Shown piece after piece: positions 1 to 56,630 of a stretch of 56,630 bases of DNA (positions within the stretch are counted from its first letter, which is position 1; the number at the start of each line of letters is the position of its first letter). Position numbers and translations under genes: made by a program. The notes below the pieces were generated by a model, which saw only the letters and a list, made by a program, of their open reading frames with translations, had not been told where the DNA came from and searched no databases. Source of the DNA: Oscillospiraceae bacterium (GTDB taxonomy: Bacteria > Bacillota > Clostridia > Oscillospirales > Oscillospiraceae); contig SVLE01000007.1 in NCBI GenBank assembly GCA_015068065.1, positions 1 through 56,630 of the forward strand, given 5' to 3'.

Positions 1-893
1 TCGGTCCCCAGATGGAGGTCATGCAGGGCGATAAGCTGGACTTTGATGAAGTGATGCGCCGCATGGAGGTTTACATGGGCTGGCTGAGCCACCTGTATGT
101 GAACACCATGAATGTCATCCACTATATGCACGATAAGTACGCTTATGAGAAAACCCAGATGGCTTTGCACGATACCAGCGTGGATCGTTTCATGGCCTTT
201 GGGATCGCCGGCCTCTCCGTGGTGGCGGACTCCCTCAGCGCCATCAAGTATGCCAAGGTGCAGCCCATCCGCAGTGATGACGGCTATATTACCGGCTTCA
301 ATACCGTGGGTGATTTCCCCAAGTTCGGCAATGATGACGACCGGGTGGATATGATCGCCAAGGATATGACCCATAAGGTCATCACCGAGCTGAGAAAGAC
401 CCCCGCCTACCGGGATGCCATCCATACCCTGTCCGTCCTTACCATCACCTCCAACGTGATGTACGGCAAGAATACCGGTGCCACTCCCGATGGTCGCGGC
501 GCGGCCGAGCCCTTCGCTCCCGGTGCCAACCCCATGCACAACCGTGAGGAGAACGGCGCACTGGCCTCTTTGAACTCTGTGGCCAAGATCAGCTACGACG
601 ACTGCCGTGACGGCGTGTCCAACACCTTCTCCATCACGCCTGAGACTTTGGGCCGGACCGAGGACGAGCGCAAGGGCAATCTGGTGTCCATTCTGGACGG
701 TTACTTTGCCAAGAAGGCCCACCACATCAACGTGAACGTGATGAACCGGGAGACCCTGCTCAAGGCCTATGAGAACCCCGAGGAATACCCCAACCTGACC
801 ATCCGTGTGTCCGGCTATGCGGTGAACTTCAACAAGCTGTCCCGGGAGCAGCAGCGTGAGGTCATCAGCCGTACCTTCCACGAGAGTATGTGA
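1..893 (+). CDS. pflB: Formate C-acetyltransferase (pyruvate formate-lyase), C-terminal part
   Basis: The gene enters from the left edge; the reading frame is set from base 3 and about 296 residues are visible. The enzyme converts pyruvate and CoA to acetyl-CoA and formate in anaerobic fermentation, in the cytoplasm. The C-terminal glycyl-radical motif RVSGYAV is present; its glycine codon is at 813-815, 26 residues from the end, the expected place. The [17 protein letters not shown] stretch is also typical of PFL. The activating enzyme gene follows with overlapping stop and start, so the two are translationally coupled. The family assignment is secure; the N-terminal half with the catalytic cysteines lies outside the window. 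Confidence 0.96.
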
Positions 894-1588
894 TGCTCCG
901 GGTACATTCAATTCAGTCACTGGGTACCCTTGACGGGCCCGGTGTGCGCTTTGTGGTGTTCCTGCAGGGGTGCCCCCTGCGGTGCAAGTGTTGCCACAAC
1001 CCCGATACGTGGGAATTCGGGCAGGGAAGCCAGATGTCTGCACAGGAACTGGTTCGCCGGGCCGCCAGATATAAGGAATATTTTGGTGCAGAGGGTGGGA
1101 TCACCCTGTCCGGAGGAGAGGCGCTCATGCAGGCGGAGGAGGCCTACGAGCTGTTCGCCCTGTGCCGGGAGGAGGGCATCCACACCTGTCTGGATACCTC
1201 GGGCTGCGTGCTGAACGAGGGAGTAAAAAAGCTGCTTGACCTCACTGACCGGGTACTGCTGGATATCAAGTACACCAATGACGAGGACTACCGGGAACAT
1301 GTGGGCTGCACGCTGACCTCGGTGCTGGAGTTTCTGGCTGAGCTGAACGGGCGAAACATCCCCACTACCCTGCGGCAGGTGATCATTCCCACCCTGAATG
1401 ACAGCCCGGAAAATATCCGCGCGCTGGCTCGAATCCGGGATGACCACCCCTGTGTGGACGGCGTGGAGCTGCTGGCCTTCCGCAAGCTGTGTCAGTCCAA
1501 GTACGATGCGTTAAAGATTCCGTTTCCCCTTGCGGATATTCCGGAACCAAGCAGGGAAAAGATGAATGAATTGAACGCGCTTTTATAA
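893..1588 (+). CDS. pflA: Pyruvate formate-lyase activating enzyme (radical SAM)
   Basis: Radical SAM enzyme of 231 aa that abstracts a hydrogen from the catalytic glycine of PflB to make the glycyl radical. The CX3CX2C cluster motif is at residues 27, 31 and 34 (GCPLRCKCC), followed by HNPDTW as in PFL activases. The later TLSGGEALMQ is the SAM-binding GGE motif. ATG at 893 overlaps the pflB TGA (TGATG); a GTG at 890 is the alternative start and adds one residue. The position directly behind pflB settles the substrate. A strong bidirectional terminator follows. Confidence 0.96.
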   Translation: MLRVHSIQSLGTLDGPGVRFVVFLQGCPLRCKCCHNPDTWEFGQGSQMSAQELVRRAARYKEYFGAEGGITLSGGEALMQAEEAYELFALCREEGIHTCLDTSGCVLNEGVKKLLDLTDRVLLDIKYTNDEDYREHVGCTLTSVLEFLAELNGRNIPTTLRQVIIPTLNDSPENIRALARIRDDHPCVDGVELLAFRKLCQSKYDALKIPFPLADIPEPSREKMNELNALL

Positions 1589-1590
1589 TA

Positions 1591-1631
1591 AAGCAAGGCC
1601 GCCGATGGAAACTTCATCGGCGGCCTTGCTT
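1591..1631. terminator. Bidirectional intrinsic terminator
   Basis: A perfect 17-bp inverted repeat (1591-1607 and 1615-1631) with a 7-base loop contains GGCCGCCGATG and is flanked by AT-rich sequence. It lies between convergent pflA and the small minus-strand gene, so it probably serves both. Confidence 0.85.
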
Positions 1632-1822
1632 TATTTAAAGAATCTGCCAAACAGGCGCTGACGCAGGGTGTAAAGGGCAGGGATGCGGCGAACTCTGACA
1701 ATAACGGGCTTCCACTCGCCGCACTCCTCGCACAGATCCAGCTCATCGGAGAGAACATATTCCCGCTCGGTAAAGTTGGATTTGTTGAGCTTGTTCCAGC
1801 AGTCCAGACAAAATTCAGCCAT
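1631..1822 (-). CDS. Small zinc-ribbon-like protein, conserved hypothetical
   Basis: A 63-residue protein with two cysteine pairs: CLDC at residues 5-8 and CEEC near residues 31-34, followed by GEWKP. This spacing would fit a four-cysteine zinc ribbon. The C-terminus is basic (RVRRIPALYTLRQRLFGRFF). It has an excellent ribosome site (AAGGAGGTGAT) six to seven bases before the ATG. I recall similar small proteins in related Clostridia but know no function. It is divergent from the ribbon-helix-helix gene at 1950, and the shared intergenic region carries repeated TTGCA/TGCAA sites, so the two may be co-regulated. Confidence 0.7.
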   Translation of the reverse strand: MAEFCLDCWNKLNKSNFTEREYVLSDELDLCEECGEWKPVIVRVRRIPALYTLRQRLFGRFFK

Positions 1823-1848
1823 GATATCACCTCCTTATGTAGCACTAT

Positions 1849-1935
1849 AAAATATATTGCATTTTGCAATGTATTTTTGCTGTAGAAGTCATTATAAACT
1901 AACTGCAATACAGACGCAATGCAAAATATATTGCA
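1849..1935. promoter_or_regulatory. Divergent regulatory region with repeated TTGCA/TGCAA operators
   Basis: The 13-base word AAAATATATTGCA occurs exactly at 1849-1861 and 1923-1935. The first copy runs into a perfect dyad ATTGCA-TTT-TGCAAT (1856-1870). The second is inside the dyad TGCAA-AATATA-TTGCA (1920-1935), which touches the Shine-Dalgarno site of the plus-strand gene. A TATAAA at 1893-1898 is a possible -10. The pattern fits autoregulation by the adjacent ribbon-helix-helix protein, but this is inferred. Confidence 0.5.
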
Positions 1936-1949
1936 GGAGGACGAGACAT

Positions 1950-2135
1950 ATGGCTCGATTTAAACTTCCTACACCGCCGTCATCTACCAACAAAACCATC
2001 CGATTCCCCAACGACGTGATTGAAGGGGTGGAAGAAGCCATCCGGGGAACGGACTGCAACTTCTCGGCCTTTGTCATCGCCGCCACCCGCATGGCATTGG
2101 AGGACTTGAAGGAGCAGGAGCAGGCCGATACCTGA
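1950..2135 (+). CDS. Small ribbon-helix-helix-like DNA-binding protein
   Basis: A 61-residue protein starting MARFKLPTPPSSTNKTIRFP. The segment NKTIRFPNDVIEGVEEAIRGTDCNFSAFVIAATRMALEDL has the order expected for an Arc/CopG (YlcI/YnfO-like) fold: a short strand (KTIRFP), a helix, a turn with NFSAFV, and a second helix. The start is taken at ATG 1950 because AGGAGG at 1935-1940 precedes it; an upstream in-frame start would read through the operator-like repeats. Such proteins act as dimeric repressors or antitoxins. No toxin gene is next to it. The palindromes directly upstream suggest self-control. Function is inferred from fold-like sequence only. Confidence 0.65.
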   Translation: MARFKLPTPPSSTNKTIRFPNDVIEGVEEAIRGTDCNFSAFVIAATRMALEDLKEQEQADT

Positions 2136-2171
2136 TTGTAGCGCAGGAAAAGTCCAATAAAAGTCGAAAAA

Positions 2172-2205
2172 CGCCGGATGAGCAGATTTTTCTGCTCATC
2201 CGGCG
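2172..2205. terminator. Intrinsic terminator, probably bidirectional
   Basis: A perfect 15-bp stem (2172-2186 with 2191-2205) closes a TTTT loop. T-rich sequence follows on the plus strand (CTTCTTT) and A-rich sequence precedes it (GAAAAA). It separates the convergent genes at 1950 and 2642. Confidence 0.85.
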
Positions 2206-2225
2206 CTTCTTTGTCGGAAGAGGGG

Positions 2226-2642
2226 TTATTGGACGGCTGCCTGAGGACAATGGACGTGCAAAAAGCCCAGAATAGGATCGAATTGCTGAGAACTGACGAG
2301 AAGGGTGAAGCGGTTTAGCCGGATCAGACCCCGGGTGCGGTTGGCGGTGATGCGGCGTACGGTGCTCAGCTCCATCGTCTTGGGAGAGTCGAAGCGCAGG
2401 GCGGGCTGGCTCTGGCCGCCTACCCACACGGTGAAGGCGTGGGTGACCTCATCTGCGGTGGCGCGGCCCTTGACCCGGCTGCAGCTGACCCGGTTTTCAT
2501 CCAGAGTAAACAGCAGACAGCGACGGCGCAGACCTGTGGTCTCATAGGCCCAACGATATTTTAAGTCCGTTCCGTGGATGATTCCCTCGGGGCTAACGTA
2601 GGGCGAGCCGCCGGGGCGGACCTGAGACTGACCGTTTATCAT
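2226..2642 (-). CDS. Hypothetical protein, 138 aa
   Basis: I do not recognise this protein. It is rich in beta-forming and basic residues (LKYRWAYETTGLRRRCLLFTLDENRVSC) with no signal peptide or membrane segment. Support for a real gene is good: a near-ideal promoter (TTGCAA, 17 bases, TATAAT) lies upstream on the same strand, AAGGAAG precedes the ATG, and a shared terminator follows. It stands alone between convergent and divergent neighbours. Two or three cysteines are scattered without a metal-binding spacing. It may be a lineage-specific gene. Confidence 0.55.
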   Translation of the reverse strand: MINGQSQVRPGGSPYVSPEGIIHGTDLKYRWAYETTGLRRRCLLFTLDENRVSCSRVKGRATADEVTHAFTVWVGGQSQPALRFDSPKTMELSTVRRITANRTRGLIRLNRFTLLVSSQQFDPILGFLHVHCPQAAVQ

Positions 2643-2674
2643 GGAAACACACTTCCTTGTTTATGGTATATACT

Positions 2675-2703
2675 ATTATATCCCCTTTTTGCACGGCTTG
2701 CAA
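2675..2703 (-). promoter_or_regulatory. Sigma-A type promoter for the gene at 2642
   Basis: On the minus strand TTGCAA (2703-2698), a 17-base spacer and TATAAT (2680-2675). It lies 33 bases before the start codon. Confidence 0.75.
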
Positions 2704-2773
2704 TCCCGAACGCAACGGCAGAGAATGTGTTTGCGCTTTAAACCGAAAAACTTTCTTGTAATGAAGTTTTCTT

Positions 2774-2802
2774 TTGACATTCTTCTCTGTGTTTGGTAGA
2801 AT
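2774..2802 (+). promoter_or_regulatory. Sigma-A type promoter of the transporter gene
   Basis: TTGACA at 2774-2779, 17-base spacer, TAGAAT at 2797-2802; the start codon is at 2833. Confidence 0.85.
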
Positions 2803-2832
2803 GGGGTATCTCAAAAGAAAAGAGGAGTTCAA

Positions 2833-4173
2833 ATGAACAATCGCGAACGTCTGTCTTCGCGCCTTGGCTTCATCCTGCTCAGTGCAGGCTGCGCCATTGG
2901 CTGCGGAAATGTGTGGAAATTCCCCTGGATGACCGGCCAGTATGGTGGCGGCGGCTTTGTGCTGGTGTATGTGCTGTGCCTGCTGCTGCTGGGTCTGCCT
3001 GTCATGGTAATGGAATTTGCCATGGGCCGTGCCTCTCAGGCAAGCCCCGTGCGTATGTACCACAAGCTGGAAAAGCCCGGCCAGAAATGGCATATCCACG
3101 GCTATCTGGCTCTGTTCGGCAACGTGTGCCTGATGTCCTTCTACACCTGCGTGTCCGGCTGGCTGGTGTATTACTTTGTCCAGTTCCTCACGGGCAACAC
3201 CGCAGAGCTGGGGTTTGTGCCCATGATCACAAACCCCGGCGTGAACATGCTGTTCATGGGCATCGTTGTGATCGTTGGTTTCCTGGTGCTGAGCTTCAAC
3301 CTGCAGGGCGGCCTGGAACGCGTTACCAAGTACATGATGATCGCTCTGCTGCTTCTGATGATCGTGCTGGCTGTGAACAGCGCCACCCTGGAGGGTGCTG
3401 CCGAGGGTCTGAAGTTCTATCTGCTGCCCGACTTCTCCAAGATCAATGCCAACGTGATCGTGGGCGCCATGAATCAGGCCTTCTTCACTCTGAGCCTGGG
3501 CATCGGCTCCATGGCCATCTTCGGCAGCTACATCGGTAAGGAGCGCTCCCTGATGGGTGAGTCCGTCAACGTCATCATTCTGGACTCCTTCGTGGCCATC
3601 ACTGCGGGTCTGATCATCTTCCCGGCCTGCTTTACCTATAATGTAGAGGTTGGCTCCGGCCCTGCCCTGCTATTTGACACCATGGCCACCGTGTTCAACA
3701 ACATGAACGGCGGCCGCTTCTGGGGCACCATCTTCTTCCTGTTCATGGTGTTTGCCGCCATGTCCACCGTGCTGGCCGTGTTCGAGAACATTCTGGCCTG
3801 CGTGCGTGAAATGACCGGCTGGAGCCGTCCCAAGGGCTGCGTCGTGTGCGGCATCGTGCTGTTCCTGACCTCCACCACCACCGCGCTGGGCTACAGCATC
3901 ATCAAGTTCCAGCCCTTCGCCGAGGGCAGCGCCTGGCTGGATCTGTGGGACTTCATCGTGTCCAACAACCTGCTGCCTCTGGGCTCTCTGGTCTTTGCCC
4001 TGTTCTGCTGCAACAGCCGCTGGGGCTGGGGCTGGGACAATATGCTGAAAGAGGCCAACGAGGGCAAGGGTTTGAAGGTTCAGCAGTGGATGAAACCCAT
4101 CTTCTGCTATCTGGTCCCTGTGGCCATCATCATCATCTATGTGATGGGCCTGTACAGCTTCGACTGGAAATAA
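2833..4173 (+). CDS. Sodium-dependent transporter, NSS (SNF) family
   Basis: A 446-residue integral membrane protein of the neurotransmitter:sodium symporter family, which brings amino acids or related amines into the cell with sodium. The first helix carries the family signature (LGFILLSAGCAIGCGNVWKFP), where the GNVW-FP segment forms the unwound sodium and substrate site. About 11 hydrophobic helices can be counted, the usual number for bacterial members of this length. GAGGAG lies before the ATG, a strong promoter is upstream and a strong terminator downstream, so it is probably a single-gene transcript. Substrate cannot be told from the sequence. Confidence 0.92.
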   Translation: MNNRERLSSRLGFILLSAGCAIGCGNVWKFPWMTGQYGGGGFVLVYVLCLLLLGLPVMVMEFAMGRASQASPVRMYHKLEKPGQKWHIHGYLALFGNVCLMSFYTCVSGWLVYYFVQFLTGNTAELGFVPMITNPGVNMLFMGIVVIVGFLVLSFNLQGGLERVTKYMMIALLLLMIVLAVNSATLEGAAEGLKFYLLPDFSKINANVIVGAMNQAFFTLSLGIGSMAIFGSYIGKERSLMGESVNVIILDSFVAITAGLIIFPACFTYNVEVGSGPALLFDTMATVFNNMNGGRFWGTIFFLFMVFAAMSTVLAVFENILACVREMTGWSRPKGCVVCGIVLFLTSTTTALGYSIIKFQPFAEGSAWLDLWDFIVSNNLLPLGSLVFALFCCNSRWGWGWDNMLKEANEGKGLKVQQWMKPIFCYLVPVAIIIIYVMGLYSFDWK

Positions 4174-4182
4174 CACAAATTA

Positions 4183-4220
4183 AAAAACAGCTGATGCGCA
4201 AACGCGCATCAGCTGTTTTT
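4183..4220 (+). terminator. Intrinsic terminator after the transporter
   Basis: A perfect 17-bp repeat (4183-4199, 4204-4220) with loop AAAC and flanking A6/T5 runs. Its core is CAGCTGATGCGC. Confidence 0.92.
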
Positions 4221-4276
4221 GTATAGGTTCGATCCCTTTGGGGCAAACTGTGCCGGGAACAAAGGAGGTTGAACAT

Positions 4277-4711
4277 ATGGTAGAACAGGATACGATCAAG
4301 CTGCTGCGGGAATGTGACGCGGGGGTCAAAATGGGGGTGTCCTCCATTGATGATGTGATGGACCATGTCAATGCGGAAAAGCTCAGAGATCTGCTGCGGG
4401 AGTGCCGGGCAAAGCACGAGCAGCTGGACAAGGAGTTGCAGACCCTGCTGGACAAGTACCATGATGACGGCAAGGAGCCGAATCCCATGGCCAAGGGGAT
4501 GTCGTGGGTCAAGACCAACGTAATGCTGGCAATGAAGGATTCGGACGCCACCATTGCCGACCTGATGACCGACGGCTGCAATATGGGGGTAAAGTCCCTG
4601 CACAAGTACCTGAATCAGTACAAAGCGGCGGACGAGGACTCCAAGGACATCGCCAAGCGGCTGATCGATCTGGAGGAGAAGCTGGCCATCGATATCCGGG
4701 GATTTCTGTAA
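4277..4711 (+). CDS. Helical bundle protein, DUF2383-like, hypothetical
   Basis: A 144-residue, highly charged, almost wholly helical protein (IKLLRECDAGVKMGVSSIDDVMDHV ... LRDLLRECRAKHEQLDKELQTLLDKY). The amphipathic pattern suggests a four-helix, ferritin-like bundle related to the DUF2383 group, but no clear metal-binding EXXH pair is visible. The start is the ATG at 4277, seven bases after AAAGGAGG; an open frame upstream lacks a ribosome site. It stands alone between two terminators. It is cytosolic by composition. Some helical-bundle relatives are linked to stress or sporulation, but no function can be assigned here. Confidence 0.75.
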   Translation: MVEQDTIKLLRECDAGVKMGVSSIDDVMDHVNAEKLRDLLRECRAKHEQLDKELQTLLDKYHDDGKEPNPMAKGMSWVKTNVMLAMKDSDATIADLMTDGCNMGVKSLHKYLNQYKAADEDSKDIAKRLIDLEEKLAIDIRGFL

Positions 4712-4724
4712 GAAACGATGTAAG

Positions 4725-4761
4725 AGCGGTTCGGAGGCGGACAGTCTCCGGGCCGCTTTTT
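4725..4761 (+). terminator. Intrinsic terminator
   Basis: Stem AGCGGTTCGGAG (4725-4736) with CTCCGGGCCGCT (4746-4757), including two G-U pairs, followed by a T run. Confidence 0.8.
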
Positions 4762-4855
4762 GCCAAAGTGCATTAGCAGACGAAAACCATCGGTGCAAAA
4801 ATAGTGTGGGCACTGAAAAATAAAGTGCTTCACAATTTATTTACAAAAGAAGCTA

Positions 4856-4884
4856 TTGACAATTATAGGGGGCGGTGGTACATT
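4856..4884 (+). promoter_or_regulatory. Promoter of the hrcA operon
   Basis: TTGACA at 4856-4861, 17-base spacer, TACATT at 4879-4884. The CIRCE operator begins five bases downstream, covering the likely transcription start. Confidence 0.85.
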
Positions 4885-4888
4885 ATCT

Positions 4889-4915
4889 TTAGCACTTGAG
4901 AAGGTGGAGTGCTAA
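4889..4915 (+). promoter_or_regulatory. CIRCE operator (HrcA binding site)
   Basis: TTAGCACTT-N9-GAGTGCTAA, the classical CIRCE dyad with one mismatch in the left arm (consensus TTAGCACTC). It is the known target of HrcA, which is encoded directly behind it, so the operon should be autoregulated and induced by heat or misfolded protein. Confidence 0.95.
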
Positions 4916-4935
4916 TTCGAGCGAGGTGATAAGCA

Positions 4936-6000
4936 GTGGAGCTGACCGACCGCAAAAAACGTATTCTCCGTGCCATCATTGAAAGCTACATCGCCACGGC
5001 GGAGCCGGTGGGTTCCAAGGCTGTGGCACAGCTGGCCGACCTTGACGTATCCTCAGCCACCATCCGAAACGAGATGGCCGACCTGACCGATATGGGTTAT
5101 CTGGAGCAGCCCCACACCTCCGCCGGACGCATCCCCTCCGCGGCCGGCTACCGCCTGTATGTCAACGAACTTATGGGCGAGCACCAGCTGACCATGCAGG
5201 AGACACAGCGCATCAATGACGCGCTGGAGCTGAAGATGGAGGAGCTGGACCGGGTCATCGACAAGGCGGGCAAAATGCTCTCCAAAATCAGTGACTACCC
5301 CGTGTTTTCCATGACCGCTGTCAAAGACGTGGTCACAGTCCGCCGCTACGACCTGCTGATGGTGGAGGAAAACGCCTTCATCGCCGTGGTCATGACGGAC
5401 ACCAGCGTGGTCAAAAACAAAATCCTGCGCATCCACGAGCCCCTGTCCGAGCCTCAGCTGCAGATGCTGGCCACCATCCTGAACAGCTCGTTTACCGGTC
5501 TGTCCCGGGACGAGATGCGTCAAGCGCTGGACAAGATGCGCACCCACTCCACCCCCGGCGCATTCCAGCTCATTGAACTGGTGGTGGATTTTGCCATTCA
5601 GGTGTTGGGTGAACTACGAAAGCAGACCGTCCACACCGCCGGCATCACCCAGCTGCTGGAGCACCCCGAATACAGGAGTCTGGACAAGGCCAAACCTCTG
5701 ATGCAATATCTGTCCGACGAGGAAGAGACCGCCCGTCTGCCCATCCCCTTTGACGGTGGACAGAACATGAACATCCTCATCGGCCCGGAAAATGTAAATG
5801 AGGCCTTCCGTGACACCAGCGTGGTCATGGCCAGCTATGACATCGGCGACAATATGCGCGGTGTCATCGGCGTGGTGGGCCCCACTCGTATGGACTATGC
5901 CAAGGTGACCGCACGCCTTTCCTATTTCGCCGACAGTCTGACCCGGATGTTCGGTAAGGGAGAACTTCCTCCCGCATTGAACAGCGAGGATCAGGAATAA
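4936..6000 (+). CDS. hrcA: Heat-inducible transcription repressor HrcA
   Basis: A 354-residue repressor of class I heat-shock genes, near the family's usual 340-350. The N-terminal winged helix (TDRKKRILRAIIESYIATAEPVGS) is followed by the conserved stretch SSATIRNEMADLTDMGYLEQPHTSAGRIP. The GAF-like middle and C-terminal dimer domains follow. It binds CIRCE and needs GroEL for full activity in known members. The GTG at 4936 is used, with GAGGTGAT upstream. It heads the hrcA-grpE-dnaK-dnaJ operon, and its promoter carries CIRCE. Confidence 0.97.
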   Translation: MELTDRKKRILRAIIESYIATAEPVGSKAVAQLADLDVSSATIRNEMADLTDMGYLEQPHTSAGRIPSAAGYRLYVNELMGEHQLTMQETQRINDALELKMEELDRVIDKAGKMLSKISDYPVFSMTAVKDVVTVRRYDLLMVEENAFIAVVMTDTSVVKNKILRIHEPLSEPQLQMLATILNSSFTGLSRDEMRQALDKMRTHSTPGAFQLIELVVDFAIQVLGELRKQTVHTAGITQLLEHPEYRSLDKAKPLMQYLSDEEETARLPIPFDGGQNMNILIGPENVNEAFRDTSVVMASYDIGDNMRGVIGVVGPTRMDYAKVTARLSYFADSLTRMFGKGELPPALNSEDQE

Positions 6001-6018
6001 GATAAAAGGAGCACAAAC

Positions 6019-6549
6019 GTGAGCAAGAAGAAAGAGGACGCTGTTCAGGAAGAACAGATGGAACAGGAAACTGTGGAGCAGGCTCAGCCTGAGGTCGTGG
6101 AGGAACAGATCGATCAGGACGGGCAGATGAAAGAGCAGCTGGCTCAGCAGGAGGACAAATACCTGCGTCTGGCCGCTGAGTACGATAACTACCGCAAGCG
6201 CACCGCCAAGGAAAAGGAGTCCATCTGGACCGAGGTCAAGGCGGACACCGCTGCCGCGTTCCTGCCCGTGTATGACAATCTGGAACGGGCCATCAAGCAG
6301 GAGACCGCGGACGAGGCCTATAAAAAAGGCGTGGAGATGACCATGAACCAGCTGAAGGAGGTTTTCTCCAAGCTGGGCATCGAGGAGGTCCCCGCTCTGG
6401 GTGAGCAGTTTGATCCCAACCTGCACAATGCAGTGATGCACATTGACGACGAGAACTTTGGTGAGAATACCATCGCTGAGGTATTTCAGGCCGGCTTCCG
6501 CTGCGGCGAGAAGGTCATTCGGTTCTCTATGGTTAAAGTAGCTAACTAA
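6019..6549 (+). CDS. grpE: Nucleotide exchange factor GrpE
   Basis: A 176-residue co-chaperone that releases ADP from DnaK. The first 45 residues are acidic and glutamine-rich, followed by a long coiled coil (QEDKYLRLAAEYDNYRKRTAKEKE) and the C-terminal beta domain with FDPNLHNAVMHIDDENFGENTIAEVFQAGF. The length fits the family. It begins with GTG after AAAAGGAG, 18 bases behind hrcA, within the CIRCE-controlled operon. Confidence 0.97.
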   Translation: MSKKKEDAVQEEQMEQETVEQAQPEVVEEQIDQDGQMKEQLAQQEDKYLRLAAEYDNYRKRTAKEKESIWTEVKADTAAAFLPVYDNLERAIKQETADEAYKKGVEMTMNQLKEVFSKLGIEEVPALGEQFDPNLHNAVMHIDDENFGENTIAEVFQAGFRCGEKVIRFSMVKVAN

Positions 6550-6618
6550 GCAAGTTGCGCCGAAAGGCGATTAACTGAGTTAAAAATACACTTTCATATA
6601 TTTAGGAGGAATTTTACT

Positions 6619-8457
<1,839 letters not shown>

Positions 8458-8468
8458 AAAATAAAATG

Positions 8469-8500
8469 ATGCAGAGCCGCTGGTTTCAGCGGCTCTGCAT
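8469..8500 (+). terminator. Hairpin between dnaK and dnaJ (attenuator or partial terminator)
   Basis: A perfect 14-bp stem (8469-8482, 8487-8500) with loop GTTT, but no U-run follows. It could reduce transcription into dnaJ or protect the 3' end of dnaK mRNA. Confidence 0.6.
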
Positions 8501-8626
8501 ACCCTTGTATATTCCCGGCCCGAAGCCCAGCGCAGCGGGTTCGGGGCGGAGAGGAGGAGCAAGGAAGCGAGGTGAGTTTTCCCGTTGGCGCGGGGAAACG
8601 AACTGTGCGGACTTTGCGACGACGAT

Positions 8627-9778
<1,152 letters not shown>

Positions 9779-9780
9779 GC

Positions 9781-9811
9781 AAAAACGGCATCGCTGAGCG
9801 ATGCCGTTTTT
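9781..9811. terminator. Bidirectional terminator after dnaJ
   Basis: AAAAACGGCATCGCT (9781-9795) repeats inverted at 9797-9811, giving A5 and T5 flanks. It serves dnaJ and the convergent WYL gene. Confidence 0.92.
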
Positions 9812-9815
9812 GCAT

Positions 9816-10790
9816 TCAGTAGAGCTCGGATACACGGGACAGCTGCTTTTGATAGGCCTCCACCGCCGCGGGTGGACTCATCAGCTGTACCCCATCCCCA
9901 AGACCGAAGAGCCAGCCGAAGAACTGGGGGCTCATCACAAGAGGGAGAGCCACGGTGAAGTGTTCCTCCCCGTCGGGAATGAGCATTACATCCTGTCCAA
10001 AACGGTCCAGAACCACATTGACCATGGAACGGCGGAACCGCAGTGTCATGGTGACCTCGTCGCCGCTGTACATGCCAAAGTGCTTTTGTGCGTAGTCGGC
10101 AACGTCGAATTCGCTGCCGCCCTGCCGTTTTTCTTCGGTCAGTTCGATTTGAGTCATCTTGTCCACGCGGTAATGGCGCATCTGCTGGGAGACGGAGTCA
10201 AAGGCCACCAGATAGTAATTTTCGCTGTTCCAGATCAGACCGTAAGGGGAGACGCGGTAGAGGGCACCGTCATGGCGGAACACTTTTTCCTTTTTCATAT
10301 CGTAGTCGAAATACTGAAAGGTGATGGCGTTGTTCCGGGCGATGGCACTGTGAAGCTTGTCCACGTTGTAGTAGATGCTCTCGTTCATGGCCTTGACCCG
10401 GCGGTCCACATAGACCTGACGCTGAAGTTGACGGGCCTGATGGGTACTGGCCAGCCGCTCCAGCTTGCGGATGAGGGCATCACTTTTACGTTTGGTGATG
10501 AATCGGGAGGACTGTACCGCATCCACCAACAGCTTCAGCTCGGCCAGTTCAAAATCCCGCTGGCCGATGAACCAGCCGGGGGTGCGGCCCTTACGGGACT
10601 GGACATCCACCCCAAGCTCGGCAAGGGCGTCCAGATCGTCGTAAATGCTTTTGCGCTCGGCCTTGATGTCCCACCGCTCCAGTTCCCGAATTAGCTCCGG
10701 GACGGGGATAGGATGATCCTCATCAGACTGATGCATGAGGATATTGTACAGCCGCAGCAGTTTCAGCTTCTGGTTCGCGCTTTTTGCCAT
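9816..10790 (-). CDS. WYL-domain transcriptional regulator (YafY/PafC type)
   Basis: A 324-residue cytoplasmic regulator. The N-terminal winged helix (residues about 6-75, KLLRLYNILMHQ ... ELERWDIKAERKSIYDDLDALAELGV) matches the DeoR-like domain of the family. The middle WYL domain contains VSPYGLIWNSENYYLVAFD and the arginine segment MRHYRVDKM, which in relatives senses single-stranded nucleic acid or another ligand. The C-terminal WCX-type extension follows. The start is the ATG at 10790, seven bases after AAGGAGGT; ten upstream codons are in frame but lack a ribosome site. Targets are unknown; neighbours are a chaperone operon and an ArsC-like gene. Confidence 0.88.
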   Translation of the reverse strand: MAKSANQKLKLLRLYNILMHQSDEDHPIPVPELIRELERWDIKAERKSIYDDLDALAELGVDVQSRKGRTPGWFIGQRDFELAELKLLVDAVQSSRFITKRKSDALIRKLERLASTHQARQLQRQVYVDRRVKAMNESIYYNVDKLHSAIARNNAITFQYFDYDMKKEKVFRHDGALYRVSPYGLIWNSENYYLVAFDSVSQQMRHYRVDKMTQIELTEEKRQGGSEFDVADYAQKHFGMYSGDEVTMTLRFRRSMVNVVLDRFGQDVMLIPDGEEHFTVALPLVMSPQFFGWLFGLGDGVQLMSPPAAVEAYQKQLSRVSELY

Positions 10791-10875
10791 GGGGCAGACC
10801 TCCTTTTTATGGAGCATATCACAACAAGAGTACGATAAATGGTATTTTTTAAAATCCTACCATACAGCGGGATAA

Positions 10876-10910
10876 AAAACAAGGGTTCGGCAGCGCCGAA
10901 CCCTTGTTTT
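10876..10910 (-). terminator. Terminator of the ArsC/Spx-like gene
   Basis: AAAACAAGGGTTCGGC (10876-10891) pairs with 10895-10910. On the minus strand it ends in a T run. It overlaps the stop codon at 10909. Confidence 0.85.
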
Positions 10911-11241
10911 ACGTCCATGTTTCCCATATTTCCGGATGGTAGCCCACGGTGGCCTGCTTTCCGTTGCGCACGATGGGGGTGTTCAGCAGGGTGGGATCGT
11001 CCAGCAGCTTTTCAAACTTGTCCGCGTCATAGGCCAGATAGCGCAGCAGCACCGCATCCGGGTGCTTCTGGTCGATGAGGGCTTCCAGTCCGACCACGTT
11101 TTTAACACTGGTCAGCTCGCCCCGGCTCATGCCGTATTTCTTCAAATCCACCGCCTGAAATTTGATGCGGCGTTCCTTAAACCAACGCTCCGCCTTTTTG
11201 GTGTCAAAGCATTTGGACTTGCTAAAAATCTGAATATTCAT
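10909..11241 (-). CDS. ArsC/Spx-family thioredoxin-fold protein
   Basis: A 110-residue protein with the ArsC/Spx fold. The redox site is at residues 8-13 (KSKCFDT) with a single cysteine, Cys11, unlike the CXXC of Spx; this resembles YffB/MgsR-like members. FKERRIKFQAVDLKKYGMSRGEL and TPIVRNGKQATVGY are the family's helix-2 region and cis-proline strand (NTPIVR). It probably acts as a glutaredoxin- or arsenate-reductase-like enzyme or as an RNA polymerase-binding regulator; sequence alone does not decide. A strong promoter precedes it and it has its own terminator. Confidence 0.85.
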   Translation of the reverse strand: MNIQIFSKSKCFDTKKAERWFKERRIKFQAVDLKKYGMSRGELTSVKNVVGLEALIDQKHPDAVLLRYLAYDADKFEKLLDDPTLLNTPIVRNGKQATVGYHPEIWETWT

Positions 11242-11270
11242 AGAAAGGCCTCCCAGAATGTACTGTGCTT

Positions 11271-11299
11271 AGTATAACATGGGCGGTGCGGGGTGACAA
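11271..11299 (-). promoter_or_regulatory. Promoter of the ArsC/Spx-like gene
   Basis: Minus strand TTGTCA (11299-11294), 17-base spacer, TATACT (11276-11271). Confidence 0.8.
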
Positions 11300-11365
11300 G
11301 GGCGGTTTATTTTGACAGTGGGTGGAGATACTACAAGGGATAACGGGCGAAAGGAGCGGTTTGGC

Positions 11366-13708
11366 ATGAAGGCAATCATTCTGGCGGGCGGGGAGGGTAT
11401 CCGCCTGCGGCCCATATCCATGGGCATGCCCAAAGCGATGGTGCCACTACTGGGCAGGCCGGTTCTGGAACATCTTCTGCGCCTGCTGAGCAGACATGGC
11501 ATCACAGAGGTTTGCGTTGCCATGAATGGGCGGCAGAAAGGCATACAGGAGCACTTTGAAAACGGAGATGCTTTTGGGGTAAGCATCCGGTATTGCATGG
11601 AGGAGGTACCCCTTGGGACGGCGGGGGCGGTAAAGAACTGTGCCGAATTCATTGGTGGTGACCAGGTCCTTGTGATGGGTGGGGACAGCGTATGCGATTT
11701 GGACCTGACCCGGGCGGTGGAATTTCACCGGGAGAAGCAGGCTCTTGCCACTATAGTCATCACGTCCCACCCCAGACCGCTGGAATACGGTATGGTGCTC
11801 ACGGACGAACAGGGCAGAGTGGAGCAGTTTTTGGAGAAACCGGCGTGGGAGCAGGTGGTCACCAATATGGTGAATACGGGGATCTATATCCTGTCGCCGG
11901 CCCTGTTGGAGCGAATCCCCAAAGGGGAGGAGCGGGACTTCGGCAAAGATGTGTTTCCTGCCCTGATGGAAAGCGGTGAGCAGATATACGCCTGTGCGCT
12001 GGAGGGTTATTGGCGGGATATGGGTGACTGCGAAGGCTACCTTGCGTGTGTGGCCGATGTATTGAGTGCAAAGGTGAAGCTGGAACACGGTCTGGAGCAG
12101 CGTGCTCCGGGAGTGTGGAGTGCGGACCCTGTTCCGGAGGGGGTCACGGTGGTGCCGCCCTGCTGGATTGGGCCCGAGGTCCGGGTGGGCAGCGGCAGCT
12201 TGATCGGGCCTCATGTGGTGCTGGAGGCGGGCAGCAGGATCGGGAAAAGGAGTCTGGTGCAACGCAGTGTACTGATGGGGGCACAGATCGGCGACCGGGC
12301 CACCGCATACGGAGCGATTCTTTGCCCGGGCAGTCGGGCCGGAGACGAAACGGTGCTCAATGAGGGTGTGGTACTTGGCGGGAATGCGCTGGCGGCGGAC
12401 CGGGCGGTGCTGATGGAGCGGGTCCGGCTGTGGCCCGGACGGACCACCGGTGAGGGGGTGCGGTTGAATCACTCAGTTACCGGGAGCGGTCAGCTCGGCC
12501 CTATGCGGTTCGGCGACGGAGGCGTGATCCGGGGGACGCTGGGAGAGGATTTGGACCCGGAGCGCATGGTGACCCTCGGTCGGGTGCTGGGAGCGGAAGG
12601 AAAGGTGGCGCTGGGCTGTTTTGGAGGTCCGGGAGCGCAGATGCTTGCCCGTGCGGCAGCCAGCGGAATTGCCGCTGCAGGCGGAACAGCGTTGTATCAC
12701 GATATGGAGTGCGCCGCGCAGGCGGCATGGCTGGGGGAGAGCTATCAGCTGCCGGTATCTCTGTTTATTGAGCAGCAGGCAGACAGGATATATCTGCATT
12801 TCTTTGACAGCTGGAGCCTGCCTCTTGGGCGGGGCAGAGAGCGAAAGCTGGAACACGCCCTGCTGCAGGGTGGCGGAGGCCGGGCGGAAGAGATGAAGAT
12901 CGGCAGATGTGAGCGGTTGCCCACAAGTGTGGGTGACTACGCCCGGGATGCGGTGCGCAGAGCATCCCTGCGCCGGGGAACGGTGCGTTCCCTGCGGGTG
13001 GCAGTCACCGGGGAGGGAGCAGAAAACCGGGCGGTGCGGATCGCGCTGGAAGCTCTGGGCTGTCAGGTGAGCGATCAGTGGCGGCGTGGTATCCCTGCCT
13101 TTACCGCAGGTCACGGAGGACTGCGGCTGACGGCTCGGGACGAGAGCGGAGCCCTCATCTCATCACAGCAACTGTTGGCTGCGGTGGCACTGGTGGAACT
13201 GGAAAACGGTGGTGGACGGCTGGCTGTACCTGATGAGGCGGGTGCTGCGGTGGAACTGATTGCAGCAGGCTTTGACAAAAAGGTACAGAGGTTGGGACAA
13301 GACGGCGAGGAGGCAAGAAAAATCTACCGCAGTTTGCCCTGGCTGCGGGACGCAGTCTTTGCCGCAGTACGGCTATGTGCCCGCATGGCAATGACCGGAG
13401 AGCGGCTAGAGCAGCTGGTGGCCAAAACCCCCAGATTGGTCAGTTGGCAACGGGAGGTTCCGTTGTGCCGGGATCGGGGCGAGGTCATGCGGGAGCTGTC
13501 TGTACGGGTGGGACGCGAAGCGGTGAGCGGCGCAGGACTGCGTCTGCGCAGCCGTGGCGGATGGGTCTATCTGGTGCCTCTGGCCCGACGCTCGGCGGTG
13601 AAGATCGTAGCGGAGGGACCGGATTTGGAGCTGGCGGCGGAACTGTGCGATTTCTATGCCGGGCAGGTGGCGGAACTGGATCGTACCAATAGGTCCCGGA
13701 CAAAATAA
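11366..13708 (+). CDS. Sugar nucleotidyltransferase fused to a phosphomannomutase-like domain
   Basis: A 780-residue fusion like the two-part mannose-1-phosphate guanylyltransferase proteins (COG1208 plus COG1109). Residues 1-235 form the nucleotidyltransferase, with ILAGGEGIRLRP at the start, LGTAGAVKNC and GGDSVCDLDL. Residues about 250-390 are left-handed beta-helix repeats. The rest resembles phosphohexomutase domains (LARAAASGIAAAGGTALYHD), but the usual TASHNP phosphoserine loop is replaced by VSLFIEQQADRIYLHFFDS. The mutase part is therefore probably inactive and may be regulatory. The start is the ATG at 11366 after AAAGGAG. It probably makes an activated sugar for envelope glycans; the exact sugar is uncertain. 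Confidence 0.85.
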   Translation: MKAIILAGGEGIRLRPISMGMPKAMVPLLGRPVLEHLLRLLSRHGITEVCVAMNGRQKGIQEHFENGDAFGVSIRYCMEEVPLGTAGAVKNCAEFIGGDQVLVMGGDSVCDLDLTRAVEFHREKQALATIVITSHPRPLEYGMVLTDEQGRVEQFLEKPAWEQVVTNMVNTGIYILSPALLERIPKGEERDFGKDVFPALMESGEQIYACALEGYWRDMGDCEGYLACVADVLSAKVKLEHGLEQRAPGVWSADPVPEGVTVVPPCWIGPEVRVGSGSLIGPHVVLEAGSRIGKRSLVQRSVLMGAQIGDRATAYGAILCPGSRAGDETVLNEGVVLGGNALAADRAVLMERVRLWPGRTTGEGVRLNHSVTGSGQLGPMRFGDGGVIRGTLGEDLDPERMVTLGRVLGAEGKVALGCFGGPGAQMLARAAASGIAAAGGTALYHDMECAAQAAWLGESYQLPVSLFIEQQADRIYLHFFDSWSLPLGRGRERKLEHALLQGGGGRAEEMKIGRCERLPTSVGDYARDAVRRASLRRGTVRSLRVAVTGEGAENRAVRIALEALGCQVSDQWRRGIPAFTAGHGGLRLTARDESGALISSQQLLAAVALVELENGGGRLAVPDEAGAAVELIAAGFDKKVQRLGQDGEEARKIYRSLPWLRDAVFAAVRLCARMAMTGERLEQLVAKTPRLVSWQREVPLCRDRGEVMRELSVRVGREAVSGAGLRLRSRGGWVYLVPLARRSAVKIVAEGPDLELAAELCDFYAGQVAELDRTNRSRTK

Positions 13709-13974
13709 GACTGTACTTTCCATCCTGAATATGGTATACTACTATCCGGTAATTTGGATTTAAGCGCCCCAGCGCGCCTAAATATAGGTGCCTGCCGAAA
13801 CAGCGGCAGTCAGCAGGACAACAGGACAGAGCAACAGCGAGGCGAAGGAATTCTCCCTTTTTCCGGCGAGGCAGGGCCGGAACACGCGGAGCGTCCTGCG
13901 CCCGGTTGCCGTGCACAGGCACGGCGGCTTTGCTGTGCTCTGATCCGTACATACTTATGGATTAAGGAGTAATT
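13709..13974 (+). promoter_or_regulatory. Promoter and long 5' leader of the RNase J gene
   Basis: An extended -10 (TGG-TATACT, ending 13740) with a weak -35 near 13712 would start a transcript about 225 bases before the RNase J start codon. The leader contains a short hairpin (CTGCCG ... GCGGCAG, about 13793-13810) and GC-rich repeats near 13870-13935, but matches no riboswitch I recognise. A 72-codon open frame inside it lacks a ribosome site. Confidence 0.45.
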
Positions 13975-15633
13975 ATGGCTGAAAAACTGAAAATTATTTC
14001 TCTTGGCGGTCTGAATGAGATCGGCAAGAATCTGACCGTGTATGAGTACGGCGGCGATATCATCATCGTGGACGTGGGCATGGGATTCCCGGACGATGAT
14101 ATGTACGGTATCGACGTGGTCATCCCCGATGTGAGCTACCTAATCAAAAATCAGAACAAGATCCGGGGTATTTTCCTCACCCACGGACACGAGGATCACA
14201 TTGGGGCACTGCCCTACGTTCTGCGGGACGTGAATGCCCCTATCTATGCCACCCGCATGACCGCGGGGCTGGTGAAACTGAAGCTGGAGGAACACCGCCT
14301 GCTGGACAAGACCAAGATGATCACCTGCGAGGCGGGGGATGTGGTCAGGATGGGTAAATTCAGCGTGGAATTTATCCACGTGAACCACTCCATCGCAGAT
14401 GCAGTGGCCTTTGCTATCAAGTGCCCGGTGGGCACGGTGATCCACACCGGTGACTTCAAGATCGACGCGACTCCCGTACAGGGCGGCATGATCGATCTGG
14501 CGCGACTGGGTGAACTGGGCAACGAGGGCGTGCTGGCCCTGCTGGCCGACTCCACCAACGTGGAGCGCCCGGGCTACACCAAGAGCGAAAGCAGCGTGGG
14601 CGCCAGCTTCGACGCCCTGTTCCGTGGCTGCGAGGAGCGCATTATCATCACTACCTTTGCCAGTAATGTGGATCGGCTGCAGCAGATCATCGACGTGGCT
14701 GCACGCTACGGACGCAAGGTGGCGGTTACCGGCCGCAGCATGGAGAACGCCATGAAGGTGTCCACAGAGCTGGGCTATATGAACATCCCGGACGGAGTGC
14801 TGATGGATCTGACCCGGATCAAGTCTTTGCCCAAGGACAAGGTATGCATCATCACCACCGGCAGTCAGGGGGAGACTATGTCAGCCCTGAGTCGCATGGC
14901 CTTTTCTACCCACCGGCAGGTGGATATCCTGCCCGGGGACCGTATCATCATTTCCGCCAGCGCCATTCCCGGTAACGAGAATGCCATCGGCAACGTGATT
15001 AACGAGCTGTACCGCAAGGGTGCGGATGTGGTCAACGAGCGCAGTCTGGCCCTGCACGTGTCCGGCCACGCCTGTCAGGAGGAACTGAAGATCATCCACG
15101 CCCTTGTGAAACCCAAGTTCTTTATTCCTGTCCACGGTGAGCAGCGTATGATGCAGATCCATGCCAAGCTGGCCCGTGATATGGGGATGCCCGCGCAGAA
15201 TGTTATCATCAGCGATCTGGGCCGTGTGATTGAACTGACTGCAGACAGTGCCAGACTCAGCGGGACGGTGACCGCCGGGCAGGTCTTTGTGGACGGCTAT
15301 GGCGTGGGTGACGTGGGCAGTGTGGTGCTGCGTGACCGCAGACATCTGGCTCAGGACGGCATGATCGTGGTGGTGCTGTCCATGTCCGGAGAGGATGGCG
15401 CACTGGTCTCCGGCCCGGACATTATTACCAGAGGCTTTGTCTACGTGAAGGAGTCTGAGGGTTTGCTGGAGGAACTGCGTCAGGTGGCGCTGGAGGCACT
15501 GCAGAGCGTGGACGGCCGCTATCAGACCGACTGGTCGGCCATCAAGGGAGCGATCAAGAGCGATTTGTCCGAGTACCTTTATAAAAAGACCAAGCGAAGC
15601 CCCATGATCCTGCCTGTTATCATGGAAGTATAA
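13975..15633 (+). CDS. rnj: Ribonuclease J
   Basis: A 552-residue metallo-beta-lactamase/beta-CASP ribonuclease with 5'-3' exo- and endonuclease activity, central to mRNA decay and rRNA maturation in Firmicutes. The zinc motif FLTHGHEDHIGALPY lies near residues 60-75. The beta-CASP region includes TGSQGETMSALSRMA, and the later motifs HVSGHA and PVHGE are present. The length matches RNase J1. AAGGAG precedes the ATG. It has its own promoter with a long leader and a terminator, so it is likely a single-gene unit. J1 and J2 cannot be told apart here. Confidence 0.95.
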   Translation: MAEKLKIISLGGLNEIGKNLTVYEYGGDIIIVDVGMGFPDDDMYGIDVVIPDVSYLIKNQNKIRGIFLTHGHEDHIGALPYVLRDVNAPIYATRMTAGLVKLKLEEHRLLDKTKMITCEAGDVVRMGKFSVEFIHVNHSIADAVAFAIKCPVGTVIHTGDFKIDATPVQGGMIDLARLGELGNEGVLALLADSTNVERPGYTKSESSVGASFDALFRGCEERIIITTFASNVDRLQQIIDVAARYGRKVAVTGRSMENAMKVSTELGYMNIPDGVLMDLTRIKSLPKDKVCIITTGSQGETMSALSRMAFSTHRQVDILPGDRIIISASAIPGNENAIGNVINELYRKGADVVNERSLALHVSGHACQEELKIIHALVKPKFFIPVHGEQRMMQIHAKLARDMGMPAQNVIISDLGRVIELTADSARLSGTVTAGQVFVDGYGVGDVGSVVLRDRRHLAQDGMIVVVLSMSGEDGALVSGPDIITRGFVYVKESEGLLEELRQVALEALQSVDGRYQTDWSAIKGAIKSDLSEYLYKKTKRSPMILPVIMEV

Positions 15634-15647
15634 TATATAATGTATAG

Positions 15648-15675
15648 GAGCGCTGCGACATTGGTCGCGGCGCTC
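15648..15675 (+). terminator. Intrinsic terminator after RNase J
   Basis: GAGCGCTGCGAC (15648-15659) pairs with GTCGCGGCGCTC (15664-15675) with one mismatch; TTAAATTTT follows. Confidence 0.8.
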
Positions 15676-15734
15676 TTAAATTTTATCAAACATCCGGGGA
15701 ACAAAATCTGTTTTTCACCGTCTAAACTCATGTC

Positions 15735-15821
15735 CGCAAAGAAATGTGACGTGCATGTTGCGGAAATTTTACAGTTGTGTTACATATCGCAACAAGATAT
15801 TGACGGGTAAAAGGGGTTGCG
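15735..15821 (+). repeat. Four TTGCG/CGCAA half-sites upstream of and within the SLH gene promoter
   Basis: CGCAA at 15735-15739, TTGCG at 15758-15762, CGCAA at 15788-15792 and TTGCG at 15817-15821 alternate in orientation, about 23-30 bases apart. The last lies between -35 and -10. They look like a regulator array, but no regulator is identified. Confidence 0.4.
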
Positions 15822-15828
15822 TTATAGT
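15800..15828 (+). promoter_or_regulatory. Strong promoter of the SLH protein gene
   Basis: TTGACG (15800-15805), 17-base spacer, TATAGT (15823-15828). The leader of about 55 bases contains a small hairpin GGGAG-TATATT-CTCCC (15844-15859) that may stabilise the mRNA. Confidence 0.8.
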
Positions 15829-15890
15829 ACACACAGAGGCAAGGGGAGTATATTCTCCCGAAAGCCAAAAATAAAAGGAGGAATATCCAA

Positions 15891-18752
15891 ATGAGAAACC
15901 TGAAGCGCGCTCTGAGTCTGGCTCTGGCTTCCGTTATGCTGCTGGGCATGATGGTCGTTGGTTCCAGCGCGGCTTTCGCTGATGCTGACGAGATCGTCAA
16001 CAAGGAAGCCGTTGAGATCACCGCTGGTCTGGGCCTGTTCGCTGGCTCCGACGGCAAGTTCAACCCCACTGGCACTGTTACCCGTGCTCAGATGGCCACT
16101 GTCATCGTCAAGATGCTGTACGGCTCTGAGATCAACGCCGACCAGTTCAAGGGTGCTGGCAAGTTCTCCGACACCGCTGCCTTTGAGGGTGGCTGGGCCG
16201 AGGGCTACATCAACCTGTGCTCCAACCTGGGCATCGTGGGCGGCTACGGCGACGGCACCTTCAAGCCCGGCAACGCCGTGACCACCGCTGAGGCTGTCAC
16301 CATGATCATCAACGCTCTGGGCGTTGACGCCGGTGCCGGTACCTGGCCCCTGACCGTCATGTCCAAGGCCGAGGAGATGAAGCTGTTTGCTGAGCTGGCT
16401 GTTAAGCCCGGCACCAACGTGGCTCTGACCCGTGATCAGCTGGCTTCCATCGTTCTGGAAGGCATCAAGTACAGCCCCAAGGGCACCAGCGGCTACAGCG
16501 TTCCCGGCGTGAACTTCATCTTCACCGACGTGGCTGACGCTCTGACCGCCGCTCTGCAGCTGAACCTGACCGCCGGCGACGTGAAGGAAGTCATCGGTGA
16601 TGACGCCCTGATCAACTCCGTGTTCGAGGTTAAGACTGCTACCGGTATCGTGACCGCCAACCAGGCTACCCGCACCGATTCCGAGGGCGTTTCCGTCATC
16701 GGCGGCTTTGAGTATGCCATCGAGACCGGTCTGGAGGACATCGGCCGCTACGTGACCGTGTACTTCAAGGAGACCTACACCAACGAGAAGGATCCTGGCC
16801 TGACCTACTGCCTGGTCGACGAGGCCACCAAGATCGTTCTGTCCGAGAAGATCGAGGCCGGTGAGACCAACCAGGCCAAGCAGTTCCGCGCTGCTTTCGG
16901 CAGCAAGGCTATCAACACCAGCAACGCTGTCAGCTTCGCTGGCTACGTTCTGGAGCAGTCCACTGATCTGGGCAACTTCAGCGTTGCCAACCAGACTGCC
17001 GACAAGGGCACCTACTACATTGACGAGGACAACAACCTGAAGGCTTACGTCAAGAACGCCAGCTCCGTTGTTACCACCGTCACCAAGATCAACACCGCTG
17101 AGGGCAAGGAGTCCATCACTCTGGCCGGCGTCGGCGCTCTGAAGAACAACGCTGACGAGGATGTCGTTGTCGAGTACGAGGGCATCGCTCAGGACGACGT
17201 CGTCACCTACACCAAGGCTGGCGAGATCTACACTCTGTCTGCTACCACCTCCGTTGAGGGCAAGCTGGCTAAGAAGTCCACCACCAAGGTTGACGGCATC
17301 ACCTATGACGTGCTGACCGTTGACGGCAAGGACTACATTGTCAACACTGGCGCCAACAACACCGGTCTGCAGGATGACGCTTCCACTCTGACCAACTTCA
17401 ACAACACCTACAAGTTCGTCATTGCCGCCAACGGCAAGATCGTGGGCTGGGAGATCGTGTCCGGCCAGGCTGACCTGACCAACGTGGTTTACGTTGTTGC
17501 CGTGTACGAGGTTGCCGCTACCGATAACACCTACGGCACTCAGTCCTACAAGCTGTATGCTCAGGGCATCGATATGGCCGGCAAGGAAGTCACCTACGTT
17601 CTGGCTGTTGCTCAGGACGACAAGAACGACGTTGACGGCGACGGCAACAATCAGCTGGATGTCCTGTATGACGAGGGCTACACCGCCATGGGTCTGACCT
17701 ATGCTCCCAACAGCACTCTGTCCGGCTTCTCCGCTGGCTTCTACAGCTTCGAGAAGAGCAACGTGAACAAGGCTGCTGCTCTGGGCGTTATGATCCCCGA
17801 TGCCGTGCCCACCGCTTATGACAAGACCACCGCTCCTCTGTACGAGAAGGCCACCGACATGATCGGTGAGAACCTGACCGGCAAGAGCACCAACATCAAG
17901 ACCACCGAGGGTACCGCTTACCTGACCGAGAACACCAAGTTCCTGGTGTACGAGGGCAGCAAGACCACCCTGTCTTCCGCTCTGACCACCGGTTCCATCA
18001 CTCACAACTTCACCGCTGACGCTCCCATCCTGCTGTCCCGCAACTCCGACGGCAACAAGATCGTCGAGGTCGTTGTGATCAACAAGGATCCCGACAGCAT
18101 TGTGACTGGCGATTACATCTACATCGCTGACACCAAGATCGACTACACCAACGACATGGGCAACGTGTACAGCGTGTACGATGCCGAGGGTCAGGTTATC
18201 GAGATCACCGTTGACGGTGCTGTGGGCGCTGGCTTCTATCAGTTCGCTACCGACGCTGAGGGTCTGACCACTCTGACCAACATCAACGGCGCTACCGACG
18301 TGAAGCTGAACCAGAAGTTCGACACCGTGTTCAACAACGAGCTGGTCACCGGCAACATCGACCACTTCGACGTGTCCAAGGCTATCATTGTTGACACCCG
18401 CGACGAGGACCTGATCGAGGGTTCCGAGGTCTACAAGATCGAGACCGTCGCTGACATGATGAGCCTGAAGAGCATCGACGACGCTGAGATCTACATGGAC
18501 ATCTATGTGGATAGCGCCGACGAGACCGTCTCCATCATCTTCATCACCAAGGTTGTGGCTCTGTACACTCCCGATGACGGTGAGAAGCTGACCTTCATCA
18601 AGGCCGACGTCGTTGACGGTGACGTCATCGTCTGGGCTGCCAAGACCGACGCCAACAAGGAAGAGGTCAAGGTCGAGGTCGACATGACCCTGGTCGAGGC
18701 TCAGGCTCTGTCCGGCACCATCACCTACAAGGCTGCTGGCAACGAGTTCTAA
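15891..18752 (+). CDS. S-layer homology (SLH) domain surface protein, probable S-layer protein
   Basis: A 953-residue exported protein. Residues 1-30 are a signal peptide (MRNLKRALSLALASVMLLGMM ... AFA). Three SLH-type segments follow at about 34-80 (GLGLFAGSDGKFNPTGTVTRAQMATVIVKML), 90-148 (LGIVGGYGDGTFKPGNAVTTAEAVTMI) and 150-200 (TRDQLASIVLEGI). These anchor such proteins to wall polymer. The remaining 750 residues are acidic, Thr/Asp-rich and beta-forming, with no enzyme motif. Codon use is extremely narrow (GGC, CTG, ACC, AAG), as in the most abundant proteins, and AAAGGAGG precedes the ATG. With the strong promoter and terminator this suggests a major S-layer protein. Confidence 0.9.
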   Translation: MRNLKRALSLALASVMLLGMMVVGSSAAFADADEIVNKEAVEITAGLGLFAGSDGKFNPTGTVTRAQMATVIVKMLYGSEINADQFKGAGKFSDTAAFEGGWAEGYINLCSNLGIVGGYGDGTFKPGNAVTTAEAVTMIINALGVDAGAGTWPLTVMSKAEEMKLFAELAVKPGTNVALTRDQLASIVLEGIKYSPKGTSGYSVPGVNFIFTDVADALTAALQLNLTAGDVKEVIGDDALINSVFEVKTATGIVTANQATRTDSEGVSVIGGFEYAIETGLEDIGRYVTVYFKETYTNEKDPGLTYCLVDEATKIVLSEKIEAGETNQAKQFRAAFGSKAINTSNAVSFAGYVLEQSTDLGNFSVANQTADKGTYYIDEDNNLKAYVKNASSVVTTVTKINTAEGKESITLAGVGALKNNADEDVVVEYEGIAQDDVVTYTKAGEIYTLSATTSVEGKLAKKSTTKVDGITYDVLTVDGKDYIVNTGANNTGLQDDASTLTNFNNTYKFVIAANGKIVGWEIVSGQADLTNVVYVVAVYEVAATDNTYGTQSYKLYAQGIDMAGKEVTYVLAVAQDDKNDVDGDGNNQLDVLYDEGYTAMGLTYAPNSTLSGFSAGFYSFEKSNVNKAAALGVMIPDAVPTAYDKTTAPLYEKATDMIGENLTGKSTNIKTTEGTAYLTENTKFLVYEGSKTTLSSALTTGSITHNFTADAPILLSRNSDGNKIVEVVVINKDPDSIVTGDYIYIADTKIDYTNDMGNVYSVYDAEGQVIEITVDGAVGAGFYQFATDAEGLTTLTNINGATDVKLNQKFDTVFNNELVTGNIDHFDVSKAIIVDTRDEDLIEGSEVYKIETVADMMSLKSIDDAEIYMDIYVDSADETVSIIFITKVVALYTPDDGEKLTFIKADVVDGDVIVWAAKTDANKEEVKVEVDMTLVEAQALSGTITYKAAGNEF

Positions 18753-18794
18753 TTTAGAACCTGTTCCACAGTGAAAAACTTACTGAAATAAGTT

Positions 18795-18829
18795 CAAGGC
18801 CCGCTTCGAAAGAAGCGGGCCTTGTTTTT
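18795..18829 (+). terminator. Strong terminator after the SLH gene
   Basis: CAAGGCCCGCTTC (18795-18807), loop GAAA, GAAGCGGGCCTTG (18812-18824), then T5. Confidence 0.93.
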
Positions 18830-18833
18830 GCCT

Positions 18834-19340
18834 TTATCCGATGGCAACGTAGTGATAGGTAATGTCCTTGGTGTTTCCCTGCACGTCTGTGTCATCCATG
18901 TTGTTGTACCAGGTCAGGGAGCGTTCGCCCCAGGTCATAACGATGTTACCTTTGCTGACAGGACAACTCCCGGTTGCGTTGACGGCAATTAAACGCGTGG
19001 TATAAGAGGTACCAGTGTTTCCTTGCCATCTTATGAAGGTCTGATAGATGATTACCAGTTTGGGAGTAAAGTCGAAGGTCAGGGTGTTGGGGTTTGCCTC
19101 GCCGCAAGTGCCGGTGCCCACGTAGGTGCCGGTCTGCACGTGGGGGATGGTGGTGCGCATCTGATCGATAATGGCATTTAGCCGCTGTTCGGCATCTGCC
19201 ACGGCGGTGTCAATGCGTTGGTTCAGGTTGGTCAGTGCCGCGTCCACCTTTTGGTTGTCGGCGTTGAAGTCGGCCATGACCACGCTGTCGGACAGCTCCC
19301 ACTGGCTGAGTGCGTAGTTTTGAGTTTGGTTTGTTGCCAT
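18834..19340 (-). CDS. Phage tail-fibre-like protein, isolated from the phage operon
   Basis: A 168-residue protein beginning MATNQTQNYALSQWELSDSV, an N-terminus I associate with tail-fibre or tail-appendage proteins of clostridial prophages. Residues 20-70 form a coiled coil (FNADNQKVDAALTNLNQRIDTAVADAEQRLNAIIDQM). Residues 75-168 are beta-rich (GTYVGTGTCGEANPNTLTFDFTPKLVIIYQ), as in fibre tips. GGAGG lies eight bases before the ATG. No other phage gene is adjacent; the tail operon ends 6 kb away, beyond five host genes. Its upstream region shares a 27-base element with the terminase genes at 38.4 kb, which suggests it supplies the missing fibre for that element. Confidence 0.75.
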   Translation of the reverse strand: MATNQTQNYALSQWELSDSVVMADFNADNQKVDAALTNLNQRIDTAVADAEQRLNAIIDQMRTTIPHVQTGTYVGTGTCGEANPNTLTFDFTPKLVIIYQTFIRWQGNTGTSYTTRLIAVNATGSCPVSKGNIVMTWGERSLTWYNNMDDTDVQGNTKDITYHYVAIG

Positions 19341-19402
19341 GAGTAAATTCCTCCTTTTTTATATAAGGACATAACGTCCCTCATAATAGGGAGGAATCGG
19401 GG

Positions 19403-19429
19403 GAAAATTGCACGTTTGCGTACACCAAT
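19403..19429 (-). promoter_or_regulatory. 27-base element shared with the phage operon, copy A
   Basis: Exactly identical over 27 bases to 38461-38487, in the same orientation, with looser similarity about 18 bases further toward the gene. It contains an imperfect dyad TGCACG-TTTG-CGTACA (19409-19424). It lies 62 bases before the start of the tail-fibre-like gene. Probable regulator binding site or special promoter. Confidence 0.6.
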
Positions 19430-19460
19430 TTGGGAAACAAATTAAAAATTTTACACAACA

Positions 19461-19499
19461 AAGAATCCGGCTGTGGGAAACTCCCACAGCCGGATTCTT
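19461..19499 (-). terminator. Terminator of rpiB
   Basis: A perfect 18-bp stem (19461-19478, 19482-19499) with loop AAC. On the minus strand, T- and A-rich sequence follows. Confidence 0.85.
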
Positions 19500-19512
19500 G
19501 TCGAGACAAACT

Positions 19513-19950
19513 TTACTCCTCCAGAGCGGAGATGCCGTCTACTCGGCGCTGGTGACGGCCACCCTCGAACTCGGTAGTCAGGAAGGTGGCCACGATGCGC
19601 TCGGCCATGTTGGGGCCGGTCATGCCCGCGCCCATAGCCAGCATGTTGGCGTTGTTGTGGCGGCGGGTCATTTCGGCAGACAGGGGCTCGGAACACAGGG
19701 CACAGCGGATGCCCTTGATCTTGTTTGCGGAGATGGAGATACCGATGCCGCTGGTGCAGATGACGATGCCCTTTTCACAGCTTCCGTCCGCCACAGCACG
19801 GGCGGCGGCGGCGCCAAACTGAGGGTAGTCGCAGCTGTCCAGACTATGGCAACCAAAGTCTTTCACCTCGTGGCCCTGTTCGGTCAGGTACTTCTTCACG
19901 TGCTCCTTAAGCAGATAGCCGCCGTGATCGCAGCCCATAGAAATAATCAT
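19513..19950 (-). CDS. rpiB: Ribose 5-phosphate isomerase B
   Basis: A 145-residue RpiB/LacAB-type sugar isomerase that interconverts ribose 5-phosphate and ribulose 5-phosphate. It has the N-terminal GCDHGGYLLKEHV and the active-site segment KGIVICTSGIGISISANKIKGIRCALC, with the catalytic cysteine in CTSGIG. HNNANMLAMGAGM is the conserved later motif. AAAGGAGG precedes the ATG at 19950. It follows the PHP phosphatase gene by 23 bases on the same strand, forming a two-gene operon. Confidence 0.93.
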   Translation of the reverse strand: MIISMGCDHGGYLLKEHVKKYLTEQGHEVKDFGCHSLDSCDYPQFGAAAARAVADGSCEKGIVICTSGIGISISANKIKGIRCALCSEPLSAEMTRRHNNANMLAMGAGMTGPNMAERIVATFLTTEFEGGRHQRRVDGISALEE

Positions 19951-19973
19951 GTGTAAATCCTCCTTTATGTGTA

Positions 19974-20774
19974 TCAAAGCGGTATGAATTCCGGCTTGCG
20001 CCGGCGGAATACGGTGTGGTAGCGGAAGCCCAGATCCCGCAGCAGGTCGGCGGCCTCCCTGATACCAAGGCCGACATGCTGTGCCTCATGAGCATCGGTG
20101 CCAAGGGTGATGATCTCGCCCCCGGCTTGCCGGTACAGCTCCAAAACGGGACGCCACGCATCCACATCCTTGCCCCGGTTGGTGTTTACCTCAATGCCCC
20201 GGCCGTGTTCCACGGCCCGGTTAAGAATGGCACGCAGAGTATCATAATAGGGCTCAAGAGAAATGTCAAATCCGTCCCGCCTCATATAGCGCAACGGATA
20301 AATAATGTGCCCGATCACATCAATTCGATCCGAACCGGCCAGCTTGTACAGACTGGAAAAGTAGTTTTCCAGTGCCCGGTGACAGTCCTCAACGCAGGTA
20401 TAGGGAACGAAGCAGAAATCCTCGCCCCCCATCTCCAGGGCCACATTGTGAGCCGAGCCGATGATCAGGTCCAGCGGGATACCCTTCACGATGTCACTTG
20501 CCCGCTCCGGATAGAACTGAGCTGCGCCCAGCTCAATGCCCAGACGCAGATCAAGGCCCTTGGGACAAGCGGCGAGGGCGGATTCATATTGCTTAAGCAC
20601 AGGTGTCCAGTCCCAGTCGCCTAAAGGCTCGCCATGCCAGCCCAGCAAGTCCAGATGGTCGGTAGTGCACAGCAGGGACAGTCCGGCTTTCGCCGCGGCC
20701 TCTGCCATGGCAGAAAGGGGTGCCTGGCTGTCCCTGGAGCAACAGGTGTGGTTGTGGCAGTCGGCCAGATACAT
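19974..20774 (-). CDS. PHP-domain phosphoesterase, histidinol-phosphatase-like
   Basis: A 266-residue protein of the polymerase-and-histidinol-phosphatase family. Metal ligands are visible in DCHNHTCCSRDS (residues 5-16), TTDHLD near 40, a mid-protein GSAHNV near residue 106, VIGHI, and TLGTDAHEAQHVG near the C-terminus. This set fits the HisK type, which removes phosphate from histidinol phosphate, but no his genes are near and many PHP relatives have other substrates. GGGGAGG precedes the ATG. It is co-transcribed with rpiB from the promoter at 20805-20833. Confidence 0.85.
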   Translation of the reverse strand: MYLADCHNHTCCSRDSQAPLSAMAEAAAKAGLSLLCTTDHLDLLGWHGEPLGDWDWTPVLKQYESALAACPKGLDLRLGIELGAAQFYPERASDIVKGIPLDLIIGSAHNVALEMGGEDFCFVPYTCVEDCHRALENYFSSLYKLAGSDRIDVIGHIIYPLRYMRRDGFDISLEPYYDTLRAILNRAVEHGRGIEVNTNRGKDVDAWRPVLELYRQAGGEIITLGTDAHEAQHVGLGIREAADLLRDLGFRYHTVFRRRKPEFIPL

Positions 20775-20804
20775 GAGATAAACCTCCCCAAATTCGCTTT
20801 TTCT

Positions 20805-20833
20805 ATTGTAGGACGTTTTTCCTGATTTTGCAA
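20805..20833 (-). promoter_or_regulatory. Promoter of the PHP phosphatase-rpiB operon
   Basis: Minus strand TTGCAA (20833-20828), 17-base spacer, TACAAT (20810-20805). Confidence 0.8.
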
Positions 20834-20838
20834 GAAAA

Positions 20839-20869
20839 ATCTACGCCCGGGAGAGCCCCGGGCGTAGAT
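20839..20869 (-). terminator. Terminator of glgP
   Basis: ATCTACGCCCGGG (20839-20851) pairs with 20857-20869; on the minus strand ATTTTTC follows. Confidence 0.88.
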
Positions 20870-20874
20870 CGAAC

Positions 20875-23292
20875 TTATTCTCTTGTGGGTACGTTCCAGA
20901 TGTCCCGGGCATAATCCCGGATGGAGCGGTCAGCGGCAAAGATGCCGGACCGGGCGATGTTGGTCAGCGCCATCTGGTTCCACAGTTTGCGGTCCTGATA
21001 GGTCTTTCCGGCCCGCTCCTGAGCCTGCCGGTAGCTTTCAAAGTCAGCCAGAAGCATATACTCGTCCCCACCGAAGAGCAGCCGGTTGGTGATCTGGTCA
21101 TAGGGCACACCGTCATCAAATCCCTTGGAAATCCGATCCAACACATCGCGCAGGACGGGATTGTTGTTGTAATACTCGTAGGCCTGATAGCCCTTGCGTT
21201 TCTTTTCCGCCACCTCGTCCGCGGTGAGGCCGAACAGGAAGATGTTCTCGTCACCCACCTGCTGATGCATTTCCACGTTGGCACCGTCCAGCGTGCCGAT
21301 GGTCAGCGCACCGTTCATCATGAACTTCATGTTGCCGGTACCGCTGGCCTCCTTGCCGGCGGTGGAGATCTGCTCGGAAAGCTCGCTGGCGGGCATGAGC
21401 TTCTCAGCCAGAGAGACGCGGTAGTTCTCCAAAAATACGACCTGCAGCTTATCCTTGCATACGGGATCGGCGTTGATGGTGGCGGACAGCGAGTTGATCA
21501 GGTGGATGATCTCCTTGGCCACATAGTAGCCGGGAGCAGACTTGGCGCCAAAGAGGAACACCCGGGGCGTCATCTGGAAGGAACGGTCATTTTTCAGCTG
21601 CTGATACAGATAGACGATGTGCAGGACGTTGAGCAGCTGGCGCTTGTACTCGTGCAGACGCTTGACCTGAACGTCGAACATGGCGTCGGTGTTCAGAATG
21701 ATGCCCGTCTCCCGGGCCAGATAGCCTGCAAACTTGCGTTTGTTCTCCTGCTTGATCTTCTCCAGCTCTGCAAGGACGGCCTTGTCATCACGATAAGATT
21801 CCAGACCGTGCAGGGCGTCCGGTCGCAGGAGATAGTCGTCCCCGCCGGTGCATTTGCAGATCAGCCGGTCCAGCCGGGGGTTGATCTCGGAAAGCCAGCG
21901 GCGGTGGTCGATGCCGTTGGTGACGTTTTTGAATTTGTCGGGGGTCAGGGTCCAGGCGTTGTGGAATACATCCTTTTTCAGAATGTTCGAATGCAGGGCG
22001 GACACACCGTTCACCGCCTGGCAGGCGCACACGCACAGATTGGCCATGCGTACCCGGCCGTCCCAGATAATGGCCATGTTAGCCACTTTGGTCTGATCGC
22101 CGTGGAAAGCCTGTTCCAGGTAGGCCTGGTAGCGGTTGGAGATTTCCACGATGAGCATCCAGATGCGGGGCAACAGAGTCTGGATCAGCTCCTGAGGCCA
22201 GGTTTCCAGTGCCTCGGCCAAAACGGTGTGGTTGGTGTAGCACACGGAGTTGGAGACGATATGCCACGCCTCGTCCCAGCCGTAGCCCTCCTCATCCAGC
22301 AGGATGCGCATCAGCTCCGGGATGACCAGGGTGGGGTGGGTATCGTTAATCTGAAGAACGTGTTTCTGATGGAAATTGCGCAGGGTGCCGTATTGAGCCT
22401 TGTGCTGGCGGCAGATGGACTGCACTGTTGCGGAGACAAAGAAGTACTGCTGCTTCAGACGAAGAGACTTGCCCTCGTAATGGTCGTCGGCAGGGTAGAG
22501 GACCTTGGCGATGACCTCTGCCATGGCCTTCTGCTCCACGGCTTTAAGATACTCGCCCGTGGAGTAGTATTTCATGTCCACCGGGAGGGCGGACTTGGCA
22601 TCCCACAGGCGCAGGGTGTTGGTGTGGTCGGTGCCGTAACCGGCAATGATCATGTCCTTGGGGACGGCAACTACGCTGGTATAATCAGTGTGCTCCACCA
22701 CGGCATGGTCATTCTCCCAATGCACATTCACCTTGCCGCCGAAGCGGACGGTCTGTGCCTCATCCATTTTGGTGATGAGCCAGGCCTCGCCCGGTTCCAG
22801 CCAGTTGTCGGGCAGTTCCACCTGCTGACCGTCGATGATCTTTTGCTTGAAAATGCCAAGCTCATAGCAGATGGAATAGCCGGTGGCGGGAATTTCCAAT
22901 GTGGTCATGGAGTCCAGATAACAGGCCGCCAGACGACCCAGACCGCCGTTGCCAAGTCCGGCGTCCGGCTCCAGCTCGAAAATGTCGGCGGCGGCAAAGC
23001 CCATGTCCTCCAACGCTTTGGTCAGAGTGTCCAGAAGGCCCAGATTATAGGCGTTTTTCATCAGAGAACGACCCATGAGGAATTCCAGAGACAGATAGTG
23101 CACCTGTCGCGCCTGAGTATCACGGGTGCGCTCAGTCGTTTCCAATTGATGATTGTTCATGATATCACGCAGAACAAGGGCGCAGCACTTGAAAATCTGG
23201 GTAGGGCTTGCGTTCTCCACCTCGCGTCCGAAGTTGCGGCGCAGCTTGCCGCAAATCAGCTCAGTGAGCTGTTTTTTTGTATATTTTGGCAT
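20875..23292 (-). CDS. glgP: Glycogen/starch phosphorylase
   Basis: An 805-residue GT35 enzyme that releases glucose 1-phosphate from alpha-1,4-glucan ends. The pyridoxal phosphate site is EASGTGNMKFMMNGALTIGTLDGANVEM, with the lysine in NMKF. YEFGIF is here YELGIF, and DAGLGNGGLGRLAACYLDSM is the conserved N-terminal block. The length is typical. The ATG at 23292 follows GGGAGGTT. A near-consensus promoter lies upstream. It sits apart from glgBCDA, 16.6 kb away, and would supply glucose 1-phosphate to the phosphohexomutase encoded at 56.1 kb. Confidence 0.96.
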   Translation of the reverse strand: MPKYTKKQLTELICGKLRRNFGREVENASPTQIFKCCALVLRDIMNNHQLETTERTRDTQARQVHYLSLEFLMGRSLMKNAYNLGLLDTLTKALEDMGFAAADIFELEPDAGLGNGGLGRLAACYLDSMTTLEIPATGYSICYELGIFKQKIIDGQQVELPDNWLEPGEAWLITKMDEAQTVRFGGKVNVHWENDHAVVEHTDYTSVVAVPKDMIIAGYGTDHTNTLRLWDAKSALPVDMKYYSTGEYLKAVEQKAMAEVIAKVLYPADDHYEGKSLRLKQQYFFVSATVQSICRQHKAQYGTLRNFHQKHVLQINDTHPTLVIPELMRILLDEEGYGWDEAWHIVSNSVCYTNHTVLAEALETWPQELIQTLLPRIWMLIVEISNRYQAYLEQAFHGDQTKVANMAIIWDGRVRMANLCVCACQAVNGVSALHSNILKKDVFHNAWTLTPDKFKNVTNGIDHRRWLSEINPRLDRLICKCTGGDDYLLRPDALHGLESYRDDKAVLAELEKIKQENKRKFAGYLARETGIILNTDAMFDVQVKRLHEYKRQLLNVLHIVYLYQQLKNDRSFQMTPRVFLFGAKSAPGYYVAKEIIHLINSLSATINADPVCKDKLQVVFLENYRVSLAEKLMPASELSEQISTAGKEASGTGNMKFMMNGALTIGTLDGANVEMHQQVGDENIFLFGLTADEVAEKKRKGYQAYEYYNNNPVLRDVLDRISKGFDDGVPYDQITNRLLFGGDEYMLLADFESYRQAQERAGKTYQDRKLWNQMALTNIARSGIFAADRSIRDYARDIWNVPTRE

Positions 23293-23365
23293 AAAGAACC
23301 TCCCGGTTGAAAGAGTATACGTTTCTGAAATAAACGGGTTTTATTAGTATGACCACAGTGGAGCT

Positions 23366-23394
23366 ATTATAGCAAATTTTTTATGTTGCGTCAA
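23366..23394 (-). promoter_or_regulatory. Promoter of glgP
   Basis: Minus strand TTGACG (23394-23389), 17-base spacer, TATAAT (23371-23366). The -35 overlaps the end of the upstream pseudouridine synthase gene. Confidence 0.85.
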
Positions 23395-24311
23395 ACGGAA
23401 AAACCTTGCGGTACAAGCTGTTCCATGTCCCCGGGCAAGGGCTGGACGAAGTGCAGACTCCGGCCTGTGACCGGATGTCGGAAGCTAAGCTGATGGGAGT
23501 GCAGAGCCGTGCGGGTGATTAGAGATGTATCCTCCGTGCCGTAGAGGAAATCTCCTGTAAGTGGATGACCGATATGGGCCATATGTACTCTGATTTGATG
23601 GGTACGGCCTGTTTCCAGTTCCAGACAGAGCAGTGTACGTATGCCCGTTGTGCGGACAGTTTCATACCGGGTGCGGGCGGGTTTTCCGTCCGGACACACT
23701 TGTTGGGCCATCAAAGAGCCGTCCACCGGGCCAAGAGGTGCATCTACCACACCGGTCTCCGGCTGGGGCACGCCCTCGCAAACCGCGAGATAGACCCGGC
23801 AAAAGTCCGGGGAGTGGAGCTGTTCCTTCAGCCGCTCCTGAGCGTGGGGATGTTTGGCAACAACCAATAGCCCGCTTGTGCCCCGGTCCAGTCGATGTAC
23901 GGGATGAAAGTCTGCGGGCTGGTTTGTTTTTTCATAATAGTGGACAAGAAAGTTGCCCAAGGTATCGTCAAAGTGACCCGGACCGGGGTGAACGGAAAGC
24001 CCAGGGGCCTTATTCAGAACGATGATATCCTCATCTTCGTATACGATGTCCAGCTTGCCGGGGGAAGGGACCACGCCGCTGAGCCGTTCCGGGTCGGACA
24101 GACGGACGGAGAGCACCTGCCCTGCCCTGGGGACAAAGCGGGTGTTTACCCGCACACCGTCCACCAGTATACCGTCCTCTAGCCACTTGATCCGGCGGAT
24201 GACCGTGCCGGACAGCAACAGATGCTTGCGCAGCAGGGTGTCCACCCGTACCCCAGCCAGTCCCGGGGTAATATTCAGTTCCAGACGGCGAATTTGCTCT
24301 GCCTGCTTCAT
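23391..24311 (-). CDS. RluA/RluD-family 23S rRNA pseudouridine synthase
   Basis: A 306-residue RluA-family enzyme that isomerises uridine in rRNA. An S4-like N-terminal domain (VDTLLRKHLLLSGTVIRRIKWLEDGILVDGVRVN) precedes the catalytic domain. The catalytic aspartate is in HRLDRGTSG (residues about 140-148), and the family blocks LETGRTHQIRVHMAHIGHPLTGD and YLAVCEG are present. GAGGTGAG precedes the ATG. The gene is divergent from hemW. Which uridine is modified cannot be told; RluD-like is the closest guess. Confidence 0.92.
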   Translation of the reverse strand: MKQAEQIRRLELNITPGLAGVRVDTLLRKHLLLSGTVIRRIKWLEDGILVDGVRVNTRFVPRAGQVLSVRLSDPERLSGVVPSPGKLDIVYEDEDIIVLNKAPGLSVHPGPGHFDDTLGNFLVHYYEKTNQPADFHPVHRLDRGTSGLLVVAKHPHAQERLKEQLHSPDFCRVYLAVCEGVPQPETGVVDAPLGPVDGSLMAQQVCPDGKPARTRYETVRTTGIRTLLCLELETGRTHQIRVHMAHIGHPLTGDFLYGTEDTSLITRTALHSHQLSFRHPVTGRSLHFVQPLPGDMEQLVPQGFSV

Positions 24312-24369
24312 GTGCTCACCTCTGTTGCCTCTTTTGTTTGATTATACACCACCAGTCAAGGAAATGGCT

Positions 24370-24398
24370 TTGCAATTTTAGCATTTTTTCGGTATAAT
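24370..24398 (+). promoter_or_regulatory. Promoter of hemW
   Basis: TTGCAA (24370-24375), 17-base spacer, TATAAT (24393-24398). Confidence 0.82.
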
Positions 24399-24424
24399 TA
24401 TTAAGTGAGAAAGGAGGAAATCGC

Positions 24425-25633
24425 ATGGGGATCAGGCCGGAAAACAAACTGGGCATTTACATTCATATTCCTTTTTGCCGCAGTAAGTGCGACTATTGCG
24501 ATTTTTATTCCCTTTCCGGGCGGGAAAATGATATGGATGCTTACCAGAAAGCGTTGATTGCCCACATCAGGGAAACGGCGACCCTGGCCCGCCACATGGA
24601 GGTGGACACCATCTACTTTGGCGGAGGGACGCCCAGTTACTACGGAGCAAAAAGATTAAAAGAAATCCTTGCGCTGCTGAAAAAGCAGTTTCGGGTACTT
24701 AAGGATGCGGAAATCACGCTGGAGGGAAATCCGGACAGTGTGGACAGCAAAATGCTGACCGCCTTGCGCCGGGCGGGTTTTAACCGACTGTCGCTGGGTG
24801 TACAGTCAGCCTGTGATGAGCAACTGCGCTGTGTCCACCGGCCTCATGATTTTCGTCAGACCTGTGATGCCGTAGCCGCAGCCAGAAAGGCGAAAATCGA
24901 TAATTTGAGTTTGGATCTGATTTATGGTCTGCCGGGGCAGGATCTGGCCGGCTGGACTGATACGGTGGAACGTGTACTGGCACTGGAGCCGGAGCACCTG
25001 TCCTGCTATGGGCTGAAAGTGGAGCAGGGAACCGTGCTACATGATCGGGTTGCAAAGGGGGAGACTCTGCCCGACGATGACGCGCAGGCGGATATGTATC
25101 TGTGGACGGTAGCGCGCTTGGAACAGGCAGGCTATGCTCAGTATGAGATATCCAATTTTGCCCGCCCCGGTATGCAGTCCAGGCACAATCTGCGCTATTG
25201 GCTGACGCGGCCCTATATCGGCTTTGGCCCTGGGGCTCATTCGGACTTTGGCGGGCGCCGCTACTCTTTTGTGCGGGATTTGAATCAGTATATTACCGGA
25301 GTGCTGGAGGGGAAATCTGTGATTGATTCCTCTGAACTGATTCCGGCCCGGGAGCGGGGCAGCGAGTATCTGATGCTTCGCCTTCGTACCACGCGGGGCA
25401 TTGAGGAGTGGGAATATCGTCGCAGCCACTTTATGAACTTTGCGCCTCTGGAAGAAAAGCTTCTTTCCTATGAACAGCATGGCTGGGCAGCTCGGTGCGA
25501 GAACCGCTGGCGGCTGACCCCGGAAGGCTTTCTTCTGTCCAACCGCCTGATTGGGGAGTTATTGGAGTCGCAGGAGGAGTCCTCACTGGAGACGCTTTTG
25601 CCCAGACTGCAGCAATATCATCAGAAGCAATAA
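24425..25633 (+). CDS. hemW: HemW-like radical SAM protein (heme chaperone; formerly oxygen-independent coproporphyrinogen oxidase-like)
   Basis: A 402-residue radical SAM protein. The CX3CX2C motif is in IPFCRSKCDYCDFYS (residues about 16-30), the form typical of HemW rather than true HemN. The IYFGGGTPSYYGAKRL block binds SAM, and LDLIYGLPGQ and GPGAHSDFGGRRY follow. The C-terminal HemW domain is present. Known HemW proteins bind heme and deliver it to membrane proteins, and lack coproporphyrinogen oxidase activity. AAAGGAGG precedes the ATG. A perfect terminator separates it from the phage operon. Confidence 0.93.
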   Translation: MGIRPENKLGIYIHIPFCRSKCDYCDFYSLSGRENDMDAYQKALIAHIRETATLARHMEVDTIYFGGGTPSYYGAKRLKEILALLKKQFRVLKDAEITLEGNPDSVDSKMLTALRRAGFNRLSLGVQSACDEQLRCVHRPHDFRQTCDAVAAARKAKIDNLSLDLIYGLPGQDLAGWTDTVERVLALEPEHLSCYGLKVEQGTVLHDRVAKGETLPDDDAQADMYLWTVARLEQAGYAQYEISNFARPGMQSRHNLRYWLTRPYIGFGPGAHSDFGGRRYSFVRDLNQYITGVLEGKSVIDSSELIPARERGSEYLMLRLRTTRGIEEWEYRRSHFMNFAPLEEKLLSYEQHGWAARCENRWRLTPEGFLLSNRLIGELLESQEESSLETLLPRLQQYHQKQ

Positions 25634-25667
25634 AAGAACCGGGCGGTCTGCAGACCGCCCGGTTCTT
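25634..25667. terminator. Bidirectional terminator between hemW and the phage operon
   Basis: A perfect 34-base palindrome starting AAGAACCGGGCGGTCTG. It follows the hemW stop on the plus strand and the last phage gene stop on the minus strand. Confidence 0.88.
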
Positions 25668-26233
25668 CATCCAACCAGAGTTTCAAATTCTTCCCAGGAC
25701 ATGCCGGTATTCTGTATGTCCTGCCAAATCAGATTTCTTGCGTTCAGTTCGCCCCAGGTCATGTACCAGAACAGGTACTGAATCTGCAGATGGGCCGGCA
25801 GAATATCCTCAATGATTGTACGCAGGGACTCAAACTGAGGTGGTACCCCTTTCAAATTGGGGAAACGAATCGTTACCCCACCTGGAGTTTGTGTCTCTGC
25901 TGCCTCTGCCTTTACTCCGCAGCCGCTGATGGTGTTGTTGATGGCGGACAGGGTAAAGCTGTCCCAGCCGATACGGCTCAGCGCCGAAAGAGAATCCGAC
26001 AACTGCTGCGGGTTTTGCGTTACCGGACGCAGGCCAAACAGTTTTGCGGTTTTGTCCAGCCCGTCCTCACGGGCTGTGGTCAGGCACATTTCCTGTTGGA
26101 TCCGCTCCAGCTCCCGTTCTACCGAGTCAAGGGCCAGACCCATGCAGTCCAGCTCCGCACACAGAAAAGACTCATCCAGCTTGTATACGCCCAAAGGCCG
26201 TAAAAGCTCTTTCATATATGCGGCGTTGCTCAT
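25667..26233 (-). CDS. Phage tail protein, XkdU/YmfQ-like (DUF2313)
   Basis: A 188-residue protein in the last position of the tail module, directly after baseplate J, where PBSX has XkdU. Its content (MKELLRPLGVYKLDESFLCAELDCMGLALDSVERELERIQQEMCLTTA) matches the helical N-terminal pattern of the YmfQ group, which is thought to connect the baseplate to tail fibres. The start overlaps the upstream stop (ATGA at 26233-26230). The gene ends at the shared terminator. No tail-fibre gene follows, which is unusual for this layout. Confidence 0.82.
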   Translation of the reverse strand: MSNAAYMKELLRPLGVYKLDESFLCAELDCMGLALDSVERELERIQQEMCLTTAREDGLDKTAKLFGLRPVTQNPQQLSDSLSALSRIGWDSFTLSAINNTISGCGVKAEAAETQTPGGVTIRFPNLKGVPPQFESLRTIIEDILPAHLQIQYLFWYMTWGELNARNLIWQDIQNTGMSWEEFETLVG

Positions 26234-27276
26234 GTCAGTTCCTCCACAGTCACTGTGCCCAGTACAGGCAGCTGCGCCTTGCTTACAGAAATATCTTCTG
26301 CAGGGGCAATCAGTGTGTAGTTATCCACACTGTCCACGCCGAAGATCAGGCTGCCCAGCTTGGCTCGCAGTACATCCTGCCCCAGCCGTTCCCCGGAGAA
26401 CCATTCTGCAAGCACCTGGTTTACCTGTAGGGTGGCCTGTTCCATATCCGAACTTTTAATTTGGACCTGAACATTTACCGAAACCGGTTCCGGAGGCAGA
26501 ACACGCACATCTACTGCAATTTCTCTGCGTTCCTGAAAGTATTCATTTAGCTGCTCGAGGAGGCTTTGATCGGGGATGCCCTGAGGAGTTGCTGCTACCA
26601 CGTCCACCGTTCCCACTCCACGGTTTCGGGGAAGCGCCACCGCCGCAGCCACACCGTCAAAGGACAGAGCGCTCTGCTCATAAAAAGCGCTGTTGGCCCC
26701 ATTGGGCAGGCGAAGAAAGCTGTCCAGAATACGTTTTCGCAGTTGCTCGTCATCCTCTGCGTCCGTGCCGCCGCTCATGGCCTGAGGATTGGTGCAACCC
26801 GTAATGCCTGTGGGGGCAGCGGACAGGGAACGAATACTGCCGGCGATTACATTGCCGGAACTTCCGGACTCCACTGCCCGGGCGGGAACGTCTGCCCGGG
26901 ATGCCCCGGCAGCCATAACAGCGTCCTGCGTGGTCTCGAACCGCACCAGACCCGATGTCATACAAATGGTCCCGGCGGGAATGAGCCGGTCCACGGTGCT
27001 GGCTGCATCACCGAAAAACCGAATGAAACCCTGCGCCCGGGCAGCGGTTTTTCGTTCCAGTGCGCGCAACTGGGCGTGGTGGTCCAGATATTCACCCTGA
27101 GCTGTTTGAGGGAAGCACTGCCGGTTTACCCAGTCGGCCTGCACATACAGTGCATAAATCTGTGCCGCCGCCGCGTACAGTCGGGCGGACAAATCACCGC
27201 CAAGTGTAATTTCCATACCTGTACGGGTGGTAAAATCCGACTGCATATCGGAATAAAGTTCTTCAACTGTTTTCAT
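26230..27276 (-). CDS. Baseplate J-family protein (XkdT-like)
   Basis: A 348-residue baseplate wedge protein of contractile tails, T4 gp6/P2 gpJ-like. Features are the N-terminal MKTVEELYSDMQSDFTTRTGMEI, the central RLIPAGTICMTSGLVRFETTQDAVMAAG and VESGSSGNVIAGSI region, and the conserved SGGTDAEDDEQLRKRILDSFLRLPNGANSAFYEQ segment. The length is normal. It overlaps the end of the gp25-like gene by 14 bases and is coupled to the last tail gene. It appears intact. Confidence 0.92.
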   Translation of the reverse strand: MKTVEELYSDMQSDFTTRTGMEITLGGDLSARLYAAAAQIYALYVQADWVNRQCFPQTAQGEYLDHHAQLRALERKTAARAQGFIRFFGDAASTVDRLIPAGTICMTSGLVRFETTQDAVMAAGASRADVPARAVESGSSGNVIAGSIRSLSAAPTGITGCTNPQAMSGGTDAEDDEQLRKRILDSFLRLPNGANSAFYEQSALSFDGVAAAVALPRNRGVGTVDVVAATPQGIPDQSLLEQLNEYFQERREIAVDVRVLPPEPVSVNVQVQIKSSDMEQATLQVNQVLAEWFSGERLGQDVLRAKLGSLIFGVDSVDNYTLIAPAEDISVSKAQLPVLGTVTVEELT

Positions 27277-27631
27277 CTGTCAATCCTCCCAAACTTGCGG
27301 TTACTTCCAGTGCCTCGCCCTGCCACTCCAGATTGACCCGTACCTGGGCAGACCGATTTTCTTCGCAGTAGGTCACACCTGTTACGGTCACGTCTTCACC
27401 TTCCAGCGCCTGGTGCACGTATCTGGTGCACAACGCCGGGCGTGCACTTTTCTTTTCTCTGGCCAGCGTGTACAGCAAACTTCCCGTTTCGGGAAGGAAA
27501 GGCAGTGCGCCTCTCCTGGCAGTCAGCTTGAACAGGATCCGCTGAATGAGTGCCTGGCTACCCTCAAGGCGGCAGAAGTCACCGGCTCCGTTTGGAATGT
27601 AATCCCCATTTATCATTTGCAGTTCTGTCAT
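27263..27631 (-). CDS. Baseplate wedge protein, gp25/XkdS-like (DUF2634)
   Basis: A 122-residue protein between the spike and baseplate J genes, the normal place of the gp25-like wedge component that nucleates sheath assembly. The pattern EGSQALIQRILFKLTARRGALPFLPETGSLLYTLA resembles the gp25 core, where an early glutamate-rich region and helix are followed by a P-x-x-G-S-x-L motif. The C-terminal half (VTVTGVTYCEENRSAQVRVNLEWQGE) is the beta sheet. It is complete and coupled to its neighbours. Confidence 0.85.
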   Translation of the reverse strand: MTELQMINGDYIPNGAGDFCRLEGSQALIQRILFKLTARRGALPFLPETGSLLYTLAREKKSARPALCTRYVHQALEGEDVTVTGVTYCEENRSAQVRVNLEWQGEALEVTASLGGLTDENS

Positions 27632-27632
27632 C

Positions 27633-28043
27633 TTATCCTCCCTGTTCCGCCATGGCGGCAGTGACCATGGATCGGATCAGTTCGTCCAGTGTCCTGCCAT
27701 TAATGCTCAGCGTTCCCTGCACGCAGACTGTGCCGTTTTGACCCAGTTTCAAGCTGCATCCGGGACCGGAAAGCGCCACCTCGCCCGGCTGCAGGGTGGT
27801 GTCATTTTGGGATTGGCCGGCCAGAATACAAGGCGTCTCCCCATTGTTTCCGGCTTTCAGAACTAACACCGATTCACCCACCCGGGGCTGCCAGTGATAG
27901 CCACCCGGTGCCATCACCGGAAGCCGACGCCGTTCAGTCCCCAGACAAACACCGTTTTCCGCCCCTGATGCCGTTACCACGCCGATGGCTGCTGCACCTT
28001 GGGTTACTGTATTTGCTTCTTTCATTTGACTGGCTGTCCACAT
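27633..28043 (-). CDS. Baseplate spike/gpV-like protein
   Basis: A 136-residue protein with an OB-fold-like stretch (GVVTASGAENGVCLGTERRRLPVMAPGGYHWQPRVGESVLVLKAGNNGETPCILAG), like phage baseplate assembly protein V and membrane-puncturing spike proteins. A short beta-repeat tail follows (EVALSGPGCSLKLGQNGTVCVQGTLSINGRTLDELI), consistent with a small trimeric spike. It sits between the hub and gp25-like genes, where PBSX has XkdR. GAGGTGAT precedes the ATG. No enzymatic domain is fused. Confidence 0.82.
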   Translation of the reverse strand: MWTASQMKEANTVTQGAAAIGVVTASGAENGVCLGTERRRLPVMAPGGYHWQPRVGESVLVLKAGNNGETPCILAGQSQNDTTLQPGEVALSGPGCSLKLGQNGTVCVQGTLSINGRTLDELIRSMVTAAMAEQGG

Positions 28044-28054
28044 GATGTATCACC

Positions 28055-29008
28055 TCATAGCATTGTGTCGGGAGGGATCAGCTCCAAACGGGTGTGGTGT
28101 CCTCTGCTGTCCATGCTTACCGTAGCCTGCGCGATGCGCCATAGACCGTTATATCCCCATCCGGAGCGATCCAACCTGATAATCTCACCGGGCCAGGCAC
28201 AGAATGGCAGTGCCACATCAAGCTCCAATCTCAGTCGGTCCTGTTCTGATTTTTTGAGCTGATATTCTCCCTGATAGCGCATGGACTGATAGTTGCTTTT
28301 TCCGGGCATGGTAAACATCCGCCGGCATACTCCGCCCTCAGCCTTGAATGGTTCGTTGATGATCCGCTGTACCGCAGGAGCCTTGCCGGCCTCGCGCACC
28401 CAGATTTCCGACAGGACTCCGTAGCGCTTGTTTTTTGTCCGCAACTGTGTTACGGGGATCCGGTCATGGATCACGCAGCTCACCGAGTTTGGCCAGTGAC
28501 TCAGAATCAGCCGGCCCTGCCGGTCGAAGCGGGGTGTCACCCCTGCGTGATAGCGGGCGAACTGATACAGTACCGACCACTCACTGCTGCCGTGGGTCAC
28601 GGAGAACTGCGCCACCGCTGGGAATTGCCCCTGCTCACCGATCCGGATGCCATAGGGCAGCACATGCGCGTCCAGAATATCCTGGATGGTGGCCAGATCG
28701 TAATCCGTTCCCTGTGCTTCGTTGTCCAGCAGCAGGGCTGCCAAACCTCGCCCGTTCACTTCAAGTCGGCAGCCCTGTGCGGACAAAGATACTTCACACT
28801 CATCAACCACGCCCACAAATACAAGCTCATCCTCGTGAAATGCCTCGAACCGGGCGGCCTGGGCCGGCAGAGTGTTATCCTTGCCATTCCACAGGCAGAC
28901 GATTCGAAAGCTGTCACAAGGTGTTCCACAGCCGTATTCCAATTCCCACTCCAACAGTACCGGCAACTTTCTTCGCGTTCCGCTGCCAGTGATCAAAAAG
29001 GCTGTCAT
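28055..29008 (-). CDS. Tail hub protein, XkdQ/gpD-like
   Basis: A 317-residue protein resembling the XkdQ/late-control gpD group that forms the central hub of contractile tails. The beta-rich N-terminus includes LPVLLEWELEYGCGTPCDSFRIVC. The central helix region LATIQDILDAHVLPYGIRI and the TPRFDRQGRLILSHWPNS segment are typical. Its ATG overlaps the TGA of the LysM gene (ATGA). The length matches XkdQ, and it appears intact. Confidence 0.85.
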   Translation of the reverse strand: MTAFLITGSGTRRKLPVLLEWELEYGCGTPCDSFRIVCLWNGKDNTLPAQAARFEAFHEDELVFVGVVDECEVSLSAQGCRLEVNGRGLAALLLDNEAQGTDYDLATIQDILDAHVLPYGIRIGEQGQFPAVAQFSVTHGSSEWSVLYQFARYHAGVTPRFDRQGRLILSHWPNSVSCVIHDRIPVTQLRTKNKRYGVLSEIWVREAGKAPAVQRIINEPFKAEGGVCRRMFTMPGKSNYQSMRYQGEYQLKKSEQDRLRLELDVALPFCAWPGEIIRLDRSGWGYNGLWRIAQATVSMDSRGHHTRLELIPPDTML

Positions 29009-29568
29009 CGGACACGCACCTCCTGCCCGACGCGAATGAGATTGGGATTTTTAATCTGGGGATTGAGGTGCAGAAGATTTTCCACTGTAGTTTTATATTT
29101 CTTGGATATGCCCCACAGTGTGTCGCCCTTCACCACAGAATAAACCAGCTTTTCTCCACCGTCTGCCTGCGCGGTCTGTTCCTCTTGCGCCGGTTTTTCC
29201 GCCGTGTTGCTGTAGTACTCCAGATCCTCCCAAAACACAAAGGAGTAGCTTACGTAATCGGGACGGGGCTCCTGCCGCAGGGACAGTTCAACAAAGTAGG
29301 CGTTGGCCGTCTGCCACAGGGGATGAATTAGAGGACCGGAGCCCTCACTGTAAAAAACATTGGCCAGAGCGCCGAACTGTGCATAAGCGTCCGGACCAAC
29401 GAATTCTCCCTCTCCACGCATGATCCGGTGACCCCGGCCAAGATCCTGCAGATGGTACAGCCCGTAAGGTATCTTGTTTTCCGCCATCCTGCGTTCATAG
29501 TCAATGGTATATACTCTGGGATTGTGGGGCCATATAAAATCCTTGTATCGCATTGGGCTCAAGTTCAA
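29005..29568 (-). CDS. LysM-domain tail protein, XkdP-like
   Basis: A 187-residue protein. The N-terminal 120 residues (YKDFIWPHNPRVYTIDYERRMAENKIPYGLYHLQDLGRGHRIMRGEGEFVG) match the DNA-circularisation/XkdP-like part. A linker rich in Glu and Gln leads to one LysM repeat at about 140-187 (YSVVKGDTLWGISKKYKTTVENLLHLNPQI). LysM binds peptidoglycan, so the protein may help the tail tip engage the wall. The start is taken as TTG at 29568, ten bases after AGGAGG; an ATG at 29553 would be too far from that site. Confidence 0.87.
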   Translation of the reverse strand: MNLSPMRYKDFIWPHNPRVYTIDYERRMAENKIPYGLYHLQDLGRGHRIMRGEGEFVGPDAYAQFGALANVFYSEGSGPLIHPLWQTANAYFVELSLRQEPRPDYVSYSFVFWEDLEYYSNTAEKPAQEEQTAQADGGEKLVYSVVKGDTLWGISKKYKTTVENLLHLNPQIKNPNLIRVGQEVRVR

Positions 29569-29589
29569 AGGCCCTCAACCTCCTTTTTC

Positions 29590-30108
29590 TTACAGTATCC
29601 GCAGAGTACCGTCATATCTGCGGGCATCCCGGGCGAAGGCCGCGTCCACCAGCGCGGCATAGCCCGGAATGACAGTTTCTTGTTTGGCCAAGCCGTAGGA
29701 CGGGGTGTTTATCTGGCTGGTGGTTCCGGAGCTGCTCCCGGTTGGACGCACGGTCTTTGCCTGCCAAAGGCGGGCGGCCGAGTAGGCACGCTTGACCCTG
29801 TCCCACAGGAACTGGGTGGGCGGTGCGGATCTCTCTGTCATAGTCACAGCGGTGGGTGAGTGATTCACAGGGAAAGCTTCCGGTCCGTGGGGAGATGCCG
29901 CAACAACCCGTCGATTAACAGAAAGGATTTGCTGCTCCAAAGCCACCGGTGCCGGAATACCCGACAGTTCCGTATCCAGAAACCCGTTCTCGTGCTGATC
30001 GTCCTGCAGGGGAGGGACTTTGCGGGTTGACTGGAGCATTACCTGCCCCTCGTCGTCCTCTTCCTGATGTTTCAACAGGTCCTCAAGAAAATCAGTCAAC
30101 TGCTTCAC
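29590..30108 (-). CDS. Unknown protein in the tape-measure position, 172 aa
   Basis: I do not recognise this protein. It occupies the slot between the frameshifted tail chaperone and the LysM protein, where contractile phages encode the tape measure, usually over 600 residues. It is only 172 residues. The N-terminus is acidic and helical (MKQLTDFLEDLLKHQEEDDEG), the middle is proline-rich, and a short helix (FLWDRVKRAYSAARLWQAKTV) precedes a Ser/Thr/Gly linker and a helical end. No transmembrane segment or long coiled coil is present. The GTG start at 30108 has a poor ribosome site. It may be a minimal tape measure or its replacement, or an unrelated protein. Confidence 0.6.
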   Translation of the reverse strand: MKQLTDFLEDLLKHQEEDDEGQVMLQSTRKVPPLQDDQHENGFLDTELSGIPAPVALEQQILSVNRRVVAASPHGPEAFPVNHSPTAVTMTERSAPPTQFLWDRVKRAYSAARLWQAKTVRPTGSSSGTTSQINTPSYGLAKQETVIPGYAALVDAAFARDARRYDGTLRIL

Positions 30109-30391
30109 CCCGTTTCAAAGACAGGAAATGAGCCTCGTCAAAGCCTGCATTGACGCATCCCTCCGCCAGTGCCAGAGGAACGCCGCACGCCGCGCAGCGC
30201 TCCTCCATGGCCCGTTCCCGACAGGTGGGACACAGACCTGCCAGTTCTTCCTCGTCGTCCAGCATCAGATTCAATGCGCACCACAGAAAATCCCGTGCGG
30301 TCATCGCTCGGACGCGATCTTCCGTGGGCAGGGCTGAAAAGGATCGCAGCACGCGCCAGTACAGCCGCTCTTCCCGGGCGTGCTCCAGACG
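30092..30391 (-). CDS. Second half of the tail assembly chaperone, reached by -1 frameshift
   Basis: This frame is open from the slippery site at 30397-30391 to 30092. It reads sensibly as a continuation of the upstream helix (RLEHAREERLYWRVLRSFSALPTEDRVRAMTARDFLW), followed by two cysteine pairs (CPTC and CAAC). The fused product would be 210 residues: 111 from the zero frame and 99 from this one. Independent starts are possible (GTG at 30352, or ATG at 30304 in an ATGA overlap with the upstream stop), but their ribosome sites are weak. The layout matches gpG/gpGT and gpE/gpE' pairs, whose long form links the tube and tape measure. Confidence 0.75.
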   Translation of the reverse strand, partial: RLEHAREERLYWRVLRSFSALPTEDRVRAMTARDFLWCALNLMLDDEEELAGLCPTCRERAMEERCAACGVPLALAEGCVNAGFDEAHFLSLKRGEAVD

Positions 30392-30723
30392 TTTTTTAAC
30401 TCGTCTATCTGTTCATCTGTGGCATTGAGTCCGGGATTGACCTGTGCATTGAAGCCGGACCATCGTCCGGCGAGGGCTCCAATTTCCTCGGCCGTCATCT
30501 GCTTCAGCACCTGACTTCCGTCCCGGAACTCAGGCCGGCCGTTCCTTAACACAGCCCGCGCAAGCAGGCAAGCGTTGGAACACAGAGCGCGCTCCAGCCC
30601 GTCCCGGGCCAGCCACTGGGCCTCCCTTCTGGCCTCCAGCACCTCCATGGCGCTGAGCAGACGCAGATGTCTGCCGTCCTCCAGCTCCAACTGGGAGGGA
30701 CCGCCTAAAAGACCACTGTGCAT
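30301..30723 (-). CDS. Tail assembly chaperone, short form (XkdN-like)
   Basis: A 140-residue protein directly after the tail tube gene, where PBSX has XkdN. The helical core (LLSAMEVLEARREAQWLARDGLERALCSNACLLARAVL) and the NATDEQIDELKN end resemble tail assembly chaperones. In the zero frame the last 29 residues (VWSTPGKSGCTGACC ...) look unstructured and unlike protein under selection. The heptamer A_AAA_AAC lies in frame at 30397-30391, just before them. The short and frameshifted forms would be made in a set ratio, as known for lambda gpG/gpGT. Confidence 0.78.
   Translation of the reverse strand: MHSGLLGGPSQLELEDGRHLRLLSAMEVLEARREAQWLARDGLERALCSNACLLARAVLRNGRPEFRDGSQVLKQMTAEEIGALAGRWSGFNAQVNPGLNATDEQIDELKNVWSTPGKSGCTGACCDPFQPCPRKIASER
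30391..30397 (-). promoter_or_regulatory. -1 ribosomal frameshift slippery heptamer
   Basis: On the minus strand the zero-frame codons are TTA AAA AAC, giving A_AAA_AAC, a canonical X_XXY_YYZ heptamer. Slippage enters the frame that stays open to 30092. GC-rich sequence follows (CCCGGGAAGAGCGGC), which may add a stimulating structure. Confidence 0.75.
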
Positions 30724-30725
30724 GG

Positions 30726-31115
30726 TTACACCTCCGTCTCAATGCGCTTGGATGCCACCACTGTGACCTTTTCCATCACCATATTGCCAAGGCCTGCCTC
30801 TTCGTTGATGGCGCTCCACTGACAGTCAGAATAAATGATTCTGCGGTCAGGTTTGCAAATCACCAGCGAGAAGCCCTCCAGAGAATAAAAATCAATCCCG
30901 TCCCGGATCGCGTTGTCTGTGGCATAAAGACGGGACAGCTCCAGCACGTGCTTCACCGGACCGGCGACCGTGGCCACCGGTTCCTTTTCACCAAAGGCCT
31001 CTACCTGTGTGCTGGTTTTGGTTGCTTTGGCGGTATAGCTCTGCACCACAGCTACTTTCGTTCCGTTTACTTCCAGATAAATATCACTGCTGGTGGGAAA
31101 TCCGGTAATCGTCAT
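30726..31115 (-). CDS. Phage tail tube protein (XkdM-like)
   Basis: A 129-residue tail tube protein of the contractile type. It begins MTITGFPTSSDIYLEVNGTKVAVVQSYTAKATKTSTQVEAFGE, a pattern seen in the XkdM/DUF2001 family, and continues with beta strands expected for stacked tube rings. It follows the sheath gene by 12 bases and ends two bases before the chaperone start. The length fits. It appears intact. Confidence 0.9.
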   Translation of the reverse strand: MTITGFPTSSDIYLEVNGTKVAVVQSYTAKATKTSTQVEAFGEKEPVATVAGPVKHVLELSRLYATDNAIRDGIDFYSLEGFSLVICKPDRRIIYSDCQWSAINEEAGLGNMVMEKVTVVASKRIETEV

Positions 31116-31127
31116 ATATATCCCTCC

Positions 31128-32189
31128 TTATACCGTGATGTGGGCGCTCAGCCAGATCTGATTGATGCCGTGAGTGACCGTAAAGGCAAAGTCCACCAGG
31201 CACCGGGTAGGATCCTCTTCATCCGCGCGCACACGTACCTGCTCATAACCGGTAATGATCTCGCGGGCCAGCTTGTTTTCCAGCTCCAGCACGACCTGGG
31301 AGCGAATGGCACCCCGGCTCTGCGCCGTGTTTTTTGCCCGGCGGAATCGGCTTTTCAGCGCGTTGCGGATGGTGGGAATCACATCGTCCACAACCAGAAT
31401 GGCGCAAAGGTCTCGCCATGTACTGTCCGCAGCGCCGTTTGTGCTCGTGCGGGTGGTCACACCACGCACCACACTCACAATGCCGCCAACCGACTCCACC
31501 GCGGTTACACCGCCCCGAATCAGCACATCCAACTCTTCTTCGCGCAGCTGCTGATTCAATCCGTTCAGCCCGGTCAGCTGAGCACCGCCCAGAGGCACGG
31601 CGGGATCTGTTTCGCCTGCAATGGCACCGGCCACGGCGGCTGCTACCTGAATCCCGTCCATAGCCGTGCCCTCAGTGCTGATGCAGCCGGGGGCGACCAG
31701 GACCACGCGCTCGCTATTCAGATTTTCGGCCCGTTCCACCAATTCGGACATAGTGGCATTTGCCGTGCCAGCCACCACAGCAATGCGCTCACACTGTGCC
31801 TGGGATGCGGCATGTGCGCTGTCACGCAGTGCCTGCTGCACATCCAGCTGTGTGCTGTCGCACACGATTACCGCCAGATCCTGCGCCGATTCCATGCGGT
31901 CAAAAACGGTCCGGTAATCGCTCAAAGTGTCTCCGGCCACAGGGAATACCATTACCTGCGCCGCGCCGTTCTGAAACAGAAGCTTGGCCAGCTGCGAGGG
32001 GTTGTTCCCTGATTCGACACCAAAGGCAGCGACTGCATCCTGATAGGTGTTGATTGTCCACACGGTCTTTTCGGACTGTTCCATTCTGACGGCCAGACCG
32101 ACATTTTTCTTCCCTGCGCTTCCGCTTACCGCAGAGGAGGCAGCATAGGTGGAATACACCCCCGGCCGCTCATGTACTGTGATGCTCAT
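31128..32189 (-). CDS. Contractile tail sheath protein (XkdK-like), short form
   Basis: A 353-residue sheath protein whose contraction drives the tube outward. The N-terminus (MSITVHERPGVYSTYAASSAVSG) has the ERPGVY motif of sheath proteins. The C-terminal part carries the conserved handshake-type end (YEQVRVRADEEDPTRCLVDFAFTVTHGINQIWLSAHITV). At 353 residues it is about 100 shorter than XkdK, implying loss of outer decoration domains. Its ATG overlaps the upstream stop. Presence of sheath, tube and wedge genes shows a contractile, myovirus-type tail. Confidence 0.93.
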   Translation of the reverse strand: MSITVHERPGVYSTYAASSAVSGSAGKKNVGLAVRMEQSEKTVWTINTYQDAVAAFGVESGNNPSQLAKLLFQNGAAQVMVFPVAGDTLSDYRTVFDRMESAQDLAVIVCDSTQLDVQQALRDSAHAASQAQCERIAVVAGTANATMSELVERAENLNSERVVLVAPGCISTEGTAMDGIQVAAAVAGAIAGETDPAVPLGGAQLTGLNGLNQQLREEELDVLIRGGVTAVESVGGIVSVVRGVTTRTSTNGAADSTWRDLCAILVVDDVIPTIRNALKSRFRRAKNTAQSRGAIRSQVVLELENKLAREIITGYEQVRVRADEEDPTRCLVDFAFTVTHGINQIWLSAHITV

Positions 32190-32683
32190 GTATTGATATC
32201 TCCTCTCAAAGTGAAGTCCAGGAAGGTGCCTGCCTCATCACCCTGAGTGCAAAGCCAACCGATGCACTCCAGGTGACAGCGCAGCCTCAGCAAACCGTCC
32301 TTCCCGTCATATTCCAGTTCTTCGCTGTTCAGCTCCTGTACGCTCAGAGCAATGGGTTTTTCCTTCTGCAGGACCACCAACATGCGGTCAAAAAGCTCCC
32401 GGCAGGCCTGCGCTCCAGTTTCAGGCAGAGACAGAATATCCAGAAGAAAACTCAAGTGCACGCTGTGCCCGTACAGCTCTGTTTCCTGCCCGGTGGCCTC
32501 GTTCACCCACTGGCCCAGATAATTCTGCATGCCCGCCGGGGAACAGGTCATCTTTTCCAAAGAAACGAGGACTCTCGGGCGGCCGGGATCTGTTCTGGGA
32601 TCCTCTGGCCATGAGGCAATTGCATCGATATCCCGCTCGCGGAAAAACTCGGCTAAACGTTCCTGTATTCCATCTGCCTTCAT
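32186..32683 (-). CDS. Tail terminator/completion-like protein, unknown
   Basis: A 165-residue protein between the connector and sheath genes, the place of XkdJ or tail terminator proteins. It reads as a mixed alpha/beta domain (DIDAIASWPEDPRTDPGRPRVLVSLEKMTCSPAG ... HSVHLSFLLDILSLPETGAQACRELFDRMLVVLQ), similar in pattern to minor tail proteins that cap the tube. Its start and stop overlap the neighbours by ATGA. Function is inferred from position. Confidence 0.65.
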   Translation of the reverse strand: MKADGIQERLAEFFRERDIDAIASWPEDPRTDPGRPRVLVSLEKMTCSPAGMQNYLGQWVNEATGQETELYGHSVHLSFLLDILSLPETGAQACRELFDRMLVVLQKEKPIALSVQELNSEELEYDGKDGLLRLRCHLECIGWLCTQGDEAGTFLDFTLRGDINT

Positions 32684-33024
32684 TCGACCACCTCCCGGGT
32701 ACTGGGTGTTAGAACAGCCCAGCGGTAGACAGGCTGTGCCCCCGTATAAATAAGATGCGTCCCCTGCACCTGCAGAACCTGCGACCCCACCTTCACCAGA
32801 CTGACTTCATCCAGACAGGGCTCAGGAGGGCCGAGATATAAGAAACGGTCCTGACTGATCCGGCCCAGGGGAGAGGGAACGGACTGCTCCGTTCCCTTCT
32901 CACGCATAGGCTGAAAAAAAGCGCGCACGCAAACGCCCTCAGGTGCTGCCTGTGTGTATACTGTCATATCCTGACCATATCGGGTCAGAATACGGGAGAA
33001 ACTTCCCTGTATCAATGTCTTCAC
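32680..33024 (-). CDS. Head-tail connector/minor capsid protein (XkdI-like)
   Basis: A 114-residue beta-rich protein (FSRILTRYGQDMTVYTQAAPEGVCVRAFFQPMREKG) whose size and order match the small adaptor proteins that follow gp6-like connectors. The ERPG-like phage end ends in TPSTREVVE. Starts and stops overlap adjacent genes by four bases. Function comes mainly from gene order. Confidence 0.68.
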   Translation of the reverse strand: MKTLIQGSFSRILTRYGQDMTVYTQAAPEGVCVRAFFQPMREKGTEQSVPSPLGRISQDRFLYLGPPEPCLDEVSLVKVGSQVLQVQGTHLIYTGAQPVYRWAVLTPSTREVVE

Positions 33025-33374
33025 ACTCCATAGAACAAAAACCGCTGATCCTTTGTCCAGGCAGACATCAGCTGCTTTGCCTGCCCACGCAGCAGCCTGG
33101 CCTTTTGGGCTGCGTTGCCTTGCTGAACAGTCACGTCGCCGGCCCGAAAGGACTCCGCCTGTCCGGCCTCACGGCTGATCTCCAGCCCTGCCAGTGCAAG
33201 CCATGCCCCGGCCAGAGCAAAGGCTTCCGGGCAGTCACCGGGGCAAACATCATCCCGCAGTGCTGCGGTCAGTTCCGTTTGCGCCGCGGCACACAGGGTC
33301 GCCAGAAGCTCCTCTTCCTGCTCGGCGGTCTGGCCCAGGGTGCGGGCCAGTTCCATTATGCGCTGGGTCATCAC
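33021..33374 (-). CDS. Head-tail connector, gp6/XkdH-like
   Basis: A 117-residue helical protein (MTQRIMELARTLGQTAEQEEELLATLCAAAQTELTAALRDDVCPGDCPEAFALAGAWLALAGLE) with the helix pattern of gp6/YqbG-type connectors that form the ring beneath the portal. It lies just after the capsid gene, with ATGA overlap on both sides. Position and helix pattern support it; no motif is diagnostic. Confidence 0.72.
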   Translation of the reverse strand: MMTQRIMELARTLGQTAEQEEELLATLCAAAQTELTAALRDDVCPGDCPEAFALAGAWLALAGLEISREAGQAESFRAGDVTVQQGNAAQKARLLRGQAKQLMSAWTKDQRFLFYGV

Positions 33375-34384
33375 ACGCTCAGCACCTTGGACGCATCGGG
33401 GAACAGCTTGGCAAAGCCGCTGATGCTGGTGATGGCGGCGCGTTCCAGCTGACGGTCGATGAGTTTGTCGTACTCGATCATCACGTCGCTGCCCTGCACC
33501 ATCTCCAGTGCATAGTTGCGATCCAGACCGATGATCTTGCCCTCGGGCAGGGCGGAGGTGCGCAGCAGCGTGGCACCCAGGGGGGTGGTCAGCTTGCCGG
33601 TGCCCTGGAAATTCAGACCGGTCATGGGGTTCTGGAACTCGGGCAGCTTGAGCATCTTGACCATCATGTCATTGCTCACCAGCAGGGTATTCATCTCATA
33701 GGGATCAAATTTGGCCCAGAAGTCCACCAGATCCTCATAGGTCAGCGTGCCGCCGGAGGAAACGGAGTACTCCTGCGCAGCATTGCCGTTGCCGTCGCCG
33801 TTGATGAGCACCTCAATGGCGTCCTCCAGATGCATGCGGTTGATGTGGGCACCAATCTGGCGCAGGGTCACAGAGAACAGATCCAGCTTCTGATAGCGAA
33901 TGGCCTCATAGGAAGCCACCAGCATACGGCCGCGCTTGTGAAGCTTGACCAGATTGTCCTGAACCTTCACCGTGGTGCTGGGGATGACTGCACCCTCCTC
34001 CACATGGCGCAGCTTCTTGTCCTCGCCGCCGGCTTCGGTGGTGATGGAGCGGTAATCCATGCCGTCAAAGCGAGTCACCGCGGCGGTAATGGCGGGCAGC
34101 AGGTTCTGCTCCTCCATGCCCTGACGCACACTGCGGGCGATGTACTCGGGGAAGAGTACAGCGGAGTCGGCGGTGCGGAAGAACTTCTCCACCACGTCGC
34201 TGCCTGCACCCTTCACCTTGATGTCAAAACGCTTGAGCTGACGCTGAAAGGCGTCCAGACCCTCCAGCGCAGTGCCCTTGTACTGCTGGTCGGGGTCCAT
34301 GCTTTCCAGCACCTGAGTAAAGCTCTTGCCCGCCTCATGGTACATACCCTTCTCCAGCTTCAGATTGTCAAACTGATATGCCAT
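33371..34384 (-). CDS. Major capsid protein (XkdG-like)
   Basis: A 337-residue capsid protein, HK97-fold type. The N-terminal helix (GKSFTQVLESMDPDQQYKGTALEGLDAFQRQLKRFDIKVKG) may act as a scaffold. The spine region (TRFDGMDYRSITTEAGG ... IPSTTVKVQDNLVKLHKRGRMLVASYEAIRYQKLDLF) and the later P-domain strand (GATLLRTSALPEGKIIGLDRNYALEMVQGSDVMIEYDKLIDRQ) are characteristic of XkdG-like capsids. GGAGG precedes the ATG. It is full-length and intact. Confidence 0.92.
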   Translation of the reverse strand: MAYQFDNLKLEKGMYHEAGKSFTQVLESMDPDQQYKGTALEGLDAFQRQLKRFDIKVKGAGSDVVEKFFRTADSAVLFPEYIARSVRQGMEEQNLLPAITAAVTRFDGMDYRSITTEAGGEDKKLRHVEEGAVIPSTTVKVQDNLVKLHKRGRMLVASYEAIRYQKLDLFSVTLRQIGAHINRMHLEDAIEVLINGDGNGNAAQEYSVSSGGTLTYEDLVDFWAKFDPYEMNTLLVSNDMMVKMLKLPEFQNPMTGLNFQGTGKLTTPLGATLLRTSALPEGKIIGLDRNYALEMVQGSDVMIEYDKLIDRQLERAAITSISGFAKLFPDASKVLSV

Positions 34385-34397
34385 CCTTTTTTCCTCC

Positions 34398-34736
34398 TTA
34401 CAGACAAATTACGGCGGTGTTTTTCACCGTGTCAACTTCGGCAACCAGAACGGTGATGCCGTCGCCGGTCTTCACGCCGCCCTTGCCGTCAGCCACCAGA
34501 CTGACCATGCCCACACTCAGGGGCATGGTAGCGGGTACGCTGACAAAACCACCAACCTGAACACCGGCAATACCGGCTCGGGGCATTCCGGCCACACCGC
34601 AGAAGAGGTCGCCTGCACTGCAGGGGCCCACGGTGCCGTTTCCGGTCATCTTGACCACCTGACCGCCCTGCACACCCTCTTCGATATAAAAGGTGGCCAT
34701 CAGGTTGCCAATGTCCTCAAAAGAAATCTTGCTCAT
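34398..34736 (-). CDS. Capsid decoration/stabilising protein
   Basis: A 112-residue protein between prohead protease and capsid genes, the usual place of the head decoration protein. It is beta-rich and glycine-rich (GGQVVKMTGNGTVGPCSAGDLFCGVAGMPRAGIAGVQVGGFVSVPATMPLSVGMVSLVADGKGGVKTGDG), like lambda gpD/DUF2190-type proteins. The start is the ATG at 34736, nine bases after AGGAGG; 14 further in-frame codons upstream have no ribosome site. Confidence 0.78.
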   Translation of the reverse strand: MSKISFEDIGNLMATFYIEEGVQGGQVVKMTGNGTVGPCSAGDLFCGVAGMPRAGIAGVQVGGFVSVPATMPLSVGMVSLVADGKGGVKTGDGITVLVAEVDTVKNTAVICL

Positions 34737-34774
34737 GTGTGTTTCCTCCTGTTTTAATATGAGTTCGGTTCCGC

Positions 34775-35698
34775 TCAAATCAAAAACGCGCCGTCAGCAC
34801 CGCCGACCGCCGCAGTCTGCGTGTGATGCTCCAGTTGGGTCATCACAGGAAAACGCTTGGCAGCCTGTCCGCCGTAGACACGCTTCAATTCCAGCAGTTC
34901 CGATTCCTCCAGTTTTTCGGCGATGCGCTCCATCATCCGGTGATCCACATCGTCCTTGCTCAGTCCGCACAGGCGGACCACCTCCCGGCGCAGCCCGGCC
35001 AGGTACTTTCTGCCCAGAGCGGCCTCCTGTTCCAGACAATCCAGCTCATTCTGACAGCCGTGTTTCAGTGCCAGCTGCTTCAGAGTCAGGCTCTTTCCTT
35101 TTGTTTTCATTACCCCGGCCTTGGGTTGAGCGGGAACGGCCACGAAGGACCATTCAAAAGCATCCACCGCACCTTCCAGCTTGGTGTAGCACAGCTTGTT
35201 CTCGTATCGCTCACCCTTCTTGTGAGAACAGCTGCCTGCCTGTTTGCCGCAGATGGAACACACTGAACGGCCTACCGCGCAGCCTACACTGACCTCTTTC
35301 AGGATACCGCCCTCCAGTTGAGCGATCAGCTCCTCGTTGCCCGGGGTGCGCAGAATGTACGCATAGCCCTTTACATAGCGTCCGGGATCACCAACCGCGG
35401 TCAGTACGCCGGGCTCATCCACCACCTCGGTCCGATAGATCCGGGCCGTCTGGCCCGCTGCGGCCCAATTGTGGTCGAAGATGCCGGTCTTGCCCACGAA
35501 AAGTTCCGCCAGTCCGTCCAGTGTGTCGTTTTCAAAGCGCTCTGCGTCACGGTCCACCTCGTTGTCGCACAGCCGTACGGCAAAGGTATACACCTCATCA
35601 GCCGTTAGCTGTTTTCGGCTGAAGCGGTTGATCTGACTCAACTCCTGCTCATCCACCGCGGCGGTGCCGCCGCAGTGGGCCTGCTTGTTTACGTTCAT
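34775..35698 (-). CDS. Prohead protease/scaffold protein (XkdF-like)
   Basis: A 307-residue protein between portal and decoration genes. The first 200 residues resemble phage prohead proteases (QINRFSRKQLTADEVYTFAVRLCDNEVDRDAERFE ... LFVGKTGIFDHNWAAAGQTARIYRTEV), with a histidine in GIFDHNW as candidate catalytic residue. A cysteine cluster CSICGKQAGSCSHKKGE could bind zinc. The helical C-terminus may act as scaffold. The ATG at 35698 overlaps the portal stop (ATGA); a longer frame upstream has no start support. I am surer of the family position than of activity. Confidence 0.8.
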   Translation of the reverse strand: MNVNKQAHCGGTAAVDEQELSQINRFSRKQLTADEVYTFAVRLCDNEVDRDAERFENDTLDGLAELFVGKTGIFDHNWAAAGQTARIYRTEVVDEPGVLTAVGDPGRYVKGYAYILRTPGNEELIAQLEGGILKEVSVGCAVGRSVCSICGKQAGSCSHKKGERYENKLCYTKLEGAVDAFEWSFVAVPAQPKAGVMKTKGKSLTLKQLALKHGCQNELDCLEQEAALGRKYLAGLRREVVRLCGLSKDDVDHRMMERIAEKLEESELLELKRVYGGQAAKRFPVMTQLEHHTQTAAVGGADGAFLI

Positions 35699-36837
35699 TC
35701 TTCTGCCTCCGCTTTCAGATTGTCCGCCTGACGGCGGTAAAGTTCTGCCCTGGCCTCTTCCACCTGGTCCTGCAGGTTGATGTCGGCCCATACCACCTGA
35801 ACGCTGCCTCCCCAGCCATGTACGCGCAGCCAGGTCTCGCAGATGCGCTCCACCACCGGCTCCAGGCTACGTCGAATCGCGGTGATCTCGCTGGTCATCA
35901 GATCGGCCTGTTGACTGCTCATGCGCTCCGTGGAGGACCAGGAAAGCCCCAGCATAAAGGGCGGGATCCCCGTGCGGGCGATCAGCTGCTCTAAAATCTG
36001 ACGCACAGGCACTTCACTGTCCAGAATCTGGTTGTCTGCACCGATAACCCGGATATCCACATCCCCCATAGCTACAAAGTCCCGTACACCGCCCTGACCG
36101 GACGTCTGCATGGCCCGGCTCCACTCGCTTGCTACCTGCTCGCAGCGTTCCTGGGCATACAACTCATCGCCATCCGTGTTTTTGCAAACCACGGCAAAGC
36201 GCACATTGCCCACCCGTTCCCAGTTCAGTCCGATGGCCTGATAAATTTTCAGCAGAATCTCCGCCATAAAAGGCATGGAGCGCAGCAAAGAAACACCGTA
36301 GGGGCTTCCGGCTTCCGGCTGGAGGGGAGTGAACAGCAGTAGTTCCTGACAGGGGAGGGGTTCAGGCTGTCCCGTTGTGCGCAGGCATAGACGGAAATCC
36401 AGCGGTGTTTCGCCATCCAGAATTTCCACGTGTTCTGGATCGCACCACAGCAGTGCGGCAATCTCACGCCCTTCGCAGTCGGGGACGATCTCGCCCACGG
36501 CCCGGCCGCAGGTAAACAGGCAGTCCAGATATCCGTCCAAAAAAGCCTGAATTCCCCGCTGCCCCCGACCTGCGGGCACGGATTTGAGGAATCGATTCAT
36601 TTCATCCTGTGCCCGAGGTTCCTCGCACAGGACACTGACACCGCCGCACAGGCGGATCAGTTTCAGAATAGCTGCGTCCACAATGGGCACAGCCTCACGA
36701 ATGGCCCGGTAGATCTGGCTTTCGCCGCCTTGGAGAGGGATATACTGCTGCAACGGGCCGAAGGGGTGTCCGGTGGTATTGCGCACCTGAACCGCGGCTC
36801 CCTGCACCTTGGGCGATTTCCTTTGAAAAAACTTCAT
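35695..36837 (-). CDS. Phage portal protein (XkdE-like)
   Basis: A 380-residue portal, the dodecameric ring through which DNA enters the head. YRAIREAVPIVDAAILKLIRLCGGV and GSPYGVSLLRSMPFMAEILLKIYQAIGLNWERVGNVRF match portal proteins of the XkdE group; the stem-like helix and the late RMSSQQADLMTSEITAIRRSLEPVVERICE helix are present. It follows the terminase by 15 bases, with AAAGGAG before the ATG. It is somewhat shorter than typical portals of over 450 residues but has no visible breaks. Confidence 0.9.
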   Translation of the reverse strand: MKFFQRKSPKVQGAAVQVRNTTGHPFGPLQQYIPLQGGESQIYRAIREAVPIVDAAILKLIRLCGGVSVLCEEPRAQDEMNRFLKSVPAGRGQRGIQAFLDGYLDCLFTCGRAVGEIVPDCEGREIAALLWCDPEHVEILDGETPLDFRLCLRTTGQPEPLPCQELLLFTPLQPEAGSPYGVSLLRSMPFMAEILLKIYQAIGLNWERVGNVRFAVVCKNTDGDELYAQERCEQVASEWSRAMQTSGQGGVRDFVAMGDVDIRVIGADNQILDSEVPVRQILEQLIARTGIPPFMLGLSWSSTERMSSQQADLMTSEITAIRRSLEPVVERICETWLRVHGWGGSVQVVWADINLQDQVEEARAELYRRQADNLKAEAEE

Positions 36838-36852
36838 CCGTGTTTCTCCTTT

Positions 36853-38112
36853 TTACATTCTGTTGCGCCGGTACACACTTCCGGCAAAGGTGGGTACGTC
36901 ATGTGTTCCTGGTCCGGCGATGGTCGCGGCGAAATACCGGATGTCGTCCATGGCATGATCATCCTGTTTGCGGACGCGATCCTGTGAGCCGTCCTCGTCC
37001 CATCGGTACAGGCCAAACTCACGTATGGCATCCGGACAGCTGTTGCAAATCACCAATGAGCCGTTTTGCAGCAGCCGGGCCGTAGTCCGTATTCCGGACA
37101 ACACGTCATTTTTTGCCTTGACCACACTCCAACCTTCTCGCCGCAGTAGCTCGATAAAGCTGGCGGCCGACGGATCCACCACCACCTGTCGGATCCGCCT
37201 TCCTCCTGCCAGGCGGGCCAGCTCTCGGGCATACTCCTGATCTGTCTTTTGTTGGCCCTGACTTCGCGAGTCGTAGTAATACTCCGCTACCCGGTACCAA
37301 ACTCCATCCAGCAGCCCCCAGAGACCGAAGGATGCCGGATTGACCGTGCCATAATCACAGGAGATATACCAGCTCTCTATTTCTCCTTCCGGCGGTGGGG
37401 GGCAGGCTTCCTTTTGGAAAAAGTCGTACACAAGCCCTTGTGCCGCCACCCATTCTCCCAACACGAATCTACGGTAAAAGTTTCCCTGAAACATGGTTTC
37501 GTAGCGTGCTCGGATCCGGGGAGACAGGGAGGGGTTATCTGCCATTGTGAAGTGGAGATATAGGACATTCCGGTGTTCTTTTCGACAGATCCACTCCCTG
37601 TAGAACCAGTGCTCCGGGCCTTCCGGATTGCAGGAAAACCAAAGTTTTGCCCCTTCCACCGAACAGCGGGCACAGGCCTGCTCCACGAAGGAGCGGGGCA
37701 TAAGTACTACCTCATCCAGCAGCACCCCAGCCAGTGTCAGTCCCTGAATCAGATCGGCGCTCCCCTCGTCCTTTCCACCGAACAGATAGAACACATTCTC
37801 GCGCCCGCCCAGCCGTACAGTGAGTTGATTGCGTGAGACCTGTTCCAGGCACTCAAAACCCAGCTGTTTCAGCAGTGGCAGCTGTTCCCGCAGCAGGTTG
37901 CGCCGCACAGACTGTATGGTCTTTCCACACAGGGCAAACCCCTGTCCGTTAAAGCACGTCATGGCCCAAAAAAGAAAGGAAAGACCCATACAAAGTGTCT
38001 TGCCACTGCGCACAGCCCCGTCACAGATTACGGCATCGTGATGCCGGTCGTCTTTGCGGCACCACCACAGTAACAGCCGTTTCTGCTTGGGAGAAAATGT
38101 TTTGACTTCCAC
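36853..38112 (-). CDS. Terminase large subunit (XtmB-like)
   Basis: A 419-residue DNA-packaging motor. The ATPase part has Walker A (GAVRSGKT, residues about 32-39) and Walker B (LAGVLLDEVVLM). The RNase H-like nuclease part keeps its acidic residues: SCDYGTVNP, VVDPSA and DDHAMDD. All key residues are intact, which argues for a working packager. Translation starts at GTG 38112, with AAGGA upstream, six bases after the small-subunit stop. No cos or pac site can be recognised. Confidence 0.93.
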   Translation of the reverse strand: MEVKTFSPKQKRLLLWWCRKDDRHHDAVICDGAVRSGKTLCMGLSFLFWAMTCFNGQGFALCGKTIQSVRRNLLREQLPLLKQLGFECLEQVSRNQLTVRLGGRENVFYLFGGKDEGSADLIQGLTLAGVLLDEVVLMPRSFVEQACARCSVEGAKLWFSCNPEGPEHWFYREWICRKEHRNVLYLHFTMADNPSLSPRIRARYETMFQGNFYRRFVLGEWVAAQGLVYDFFQKEACPPPPEGEIESWYISCDYGTVNPASFGLWGLLDGVWYRVAEYYYDSRSQGQQKTDQEYARELARLAGGRRIRQVVVDPSAASFIELLRREGWSVVKAKNDVLSGIRTTARLLQNGSLVICNSCPDAIREFGLYRWDEDGSQDRVRKQDDHAMDDIRYFAATIAGPGTHDVPTFAGSVYRRNRM

Positions 38113-38117
38113 CTGCT

Positions 38118-38426
38118 TCAGCCGTCCTTCTGGCCCTGTTCCAGAAAAGCCCGCAAGAACTGCTCCCCTCCGGAGGGCTTGTCACCCTCCAGCAGTTCCA
38201 GCACCTTTTCCAGTACCGCCAGCCGATCTGCCAGCTTGATTTCCACCGCCCCGGAGGGGCTGCGCTTGAACTCGGTCAGAGCAGACAGATCCAGCCCGGC
38301 CAGTTCATCCGCCTGCTCTTCTGACAGGTAGGCCAACCGTACCGCATCATTGACCCTGACCTGAGCGATGTCGCACATTTTCTGTAAAACTTCATCCCGG
38401 GTGGGAGCCCTCGATTGTTTTCCCAT
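38118..38426 (-). CDS. Terminase small subunit (XtmA-like)
   Basis: A 102-residue protein at the head of the phage operon. It has a helical DNA-recognition N-terminus (TRDEVLQKMCDIAQVRVNDAVRLAYLSEEQADELAGLDLSALTEFK) and a C-terminal helix for oligomerisation. In place of a typical helix-turn-helix it is short, about half the PBSX XtmA length. The ATG at 38426 follows GAGGTGG; a GTG at 38435 is an alternative start. It starts 34 bases behind the shared 27-base element, so this is the operon's first gene. Confidence 0.78.
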   Translation of the reverse strand: MGKQSRAPTRDEVLQKMCDIAQVRVNDAVRLAYLSEEQADELAGLDLSALTEFKRSPSGAVEIKLADRLAVLEKVLELLEGDKPSGGEQFLRAFLEQGQKDG

Positions 38427-38460
38427 AAATTCCACCTCACACTAATGGTAGGATTGGGGT

Positions 38461-38487
38461 GAAAATTGCACGTTTGCGTACACCAAT
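38461..38487 (-). promoter_or_regulatory. 27-base element shared with the tail-fibre-like gene, copy B
   Basis: Identical over 27 bases to 19403-19429. The dyad TGCACG-TTTG-CGTACA is at 38467-38482. It lies directly before the terminase genes on the minus strand. A plus-strand promoter reading (TTGCGT near 38475 with an AT-rich -10) for the divergent carboxypeptidase is also possible. Confidence 0.6.
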
Positions 38488-38583
38488 CACAAAAAATTCA
38501 TAAATTTTCTTTTTTGCACGGAATAGTGGGCTGTGTTCCTCCACATCCTTTTCATCAGAATGAAATGTTTGGAGGAACCATCT

Positions 38584-39717
38584 ATGAAACGAGTGCTGCC
38601 AATTGTGCTGACTTTGGCAATGCTGATCCCATATGTCCACGCAGCCCCTGCCGGCCTTCAGGTGAACGCGGCTTCTTCTGTGCTGATGGAAAAAGAAACG
38701 GGCACTGTTCTCTATGAGAACAACGCCCACGAAAAACTGGAGCCGGCCAGCGTGACCAAGGTTATGACGCTGCTTCTTACAATGGAAGCCCTGGCCGATG
38801 GCCGCATCAAAAAAGAGGATATGGTGTCCACCTCGGCCTATGCCGCCTCTATGGGCGGCTCTCAGGTGTTTTTGGAGGAGGGGGAGCAGATGTCGGTCCA
38901 TGACCTGCTCAAGTGTATTGCCGTTTCCTCGGCCAACGATGCTGCTGTAGCCATGGCGGAACATCTGACAGGCAGTGAAGCGGCCTTTGTAGAGAAGATG
39001 AATGCCCGGGCGGCGGAACTCGGAATGAATGACACTCATTTTTCCAATTGTACCGGTCTGCCTGTAGCAGACCATTACACCAGCGCCTATGACATCGCTC
39101 TTATGTCCCGTCAGCTTGTCTTAAATCACCCGGATATTCAGTCCTATAGCACCATCTGGATGGACACGATTCGGGGGGGAGCATTTGGCCTGTCCAACAC
39201 CAACCGTCTGATTCGGTTTTATAACGGTGCCACCGGACTGAAGACCGGTTTTACAGATTCTGCGCTTTACTGTCTGTCTGCTACCGCCGAGCGCAATGGA
39301 ATGGAACTTATCGCCGCGGTGATGAAATCACCCACTTCCGATGATCGTTTTCAGGCGGCAAAGACCCTGATGGACTATGGCTTTGCCAATTACAGTCTGA
39401 CCACAGTTCATCCGGATCGGGCTCTGGCGCCGGTAACGGTACTTCTGGGAGAGCAGGAGCAGGTACAGCCTCGTCTGGCTCGGGAGTGCCGACTCCTTCT
39501 GGAACGGAGCGGTTCCGGAGAGGTTGCTACGGAACTGCTTGTGGCCGCGGACGTTGCTGCTCCGGTGGAAGAGGGACAGCAGTTGGGCAAAATGATCGTG
39601 CGGGTCAATGGCGAAGTGCGTGATGAGGTGCCCATCGTAGCAGACCGGGGAGTGAACCGACTGTCCCTGCCCGGTATCTTTTTGGGAATGTTCCGTCGCA
39701 TGCTCATGGCCGGATGA
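38584..39717 (+). CDS. D-alanyl-D-alanine carboxypeptidase (PBP5/DacF type)
   Basis: A 377-residue exported penicillin-binding protein that trims the last D-alanine from peptidoglycan peptides. Residues 1-20 are a signal peptide (MKRVLPIVLTLAMLIPYVHA). The active-site motifs are complete: SVTK (LEPASVTKVMTLL), SSAND, and LKTGFT. The C-terminal PBP5-like beta domain follows, and LGMFRRMLMAG may be an amphipathic membrane anchor. The ATG at 38584 follows GGAGGAACC. It is divergent from the phage operon and followed by a terminator, so it is likely a host gene. Confidence 0.95.
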   Translation: MKRVLPIVLTLAMLIPYVHAAPAGLQVNAASSVLMEKETGTVLYENNAHEKLEPASVTKVMTLLLTMEALADGRIKKEDMVSTSAYAASMGGSQVFLEEGEQMSVHDLLKCIAVSSANDAAVAMAEHLTGSEAAFVEKMNARAAELGMNDTHFSNCTGLPVADHYTSAYDIALMSRQLVLNHPDIQSYSTIWMDTIRGGAFGLSNTNRLIRFYNGATGLKTGFTDSALYCLSATAERNGMELIAAVMKSPTSDDRFQAAKTLMDYGFANYSLTTVHPDRALAPVTVLLGEQEQVQPRLARECRLLLERSGSGEVATELLVAADVAAPVEEGQQLGKMIVRVNGEVRDEVPIVADRGVNRLSLPGIFLGMFRRMLMAG

Positions 39718-39723
39718 TCAGAT

Positions 39724-39752
39724 CAGCGGCCGGGGATGTCCCCCGGCCGCTG
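39724..39752 (+). terminator. Terminator after the DD-carboxypeptidase
   Basis: CAGCGGCCGGGG (39724-39735), loop ATGTC, CCCCGGCCGCTG (39741-39752), then TCTGTTTG. Confidence 0.85.
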
Positions 39753-39813
39753 TCTGTTTGTTGCAATGGCAAGGTTTTCGGGGAAATAATAGGAAAAACA
39801 ACCTATTCTTTCC

Positions 39814-39842
39814 TTGACGAAATAAAATGAGTGTTGTATAAT
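39814..39842 (+). promoter_or_regulatory. Promoter of the glgBCDA operon
   Basis: TTGACG (39814-39819), 17-base spacer, TATAAT (39837-39842). The leader to glgB is about 85 bases and AT-rich. Confidence 0.85.
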
Positions 39843-39935
39843 TTATCTAAAATAGGAATGCGTTTTTTATTTGAATATTGTGAACAATAACAGTTTGTGT
39901 TTTTGTCAGTTTTTTGGAGGAATTTAGGAGTACCT

Positions 39936-41879
39936 ATGGCAAATTCAAAGAAGAAAACTTCATCTTATGACCGCTATCTCGGTCTGGAAGCATTCACGGA
40001 CGGACACAGTACCAGAGCCTGGACCTGGTTCGGCGCCCACCCTCATACGCAGGACGGACAAGAGGGGTTCTATTTCCGAGTCTGGGCTCCGAATGCCGTG
40101 CAGATCTCGGTGTTCGGACCGTTCAACGACTGGGATGCCTGCGCTCACCCGTTGTCCCGTGTGGAGGGTGGTATCTGGGAGGGGTTTATCCCCGGACTTT
40201 CTCATGGGATGGCCTACCAGTACGCCGTCTGGTCCGCGGACGACCATTACGTTGGCAAGGCCGATCCCTATGCATTTTGTGCCCAGCTTCGGCCCGATAC
40301 TGCCTCTGTCCTGTATGATCTATCCGGATATTCCTGGGGGGACAAGGCCTGGCTTTCCTACCGTAAAAAGAATCCGCCCTATAACCGGCCCATGAACATT
40401 TACGAGGTCCATCTGGGTTCCTGGCGGCGCACCGGAGAGGGAGGGTTTTTGTCCTACCGGGACATAGCTCAGTATCTTGTCCCTTACGTAAAAGAGATGG
40501 GCTATACCCATGTGGAGTTTCTTCCTGTTATGGAGCACCCGTTGGACATGTCCTGGGGCTATCAGTGCACCGGCTACTTTGCCGCTACCAGCCGTTTCGG
40601 CACGCCCCATGATTTGAAATATCTCATCGACCAGCTTCATCAGGCGGGGGTGGGCGTCATTTTGGACTGGGTCCCTGCCCATTTCCCCCGGGATGCCTTC
40701 GGCCTGTATCATTTTGACGGCACTCCTACCTATGAATATGCAGATCCCCGCAAGGGAGAACACCCCGAGTGGGGCACCAACTGCTTTGACCTTGGCCGCA
40801 GTGAGGTGCGATCCTTTCTGTTTTCCTCAGCCATGTTCTGGCTGGAAGAGTACCACGCCGACGGTCTGCGCGTGGACGCCGTTTCCTCCATGCTCTATCT
40901 GGACTACGCCCGCCAGGATGGGCAATGGATGGCCAATGTGCACGGCGGTCACGAAAATCTGGAGGCAGTGGACTTTCTCCAAAAGCTGAACACCGCGGTT
41001 TTTGCTGAGCATCCCGATGTGCTTATGATTGCGGAGGAGGCTACCTCCTGGCCCAAAGTGACCCACCCTGTTGACCAGGGCGGACTGGGCTTCAATTTCA
41101 AGTGGAACATGGGTTGGATGAACGATGTATGCCACTATCTGAAAACCGATCCTATCTTCCGCCAGTACAGCCACCGGGACCTGACTTTCTCTCTTATGTA
41201 CGCATTCAGTGAAAACTATATCCTGCCCATCTCTCACGACGAAGTTGTCCACATGAAGGGCTCCCTTATTGGCAAGATGCCCGGCTGGGACGGCCAGAAG
41301 TATGGCTTCGTGCGCGGTTTCTGGAGCTATATGCTCACCCATCCCGGAAAGAAACTGCTTATCATGGGCAGTGAGATCGGTCAGTTCAACGAGTGGCACT
41401 ACGAGCACTCTCTTGACTGGCATCTGTTGGACTATGAACCCCACCGTACTTTGCAGTCCTTTTTCAAGGAAGCCAACGGATTTTACCTTGCCCATCCCGC
41501 GCTGTGGGAGCAGGATAACAGCTGGCAGGGCTTCGAGTGGCTGGAGGCAGACGATGCACAGAGCAATGTTCTTGCTTATCTGCGCCGTGCCCGGGACGGC
41601 TCATTCCTGTTGGTTGCCTGCAACTTCTCTCCCGTACACCGCCCCGGCTATCGGCTGGGCGTGCCTGTGCCCGGAACATATCGACAGGCGTTCAACTCCG
41701 AATGGCATCGCTTTGGCGGCTGTGTCCCTGAGGAGGAGACCCCTCTGCTCAGTCAGGATATCCCCTGGCACCGGCAGGGACAGTCCATCCAAATCGATAT
41801 CCCCCCCACAGGCTGTGTGATTTGTGAATTGTTGCCCTCCAAACCCGGACGGGCTGTGAAAAAGAAAACCTCGAGGTGA
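39936..41879 (+). CDS. glgB: 1,4-alpha-glucan branching enzyme
   Basis: A 647-residue GH13 enzyme that adds alpha-1,6 branches to glycogen. The N-terminal CBM48 part ([23 protein letters not shown]) precedes the barrel. Catalytic residues are visible: the nucleophile Asp in [12 protein letters not shown], the acid Glu in [11 protein letters not shown], and the third Asp in [12 protein letters not shown]. The family signature [21 protein letters not shown] is present. The ATG at 39936 follows TAGGAG. First gene of glgB-glgC-glgD-glgA; stop and the next gene's ribosome site overlap. Confidence 0.96.
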
Positions 41880-41884
41880 TCGGA

Positions 41885-43096
41885 ATGAAAAAAGAATGTG
41901 TAGCGATGCTTCTGGCCGGTGGACAGGGCAGTCGGCTTTATGCCCTGACCAGTCACGTGGCCAAGCCTGCAGTCCCTTTCGGCGGCAAGTTTCGCATCAT
42001 TGATTTTCCTCTTTCCAACTGTGCCAATTCCGGAATTGACACAGTTGGCGTACTTACCCAGTACCGCCCACTGGAGCTGAACAGCTACATCGGCTCCGGC
42101 CAGCCCTGGGATCTGGACCGGGCGGATGGCGGCGTACATATTCTTCCACCCTATATGCGGGAAGGGGACCAGGGTACCTGGTATAAGGGTACGGCCAATG
42201 CCATCTATCAGAACATCGGATTTTTGGACATGTACGACCCGGAGTACGTGGTCATCCTTTCCGGTGACCATATTTATAAGATGGACTATTCCAAGATGGT
42301 GGACCACCACAAGCGTGTGGGCGCCGCCTGCACCATCTCTGTACTGGAAGTGACCATGGAGGAAGCCAAGCGCTTTGGTATCATGAACGTGGACGAACAG
42401 GACATGATTTATGAGTTTGAGGAAAAACCGCCTCAGCCCAAGAGCAATCTGGCCTCCATGGGCATCTACGTCTTTACCTGGTCCAAACTGCGCGCCTACC
42501 TGATCGCAGACGAGGAGGACCCCAATTCCTCCAACGATTTCGGCAAGAATATCATCCCCGATATGCTTGCCGCCGGAGAAAAAATGGCCGCCTACCGCTT
42601 CCATGGCTATTGGAAGGATGTGGGTACCATTGATTCCCTGTGGGATGCCAACATGGATATGCTGGCGCCCCGTACCAGCATCGATCTGTATGATCCCAGT
42701 TGGCCCATCTATGCCCGCACCCCCATCAAGCCGCCCCATTTCACCGGCCCGGAGAGTAGGATCTCCCACTCTCTGGTCAGCGGCGGTTCCAACATATACG
42801 GAACGGTGGAAAACTCCATTCTCTTCCACTCTGTTACGGTGGAGGAGGGTGCAGAAGTTCGATACTCCATCCTCATGCCCGGTGTGACCGTCAAGGCCGG
42901 AGCAAAAATTGAGTATTCCATCATTGCGGAGAATGCAGTGATCGAAGTAAATGCCTGCGTGGGCACCCCGCCGGACGGTACCGATCCGGACTGGGGCGTT
43001 GCCGTGGTGGCCGGCGGAGTCACCGTGGGAGAAAATGCGGTTGTTACTGCCCATGCCATGGTCCGTGACGACGTGAAGGGAGGTGAGCGGGTGTGA
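41885..43096 (+). CDS. glgC: Glucose-1-phosphate adenylyltransferase, catalytic subunit
   Basis: A 403-residue ADP-glucose pyrophosphorylase that makes ADP-glucose from glucose 1-phosphate and ATP. The N-terminal catalytic motif [15 protein letters not shown] is complete. [31 protein letters not shown] and [12 protein letters not shown] follow. The beta-helix domain occupies the last 110 residues. The ATG at 41885 is six bases after GAGGTGA; a GTG at 41876 is in frame but overlaps that site. It is followed by GlgD, with which it probably forms a heterotetramer as in Geobacillus. Confidence 0.96.
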
Positions 43097-44208
43097 ACGA
43101 CCTGCACGGAATTATTTTTGCATATCATTCCCTCCGCAATCTGGGCGATCTGACCAACCACCGCAACACCTGCTCGGTCCCCTACGGAAGCCGTTACCGC
43201 CTGATTGACTTCATGCTCTCCAATATGGTGAATGCCGGTGTTTCCGATATTGGACTTATCGTCCATGAAAACTATCAGTCCCTGCTGGATCATGTAGGCT
43301 CCGGCAAGGACTGGGATCTGAGTCGCAAGCACGGTGGTCTGCGTATCCTGCCCCCCTTCAGTACCTCCGAGCGGACGCAGGGGGAGTACCGGGGCAATAT
43401 GGACGCTCTTGTGGGTGTATCCTCCTATTTGCGCAATATCCGTCAGGATTATGTGGTTCTGGCCTGGGGCGATTTGGCAATCAACTTCTCACTGGAAGAG
43501 GCTTTTGCCCAGCATCTGGAGACGCAGAGCGACATCACCGTTGTCTGCACTAACAACCGCTGGGGTGCACCGGAGGTCTGCCAGTACCTCAAGACCGATG
43601 GATCTGGCCGCGTTACTGACATTATCATCAATCCCTCTCAGGTGCCGGACGGACTGGAATCGCTGGAGATCTACATTCTCTCCAAATCGCTCCTTCTCTC
43701 TCTGGTGGAGGAATGCGCCACCCATGATATGCATTCTTTCAGCCGGGGCGCATTGCTCCCCAGACTGAATACCCTGAAGATCACGCCCTATCTGTATGAC
43801 GGCTATGTGGGCCGATTCCATTCGGTCAGGAATTATTTCGTTCGGTCCATGGACCTGCTGAAAGAGGATGTGCGCCGGGATGTCTTTGATCCCAATTCGC
43901 CCGTGCGCACCAAGGATCGCTTTGACCCCTCCACCTACTATGGTCCGGACTCCCGGTGCCACAACTCCCTCATCGCCGACGGCTGTGTGATCGAGGGCGA
44001 GGTGGAAAACTCCATCCTTTTCCGCGGCGTGGTGGTAGAAAAGGGCGCGAAGGTCTCCAACTGCGTACTCATGCAGGGAACCGTCATCGGAGCAGACGCA
44101 AACGTTTCCTATGCCGTGGCGGATAAAAATGTCCGCATTGGTGAGAAACGCACGCTGACCGGGCAGGAGACCTATCCTATCGCCATTCCCAAGAACACTG
44201 CCGTCTGA
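43093..44208 (+). CDS. glgD: GlgD, regulatory subunit of ADP-glucose pyrophosphorylase
   Basis: A 371-residue homologue of GlgC. In place of the GGxGxRL catalytic loop it has [19 protein letters not shown], so it is probably not catalytic. The rest of the fold is kept ([51 protein letters not shown]), as is the beta-helix end ([20 protein letters not shown]). Known GlgD proteins raise the activity of GlgC. The GTG at 43093 overlaps the glgC stop by four bases (GTGA) and follows AAGGGAGGTGA. Confidence 0.95.
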
Positions 44209-44261
44209 TTGGTATTTTCCATGGGGTGCAAGCCCCTCAACATTGTGAATCGAGGTCGCAT

Positions 44262-45698
44262 ATGAACATTTTATTTGCCGCATCTGAAGTGGCTCCCTTT
44301 ATCAAAACCGGTGGTCTTGCCGACGTAGCCGGCTCTCTGCCTCCCGCCCTTGCCGCCGCGGGACATCAGGTCCATGTTGTCCTGCCCCTTTACGAAGGAA
44401 TCGGGGAAGACTGGCGCAGACAGATGACCTTTTTGAAGTATTTCGATGTCTCTGTCGCTTGGCGTCAGGTCTACTGCGGCGTCTTTGAACTGGTGCGTGA
44501 CGGTGTAACCTACTGGTTTCTGGATAACGAGACCTATTTCAAGCGTGCTCAGCTCTACGGTCACTTTGATGACTGTGAGCGCTTTGCCTATTTCTCCCGT
44601 GCAGTTCTGGAGACGGTGGGCCAGCTGAACTGGTATCCCGATATTATCCACTGCAACGACTGGCAGACCGCCCTTATCCCGGTCTACCTCATGGAGGAGC
44701 GCTACCGTATCCCCCAGCTCAGCCATGCCCGTTCTGTATTCACCATCCACAACATTGAATATCAGGGCCGCTACGGCAGAGATGTGCTGGAGGACATCCT
44801 GGGTCTCAACGCCTCTTACTTTAACGAGGATATGCTGGAGCACTTCGGGGACGTGAACCTGATGAAGGGTGCCATCATTGCCGCCGATTTTGTCACCACT
44901 GTTTCCCCCACCTATGCCCGTGAACTGCGAGATCCCTTCTATGCCCACGGGCTGGACGGCGTGATCTGTGCCCGCGAGAGCAAGATCCGGGGCATTCTCA
45001 ACGGCATTGATACCAAACTGTATGATCCTGCTACCATGCCTGCCATCGCCCGCAACTTTACAGTCCGGGCTCCCGTCACCGGGAAAAAGGCGTGTAAGGC
45101 GGCCCTGCAGGGCGCTGTGGGGCTGAACGAAAATCCCAATGTTCCTGTCATCGCCTGTGTGTCCCGTCTGGTGGGACATAAGGGCTTCGGTATGGTTGTG
45201 GACGTTCTGGATCGTATCATGGAACTGGACGTGCAGATGGTGGTACTGGGTACCGGGGACTGGCATTTTGAAGAAGCATTCCGCAACGCACAACGTCAGT
45301 ATCCCGGCCGTTTCTCCGCTCAGATCATGTATTCCGCCGCGCTGTCCAACGTTGTTTATGCCGGTGCGGATCTGTTCCTCATGCCATCGGTGTCAGAGCC
45401 CTGCGGCCTGTCCCAGATGATCGCCATGCGCTTTGGCACCGTTCCCGTGGTGCGCGAGACCGGCGGTCTGCGGGACAGTGTGCATCCCTATAATCAGTAT
45501 ACCGGTGAGGGGAGAGGATTTACCTTCGCCAACGCCGACCCGGCCGACCTGTTCCACGCCCTTCAGCGGGCGGTGGATCTCTATTCTTCGGATAAAAAGG
45601 CCTTCAGAGCCCTGCAAAAGGCTGGCATGACCGCTGACTTCACGTGGAAAAACTCTGCGGGAGAATACTTGGATATCTACGCCCAACTTCTCAACTAA
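44262..45698 (+). CDS. glgA: Glycogen synthase (ADP-glucose)
   Basis: A 478-residue GT5 enzyme that adds glucose from ADP-glucose to growing alpha-1,4-glucan. The N-terminal signature KTGGLADVAGSLP binds the nucleotide sugar. HNIEYQGRYGRDVL and the C-terminal site (FLMPSVSEPCGLSQMIAMRFGTVPVVRETGGLRDSV), with the catalytic glutamate in SEPCG, are typical. The length is right. GAGGTCG precedes the ATG at 44262; an in-frame start 12 codons upstream is less likely. Last gene of the operon, ending at a strong terminator. Confidence 0.96.
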   Translation: MNILFAASEVAPFIKTGGLADVAGSLPPALAAAGHQVHVVLPLYEGIGEDWRRQMTFLKYFDVSVAWRQVYCGVFELVRDGVTYWFLDNETYFKRAQLYGHFDDCERFAYFSRAVLETVGQLNWYPDIIHCNDWQTALIPVYLMEERYRIPQLSHARSVFTIHNIEYQGRYGRDVLEDILGLNASYFNEDMLEHFGDVNLMKGAIIAADFVTTVSPTYARELRDPFYAHGLDGVICARESKIRGILNGIDTKLYDPATMPAIARNFTVRAPVTGKKACKAALQGAVGLNENPNVPVIACVSRLVGHKGFGMVVDVLDRIMELDVQMVVLGTGDWHFEEAFRNAQRQYPGRFSAQIMYSAALSNVVYAGADLFLMPSVSEPCGLSQMIAMRFGTVPVVRETGGLRDSVHPYNQYTGEGRGFTFANADPADLFHALQRAVDLYSSDKKAFRALQKAGMTADFTWKNSAGEYLDIYAQLLN

Positions 45699-45701
45699 AC
45701 A

Positions 45702-45735
45702 AAAAACACTCTGCACCGCGGTGCAGAGTGTTTTT
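45702..45735. terminator. Bidirectional terminator after glgA
   Basis: AAAAACACTCTGCACC (45702-45717) pairs with 45720-45735; A and T runs on both sides. It also ends the convergent radical SAM operon, whose last stop codon begins inside it. Confidence 0.9.
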
Positions 45736-46612
45736 ATATTCCGGTCAAATCAAAATCCGGGGTATATTCTCTTTTTGCGCTCTCGCTGTCCTGCACAAAG
45801 CCCTCCAGCCCCAACGCGTCCATGTACTGCTGTGCCGCGCGAATCTCGCTTTTGCGCAGAGGTCGGTCGATTTCGGGAAACTCCGATGCTCGGCCCCATG
45901 GGGTATACTGGCTCATCAGAGAAAAGAGCACCGCCCCCGGCTCAAATGCTTCCGAAACCCAGTCCATCACTTCCTTTGCCCCGGCCAGTTGACCGGGCAA
46001 AAGCAGATGCCGGATGATGACCCCCTGTTTCAGCAGACCGTCTGCGTCAAATTGGCATGGCCCTGTCTGCCGAACCATCTCCCGGATAGCAGTCGTTGCC
46101 CTGTTCGGATAGTCCGGGGCCTCCGAGTATTTCTGTGCCGGCCCGGGATCCATGTACTTCAGATCGGGCAGGTAAATGCTGACCTTGCCATCCAGCGCTT
46201 TCAGGGTCTCCACCCGCTCATATCCGCCGCAGTTCCATACGGTGGGAACGGGAAGTGGGTGGCTGTCCAGTAATTCCCTGATCACGTGGGCGTAGTGAGT
46301 GGGGGTAACGAAGTTGATGTTGTGTGCGCCCTGTGAGATCAGTTCATCGCAGATATCAGCCAGTCGTGCCACGCTGATGGGTTTTCCGTAGTCCTTGTGA
46401 CTGATCTCATCATTCTGGCAGAATACACAACCCAAAGAACACCCGGAAAAGAAAATAGTACCTGAGCCTTTTGTACCGGAGATGGGCGGCTCCTCCCAGT
46501 GGTGGAGGGCGGCCCGGGCCAGCACCGGCACTGACCGCATGCGGCAATAGCCCTTGCCCAGCTCAGCGGTCCTCACCGCATGGCACATGCGCGGACATAA
46601 ATCGCATACCAC
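45734..46612 (-). CDS. Radical SAM protein, PflA-related (COG1313-like)
   Basis: A 292-residue radical SAM protein. The cluster motif is in SGCSLGCVFCQNDEIS (CX3CX2C). An extra N-terminal cysteine set (CDLCPRMC) suggests a second metal site. NFVTPTHYAHVIRE and VPTVWNCGGYE match the uncharacterised PflA-like COG1313 group, some members of which sit near AMMECR1/MEMO genes; neither is in this window. Translation begins at GTG 46612 after AGAGGAGG. It is the last gene of the recG/mutY operon, 15 bases behind mutY. The substrate is unknown. Confidence 0.85.
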   Translation of the reverse strand: MVCDLCPRMCHAVRTAELGKGYCRMRSVPVLARAALHHWEEPPISGTKGSGTIFFSGCSLGCVFCQNDEISHKDYGKPISVARLADICDELISQGAHNINFVTPTHYAHVIRELLDSHPLPVPTVWNCGGYERVETLKALDGKVSIYLPDLKYMDPGPAQKYSEAPDYPNRATTAIREMVRQTGPCQFDADGLLKQGVIIRHLLLPGQLAGAKEVMDWVSEAFEPGAVLFSLMSQYTPWGRASEFPEIDRPLRKSEIRAAQQYMDALGLEGFVQDSESAKREYTPDFDLTGI

Positions 46613-46627
46613 GGCCGATTCCTCCTC

Positions 46628-47680
46628 TCAAAAGTAACCCAACCGCTCTTTCACGGTTTTTTCAAAGGACCGGAACGCATTGGGAACGGCATACTGCCGC
46701 TCCAATTCGCTCCGGTCTGCCCATACCCAGCCTTCCGGAAGCTCCTGTGTTTCCACTTGAACCGCATAGGCAGTCATGCGCCATTCCACGTGGGTGAATA
46801 TGTGTTTGCCTGTTCCAATCAACGTGCTGTCCTGTGTGTCGATTCCCCATTGAGACAGGGTGTTCGCGGCCGGGGCCAGTTCATTTGGAAACTCCCACAG
46901 CCCGGCCAGTAACCCCTTGCCCGGTCTGCGCCGCAGTGCCACCTGACCGTCCCGGAACAAAAGGAACACCACCCGTTCTTCTACCCGGCGCTTCTTTTTT
47001 TGCGCCTTCACGGGCAGAGAATCGGTGCGTTCGGTCAGTCGGGCGCGACAAAACCCCTTTGCGGGACATTGTTCGCACAGCGGTGCTCCGTTGGGTAGAC
47101 ACACGGTAGCGCCCAGCTCCATCAGTCCCTGATTGAACCTGCTCGCGTCCTGTACGGGGATGATCTGCTCCAGTTGTGCGCGTACCTGTTCCTTTGTGGA
47201 AGTGAGGGAGATGTCAGACTCATCGGCGTTGATCCGGCTGACCACCCGCAGCACGTTTCCGTCCACCGCCGGCACCGGAATACCAAAGGCGATGGACGCA
47301 ATTGCACCTGCGGTGTAGTCGCCCACCCCGGACAGGGAGCGAATGTCCTCATAGCGTTGAGGAAATACTCCCCCAAATTCATCCATAATCTGCCGGGCGG
47401 CTTTTTGCAGATTTCTGGCCCGGTTGTAATAACCCAGCCCCTGCCACAGCTTCATCAGCCGCTCCTCCGGCAGTATGGCCAGCTCGGCCACTGTGGGCAC
47501 CTCGTCCATAAAGCGCCTGTAGTACCCCAGCACCGCCGCCACCCGTGTCTGCTGCAGCATAATTTCCGACACCCACACGTGATAGGGTGTGGGATCGGAA
47601 CGCCACGGCAGCACCCGGGCGTTTTCTGCGAACCATTCTACAAGGGGAATGGGCAGTTGTTCCAGCGGTGTTGTTGTCAT
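46628..47680 (-). CDS. mutY: A/G-specific adenine glycosylase MutY
   Basis: A 350-residue base-excision enzyme that removes adenine paired with 8-oxoguanine. The catalytic glutamate is in VSEIMLQQTRV; LSGVGDYTAGAIASIAFG is the helix-hairpin-helix with VDGNVLRV carrying the catalytic aspartate. The iron-sulfur loop CLPNGAPLCEQCPAKGFC has one residue more in its first gap than the E. coli motif. The C-terminal NUDIX-like domain recognises 8-oxoG. ATG at 47680 overlaps the upstream TGA (ATGA), so it is coupled to the C_GCAxxG gene; 11 further in-frame codons upstream are not used. Confidence 0.95.
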   Translation of the reverse strand: MTTTPLEQLPIPLVEWFAENARVLPWRSDPTPYHVWVSEIMLQQTRVAAVLGYYRRFMDEVPTVAELAILPEERLMKLWQGLGYYNRARNLQKAARQIMDEFGGVFPQRYEDIRSLSGVGDYTAGAIASIAFGIPVPAVDGNVLRVVSRINADESDISLTSTKEQVRAQLEQIIPVQDASRFNQGLMELGATVCLPNGAPLCEQCPAKGFCRARLTERTDSLPVKAQKKKRRVEERVVFLLFRDGQVALRRRPGKGLLAGLWEFPNELAPAANTLSQWGIDTQDSTLIGTGKHIFTHVEWRMTAYAVQVETQELPEGWVWADRSELERQYAVPNAFRSFEKTVKERLGYF

Positions 47681-48060
47681 TTCGTGGTCAGGTCCAGCAA
47701 CCCTTGCACGCACTCACATACCAGCCGGTCGCAGTGGGGCTTTTTTTCCTCCCCGCGCTCTTTGGCCGCAGCCAGAAGGTGAGCGCAGTCGGTGCAGCCG
47801 TTCTTTTCCCGGAAACTCTGCAGCATGGCACGGGCCTCTTCCTCGCCGCAGCCCATGGCACCCAGCACCATCAGGGCCCCGGTCAGGGCACCGCAGGTGC
47901 TTCCGTGGCGCATGCCGGAGCCGAAATGAGCGCCAAGCGCACAGGCCTGTTCCTCACTCATGCCCATCTCACGGGCAAAGGGGACCAGAACCGACTGGGC
48001 ACAGTTATAGTGCGTCTCGGTGATCGCTCTGAGCTGTTTTGCGTGTTCCATCTTATCCAT
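47677..48060 (-). CDS. C_GCAxxG_C_C family protein
   Basis: A 127-residue protein of the C_GCAxxG_C_C family (function unknown, thought to bind a redox or metal cofactor). Conserved cysteines are in HYNCAQSVL (early), HGSTCGALTGALMVLG (middle; the GCAxxG position reads TCGALTG), CTDC near 97 and two in CDRLVCECV. The pattern of a helical bundle with buried cysteines is kept. The ATG at 48060 follows AAGGAG at eight bases. It lies between recG and mutY, coupled to mutY by ATGA; a link to DNA repair or iron-sulfur chemistry is possible but speculative. Confidence 0.87.
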   Translation of the reverse strand: MDKMEHAKQLRAITETHYNCAQSVLVPFAREMGMSEEQACALGAHFGSGMRHGSTCGALTGALMVLGAMGCGEEEARAMLQSFREKNGCTDCAHLLAAAKERGEEKKPHCDRLVCECVQGLLDLTTK

Positions 48061-48088
48061 ATCAGTTTCTCCTTTTCCTGGTCGTATG

Positions 48089-50155
48089 TCAGTTGAAAAT
48101 ATCTGCCTGTTCGGCAAAAAGGGTGTGGATTCGCTCCCGCACTGCCTGGTGCTCGGGCAGGCTCAAGTTGGGGTCCCGGGTAAGTACCGCACGGGCGGCC
48201 TCCTGCGCCTGACTGAGCAGACGCATATCCCCCGCCAGATCCGCAATGCGCAATTGGGGCAGACCATGCTGCCGATTGCCAAAAAAGTCACCGGGTCCTC
48301 TCAGCTTCAAATCTTCTTCGGCGATTTTGAATCCGTCTGTGGTATCGGTCATAGCCTTCAGTCGGGTTCGGCTGACTTCGCTGCGGGAGGAGGATACCAG
48401 CACGCAGTAGGACTGGTGTTTTCCACGCCCCACCCGGCCTCTGAGCTGGTGGAGCTGGCTCAACCCAAATCGCTCCGCATTTTCCACGATCATCAGCGCC
48501 GCATTGGGTACATCTACGCCCACTTCGATCACGGTGGTAGAGACCAGTACGTCCAGTTCTCCGGCAGAAAAGGCGCCCATCACCGCTTCCTTTTCCTTTG
48601 TTTTCAGCTTCCCGTGCACAAAGCCCACGCGCAGGTCCGGGAATACCTGTCTGCGCAGTTCTTCGGCATAGGAGGTCACTGACTTCAGGTCGGGCAGACC
48701 CTCCCAACTGTCCGGGTTGTCCTCCACCGCAGGACAGACCATGTAGACCTGCCGTCCCTCATGTGCCAGCTTGCGCACAAAGCCGTACATCCTCTGCCGC
48801 TTGTCCTCACCTATCACAAAGGTCTCCACGGGTATGCGTCCGGGCGGAAGCTCATCGATCACGGATACGTCCAGATCACCGTACACGATCAGAGCCAGTG
48901 TGCGCGGGATGGGGGTGGCGGACATGACCAGTACGTGAGGGCGCTCTCCTTTTGCGGTAAGGGCCGCCCGTTGGCTTACTCCGAACCGGTGTTGCTCGTC
49001 CGCAATCACAAGGCCCAGATGACCAAACTCCACACTGCCGGACAGTAATGCGTGAGTGCCGACCACAAGCTGCAGGTCTCCGGCTTTGAGCTGTTGTCGT
49101 ACATCCTTCTTCTGTGCTTGAGTCATGGAGCCCACCAGCAGTCCAACCCGGATGCCGGCAGGGGAAAGCAGCTGCCTCAACGAGTTGGCGTGCTGCCGGG
49201 CCAGAATTTCCGTGGGTGCCATCAGTGCGGTTTGCAGCCCGTTTTGTATGGCTACCCATGCCGCTGCTGCTGCTACCGCCGTTTTACCTGAGCCCACGTC
49301 GCCCTGTACCAGTCGGTTCATAGGCCGTCCGCCTGCCATATCCTCCCGGCACTCATCCATCACCCGCAGCTGAGCCGCCGTGGGGGAGAAGGGGAGCAGG
49401 TCCAGAAAGGAAGTCAGGCTTTCGCACCTGCACACAGGCCCCCGTGCCCCGCTTCGCCGTCCTTTCAGCAGGGCCAAACCCGCCGCCAAATAAAACAGTT
49501 CCTCAAAAATCAGTCGCCGCCGGGCCAGGTCCAGCAGCTCAAAATGTTCCGGGAAGTGGATGTTTTTATAGGAAAAATCCGACTGGGCCAATTCATAGTC
49601 CCGCAGCACCGTTTTGGGCAGCGCTTCTTCCACCAGATGAGCACAGCCATCCACCGCTCTGCGGGTCAGGGAGGCCATAAGATTGTTGGAGATCCCCGCC
49701 GTCAGAGGATAGACCGGTAGAATACAGCCGGTCACCGTGTTTTTGCCGACCGGCTCCGTGACCGGATTGGTCATCTGCTTGCTTCGCCCATTGACCTCTA
49801 TTTTTCCAAAGAAGATGTATTCTTCTCCTGAGCGCAGTGCGTCCTTCAGATAGGCCTGATTAAAGTAAGTAATGTGCAGCATTCCGCTGTGATCCACCGC
49901 TTTGACCTTGACCAGATCCAGCCCACGGCGCACCCGGCTCAGCCGCGGAGTTTCAGCCACCATGGCCTGAATGCAGACCGGCTCCCCCTCGGGTGCGCGG
50001 ATAATGCTGGAGCGGCTTCTGCGGTCTTCATAATTACGGGGGAAATAGTGCAGCAGATCGCCCGCCGTGGCAATCCCCAGTTTGGCCAGCTTCTGCGCTC
50101 TTGCAGGGCCGATTCCCGGAAAGTCCGATACCGGTGTATTCAGTCCCAACTCCAC
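48089..50155 (-). CDS. recG: ATP-dependent DNA helicase RecG
   Basis: A 688-residue helicase that reverses stalled replication forks. The N-terminal wedge domain includes FPGIGPARAQKLAKLGI. Helicase motifs are complete: Walker A (QGDVGSGKTAVAAAA), DEQH box (IADEQHRFGV), motif III (MSATPIPRTLA), and motif VI (QLRGRVGRGKHQ). The GTG at 50155 gives the best spacing from GAGGGGG; the frame also allows GTG at 50164, which would overlap that site. First gene of the recG operon. Confidence 0.95.
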   Translation of the reverse strand: MELGLNTPVSDFPGIGPARAQKLAKLGIATAGDLLHYFPRNYEDRRSRSSIIRAPEGEPVCIQAMVAETPRLSRVRRGLDLVKVKAVDHSGMLHITYFNQAYLKDALRSGEEYIFFGKIEVNGRSKQMTNPVTEPVGKNTVTGCILPVYPLTAGISNNLMASLTRRAVDGCAHLVEEALPKTVLRDYELAQSDFSYKNIHFPEHFELLDLARRRLIFEELFYLAAGLALLKGRRSGARGPVCRCESLTSFLDLLPFSPTAAQLRVMDECREDMAGGRPMNRLVQGDVGSGKTAVAAAAAWVAIQNGLQTALMAPTEILARQHANSLRQLLSPAGIRVGLLVGSMTQAQKKDVRQQLKAGDLQLVVGTHALLSGSVEFGHLGLVIADEQHRFGVSQRAALTAKGERPHVLVMSATPIPRTLALIVYGDLDVSVIDELPPGRIPVETFVIGEDKRQRMYGFVRKLAHEGRQVYMVCPAVEDNPDSWEGLPDLKSVTSYAEELRRQVFPDLRVGFVHGKLKTKEKEAVMGAFSAGELDVLVSTTVIEVGVDVPNAALMIVENAERFGLSQLHQLRGRVGRGKHQSYCVLVSSSRSEVSRTRLKAMTDTTDGFKIAEEDLKLRGPGDFFGNRQHGLPQLRIADLAGDMRLLSQAQEAARAVLTRDPNLSLPEHQAVRERIHTLFAEQADIFN

Positions 50156-50185
50156 GGCGTGCACCCCCTCATATTTAATGTTATC

Positions 50186-50213
50186 ATTGTATCACAAGGT
50201 TTTTAGAATGCAA
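50186..50213 (-). promoter_or_regulatory. Promoter of the recG operon
   Basis: Minus strand TTGCAT (50213-50208), 16-base spacer, TACAAT (50191-50186) with an upstream TGTGA. Confidence 0.65.
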
Positions 50214-50292
50214 AGTCTCAATTTGCGTTGGCATATCTTTACAATTTCTTGTTTTATTCTTGCGAATTCTTGTCAATCCAAGTTCTGCTTGA

Positions 50293-50322
50293 TTGACCCC
50301 TCTTTCCTCTTGGTGATAGAAT
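50293..50322 (+). promoter_or_regulatory. Promoter of the broken DUF4838 gene
   Basis: TTGACC (50293-50298), 18-base spacer, TAGAAT (50317-50322). Confidence 0.65.
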
Positions 50323-50351
50323 ATAGAAAACAGTTAAGGGGATGATCCCGC

Positions 50352-52130
50352 ATGATTTCCATCAAAAAATTCGCGCCGATCATGTCATTGATTTTGCCGC
50401 GGAGGAACTGAAGAAGTATCTTCGCATGATGATGCCGGAGGGCGGTGATGTGGAAATCGCCTATGCCCCCGAAGCTACGGATGGATTCCGCTTAGGACTT
50501 TTGGAGGATTTCGGACTGCCCAGCGAGGCAGAAAATCCCGTTCTGGACGACGTAATCCACGTGGACACCACCGCTTCCGCGGTTTCTGTAACGAAGGCAG
50601 CGAGTCTCAGACCTGTATGCTGGAGTGTGCGGACTACTACGCCAAGCTGGAAATGAACGTTTATATGCTGGAGTGGTTCGTTCCCAACGGTTACTACAAC
50701 CGCTATTACACTCACCTGCACAACGATAAAAACCGCATCCCCGAGCCTGTGGATGACACGCAGATCCTCCAATGGAAGCGCCAGACAGAGGTAGAGATTT
50801 CCAAGCGCGGTCTGATGTTCCATGATATCGGTCACGGTTGGATTGCCCGCCCCTTTGGCTTCCCCTGCAACAACTCGGTGAGTGACTCGTTTGACCTCTT
50901 CCGATATACCGAGGATCAAAAGTCCGTTCTGGCAATGATCGACGGCAAACGTGACTTTTTCAAAGGATTGCCCCTCAACACCAACGTGTGCATGTCCCAG
51001 CCCGCTGTGCGCGAGACCATGGCTCAGGAAGTTGCCAACTACGCCGAGAACCATAAGAACATTGACTATCTCCACGTCTGGCTGTCCGACGGCGCCAAAA
51101 ACCACTGCGAGTGTGAGGAATGCCGGAAGATGCGCCCCTCCGATTGGTACATGATGATCATGAACCGCATCGACGAGGTCCTGACCGAGCGAGGGCTGGA
51201 TACCCGCATCGTCTTTATCGCCTATCTGGACACCATCTTTGCCCCGGAGCAGGTTACCATCAAAAACCCCGAGCGCTTCTCTCTGCTCTATGCCCCCATC
51301 ACCCGCTCCTACACCGCCAGCATTACCGAAGATACCGTTGCCCCTCCCGTTCAGCCCTATGTGCGCAACAACTGGGAGCGGCCCACGGACAGTGGCGCCA
51401 CCCTGGCCTATCTGCGCAACTGGCAGAAGGTGTGGCCCGGCGCAGCTTTCTCCTACGAATATCACTTCTGGCGCCACCAGTTCCTGGACCCCGGCGGACT
51501 GGCTCTGGCCCGCCGTCTGTACGAGGATGTGCGCAGTCTGCGCTTCGCCGGTCTGGACGGCTATGTACAGGATGGTTCTCAGCGCAGCGGCTTCCCCAAC
51601 GCATTCCCCGCATATATTTATGCCGAAACGCTCATGAACCGCGACTGCGACTTCGAGTCTGTAAAAGCAGATTACTTCGCACATATTTACGGCCCGGATT
51701 GGAAACAAGCTGCCCAACTGCTGCAGCAGATCAGCGACACCTTTGACTTTGCCTATATGGAGGGTGAGCGCTCCGCGGACCAGAGCACCCCCCCTACTAC
51801 GATCCGGACCGAGTCAGCCGGCTGAACTCTATCAAGGAGCTGTGCGCTCAGGAGCAGGAACTGGCAAACAAGCACCTGAATATGCCCACCCGGCCTCAGA
51901 CCGTATCCTGGCGCCTGTTGCTGTGCCACGCGGAGTACTGCAGGCTGTCGGTTGAGATCCTGATTGAAAAAGCACTTGGCCACAACACGGAAGCCATCGA
52001 ACTGTCCAAACAGTTCTGCGGCACCTTCGGTCGTCACGAGATTGAGATGGAACGCTATTACGACCATAGCCTTGCCTGCCGCGTGCTGGAGCACATCACC
52101 CGCAACTCCCTGAAAATCATTCTGAACTAA
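50352..52130 (+). pseudogene. Broken DUF4838-family protein gene
   Basis: The remains of one gene lie in three frames. A start (MISIKK, ATG 50352) shifts at an A6 run (50364-50369) into IRADHVIDFAAEELKKYLRMMMPE. An internal deletion near 50577 joins DDVIHVDTTAS to GFCNEGSESQTCMLECADYYAKLEMNVYMLEW, losing perhaps 60 codons and the frame. The third break is a C7 run (51788-51794); one more C would continue as STPPYYDPDRVSRLNSIKELC to the stop at 52130. The family, DUF4838, resembles glycoside hydrolase barrels; no signal peptide is seen. Promoter and terminator survive. The small indels could be sequence errors, but the deletion is not. Confidence 0.8.
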
Positions 52131-52135
52131 CCTGC

Positions 52136-52162
52136 AAAACCGCCGTTTCCAACGGCGGTTTT
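52136..52162 (+). terminator. Intrinsic terminator
   Basis: AAAACCGCCGTT (52136-52147), loop TCC, AACGGCGGTTTT (52151-52162). Confidence 0.88.
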
Positions 52163-52165
52163 CTG

Positions 52166-52194
52166 TTGCCAAAGCAGGCCCAAACCGCTATAAT
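52166..52194 (+). promoter_or_regulatory. Promoter of the hydroxyacid dehydrogenase gene
   Basis: TTGCCA (52166-52171), 17-base spacer, TATAAT (52189-52194). Confidence 0.82.
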
Positions 52195-52229
52195 AGAATG
52201 AGGAATGAAATCCACACAGGAGGCGTATC

Positions 52230-53213
52230 ATGTCCGAACACATCCTGAACATGTTCCCGGTCAATGCGGAAGAGAAAAAAGAATTTGAATCCCTGCTCCC
52301 CGATGCCGTCTGGGAATATCCCCACCGCAGCACCGTCACCCCGGAGCAGCTTGCAGCCGCTACCGTCATCATGGGCTGGCCCAAGCACACCCAGATGAAC
52401 CTCGCCACCAATCTGCGCTGGCTGCAGACCCTGTGGATGGGTGCGGACGAATATCTGGCCCCCGGCATTTTGCCTGAAGATGTTACCATTACCCGCTGTG
52501 CAGGGGCATATACCCGCACCGTTTCCGAGCATATGCTGGGCACCCTGCTGGCCGTCTGCCGCCGCCTGCCCCTGTGCCGGGATAATCAGCGCGACCACAA
52601 GTGGATGGATGTGCGCCAGATGCGTTCTGTGTGGGGTTCCACCGTCCTGGTGGTGGGCGCGGGTGATATCGGCAGCACCTTTGCCCAACTGTGCAAGGGC
52701 ATGGGGGCCCATACTGTGGGACTCAAGCGTACCATCACCGGCCCGATTGACGGCTTTGATCAGCTGGACACCATGGACCATCTGGATGACTGGCTTCCCA
52801 AGGTTGACGTGGTGGCCCTCATCCTGCCCCACGCACCCGAAACGGTCAACCTGATGGACGAGCGGCGCATCGGGCTGATGAAACCGGACGCCATACTCCT
52901 CAGCGACGGCCGGGGCAGTGTTCTGGACCAGGACGCGCTGGCCCGAGCCATGCAGGCGGGCCACCTCTGGGGTGCGGCGCTGGACGTGACTGTTCCGGAA
53001 CCCCTGCCGGAGGAGTCGCCGCTCTGGGATATTCCCAATCTGTTTATTACGCCACACGTAGCCGGCGGTCTGCGCATGGAGCTCAGCCGCAAAACGGCGG
53101 TCACTTTCTGCTTGGAAAACTTCCGCCGCTATGTGAACGGGCAGGCGCTTCAGGGGGTTGTTCGTGCGGGAACGGCGGCTTCGGAAAGAAAAGCGGATTT
53201 TTCCTCAAATTGA
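52230..53213 (+). CDS. D-2-hydroxyacid dehydrogenase family protein
   Basis: A 327-residue NAD(P)-dependent dehydrogenase. The nucleotide-binding fold has VLVVGAGDIGSTFAQLC (GxGxxG). Catalytic residues are placed as in the family: Arg in SDGRGSVLD, Glu in TVPEPLPEESPLW, His in ITPHVAGG. The N-terminal substrate half begins MSEHILNMFPVNAEEKKEFE. The substrate may be a 2-hydroxyacid such as glyoxylate/hydroxypyruvate or phosphoglycerate-like, but it is not decided. AGGAGG precedes the ATG, with a promoter of its own. Confidence 0.9.
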   Translation: MSEHILNMFPVNAEEKKEFESLLPDAVWEYPHRSTVTPEQLAAATVIMGWPKHTQMNLATNLRWLQTLWMGADEYLAPGILPEDVTITRCAGAYTRTVSEHMLGTLLAVCRRLPLCRDNQRDHKWMDVRQMRSVWGSTVLVVGAGDIGSTFAQLCKGMGAHTVGLKRTITGPIDGFDQLDTMDHLDDWLPKVDVVALILPHAPETVNLMDERRIGLMKPDAILLSDGRGSVLDQDALARAMQAGHLWGAALDVTVPEPLPEESPLWDIPNLFITPHVAGGLRMELSRKTAVTFCLENFRRYVNGQALQGVVRAGTAASERKADFSSN

Positions 53214-53225
53214 CATAAAAACCCT

Positions 53226-53254
53226 TTGCCTTTTTGGGATAATAGTGTTATAAT
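53226..53254 (+). promoter_or_regulatory. Promoter of murA
   Basis: TTGCCT (53226-53231), 17-base spacer, TATAAT (53249-53254). The leader of about 100 bases before the TTG start is not otherwise explained. Confidence 0.7.
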
Positions 53255-53361
53255 TTAACATGTATTGGCGTGCGCCGACTGCGCATGCTCCATGATGTGT
53301 AACGACGGCCTGTTGACCGGCGTTGGAAATAAGCATCCCAACAGGTAAAGAGGGTGTAGTT

Positions 53362-54657
53362 TTGACCAAATATCAGATCAGGGGCGGAAACCGCCTCCAT
53401 GGTGAGATCGAGATCAGCGGTGCAAAAAACGCTGCTGTGGCTATCATTCCCGCCGCCCTGATGGTAGACGGCGTGTGCCGCATTGAAAATATTCCTCAGA
53501 TCAGCGACGTGACCCTTATTCTCCAGATTCTGCAGGAACTGGGGGCCGATGTCAGAACTGTTAACCGCACCACAGTGGATATTGATTGTTCCCACATCCG
53601 CAATCGGAAGGTGTCCATGGAGCAGGGAAGTAAAATTCGCGCCAGCTACTATCTGGTGGGTGCCCTTCTTGGTCGGTTCGGCTGGGCAGAAGTGCCCATG
53701 CCCGGCGGCTGTGATCTGGGGGGCCGGCCCATTGACCAGCACATTAAAGGATTTGCCGCCATGGGTGCGCAGGTGGAAGTGCGCAACGGCTATATCGACG
53801 CCAAGTGCACCAACGCCGGCCGCCTCACCGGCGGTCAGGTCTATCTGGATATTGTCTCTGTGGGTGCTACCATGAATATCATGTTGGGTGCTGCGCTGGC
53901 AGACGGCATGACGGTCATTGAAAATGCGGCCAAAGAACCCCATATCGTGGACCTTGCCAACTTCCTCAACTCCATGGGAGCCGATATCCGCGGTGCAGGT
54001 ACTGATGTGATCAAGATTCGCGGTGCGGAGCGTCTGCACGGCGGAACCTATTCCATCATCCCCGACCAGATCGAGGCAGGTACCTATATGGTAGCTGTAG
54101 CCGCCGCCGGGGGCGAGGTGCTCATTAAAAACGTCATCCCCAAGCATCTGGACTGCATCACCGCCAAGCTGCTTGAAATGGGCGTGGACGTGGAGGAGCA
54201 GGACGAGGCTGTTCTGGTCCGCCGTTCCGGTCCTCTGAATCGCGCCAACATCAAAACGATGCCCTATCCCGGCTTCCCCACGGATATGCAGTCTCAGATC
54301 GGTGCTGTTCTGTGTACCGCCCGGGGTACCAGTATCATTACCGAGGGCGTGTGGGATAACCGCTACCGCTATGTGGATGAACTGCGCCGCATGGGTGCCA
54401 GTATTCAGGTAGACGGCAAGGTCGCCGTGATCGAGGGCGTTGATCACCTCACCGGTGCACCTGTCCGGGCCTGCGATCTGCGGGCCGGTGCCGCCATGGT
54501 CATTGCCGGACTTGCCGCACAGGGAGTTACCGAGGTGGACTCCATCCACCACATCGAGCGTGGCTACGAGAATCTGGTTGAAAAGCTGGCTGCCGTGGGT
54601 GCGGACATTCGAATCATTGAAACGCCTGACGAGGATTCTAAAACTCAGGTGGGTTAA
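53362..54657 (+). CDS. murA: UDP-N-acetylglucosamine 1-carboxyvinyltransferase
   Basis: A 431-residue enzyme of the first committed step of peptidoglycan synthesis: transfer of enolpyruvate from PEP to UDP-GlcNAc. It has the IRGGNRLHGEIEISGAKNAAVAIIPAAL start block with the key Lys-Asn pair. The active-site cysteine is in MPGGCDLGGRPIDQH, so fosfomycin sensitivity would be expected. The start is TTG 53362 (LTKYQIRGG), seven bases after AAAGAGGG; an in-frame ATG at 53323 would add 13 unusual residues. Length and blocks are typical. Which of MurA1/MurA2 it is cannot be told. Confidence 0.94.
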   Translation: MTKYQIRGGNRLHGEIEISGAKNAAVAIIPAALMVDGVCRIENIPQISDVTLILQILQELGADVRTVNRTTVDIDCSHIRNRKVSMEQGSKIRASYYLVGALLGRFGWAEVPMPGGCDLGGRPIDQHIKGFAAMGAQVEVRNGYIDAKCTNAGRLTGGQVYLDIVSVGATMNIMLGAALADGMTVIENAAKEPHIVDLANFLNSMGADIRGAGTDVIKIRGAERLHGGTYSIIPDQIEAGTYMVAVAAAGGEVLIKNVIPKHLDCITAKLLEMGVDVEEQDEAVLVRRSGPLNRANIKTMPYPGFPTDMQSQIGAVLCTARGTSIITEGVWDNRYRYVDELRRMGASIQVDGKVAVIEGVDHLTGAPVRACDLRAGAAMVIAGLAAQGVTEVDSIHHIERGYENLVEKLAAVGADIRIIETPDEDSKTQVG

Positions 54658-54667
54658 TAAAAAACAT

Positions 54668-54714
54668 CAGGGATCAGGACGAGGGAAACGCTGTTTCCTG
54701 TATCCTGGTCCCTG
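54668..54714 (+). terminator. Imperfect terminator after murA
   Basis: A long stem with one internal loop: CAGGGA pairs with TCCCTG, CAGGA with TCCTG and GGAAAC with GTTTCC; TATTTTATA follows. It may let some transcript through into the next genes. Confidence 0.7.
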
Positions 54715-54736
54715 TATTTTATAAGGAGAGCCTGTC

Positions 54737-55546
54737 GTGCTGACGATCACAACACTCGCCAGCGGTTCCGGCGGCAATTCGCTGCTGGTCGGCGGGAGAG
54801 GAAGCCACATTCTCATCGATGCGGGAATTTCCTACCGCCGTATCACCGCTGCTCTGAATCAACTGCATATTGATCCCATGTCTCTTTCTGCTGTGCTGGT
54901 CACCCATGAGCATACCGACCATGTGTGCGGACTTGCCACCATGGTCAAAAGGCTGTCTGTTCCCATCTATGCCTCTGCAGGTACCGCCTATCAGCTGTCC
55001 CACCGCATGGGGTTGCCGGAGGAGCGGATCTGCGCATTCCGTGCAGGCTCCGCTTTTTCTGTCGGCCCGCTGTGCTGTACCAGTTTTTCCACGCCCCATG
55101 ATGCAGCGGACAGTGTGGGTTATACCGTGGAGCTGGACGGCGAAAAGGTGGCACTGGCCACCGACTTGGGCCACGTTACCGACACGGTACGCCGGGCGGT
55201 GCTTGGCAGTCAGGTGGTTGTTCTGGAAAGCAACCACGATGTAGACTGGCTACGCTCCGGGCCGTATCCTTATCCGCTGAAACAACGCATTCTGGGTGAC
55301 CGAGGTCATCTGTGCAACGAGGCCGGTGCCCAGCTCGCCGCTCAGGCGGTACAGGCGGGGGCACATACCGTTATTCTGGCCCATCTGAGCCGGGAAAACA
55401 ATACTCCGACCAGAGCCTATGACGTCTGTGCCCGACAGCTGTCCGCCATGGGTGTGGACCCTGAACAAGATATTTGTCTGACGGTGGCGCCGCGTGCGGA
55501 GTGCGGCAAGACCTATGCTGTCAGGGGGGAGGAAGTCCCATGCTGA
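54737..55546 (+). CDS. MBL-fold hydrolase, WalJ/YycJ-like
   Basis: A 269-residue metallo-beta-lactamase-fold protein. Metal ligands are in VTHEHTDHVCGL, a late STPHDA and the SNHDVDWL region. The N-terminus (ITTLASGSGGNSLLVGG) is characteristic of YycJ/WalJ, a probable nuclease linked to the WalRK cell-wall system in Firmicutes, although no walRK genes are in this window. The GTG at 54737 follows AAGGAGAG. The stop overlaps the next gene, rlmH, the order YycJ-RlmH known from many Firmicutes. Confidence 0.9.
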   Translation: MLTITTLASGSGGNSLLVGGRGSHILIDAGISYRRITAALNQLHIDPMSLSAVLVTHEHTDHVCGLATMVKRLSVPIYASAGTAYQLSHRMGLPEERICAFRAGSAFSVGPLCCTSFSTPHDAADSVGYTVELDGEKVALATDLGHVTDTVRRAVLGSQVVVLESNHDVDWLRSGPYPYPLKQRILGDRGHLCNEAGAQLAAQAVQAGAHTVILAHLSRENNTPTRAYDVCARQLSAMGVDPEQDICLTVAPRAECGKTYAVRGEEVPC

Positions 55547-56022
55547 GTGTACATATCGTCTGTGTGGGTAAAATGAAAGAAAAATTCTATATCGGCGCGG
55601 CGGATGAGTATATCAAGCGTCTGTCCGCCTACTGCAAGCTGACCATCACGGAATTGCAGGAGGAAAAACTGCCTCCAAACCCATCTCAGGGGCAAATTGA
55701 CGCAGCCCTCGTCAAAGAGGGTCAAGCCATCCGTGCCCGCATCCCCTCCGGGGCCCACATGGTCGCCATGTGTGTGGAGGGTAAGCTCCACTCCAGCGAG
55801 CAGCTGGCCGCCCTTGTCCAAAACTGTGAAGTGAACAGTGCCAAGCATCTGGTCTTCCTCATTGGCGGCAGTTTCGGTCTCGACCCCGCGCTGAAACAGG
55901 AATGCCGGGTGCGCCTGTCCATGTCGCCCATGACCTTTCCCCACCATCTGGCCCGGGTCATGCTGTTGGAGCAGATTTACCGAGCGTTCAAAATCAACGA
56001 AGGTTCCGCCTACCACAAATAA
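55540..56022 (+). CDS. rlmH: 23S rRNA (pseudouridine-1915-N3)-methyltransferase RlmH
   Basis: A 160-residue SPOUT methyltransferase that methylates pseudouridine 1915 of 23S rRNA, in the ribosome's helix 69. The conserved knot region HLVFLIGGSFGLDPALKQ and the C-terminal SMTFPHHLARVMLLEQIYRAFKINEGSAYHK (here SPMTFPHHLARV) are complete. The ATG at 55540 overlaps the end of the MBL gene by seven bases and has GGGGGAGG upstream. The length equals the family's. Confidence 0.96.
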   Translation: MLSVHIVCVGKMKEKFYIGAADEYIKRLSAYCKLTITELQEEKLPPNPSQGQIDAALVKEGQAIRARIPSGAHMVAMCVEGKLHSSEQLAALVQNCEVNSAKHLVFLIGGSFGLDPALKQECRVRLSMSPMTFPHHLARVMLLEQIYRAFKINEGSAYHK

Positions 56023-56056
56023 CTGTCAAAATGCGGTGGAAGTTGCGCCCGAAGTA

Positions 56057-56065
56057 TGATACAAT
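56057..56065 (+). promoter_or_regulatory. Extended -10 promoter of the phosphohexomutase gene
   Basis: TGA-TACAAT (56057-56065); no good -35 at the usual distance. The start codon is at 56097. Confidence 0.6.
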
Positions 56066-56096
56066 AGAAACTAATCAAACAACAGGAGGCATGACT

Positions 56097-56630
56097 ATGT
56101 CCTATCGTGATACCTATGAAAAGTGGCTGTCCAGTCCTGCACTGACTGCGGCCGAAAAAACCGAACTGGAATCTGTGAGCGGTGATGAAAGGGAGATAGA
56201 ATCCCGTTTCTTCTCTCAACTGGAGTTTGGTACCGCCGGACTGCGCGGCACCATGGGCGTGGGTCTGTACCGCATGAACGTTCATGTCATCCGCCATGCC
56301 ACCCAGGCCTTTGCTCAGGTCATTCTGGCAGAGGGTCCTGAAGCAGTTCAGCGGGGCGTGGCCATCTGCTTTGACTGCCGCAACAACTCGGATGTCTTTG
56401 CCCGGGAGGCTGCCTGTGTCATGGCAGCCAACGACATCCCCGTGCGCCTGTTCGACGCACTGCGTCCCACACCGGAACTTTCCTTCGCTGTGCGGGAATA
56501 CGGCTGTATCGCCGGCATCAACGTCACCGCCAGCCACAACCCCAAGGAATATAACGGCTACAAGGTCTATTGGGAGGACGGCGCCCAGCTGCCCCCTCAT
56601 CACGCGGATGAAGTGGCCCGCAAGATGCGC
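56097..56630 (+). CDS. Phosphoglucomutase/phosphomannomutase (5' part)
   Basis: The first 178 residues of an alpha-D-phosphohexomutase that runs off the window. It starts SYRDTYEKWLSSPALTAAEKTELESV, contains the family block FGTAGLRGTMGVG and the active-site phosphoserine loop VTASHNPKEYNGYKVYWEDG. This is the long bacterial phosphoglucomutase type (PgcA-like), which links glucose 6-phosphate and glucose 1-phosphate and so feeds glgC and takes product from glgP. ATG at 56097 is seven bases after AGGAGG; an ATG at 56091 is too close to that site. Confidence 0.93.
   Translation, partial: MSYRDTYEKWLSSPALTAAEKTELESVSGDEREIESRFFSQLEFGTAGLRGTMGVGLYRMNVHVIRHATQAFAQVILAEGPEAVQRGVAICFDCRNNSDVFAREAACVMAANDIPVRLFDALRPTPELSFAVREYGCIAGINVTASHNPKEYNGYKVYWEDGAQLPPHHADEVARKMR

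What the first reader, a model, noticed from the sequence alone, without database searches (positions are those of the whole stretch)
19403..38487. Identical 27-base element before the terminase operon and before the lone tail-fibre-like gene
Bases 19403-19429 and 38461-38487 are identical and equally oriented, each just upstream of a minus-strand phage-type gene, with looser similarity continuing toward each gene (about 18 bases ending near ATTA). The core is an imperfect dyad TGCACG-TTTG-CGTACA. No other copy was seen in the window. This looks like a shared operator or activator-dependent promoter tying two transcription units, 19 kb apart, into one phage-derived regulon.
Basis: partly seen in the sequence, partly recalled or inferred. 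Interest (0 to 1): 0.78.

Follow-up and report, generated by a model that had tools for sequence, protein, structure and literature searches.

The report
Promoter code for scattered phage-like particle
A short DNA element shared by two phage-derived genes turns out to mark a scattered set of genes in gut bacteria that appear to be switched on together to build a phage-like particle, its exchangeable tail fibres and possible toxins, which makes a candidate gene-transfer or killing particle directly testable.

Summary
The 27-mer is identical at both places. Its 16-bp dyad TGTACGCAAACGTGCA has five exact copies in the 1.68-Mb assembly and none at 1-2 mismatches. They precede the terminase-capsid-contractile-tail operon, the fibre gene, two paralogous 568-aa ORFs (effector-like by inference; no family match) and a mini-MuF/DUF6883-like gene. 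The operon shows no replication or lysogeny genes. It was found in 55 of 61 sampled genomes of the genus (54 with one match), with kept gene order in 40 of 40 fetched loci, dacA divergent beside it in 37 of 40, low dN/dS and an intact-looking large terminase. A related element precedes the small-terminase gene in most family loci scored and 49 of 60 fibre genes examined. In genome-wide scans it lies mostly at these genes, with no match to the reversed pattern and none in five genomes lacking the operon. Best reading: a conserved promoter element of a dispersed regulon for a domesticated PBSX/GTA-like particle. A 2026 paper saw GTA-like DNA packaging in an Oscillospiraceae genus but reports no operon there; this is a candidate. 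Not shown: transcription, trans-acting factor, particles, DNA packaging, toxicity. Whether it transfers DNA, kills, or both is open.

The parts
19403..19429 (-). element copy 1 (dyad core 19409-19424), upstream of the fibre-like gene
19383..19402 (-). downstream block of copy 1 (C-rich TCCTCCC followed by TATTAT), at the same spacing as in the other promoters
   Evidence: 8 of 25 columns identical in 4 promoters; 4 of 20000 random offsets reach that
18834..19340 (-). fibre-like protein, 168 aa; N-terminal part shared with a family of fibre-like proteins (invariant L..Q....D.....DFN.DN...D), variable C-terminus; the name 'fibre' is by sequence pattern, no strong family match
   Evidence: (phrog_33092, E 0.0008, unknown function)
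38461..38487 (-). element copy 2 (dyad core 38467-38482), upstream of the terminase-capsid-tail operon
38441..38460 (-). downstream block of copy 2 (TCCTACC then ATTAGT)
38118..38435 (-). small terminase subunit (probable start ATG at 38426); matches only Terminase_2 positions 60-128 (22.1 bits, below the cut-off 26.1)
36853..38112 (-). large terminase subunit, PBSX family (TIGR01547, 185.7 bits against cut-off 105)
35695..36837 (-). portal protein
   Evidence: phrog_30703, 2e-158
34775..35698 (-). protein of unknown function in the head gene block (phrog_16951)
34398..34736 (-). virion structural protein (phrog_4588)
33371..34384 (-). major capsid protein (phrog_3922; Pfam Phage_capsid_4)
32186..33374 (-). 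three small ORFs in head-tail joining position (117, 114, 165 aa)
   Evidence: only the 165-aa ORF matches, phrog_25177, unknown function
31128..32189 (-). contractile tail sheath
   Evidence: phrog_279, 5e-41
30726..31115 (-). protein in tail-tube position (phrog_27038, unknown function)
29590..30723 (-). 140-aa and 172-aa ORFs where chaperone and tape measure would be expected
   Evidence: no family match
29005..29568 (-). LysM tail protein
28055..29008 (-). baseplate hub
   Evidence: phrog_177
27263..28043 (-). two baseplate-region proteins (136 aa, phrog_25991 unknown; 122 aa, phrog_975 baseplate)
26230..27276 (-). baseplate wedge (gpJ-like)
   Evidence: phrog_6, 1e-76
25667..26233 (-). 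tail protein (gpI-like by position), last gene of the operon
   Evidence: phrog_521
38533..39717 (+). host dacA-like D-Ala-D-Ala carboxypeptidase, divergent neighbour of the operon here and in 37 of 40 genus loci

Best explanation
The 27-mer is the conserved core of a promoter-type regulatory element that co-controls a dispersed, phage-derived regulon. The regulon's centre is a domesticated, vertically inherited, PBSX/GTA-like operon (terminase, portal, capsid, contractile tail). Fibre genes, probable effector/partner gene pairs and, in one related genome, a holin-like gene sit elsewhere on the chromosome behind copies of the same element. Shown by sequence: the element, its positions, its genome-wide specificity and its conservation. 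Inferred: a dimeric DNA-binding protein (a late activator, less likely an alternative sigma factor or a repressor) recognises TTGYACG-N4-CGTRCAAC, with an asymmetric right-hand extension (CAAYTTTT at the terminase genes) facing the gene, and switches all units on together so that head, tail, fibres and cargo are made at once. The particle then packages host DNA (GTA-like), kills rivals (tailocin-like), or both.
For: (1) Five exact copies in the own assembly, at the operon, the fibre, two 568-aa ORFs and a mini-MuF-like gene. (2) Four of these promoters, ahead of unrelated genes, share a second block at fixed spacing: 8 of 25 columns identical, reached by 4 of 20000 random offsets. (3) Ahead of the small terminase T-R-C-A-A-C-W-T is invariant in 34 of 36 genus loci with a TerS hit; of the other two, L068 is cut off and L061 has no good match. 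In 62 scored loci of the wider set, which overlaps the first, 46 hold the strict right half. (4) 49 of 60 fibre upstream regions (60 of 122 fibre matches, 12 genomes) match TGTAYNNNAACRTNCNAC with at most 1 mismatch, against 0 of 600 dinucleotide shuffles and 2 of 60 on the other strand. (5) Genome-wide exact TGTAYNNNAACGTNCNAC: 69 sites in 16 of 27 operon-positive genomes, 0 in 5 operon-negative, 0 for the reversed pattern; 52 at fibres, 3 at DUF6291 genes, 4 at the operon, 1 at a gene like the 102-aa partner. (6) Terminase pattern at 1 mismatch: 30 sites in 17 of 32 genomes, 0 in the 5 operon-negative, 0 reversed. (7) Operon in 55 of 61 sampled genus genomes, 54 with one match; order kept in 40 of 40 fetched loci, dacA divergent within 1.1 kb of TerL in 37; dN/dS 0.03-0.21; TerL motifs in 97-99 of 99. 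(8) Homologues of the 568-aa ORF carry a version of the element in G074 and G032 and none was seen in operon-negative G064. (9) Family sample: 23 matches at 20 distinct places in 15 of 120 genomes, 0 reversed; downstream, by eye, 6 terminase, 1 holin-like, 1 fibre-like, 1 mini-MuF-like and 1 fibre-operon-like gene.
Against: No transcription, binding, particle or DNA-packaging data. No trans-acting factor found: the CRP/FNR HTH family is in 16 of 16 genomes tried, the 5 operon-negative included; the DUF6291 gene is absent from the window's genome. In several lineages the fibre version (CGTCCCAC) differs from the terminase version (CGTRCAAC), so one factor for both is not certain; a matrix trained on terminase sites finds only 20 of 60 fibre regions. 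G032 (L061), a close relative, has no good match ahead of TerS, and the G012 fibres have only a distant version. 11 of 60 fibre regions did not match within 1 mismatch, and that pattern was tuned on the same regions. 11 of 27 operon-positive genomes have no exact match to the strict pattern. Sites without a recognised regulon gene: 9 of 69 (4 looked at, 5 not); 4 of the 6 sites looked at (L487, L498, L501, L505); 10 of 20 places; several of the 1-mismatch dyad matches in relatives (for example L017, L022, L024, and L021/L026 at replication-initiator-like genes). At 2 mismatches the reversed pattern gives 3 matches against 18. Operon-negative G060 has a fibre match and a DUF6291 gene. The 568-aa ORFs have no PHROG or NCBIfam match and only a sub-threshold peptidoglycan-binding match.
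Confidence: 0.75

Rival explanations
1. The operon is an ordinary (defective or active) prophage and the element its late promoter, with the fibre gene a stray piece of the same prophage.
For: All recognised structural genes are phage-type. One IMG/VR relative lies on a 54,950-base contig of which only 20 kb was held and which was not checked for replication genes.
Against: Found in 55 of 61 sampled genus genomes, 54 with one match, dacA divergent beside it in 37 of 40, no integrase, repressor or replication family among the operon proteins searched, low dN/dS. 73 of the 80 IMG/VR contigs kept are about 4-14.3 kb long.
Confidence: 0.08
2. Same regulon, but the particle is a killing device (PBSX/tailocin-like, with head-borne or co-released toxins) rather than a gene transfer agent.
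For: Three of five units in this genome are effector- or toxin-like by inference, with small partner genes. The C-terminus of the 568-aa protein differs between species while residues 1-338 are shared. TerL is PBSX family. Large fibre repertoires fit strain targeting.
Against: TerL ATPase and nuclease motifs are kept in 97-99 of 99 sequences, which a pure tailocin would not need. GTA-like DNA packaging has been reported in this family (PMC12946183). Toxin activity is untested, and DUF6883 is below the Pfam cut-off in this genome (25.1 against 27 bits).
Confidence: 0.4
3. The dyad is a repressor operator overlapping the promoter, so the regulon is held off and released on a signal.
For: Perfectly palindromic copies exist in related genera; the dyad sits where a -35 region could be.
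Against: The sites examined at regulon genes are in one orientation, with an asymmetric conserved extension towards the gene and a second block at fixed spacing; no good sigma-A hexamers were seen by eye (no promoter scan was run).
Confidence: 0.2
4. The element acts as an RNA hairpin in the leader.
For: TGYACG-N4-CGTRCA can form a short stem. The aligned TerS start lies 20-30 nt after the 18-nt core in the 34 loci.
Against: At the one varying pair examined, 29 of 61 loci form a standard RNA pair. The right half is invariant while the left half decays. At fibres with at most 1 mismatch the distance to the gene runs from 43 to about 310 nt.
Confidence: 0.06
5. Shared upstream DNA is only a by-product of gene duplication or recombination of fibre cassettes.
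For: Fibre genes within one genome often share longer upstream stretches.
Against: The same element precedes unrelated genes (terminase, fibre, 568-aa ORF, mini-MuF-like, DUF6291), with conservation concentrated in the element and a fixed-spacing block.
Confidence: 0.06

Closest known systems
FpGTA of Faecalibacterium (Borodovich et al. 2026, PMC12946183; abstract, sections 9, 10 and 26 read, other passages by word search)
   Same: Gut Oscillospirales; [quoted passage not shown] The paper also saw GTA-like packaging in an Oscillospiraceae genus (Onthomonas sp., 3 of 25 events).
   Different: FpGTA is described as podovirus-like; this operon encodes sheath, baseplate hub and wedge of a contractile tail. 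The paper's main text has 0 occurrences of 'promoter' and of 'contractile', and the sections read name no Oscillospiraceae operon.
PBSX of Bacillus subtilis (recalled, apart from the TerL family)
   Same: TerL is of the PBSX family; the order terminase-portal-capsid-sheath-tube-LysM-hub-gp25-gpJ-gpI is the xkd order (recalled).
   Different: Fibre genes are scattered instead of following the operon; the tape-measure slot is small; the regulator is unknown (PBSX uses Xpf, recalled).
RcGTA of Rhodobacter capsulatus with its direct activator GafA (PMC6363796; passages seen)
   Same: Structural cluster, head spikes, tail fibre and lysis genes are upregulated together; one HTH-type activator binds the cluster promoter and the lysis promoter.
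   Different: Unrelated bacterial group; here the cis element is known and the trans factor is not; many alternative fibre genes.
MuF polymorphic toxins of temperate phages (PMC5576092; search listing and start of abstract only)
   Same: Cys/His segment resembling the C-terminal part of phage head-morphogenesis proteins joined to DUF6883, with a small partner gene.
   Different: Stand-alone short gene away from the head operon, behind the particle's promoter element; the head-morphogenesis match is weak (E 0.003).

Membership tests
Gene transfer agent (GTA) | phage-type head and tail structural cluster | tested here: met
Gene transfer agent (GTA) | no replication, integration or lysogeny genes; flanked by host genes | tested here: met
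   operon proteins; dacA on one side; a radical-SAM/HemN-like gene and, by eye, a pseudouridine-synthase-like gene on the other
Gene transfer agent (GTA) | vertical inheritance: single copy, syntenic, intact, purifying selection | tested here: met
   55 of 61 sampled genus genomes, 54 with one match; order kept 40 of 40, dacA divergent 37 of 40; dN/dS 0.03-0.21; TerL motifs 97-99 of 99. No gene tree against a species tree was made
Gene transfer agent (GTA) | small terminase lacking the DNA-binding part (as the paper states for FpGTA) | tested here: met
   of 10 TerS proteins scanned: window, L330, L333, L335, L336 match Terminase_2 only from position 46-64 on; L321, L323, L332 from position 1-3; L324 and L328 no match. 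That the missing part is the DNA-binding part is recalled. Some genera of the same family keep an N-terminal extension (by eye)
Gene transfer agent (GTA) | particles package random host DNA of fixed small size | not testable with these tools
   needs particle purification and long-read sequencing
Gene transfer agent (GTA) | particles transfer genes to recipients | not testable with these tools
   bench test
PBSX-like element | PBSX-family large terminase | tested here: met
   TIGR01547 185.7 bits against cut-off 105
PBSX-like element | fibre and lysis genes in the same operon (recalled) | tested here: not met
   operon ends at the gpI-like gene; the fibre gene is 6 kb away behind host genes
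PBSX-like element | Xpf-type sigma factor drives the late promoter; SOS induction (recalled) | not tested
   no search for Xpf homologues or SOS boxes was run
MuF polymorphic toxin | MuF head domain followed by a variable toxin domain | tested here: inconclusive
   phrog_8089 E 0.003, no Pfam MuF match; DUF6883 25.1 bits (cut-off 27) in the own gene, 28.8 in homologue L131
Class II activator promoter (CRP/FNR type, recalled geometry) | dyad centred at -41.5 with a sigma-A -10 box | tested here: inconclusive
   holds if the TTTATA-like boxes of fibre/effector promoters are -10 boxes, but in the terminase promoters the ribosome-binding site lies where that start would fall

The most novel reading that the evidence does not exclude
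Across the Oscillospiraceae one promoter code assembles, from genes scattered around the chromosome, a domesticated contractile phage-like particle with an exchangeable set of fibres and toxin cargo: a hybrid of gene transfer agent and toxin-delivery particle in which DNA and protein toxins travel together and fibre choice sets the target.
Probability: 0.3. Interest if true: 0.92.

Novelty: new variant of a known kind. Interest (0 to 1): 0.8.

Why it matters
It offers a candidate gene cluster family for the GTA-like DNA packaging seen in gut Oscillospiraceae (PMC12946183), for which that paper reports no operon. Cultured strains carry it (record titles: Pseudoflavonifractor capillosus An827, P. 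phocaeensis An858, Flintibacter muris DSM 110149, Flavonifractor sp. An100, Oscillibacter valericigenes An907), so it can be tested. The element gives a handle to fish out the regulator and to read much of the particle's parts list, fibres and probable cargo included, directly from genome sequence. It also suggests that gut virus catalogues hold slices of this operon that may be bacterial (320 relatives found in IMG/VR, 80 kept, 73 of these about 4-14.3 kb).

Tried and rejected
DUF6291 protein as the activator: rejected, absent from the window's genome (13 of 32 genomes have it), although at least 10 of the 13 genes carry the element (8, 2 more). CRP/FNR family as the activator (TGTA-N8-TRCA resembles their sites, recalled): uninformative, present in 16 of 16 genomes including 5 operon-negative. 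Sigma-54 promoter: considered on paper and rejected, because the GG-N10-GC spacing (recalled) does not fit. Exact class II geometry: not adopted, because the aligned TerS start lies 20-30 nt after the 18-nt core, so a start at the distance implied by fibre/effector promoters would cut off the ribosome-binding site. PDB relatives of tube, sheath and capsid: none at E 0.01; the LysM protein matches LysM domains only. Element in other families of the order: no convincing copy ahead of TerL in the 14 of 15 loci L320-L334 that could be scored (L329 could not); best 3-6 mismatches; L333 and L334 share a different dyad 591 and 612 nt upstream of TerL. The three same-family loci L335-L337 have matches at 2-3 mismatches. 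Prior art: paper searches, judged from titles and starts of abstracts, listed no paper describing this operon or element apart from PMC12946183 on the packaging; lists were cut (12 of 1,503; 10 of 111; 8 of 16). One query of my gene set ('dec', the virion structural protein) was one base out of frame and is not used.


Full report
What was claimed and what is there. Both copies are present and identical, with looser similarity over 41 nt. In the window's own assembly (71 contigs, 1,675,278 bases, 87.6% complete) the dyad TGTACGCAAACGTGCA occurs five times exactly and never at 1 or 2 mismatches; the eight 3-mismatch matches are at the level of the reversed control (13 matches in all against 11).

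The five units. Besides the two in the window, copies lie on contig 41 ahead of a 568-aa ORF and a 155-aa ORF, on contig 71 ahead of a paralogous pair (83% identical in the large ORF), and on contig 59 ahead of an ORF that joins a short Cys/His segment like the end of head-morphogenesis proteins (phrog_8089, E 0.003) to DUF6883 (25.1 bits, cut-off 27), followed by a 102-aa ORF. The 568-aa, 155-aa and 102-aa proteins have no family match above a cut-off; 'effector' and 'partner' are inferences. The operon is TerS, TerL, portal, head proteins, major capsid protein, sheath, tube-position protein, LysM protein, hub and wedge proteins. No replication or lysogeny family was found among its proteins. 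It is flanked by host genes: dacA on one side; a radical-SAM/HemN-like gene and, by eye, a pseudouridine-synthase-like gene on the other.

Conservation of the operon. The capsid protein is found in 55 of 61 genomes sampled from the genus (the own genome included), at 74-90% identity over nearly the full length in the others except one partial match (92% over 73 residues), without internal stops; one genome shows two matches. In the order 23 of 197 sampled genomes have it, three of them only weakly (E 1e-8 or worse, or mixed). Forty genus loci were fetched, of 54 other genomes with a match. The order of 13 operon genes is kept in 40 of 40 as far as each contig reaches (all 13 present in 31), and dacA is divergent beside the operon in 37, its start 188-1090 nt from the TerL match. 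A scan of the 84,980-species collection gave 517 loci, of which the best 80 were kept; titles that name a genus or family say Oscillospiraceae, Lawsonibacter, Pseudoflavonifractor, Flavonifractor, Flintibacter, Intestinimonas or Oscillibacter (one says Clostridium), others say only Clostridiales, Clostridia, Firmicutes, Bacillota or bacterium. That the window's genus is GTDB Lawsonibacter is my inference from contigs of equal length in the two collections (for example G018, G062, G010, G020, G022). dN/dS for eight genes against two relatives and seven against a third is 0.03-0.21; one further value was invalid (internal stop in L240) and is not used. TerL Walker and nuclease motifs, by loose patterns, are present in 97-99 of 99 long TerL sequences; two stops well inside a gene (L240 TerL, L312 hub) were found among 120 loci, and seven others lie within the last 12 residues of a match; some genomes are in the set twice. 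TerS in the window matches only the later part of Terminase_2; of ten TerS scanned, five are of this short kind, three cover the family from its start and two do not match.

The element ahead of the terminase. Of 36 genus loci with a TerS hit, 34 have the invariant right half T-R-C-A-A-C-W-T while the left half varies; L061 (G032) has no good match and L068 is cut off. L060, L062 and L063 (the same contigs as L242, L243 and L241) have no recognisable TerS but show an element by eye; L072 could not be scored. In the 62 scorable loci of the wider set, which overlaps the genus set, 37 have GTRCAACWT and 9 more TRCAACTT; most of the remaining 16 show variants by eye. Dyad mismatch counts are 0-3 in 49 of 62, against 38 of 1240 mononucleotide shuffles. 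In related genera perfect palindromes occur, for example TTGTACG-CAAA-CGTACAA twice in G348.

The element ahead of fibres and other genes. A profile finds 1-13 fibre matches per genome in 26 of 27 operon-positive genomes (none in G062; a few genes are split into two matches or match only in part). Of five operon-negative genomes three have none, G068 one weak partial match and G060 one clear match. Of 60 fibre upstream regions fetched (of 122 matches, 12 genomes), 49 match TGTAYNNNAACRTNCNAC with at most 1 mismatch, against 0 of 600 dinucleotide shuffles and 2 of 60 on the other strand; the pattern was tuned on these regions. A terminase-trained matrix alone passes in 20 of 60 (2 of 60 on the other strand), because many fibres carry a CGTCCCAC variant. 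Genome-wide scans do not depend on the choice of regions. The exact pattern TGTAYNNNAACGTNCNAC gives 69 sites in 16 of 32 genomes, none in the five operon-negative and none reversed. 52 are within 420 nt upstream of a fibre match, 3 at DUF6291 genes, 3 at the operon; of 11 others one is the operon and one precedes a homologue, by eye, of the 102-aa partner; 4 looked at and 5 not looked at remain unassigned. The terminase pattern at 1 mismatch gives 30 sites in 17 of 32 genomes, again none in the operon-negative genomes or reversed; I looked downstream of six of the less obvious ones: two are the operon, four are unassigned. At 2 mismatches in eight genomes it gives 18 sites against 3 reversed. 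The first scan with the own dyad at 1 mismatch found it in 9 of 60 genomes, the own included, 0 reversed; several of those matches are not at recognised regulon genes. Across 120 genomes drawn from the family, TTGYACGNNNNCGTRCAACTT at 1 mismatch gives 23 matches at 20 distinct places in 15 genomes, 0 reversed. Downstream, by eye, are six terminase genes, one holin-like gene, one fibre-like, one mini-MuF-like and one relative of a fibre-region protein; ten places are unassigned.

Effector-like proteins. The 568-aa protein has relatives in 3 of 31 other genomes tried. In G032 and G064 only residues 1-336 or 1-338 match and the C-terminus differs, the pattern of polymorphic toxins; G074 also has a separate C-terminal fragment nearby. 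G074 and G032 carry, by eye, a version of the element just upstream; none was seen in operon-negative G064.

How it may work. Four promoters of unrelated genes in this genome share, besides the dyad, a C-rich block and an AT-rich block at fixed spacing (8 of 25 columns; 4 of 20000 random offsets). The terminase and fibre sites are oriented one way, with an asymmetric extension. This fits a promoter recognised by a dimeric factor next to RNA polymerase. If the AT-rich block of fibre and effector promoters is a -10 box, the dyad centre is near -41.5, the place of class II activators (recalled); but ahead of TerS the ribosome-binding site begins there, so the start must be nearer, or another sigma factor is used. 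I commit to 'activator-dependent or alternative-sigma promoter', the first more likely. The trans factor was not found.

Comparison. A 2026 study (PMC12946183; abstract and sections 9, 10, 26 read) found GTA-like packaging in Ruminococcaceae and Oscillospiraceae and an operon, FpGTA, in Faecalibacterium, described as podovirus-like; it searched an Onthomonas genome too and names a candidate operon only in Faecalibacterium. The present operon is contractile, PBSX-family by TerL, found in many Oscillospiraceae, and tied to scattered fibres and effector-like genes by a readable element. RcGTA offers the nearest regulatory parallel: one HTH activator, GafA, on cluster and lysis promoters (PMC6363796, passages). 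Membership as a GTA is met on the genomic features tested but lacks the functional ones.

Noticed in passing
window 29590-30301: The tape-measure slot before the LysM gene holds only a 172-aa ORF without family match, suggesting a very short contractile tail (tail length follows tape-measure length, recalled).
   Followed up: partly
L241, L242, L243 (same contigs as L060, L062, L063), upstream of TerL: The small terminase is missing or unrecognisable while an element and TerL are kept, in three close relatives.
   Followed up: partly
L137-L149: A solitary DUF6291 gene (in G063, L129, between a sporulation-sigma-like and a ZIP-transporter-like gene, by eye) carries the element in at least 10 of the 13 genomes that have it.
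   Followed up: partly
L339-L418 and MT835769.1 (L338): Virus collections hold many slices of this operon labelled viral (80 kept of 320 in IMG/VR; 4 of the 80 include dacA); they may be bacterial genome fragments.
   Followed up: partly
L240, TerL: The large terminase gene of the nearest relative in the named collection (98% in the capsid protein) has an in-frame stop near codon 49; assembly error or decay not decided.
   Followed up: no
L471 (G022:C8:38846): An exact fibre-type element followed by a transposase-like ORF (by eye) instead of a fibre gene.
   Followed up: no
L333, L334 (another family of the order): Two species share a different dyad, TTAAACG-AAAA-CGTATAAC, 591 and 612 nt upstream of TerL; possibly that family's own version of the element.
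   Followed up: no
L021, L026 (G021): Copies of the palindrome TTGTACG-like element (TGTACGCAAACGTACA) lie ahead of replication-initiator-like HTH_36 genes, which do not fit the particle regulon.
   Followed up: no
window 42015-42048 and 1587-1635: A 24-nt near-perfect palindrome, and a 21-nt perfect inverted repeat with a 7-nt loop.
   Followed up: no
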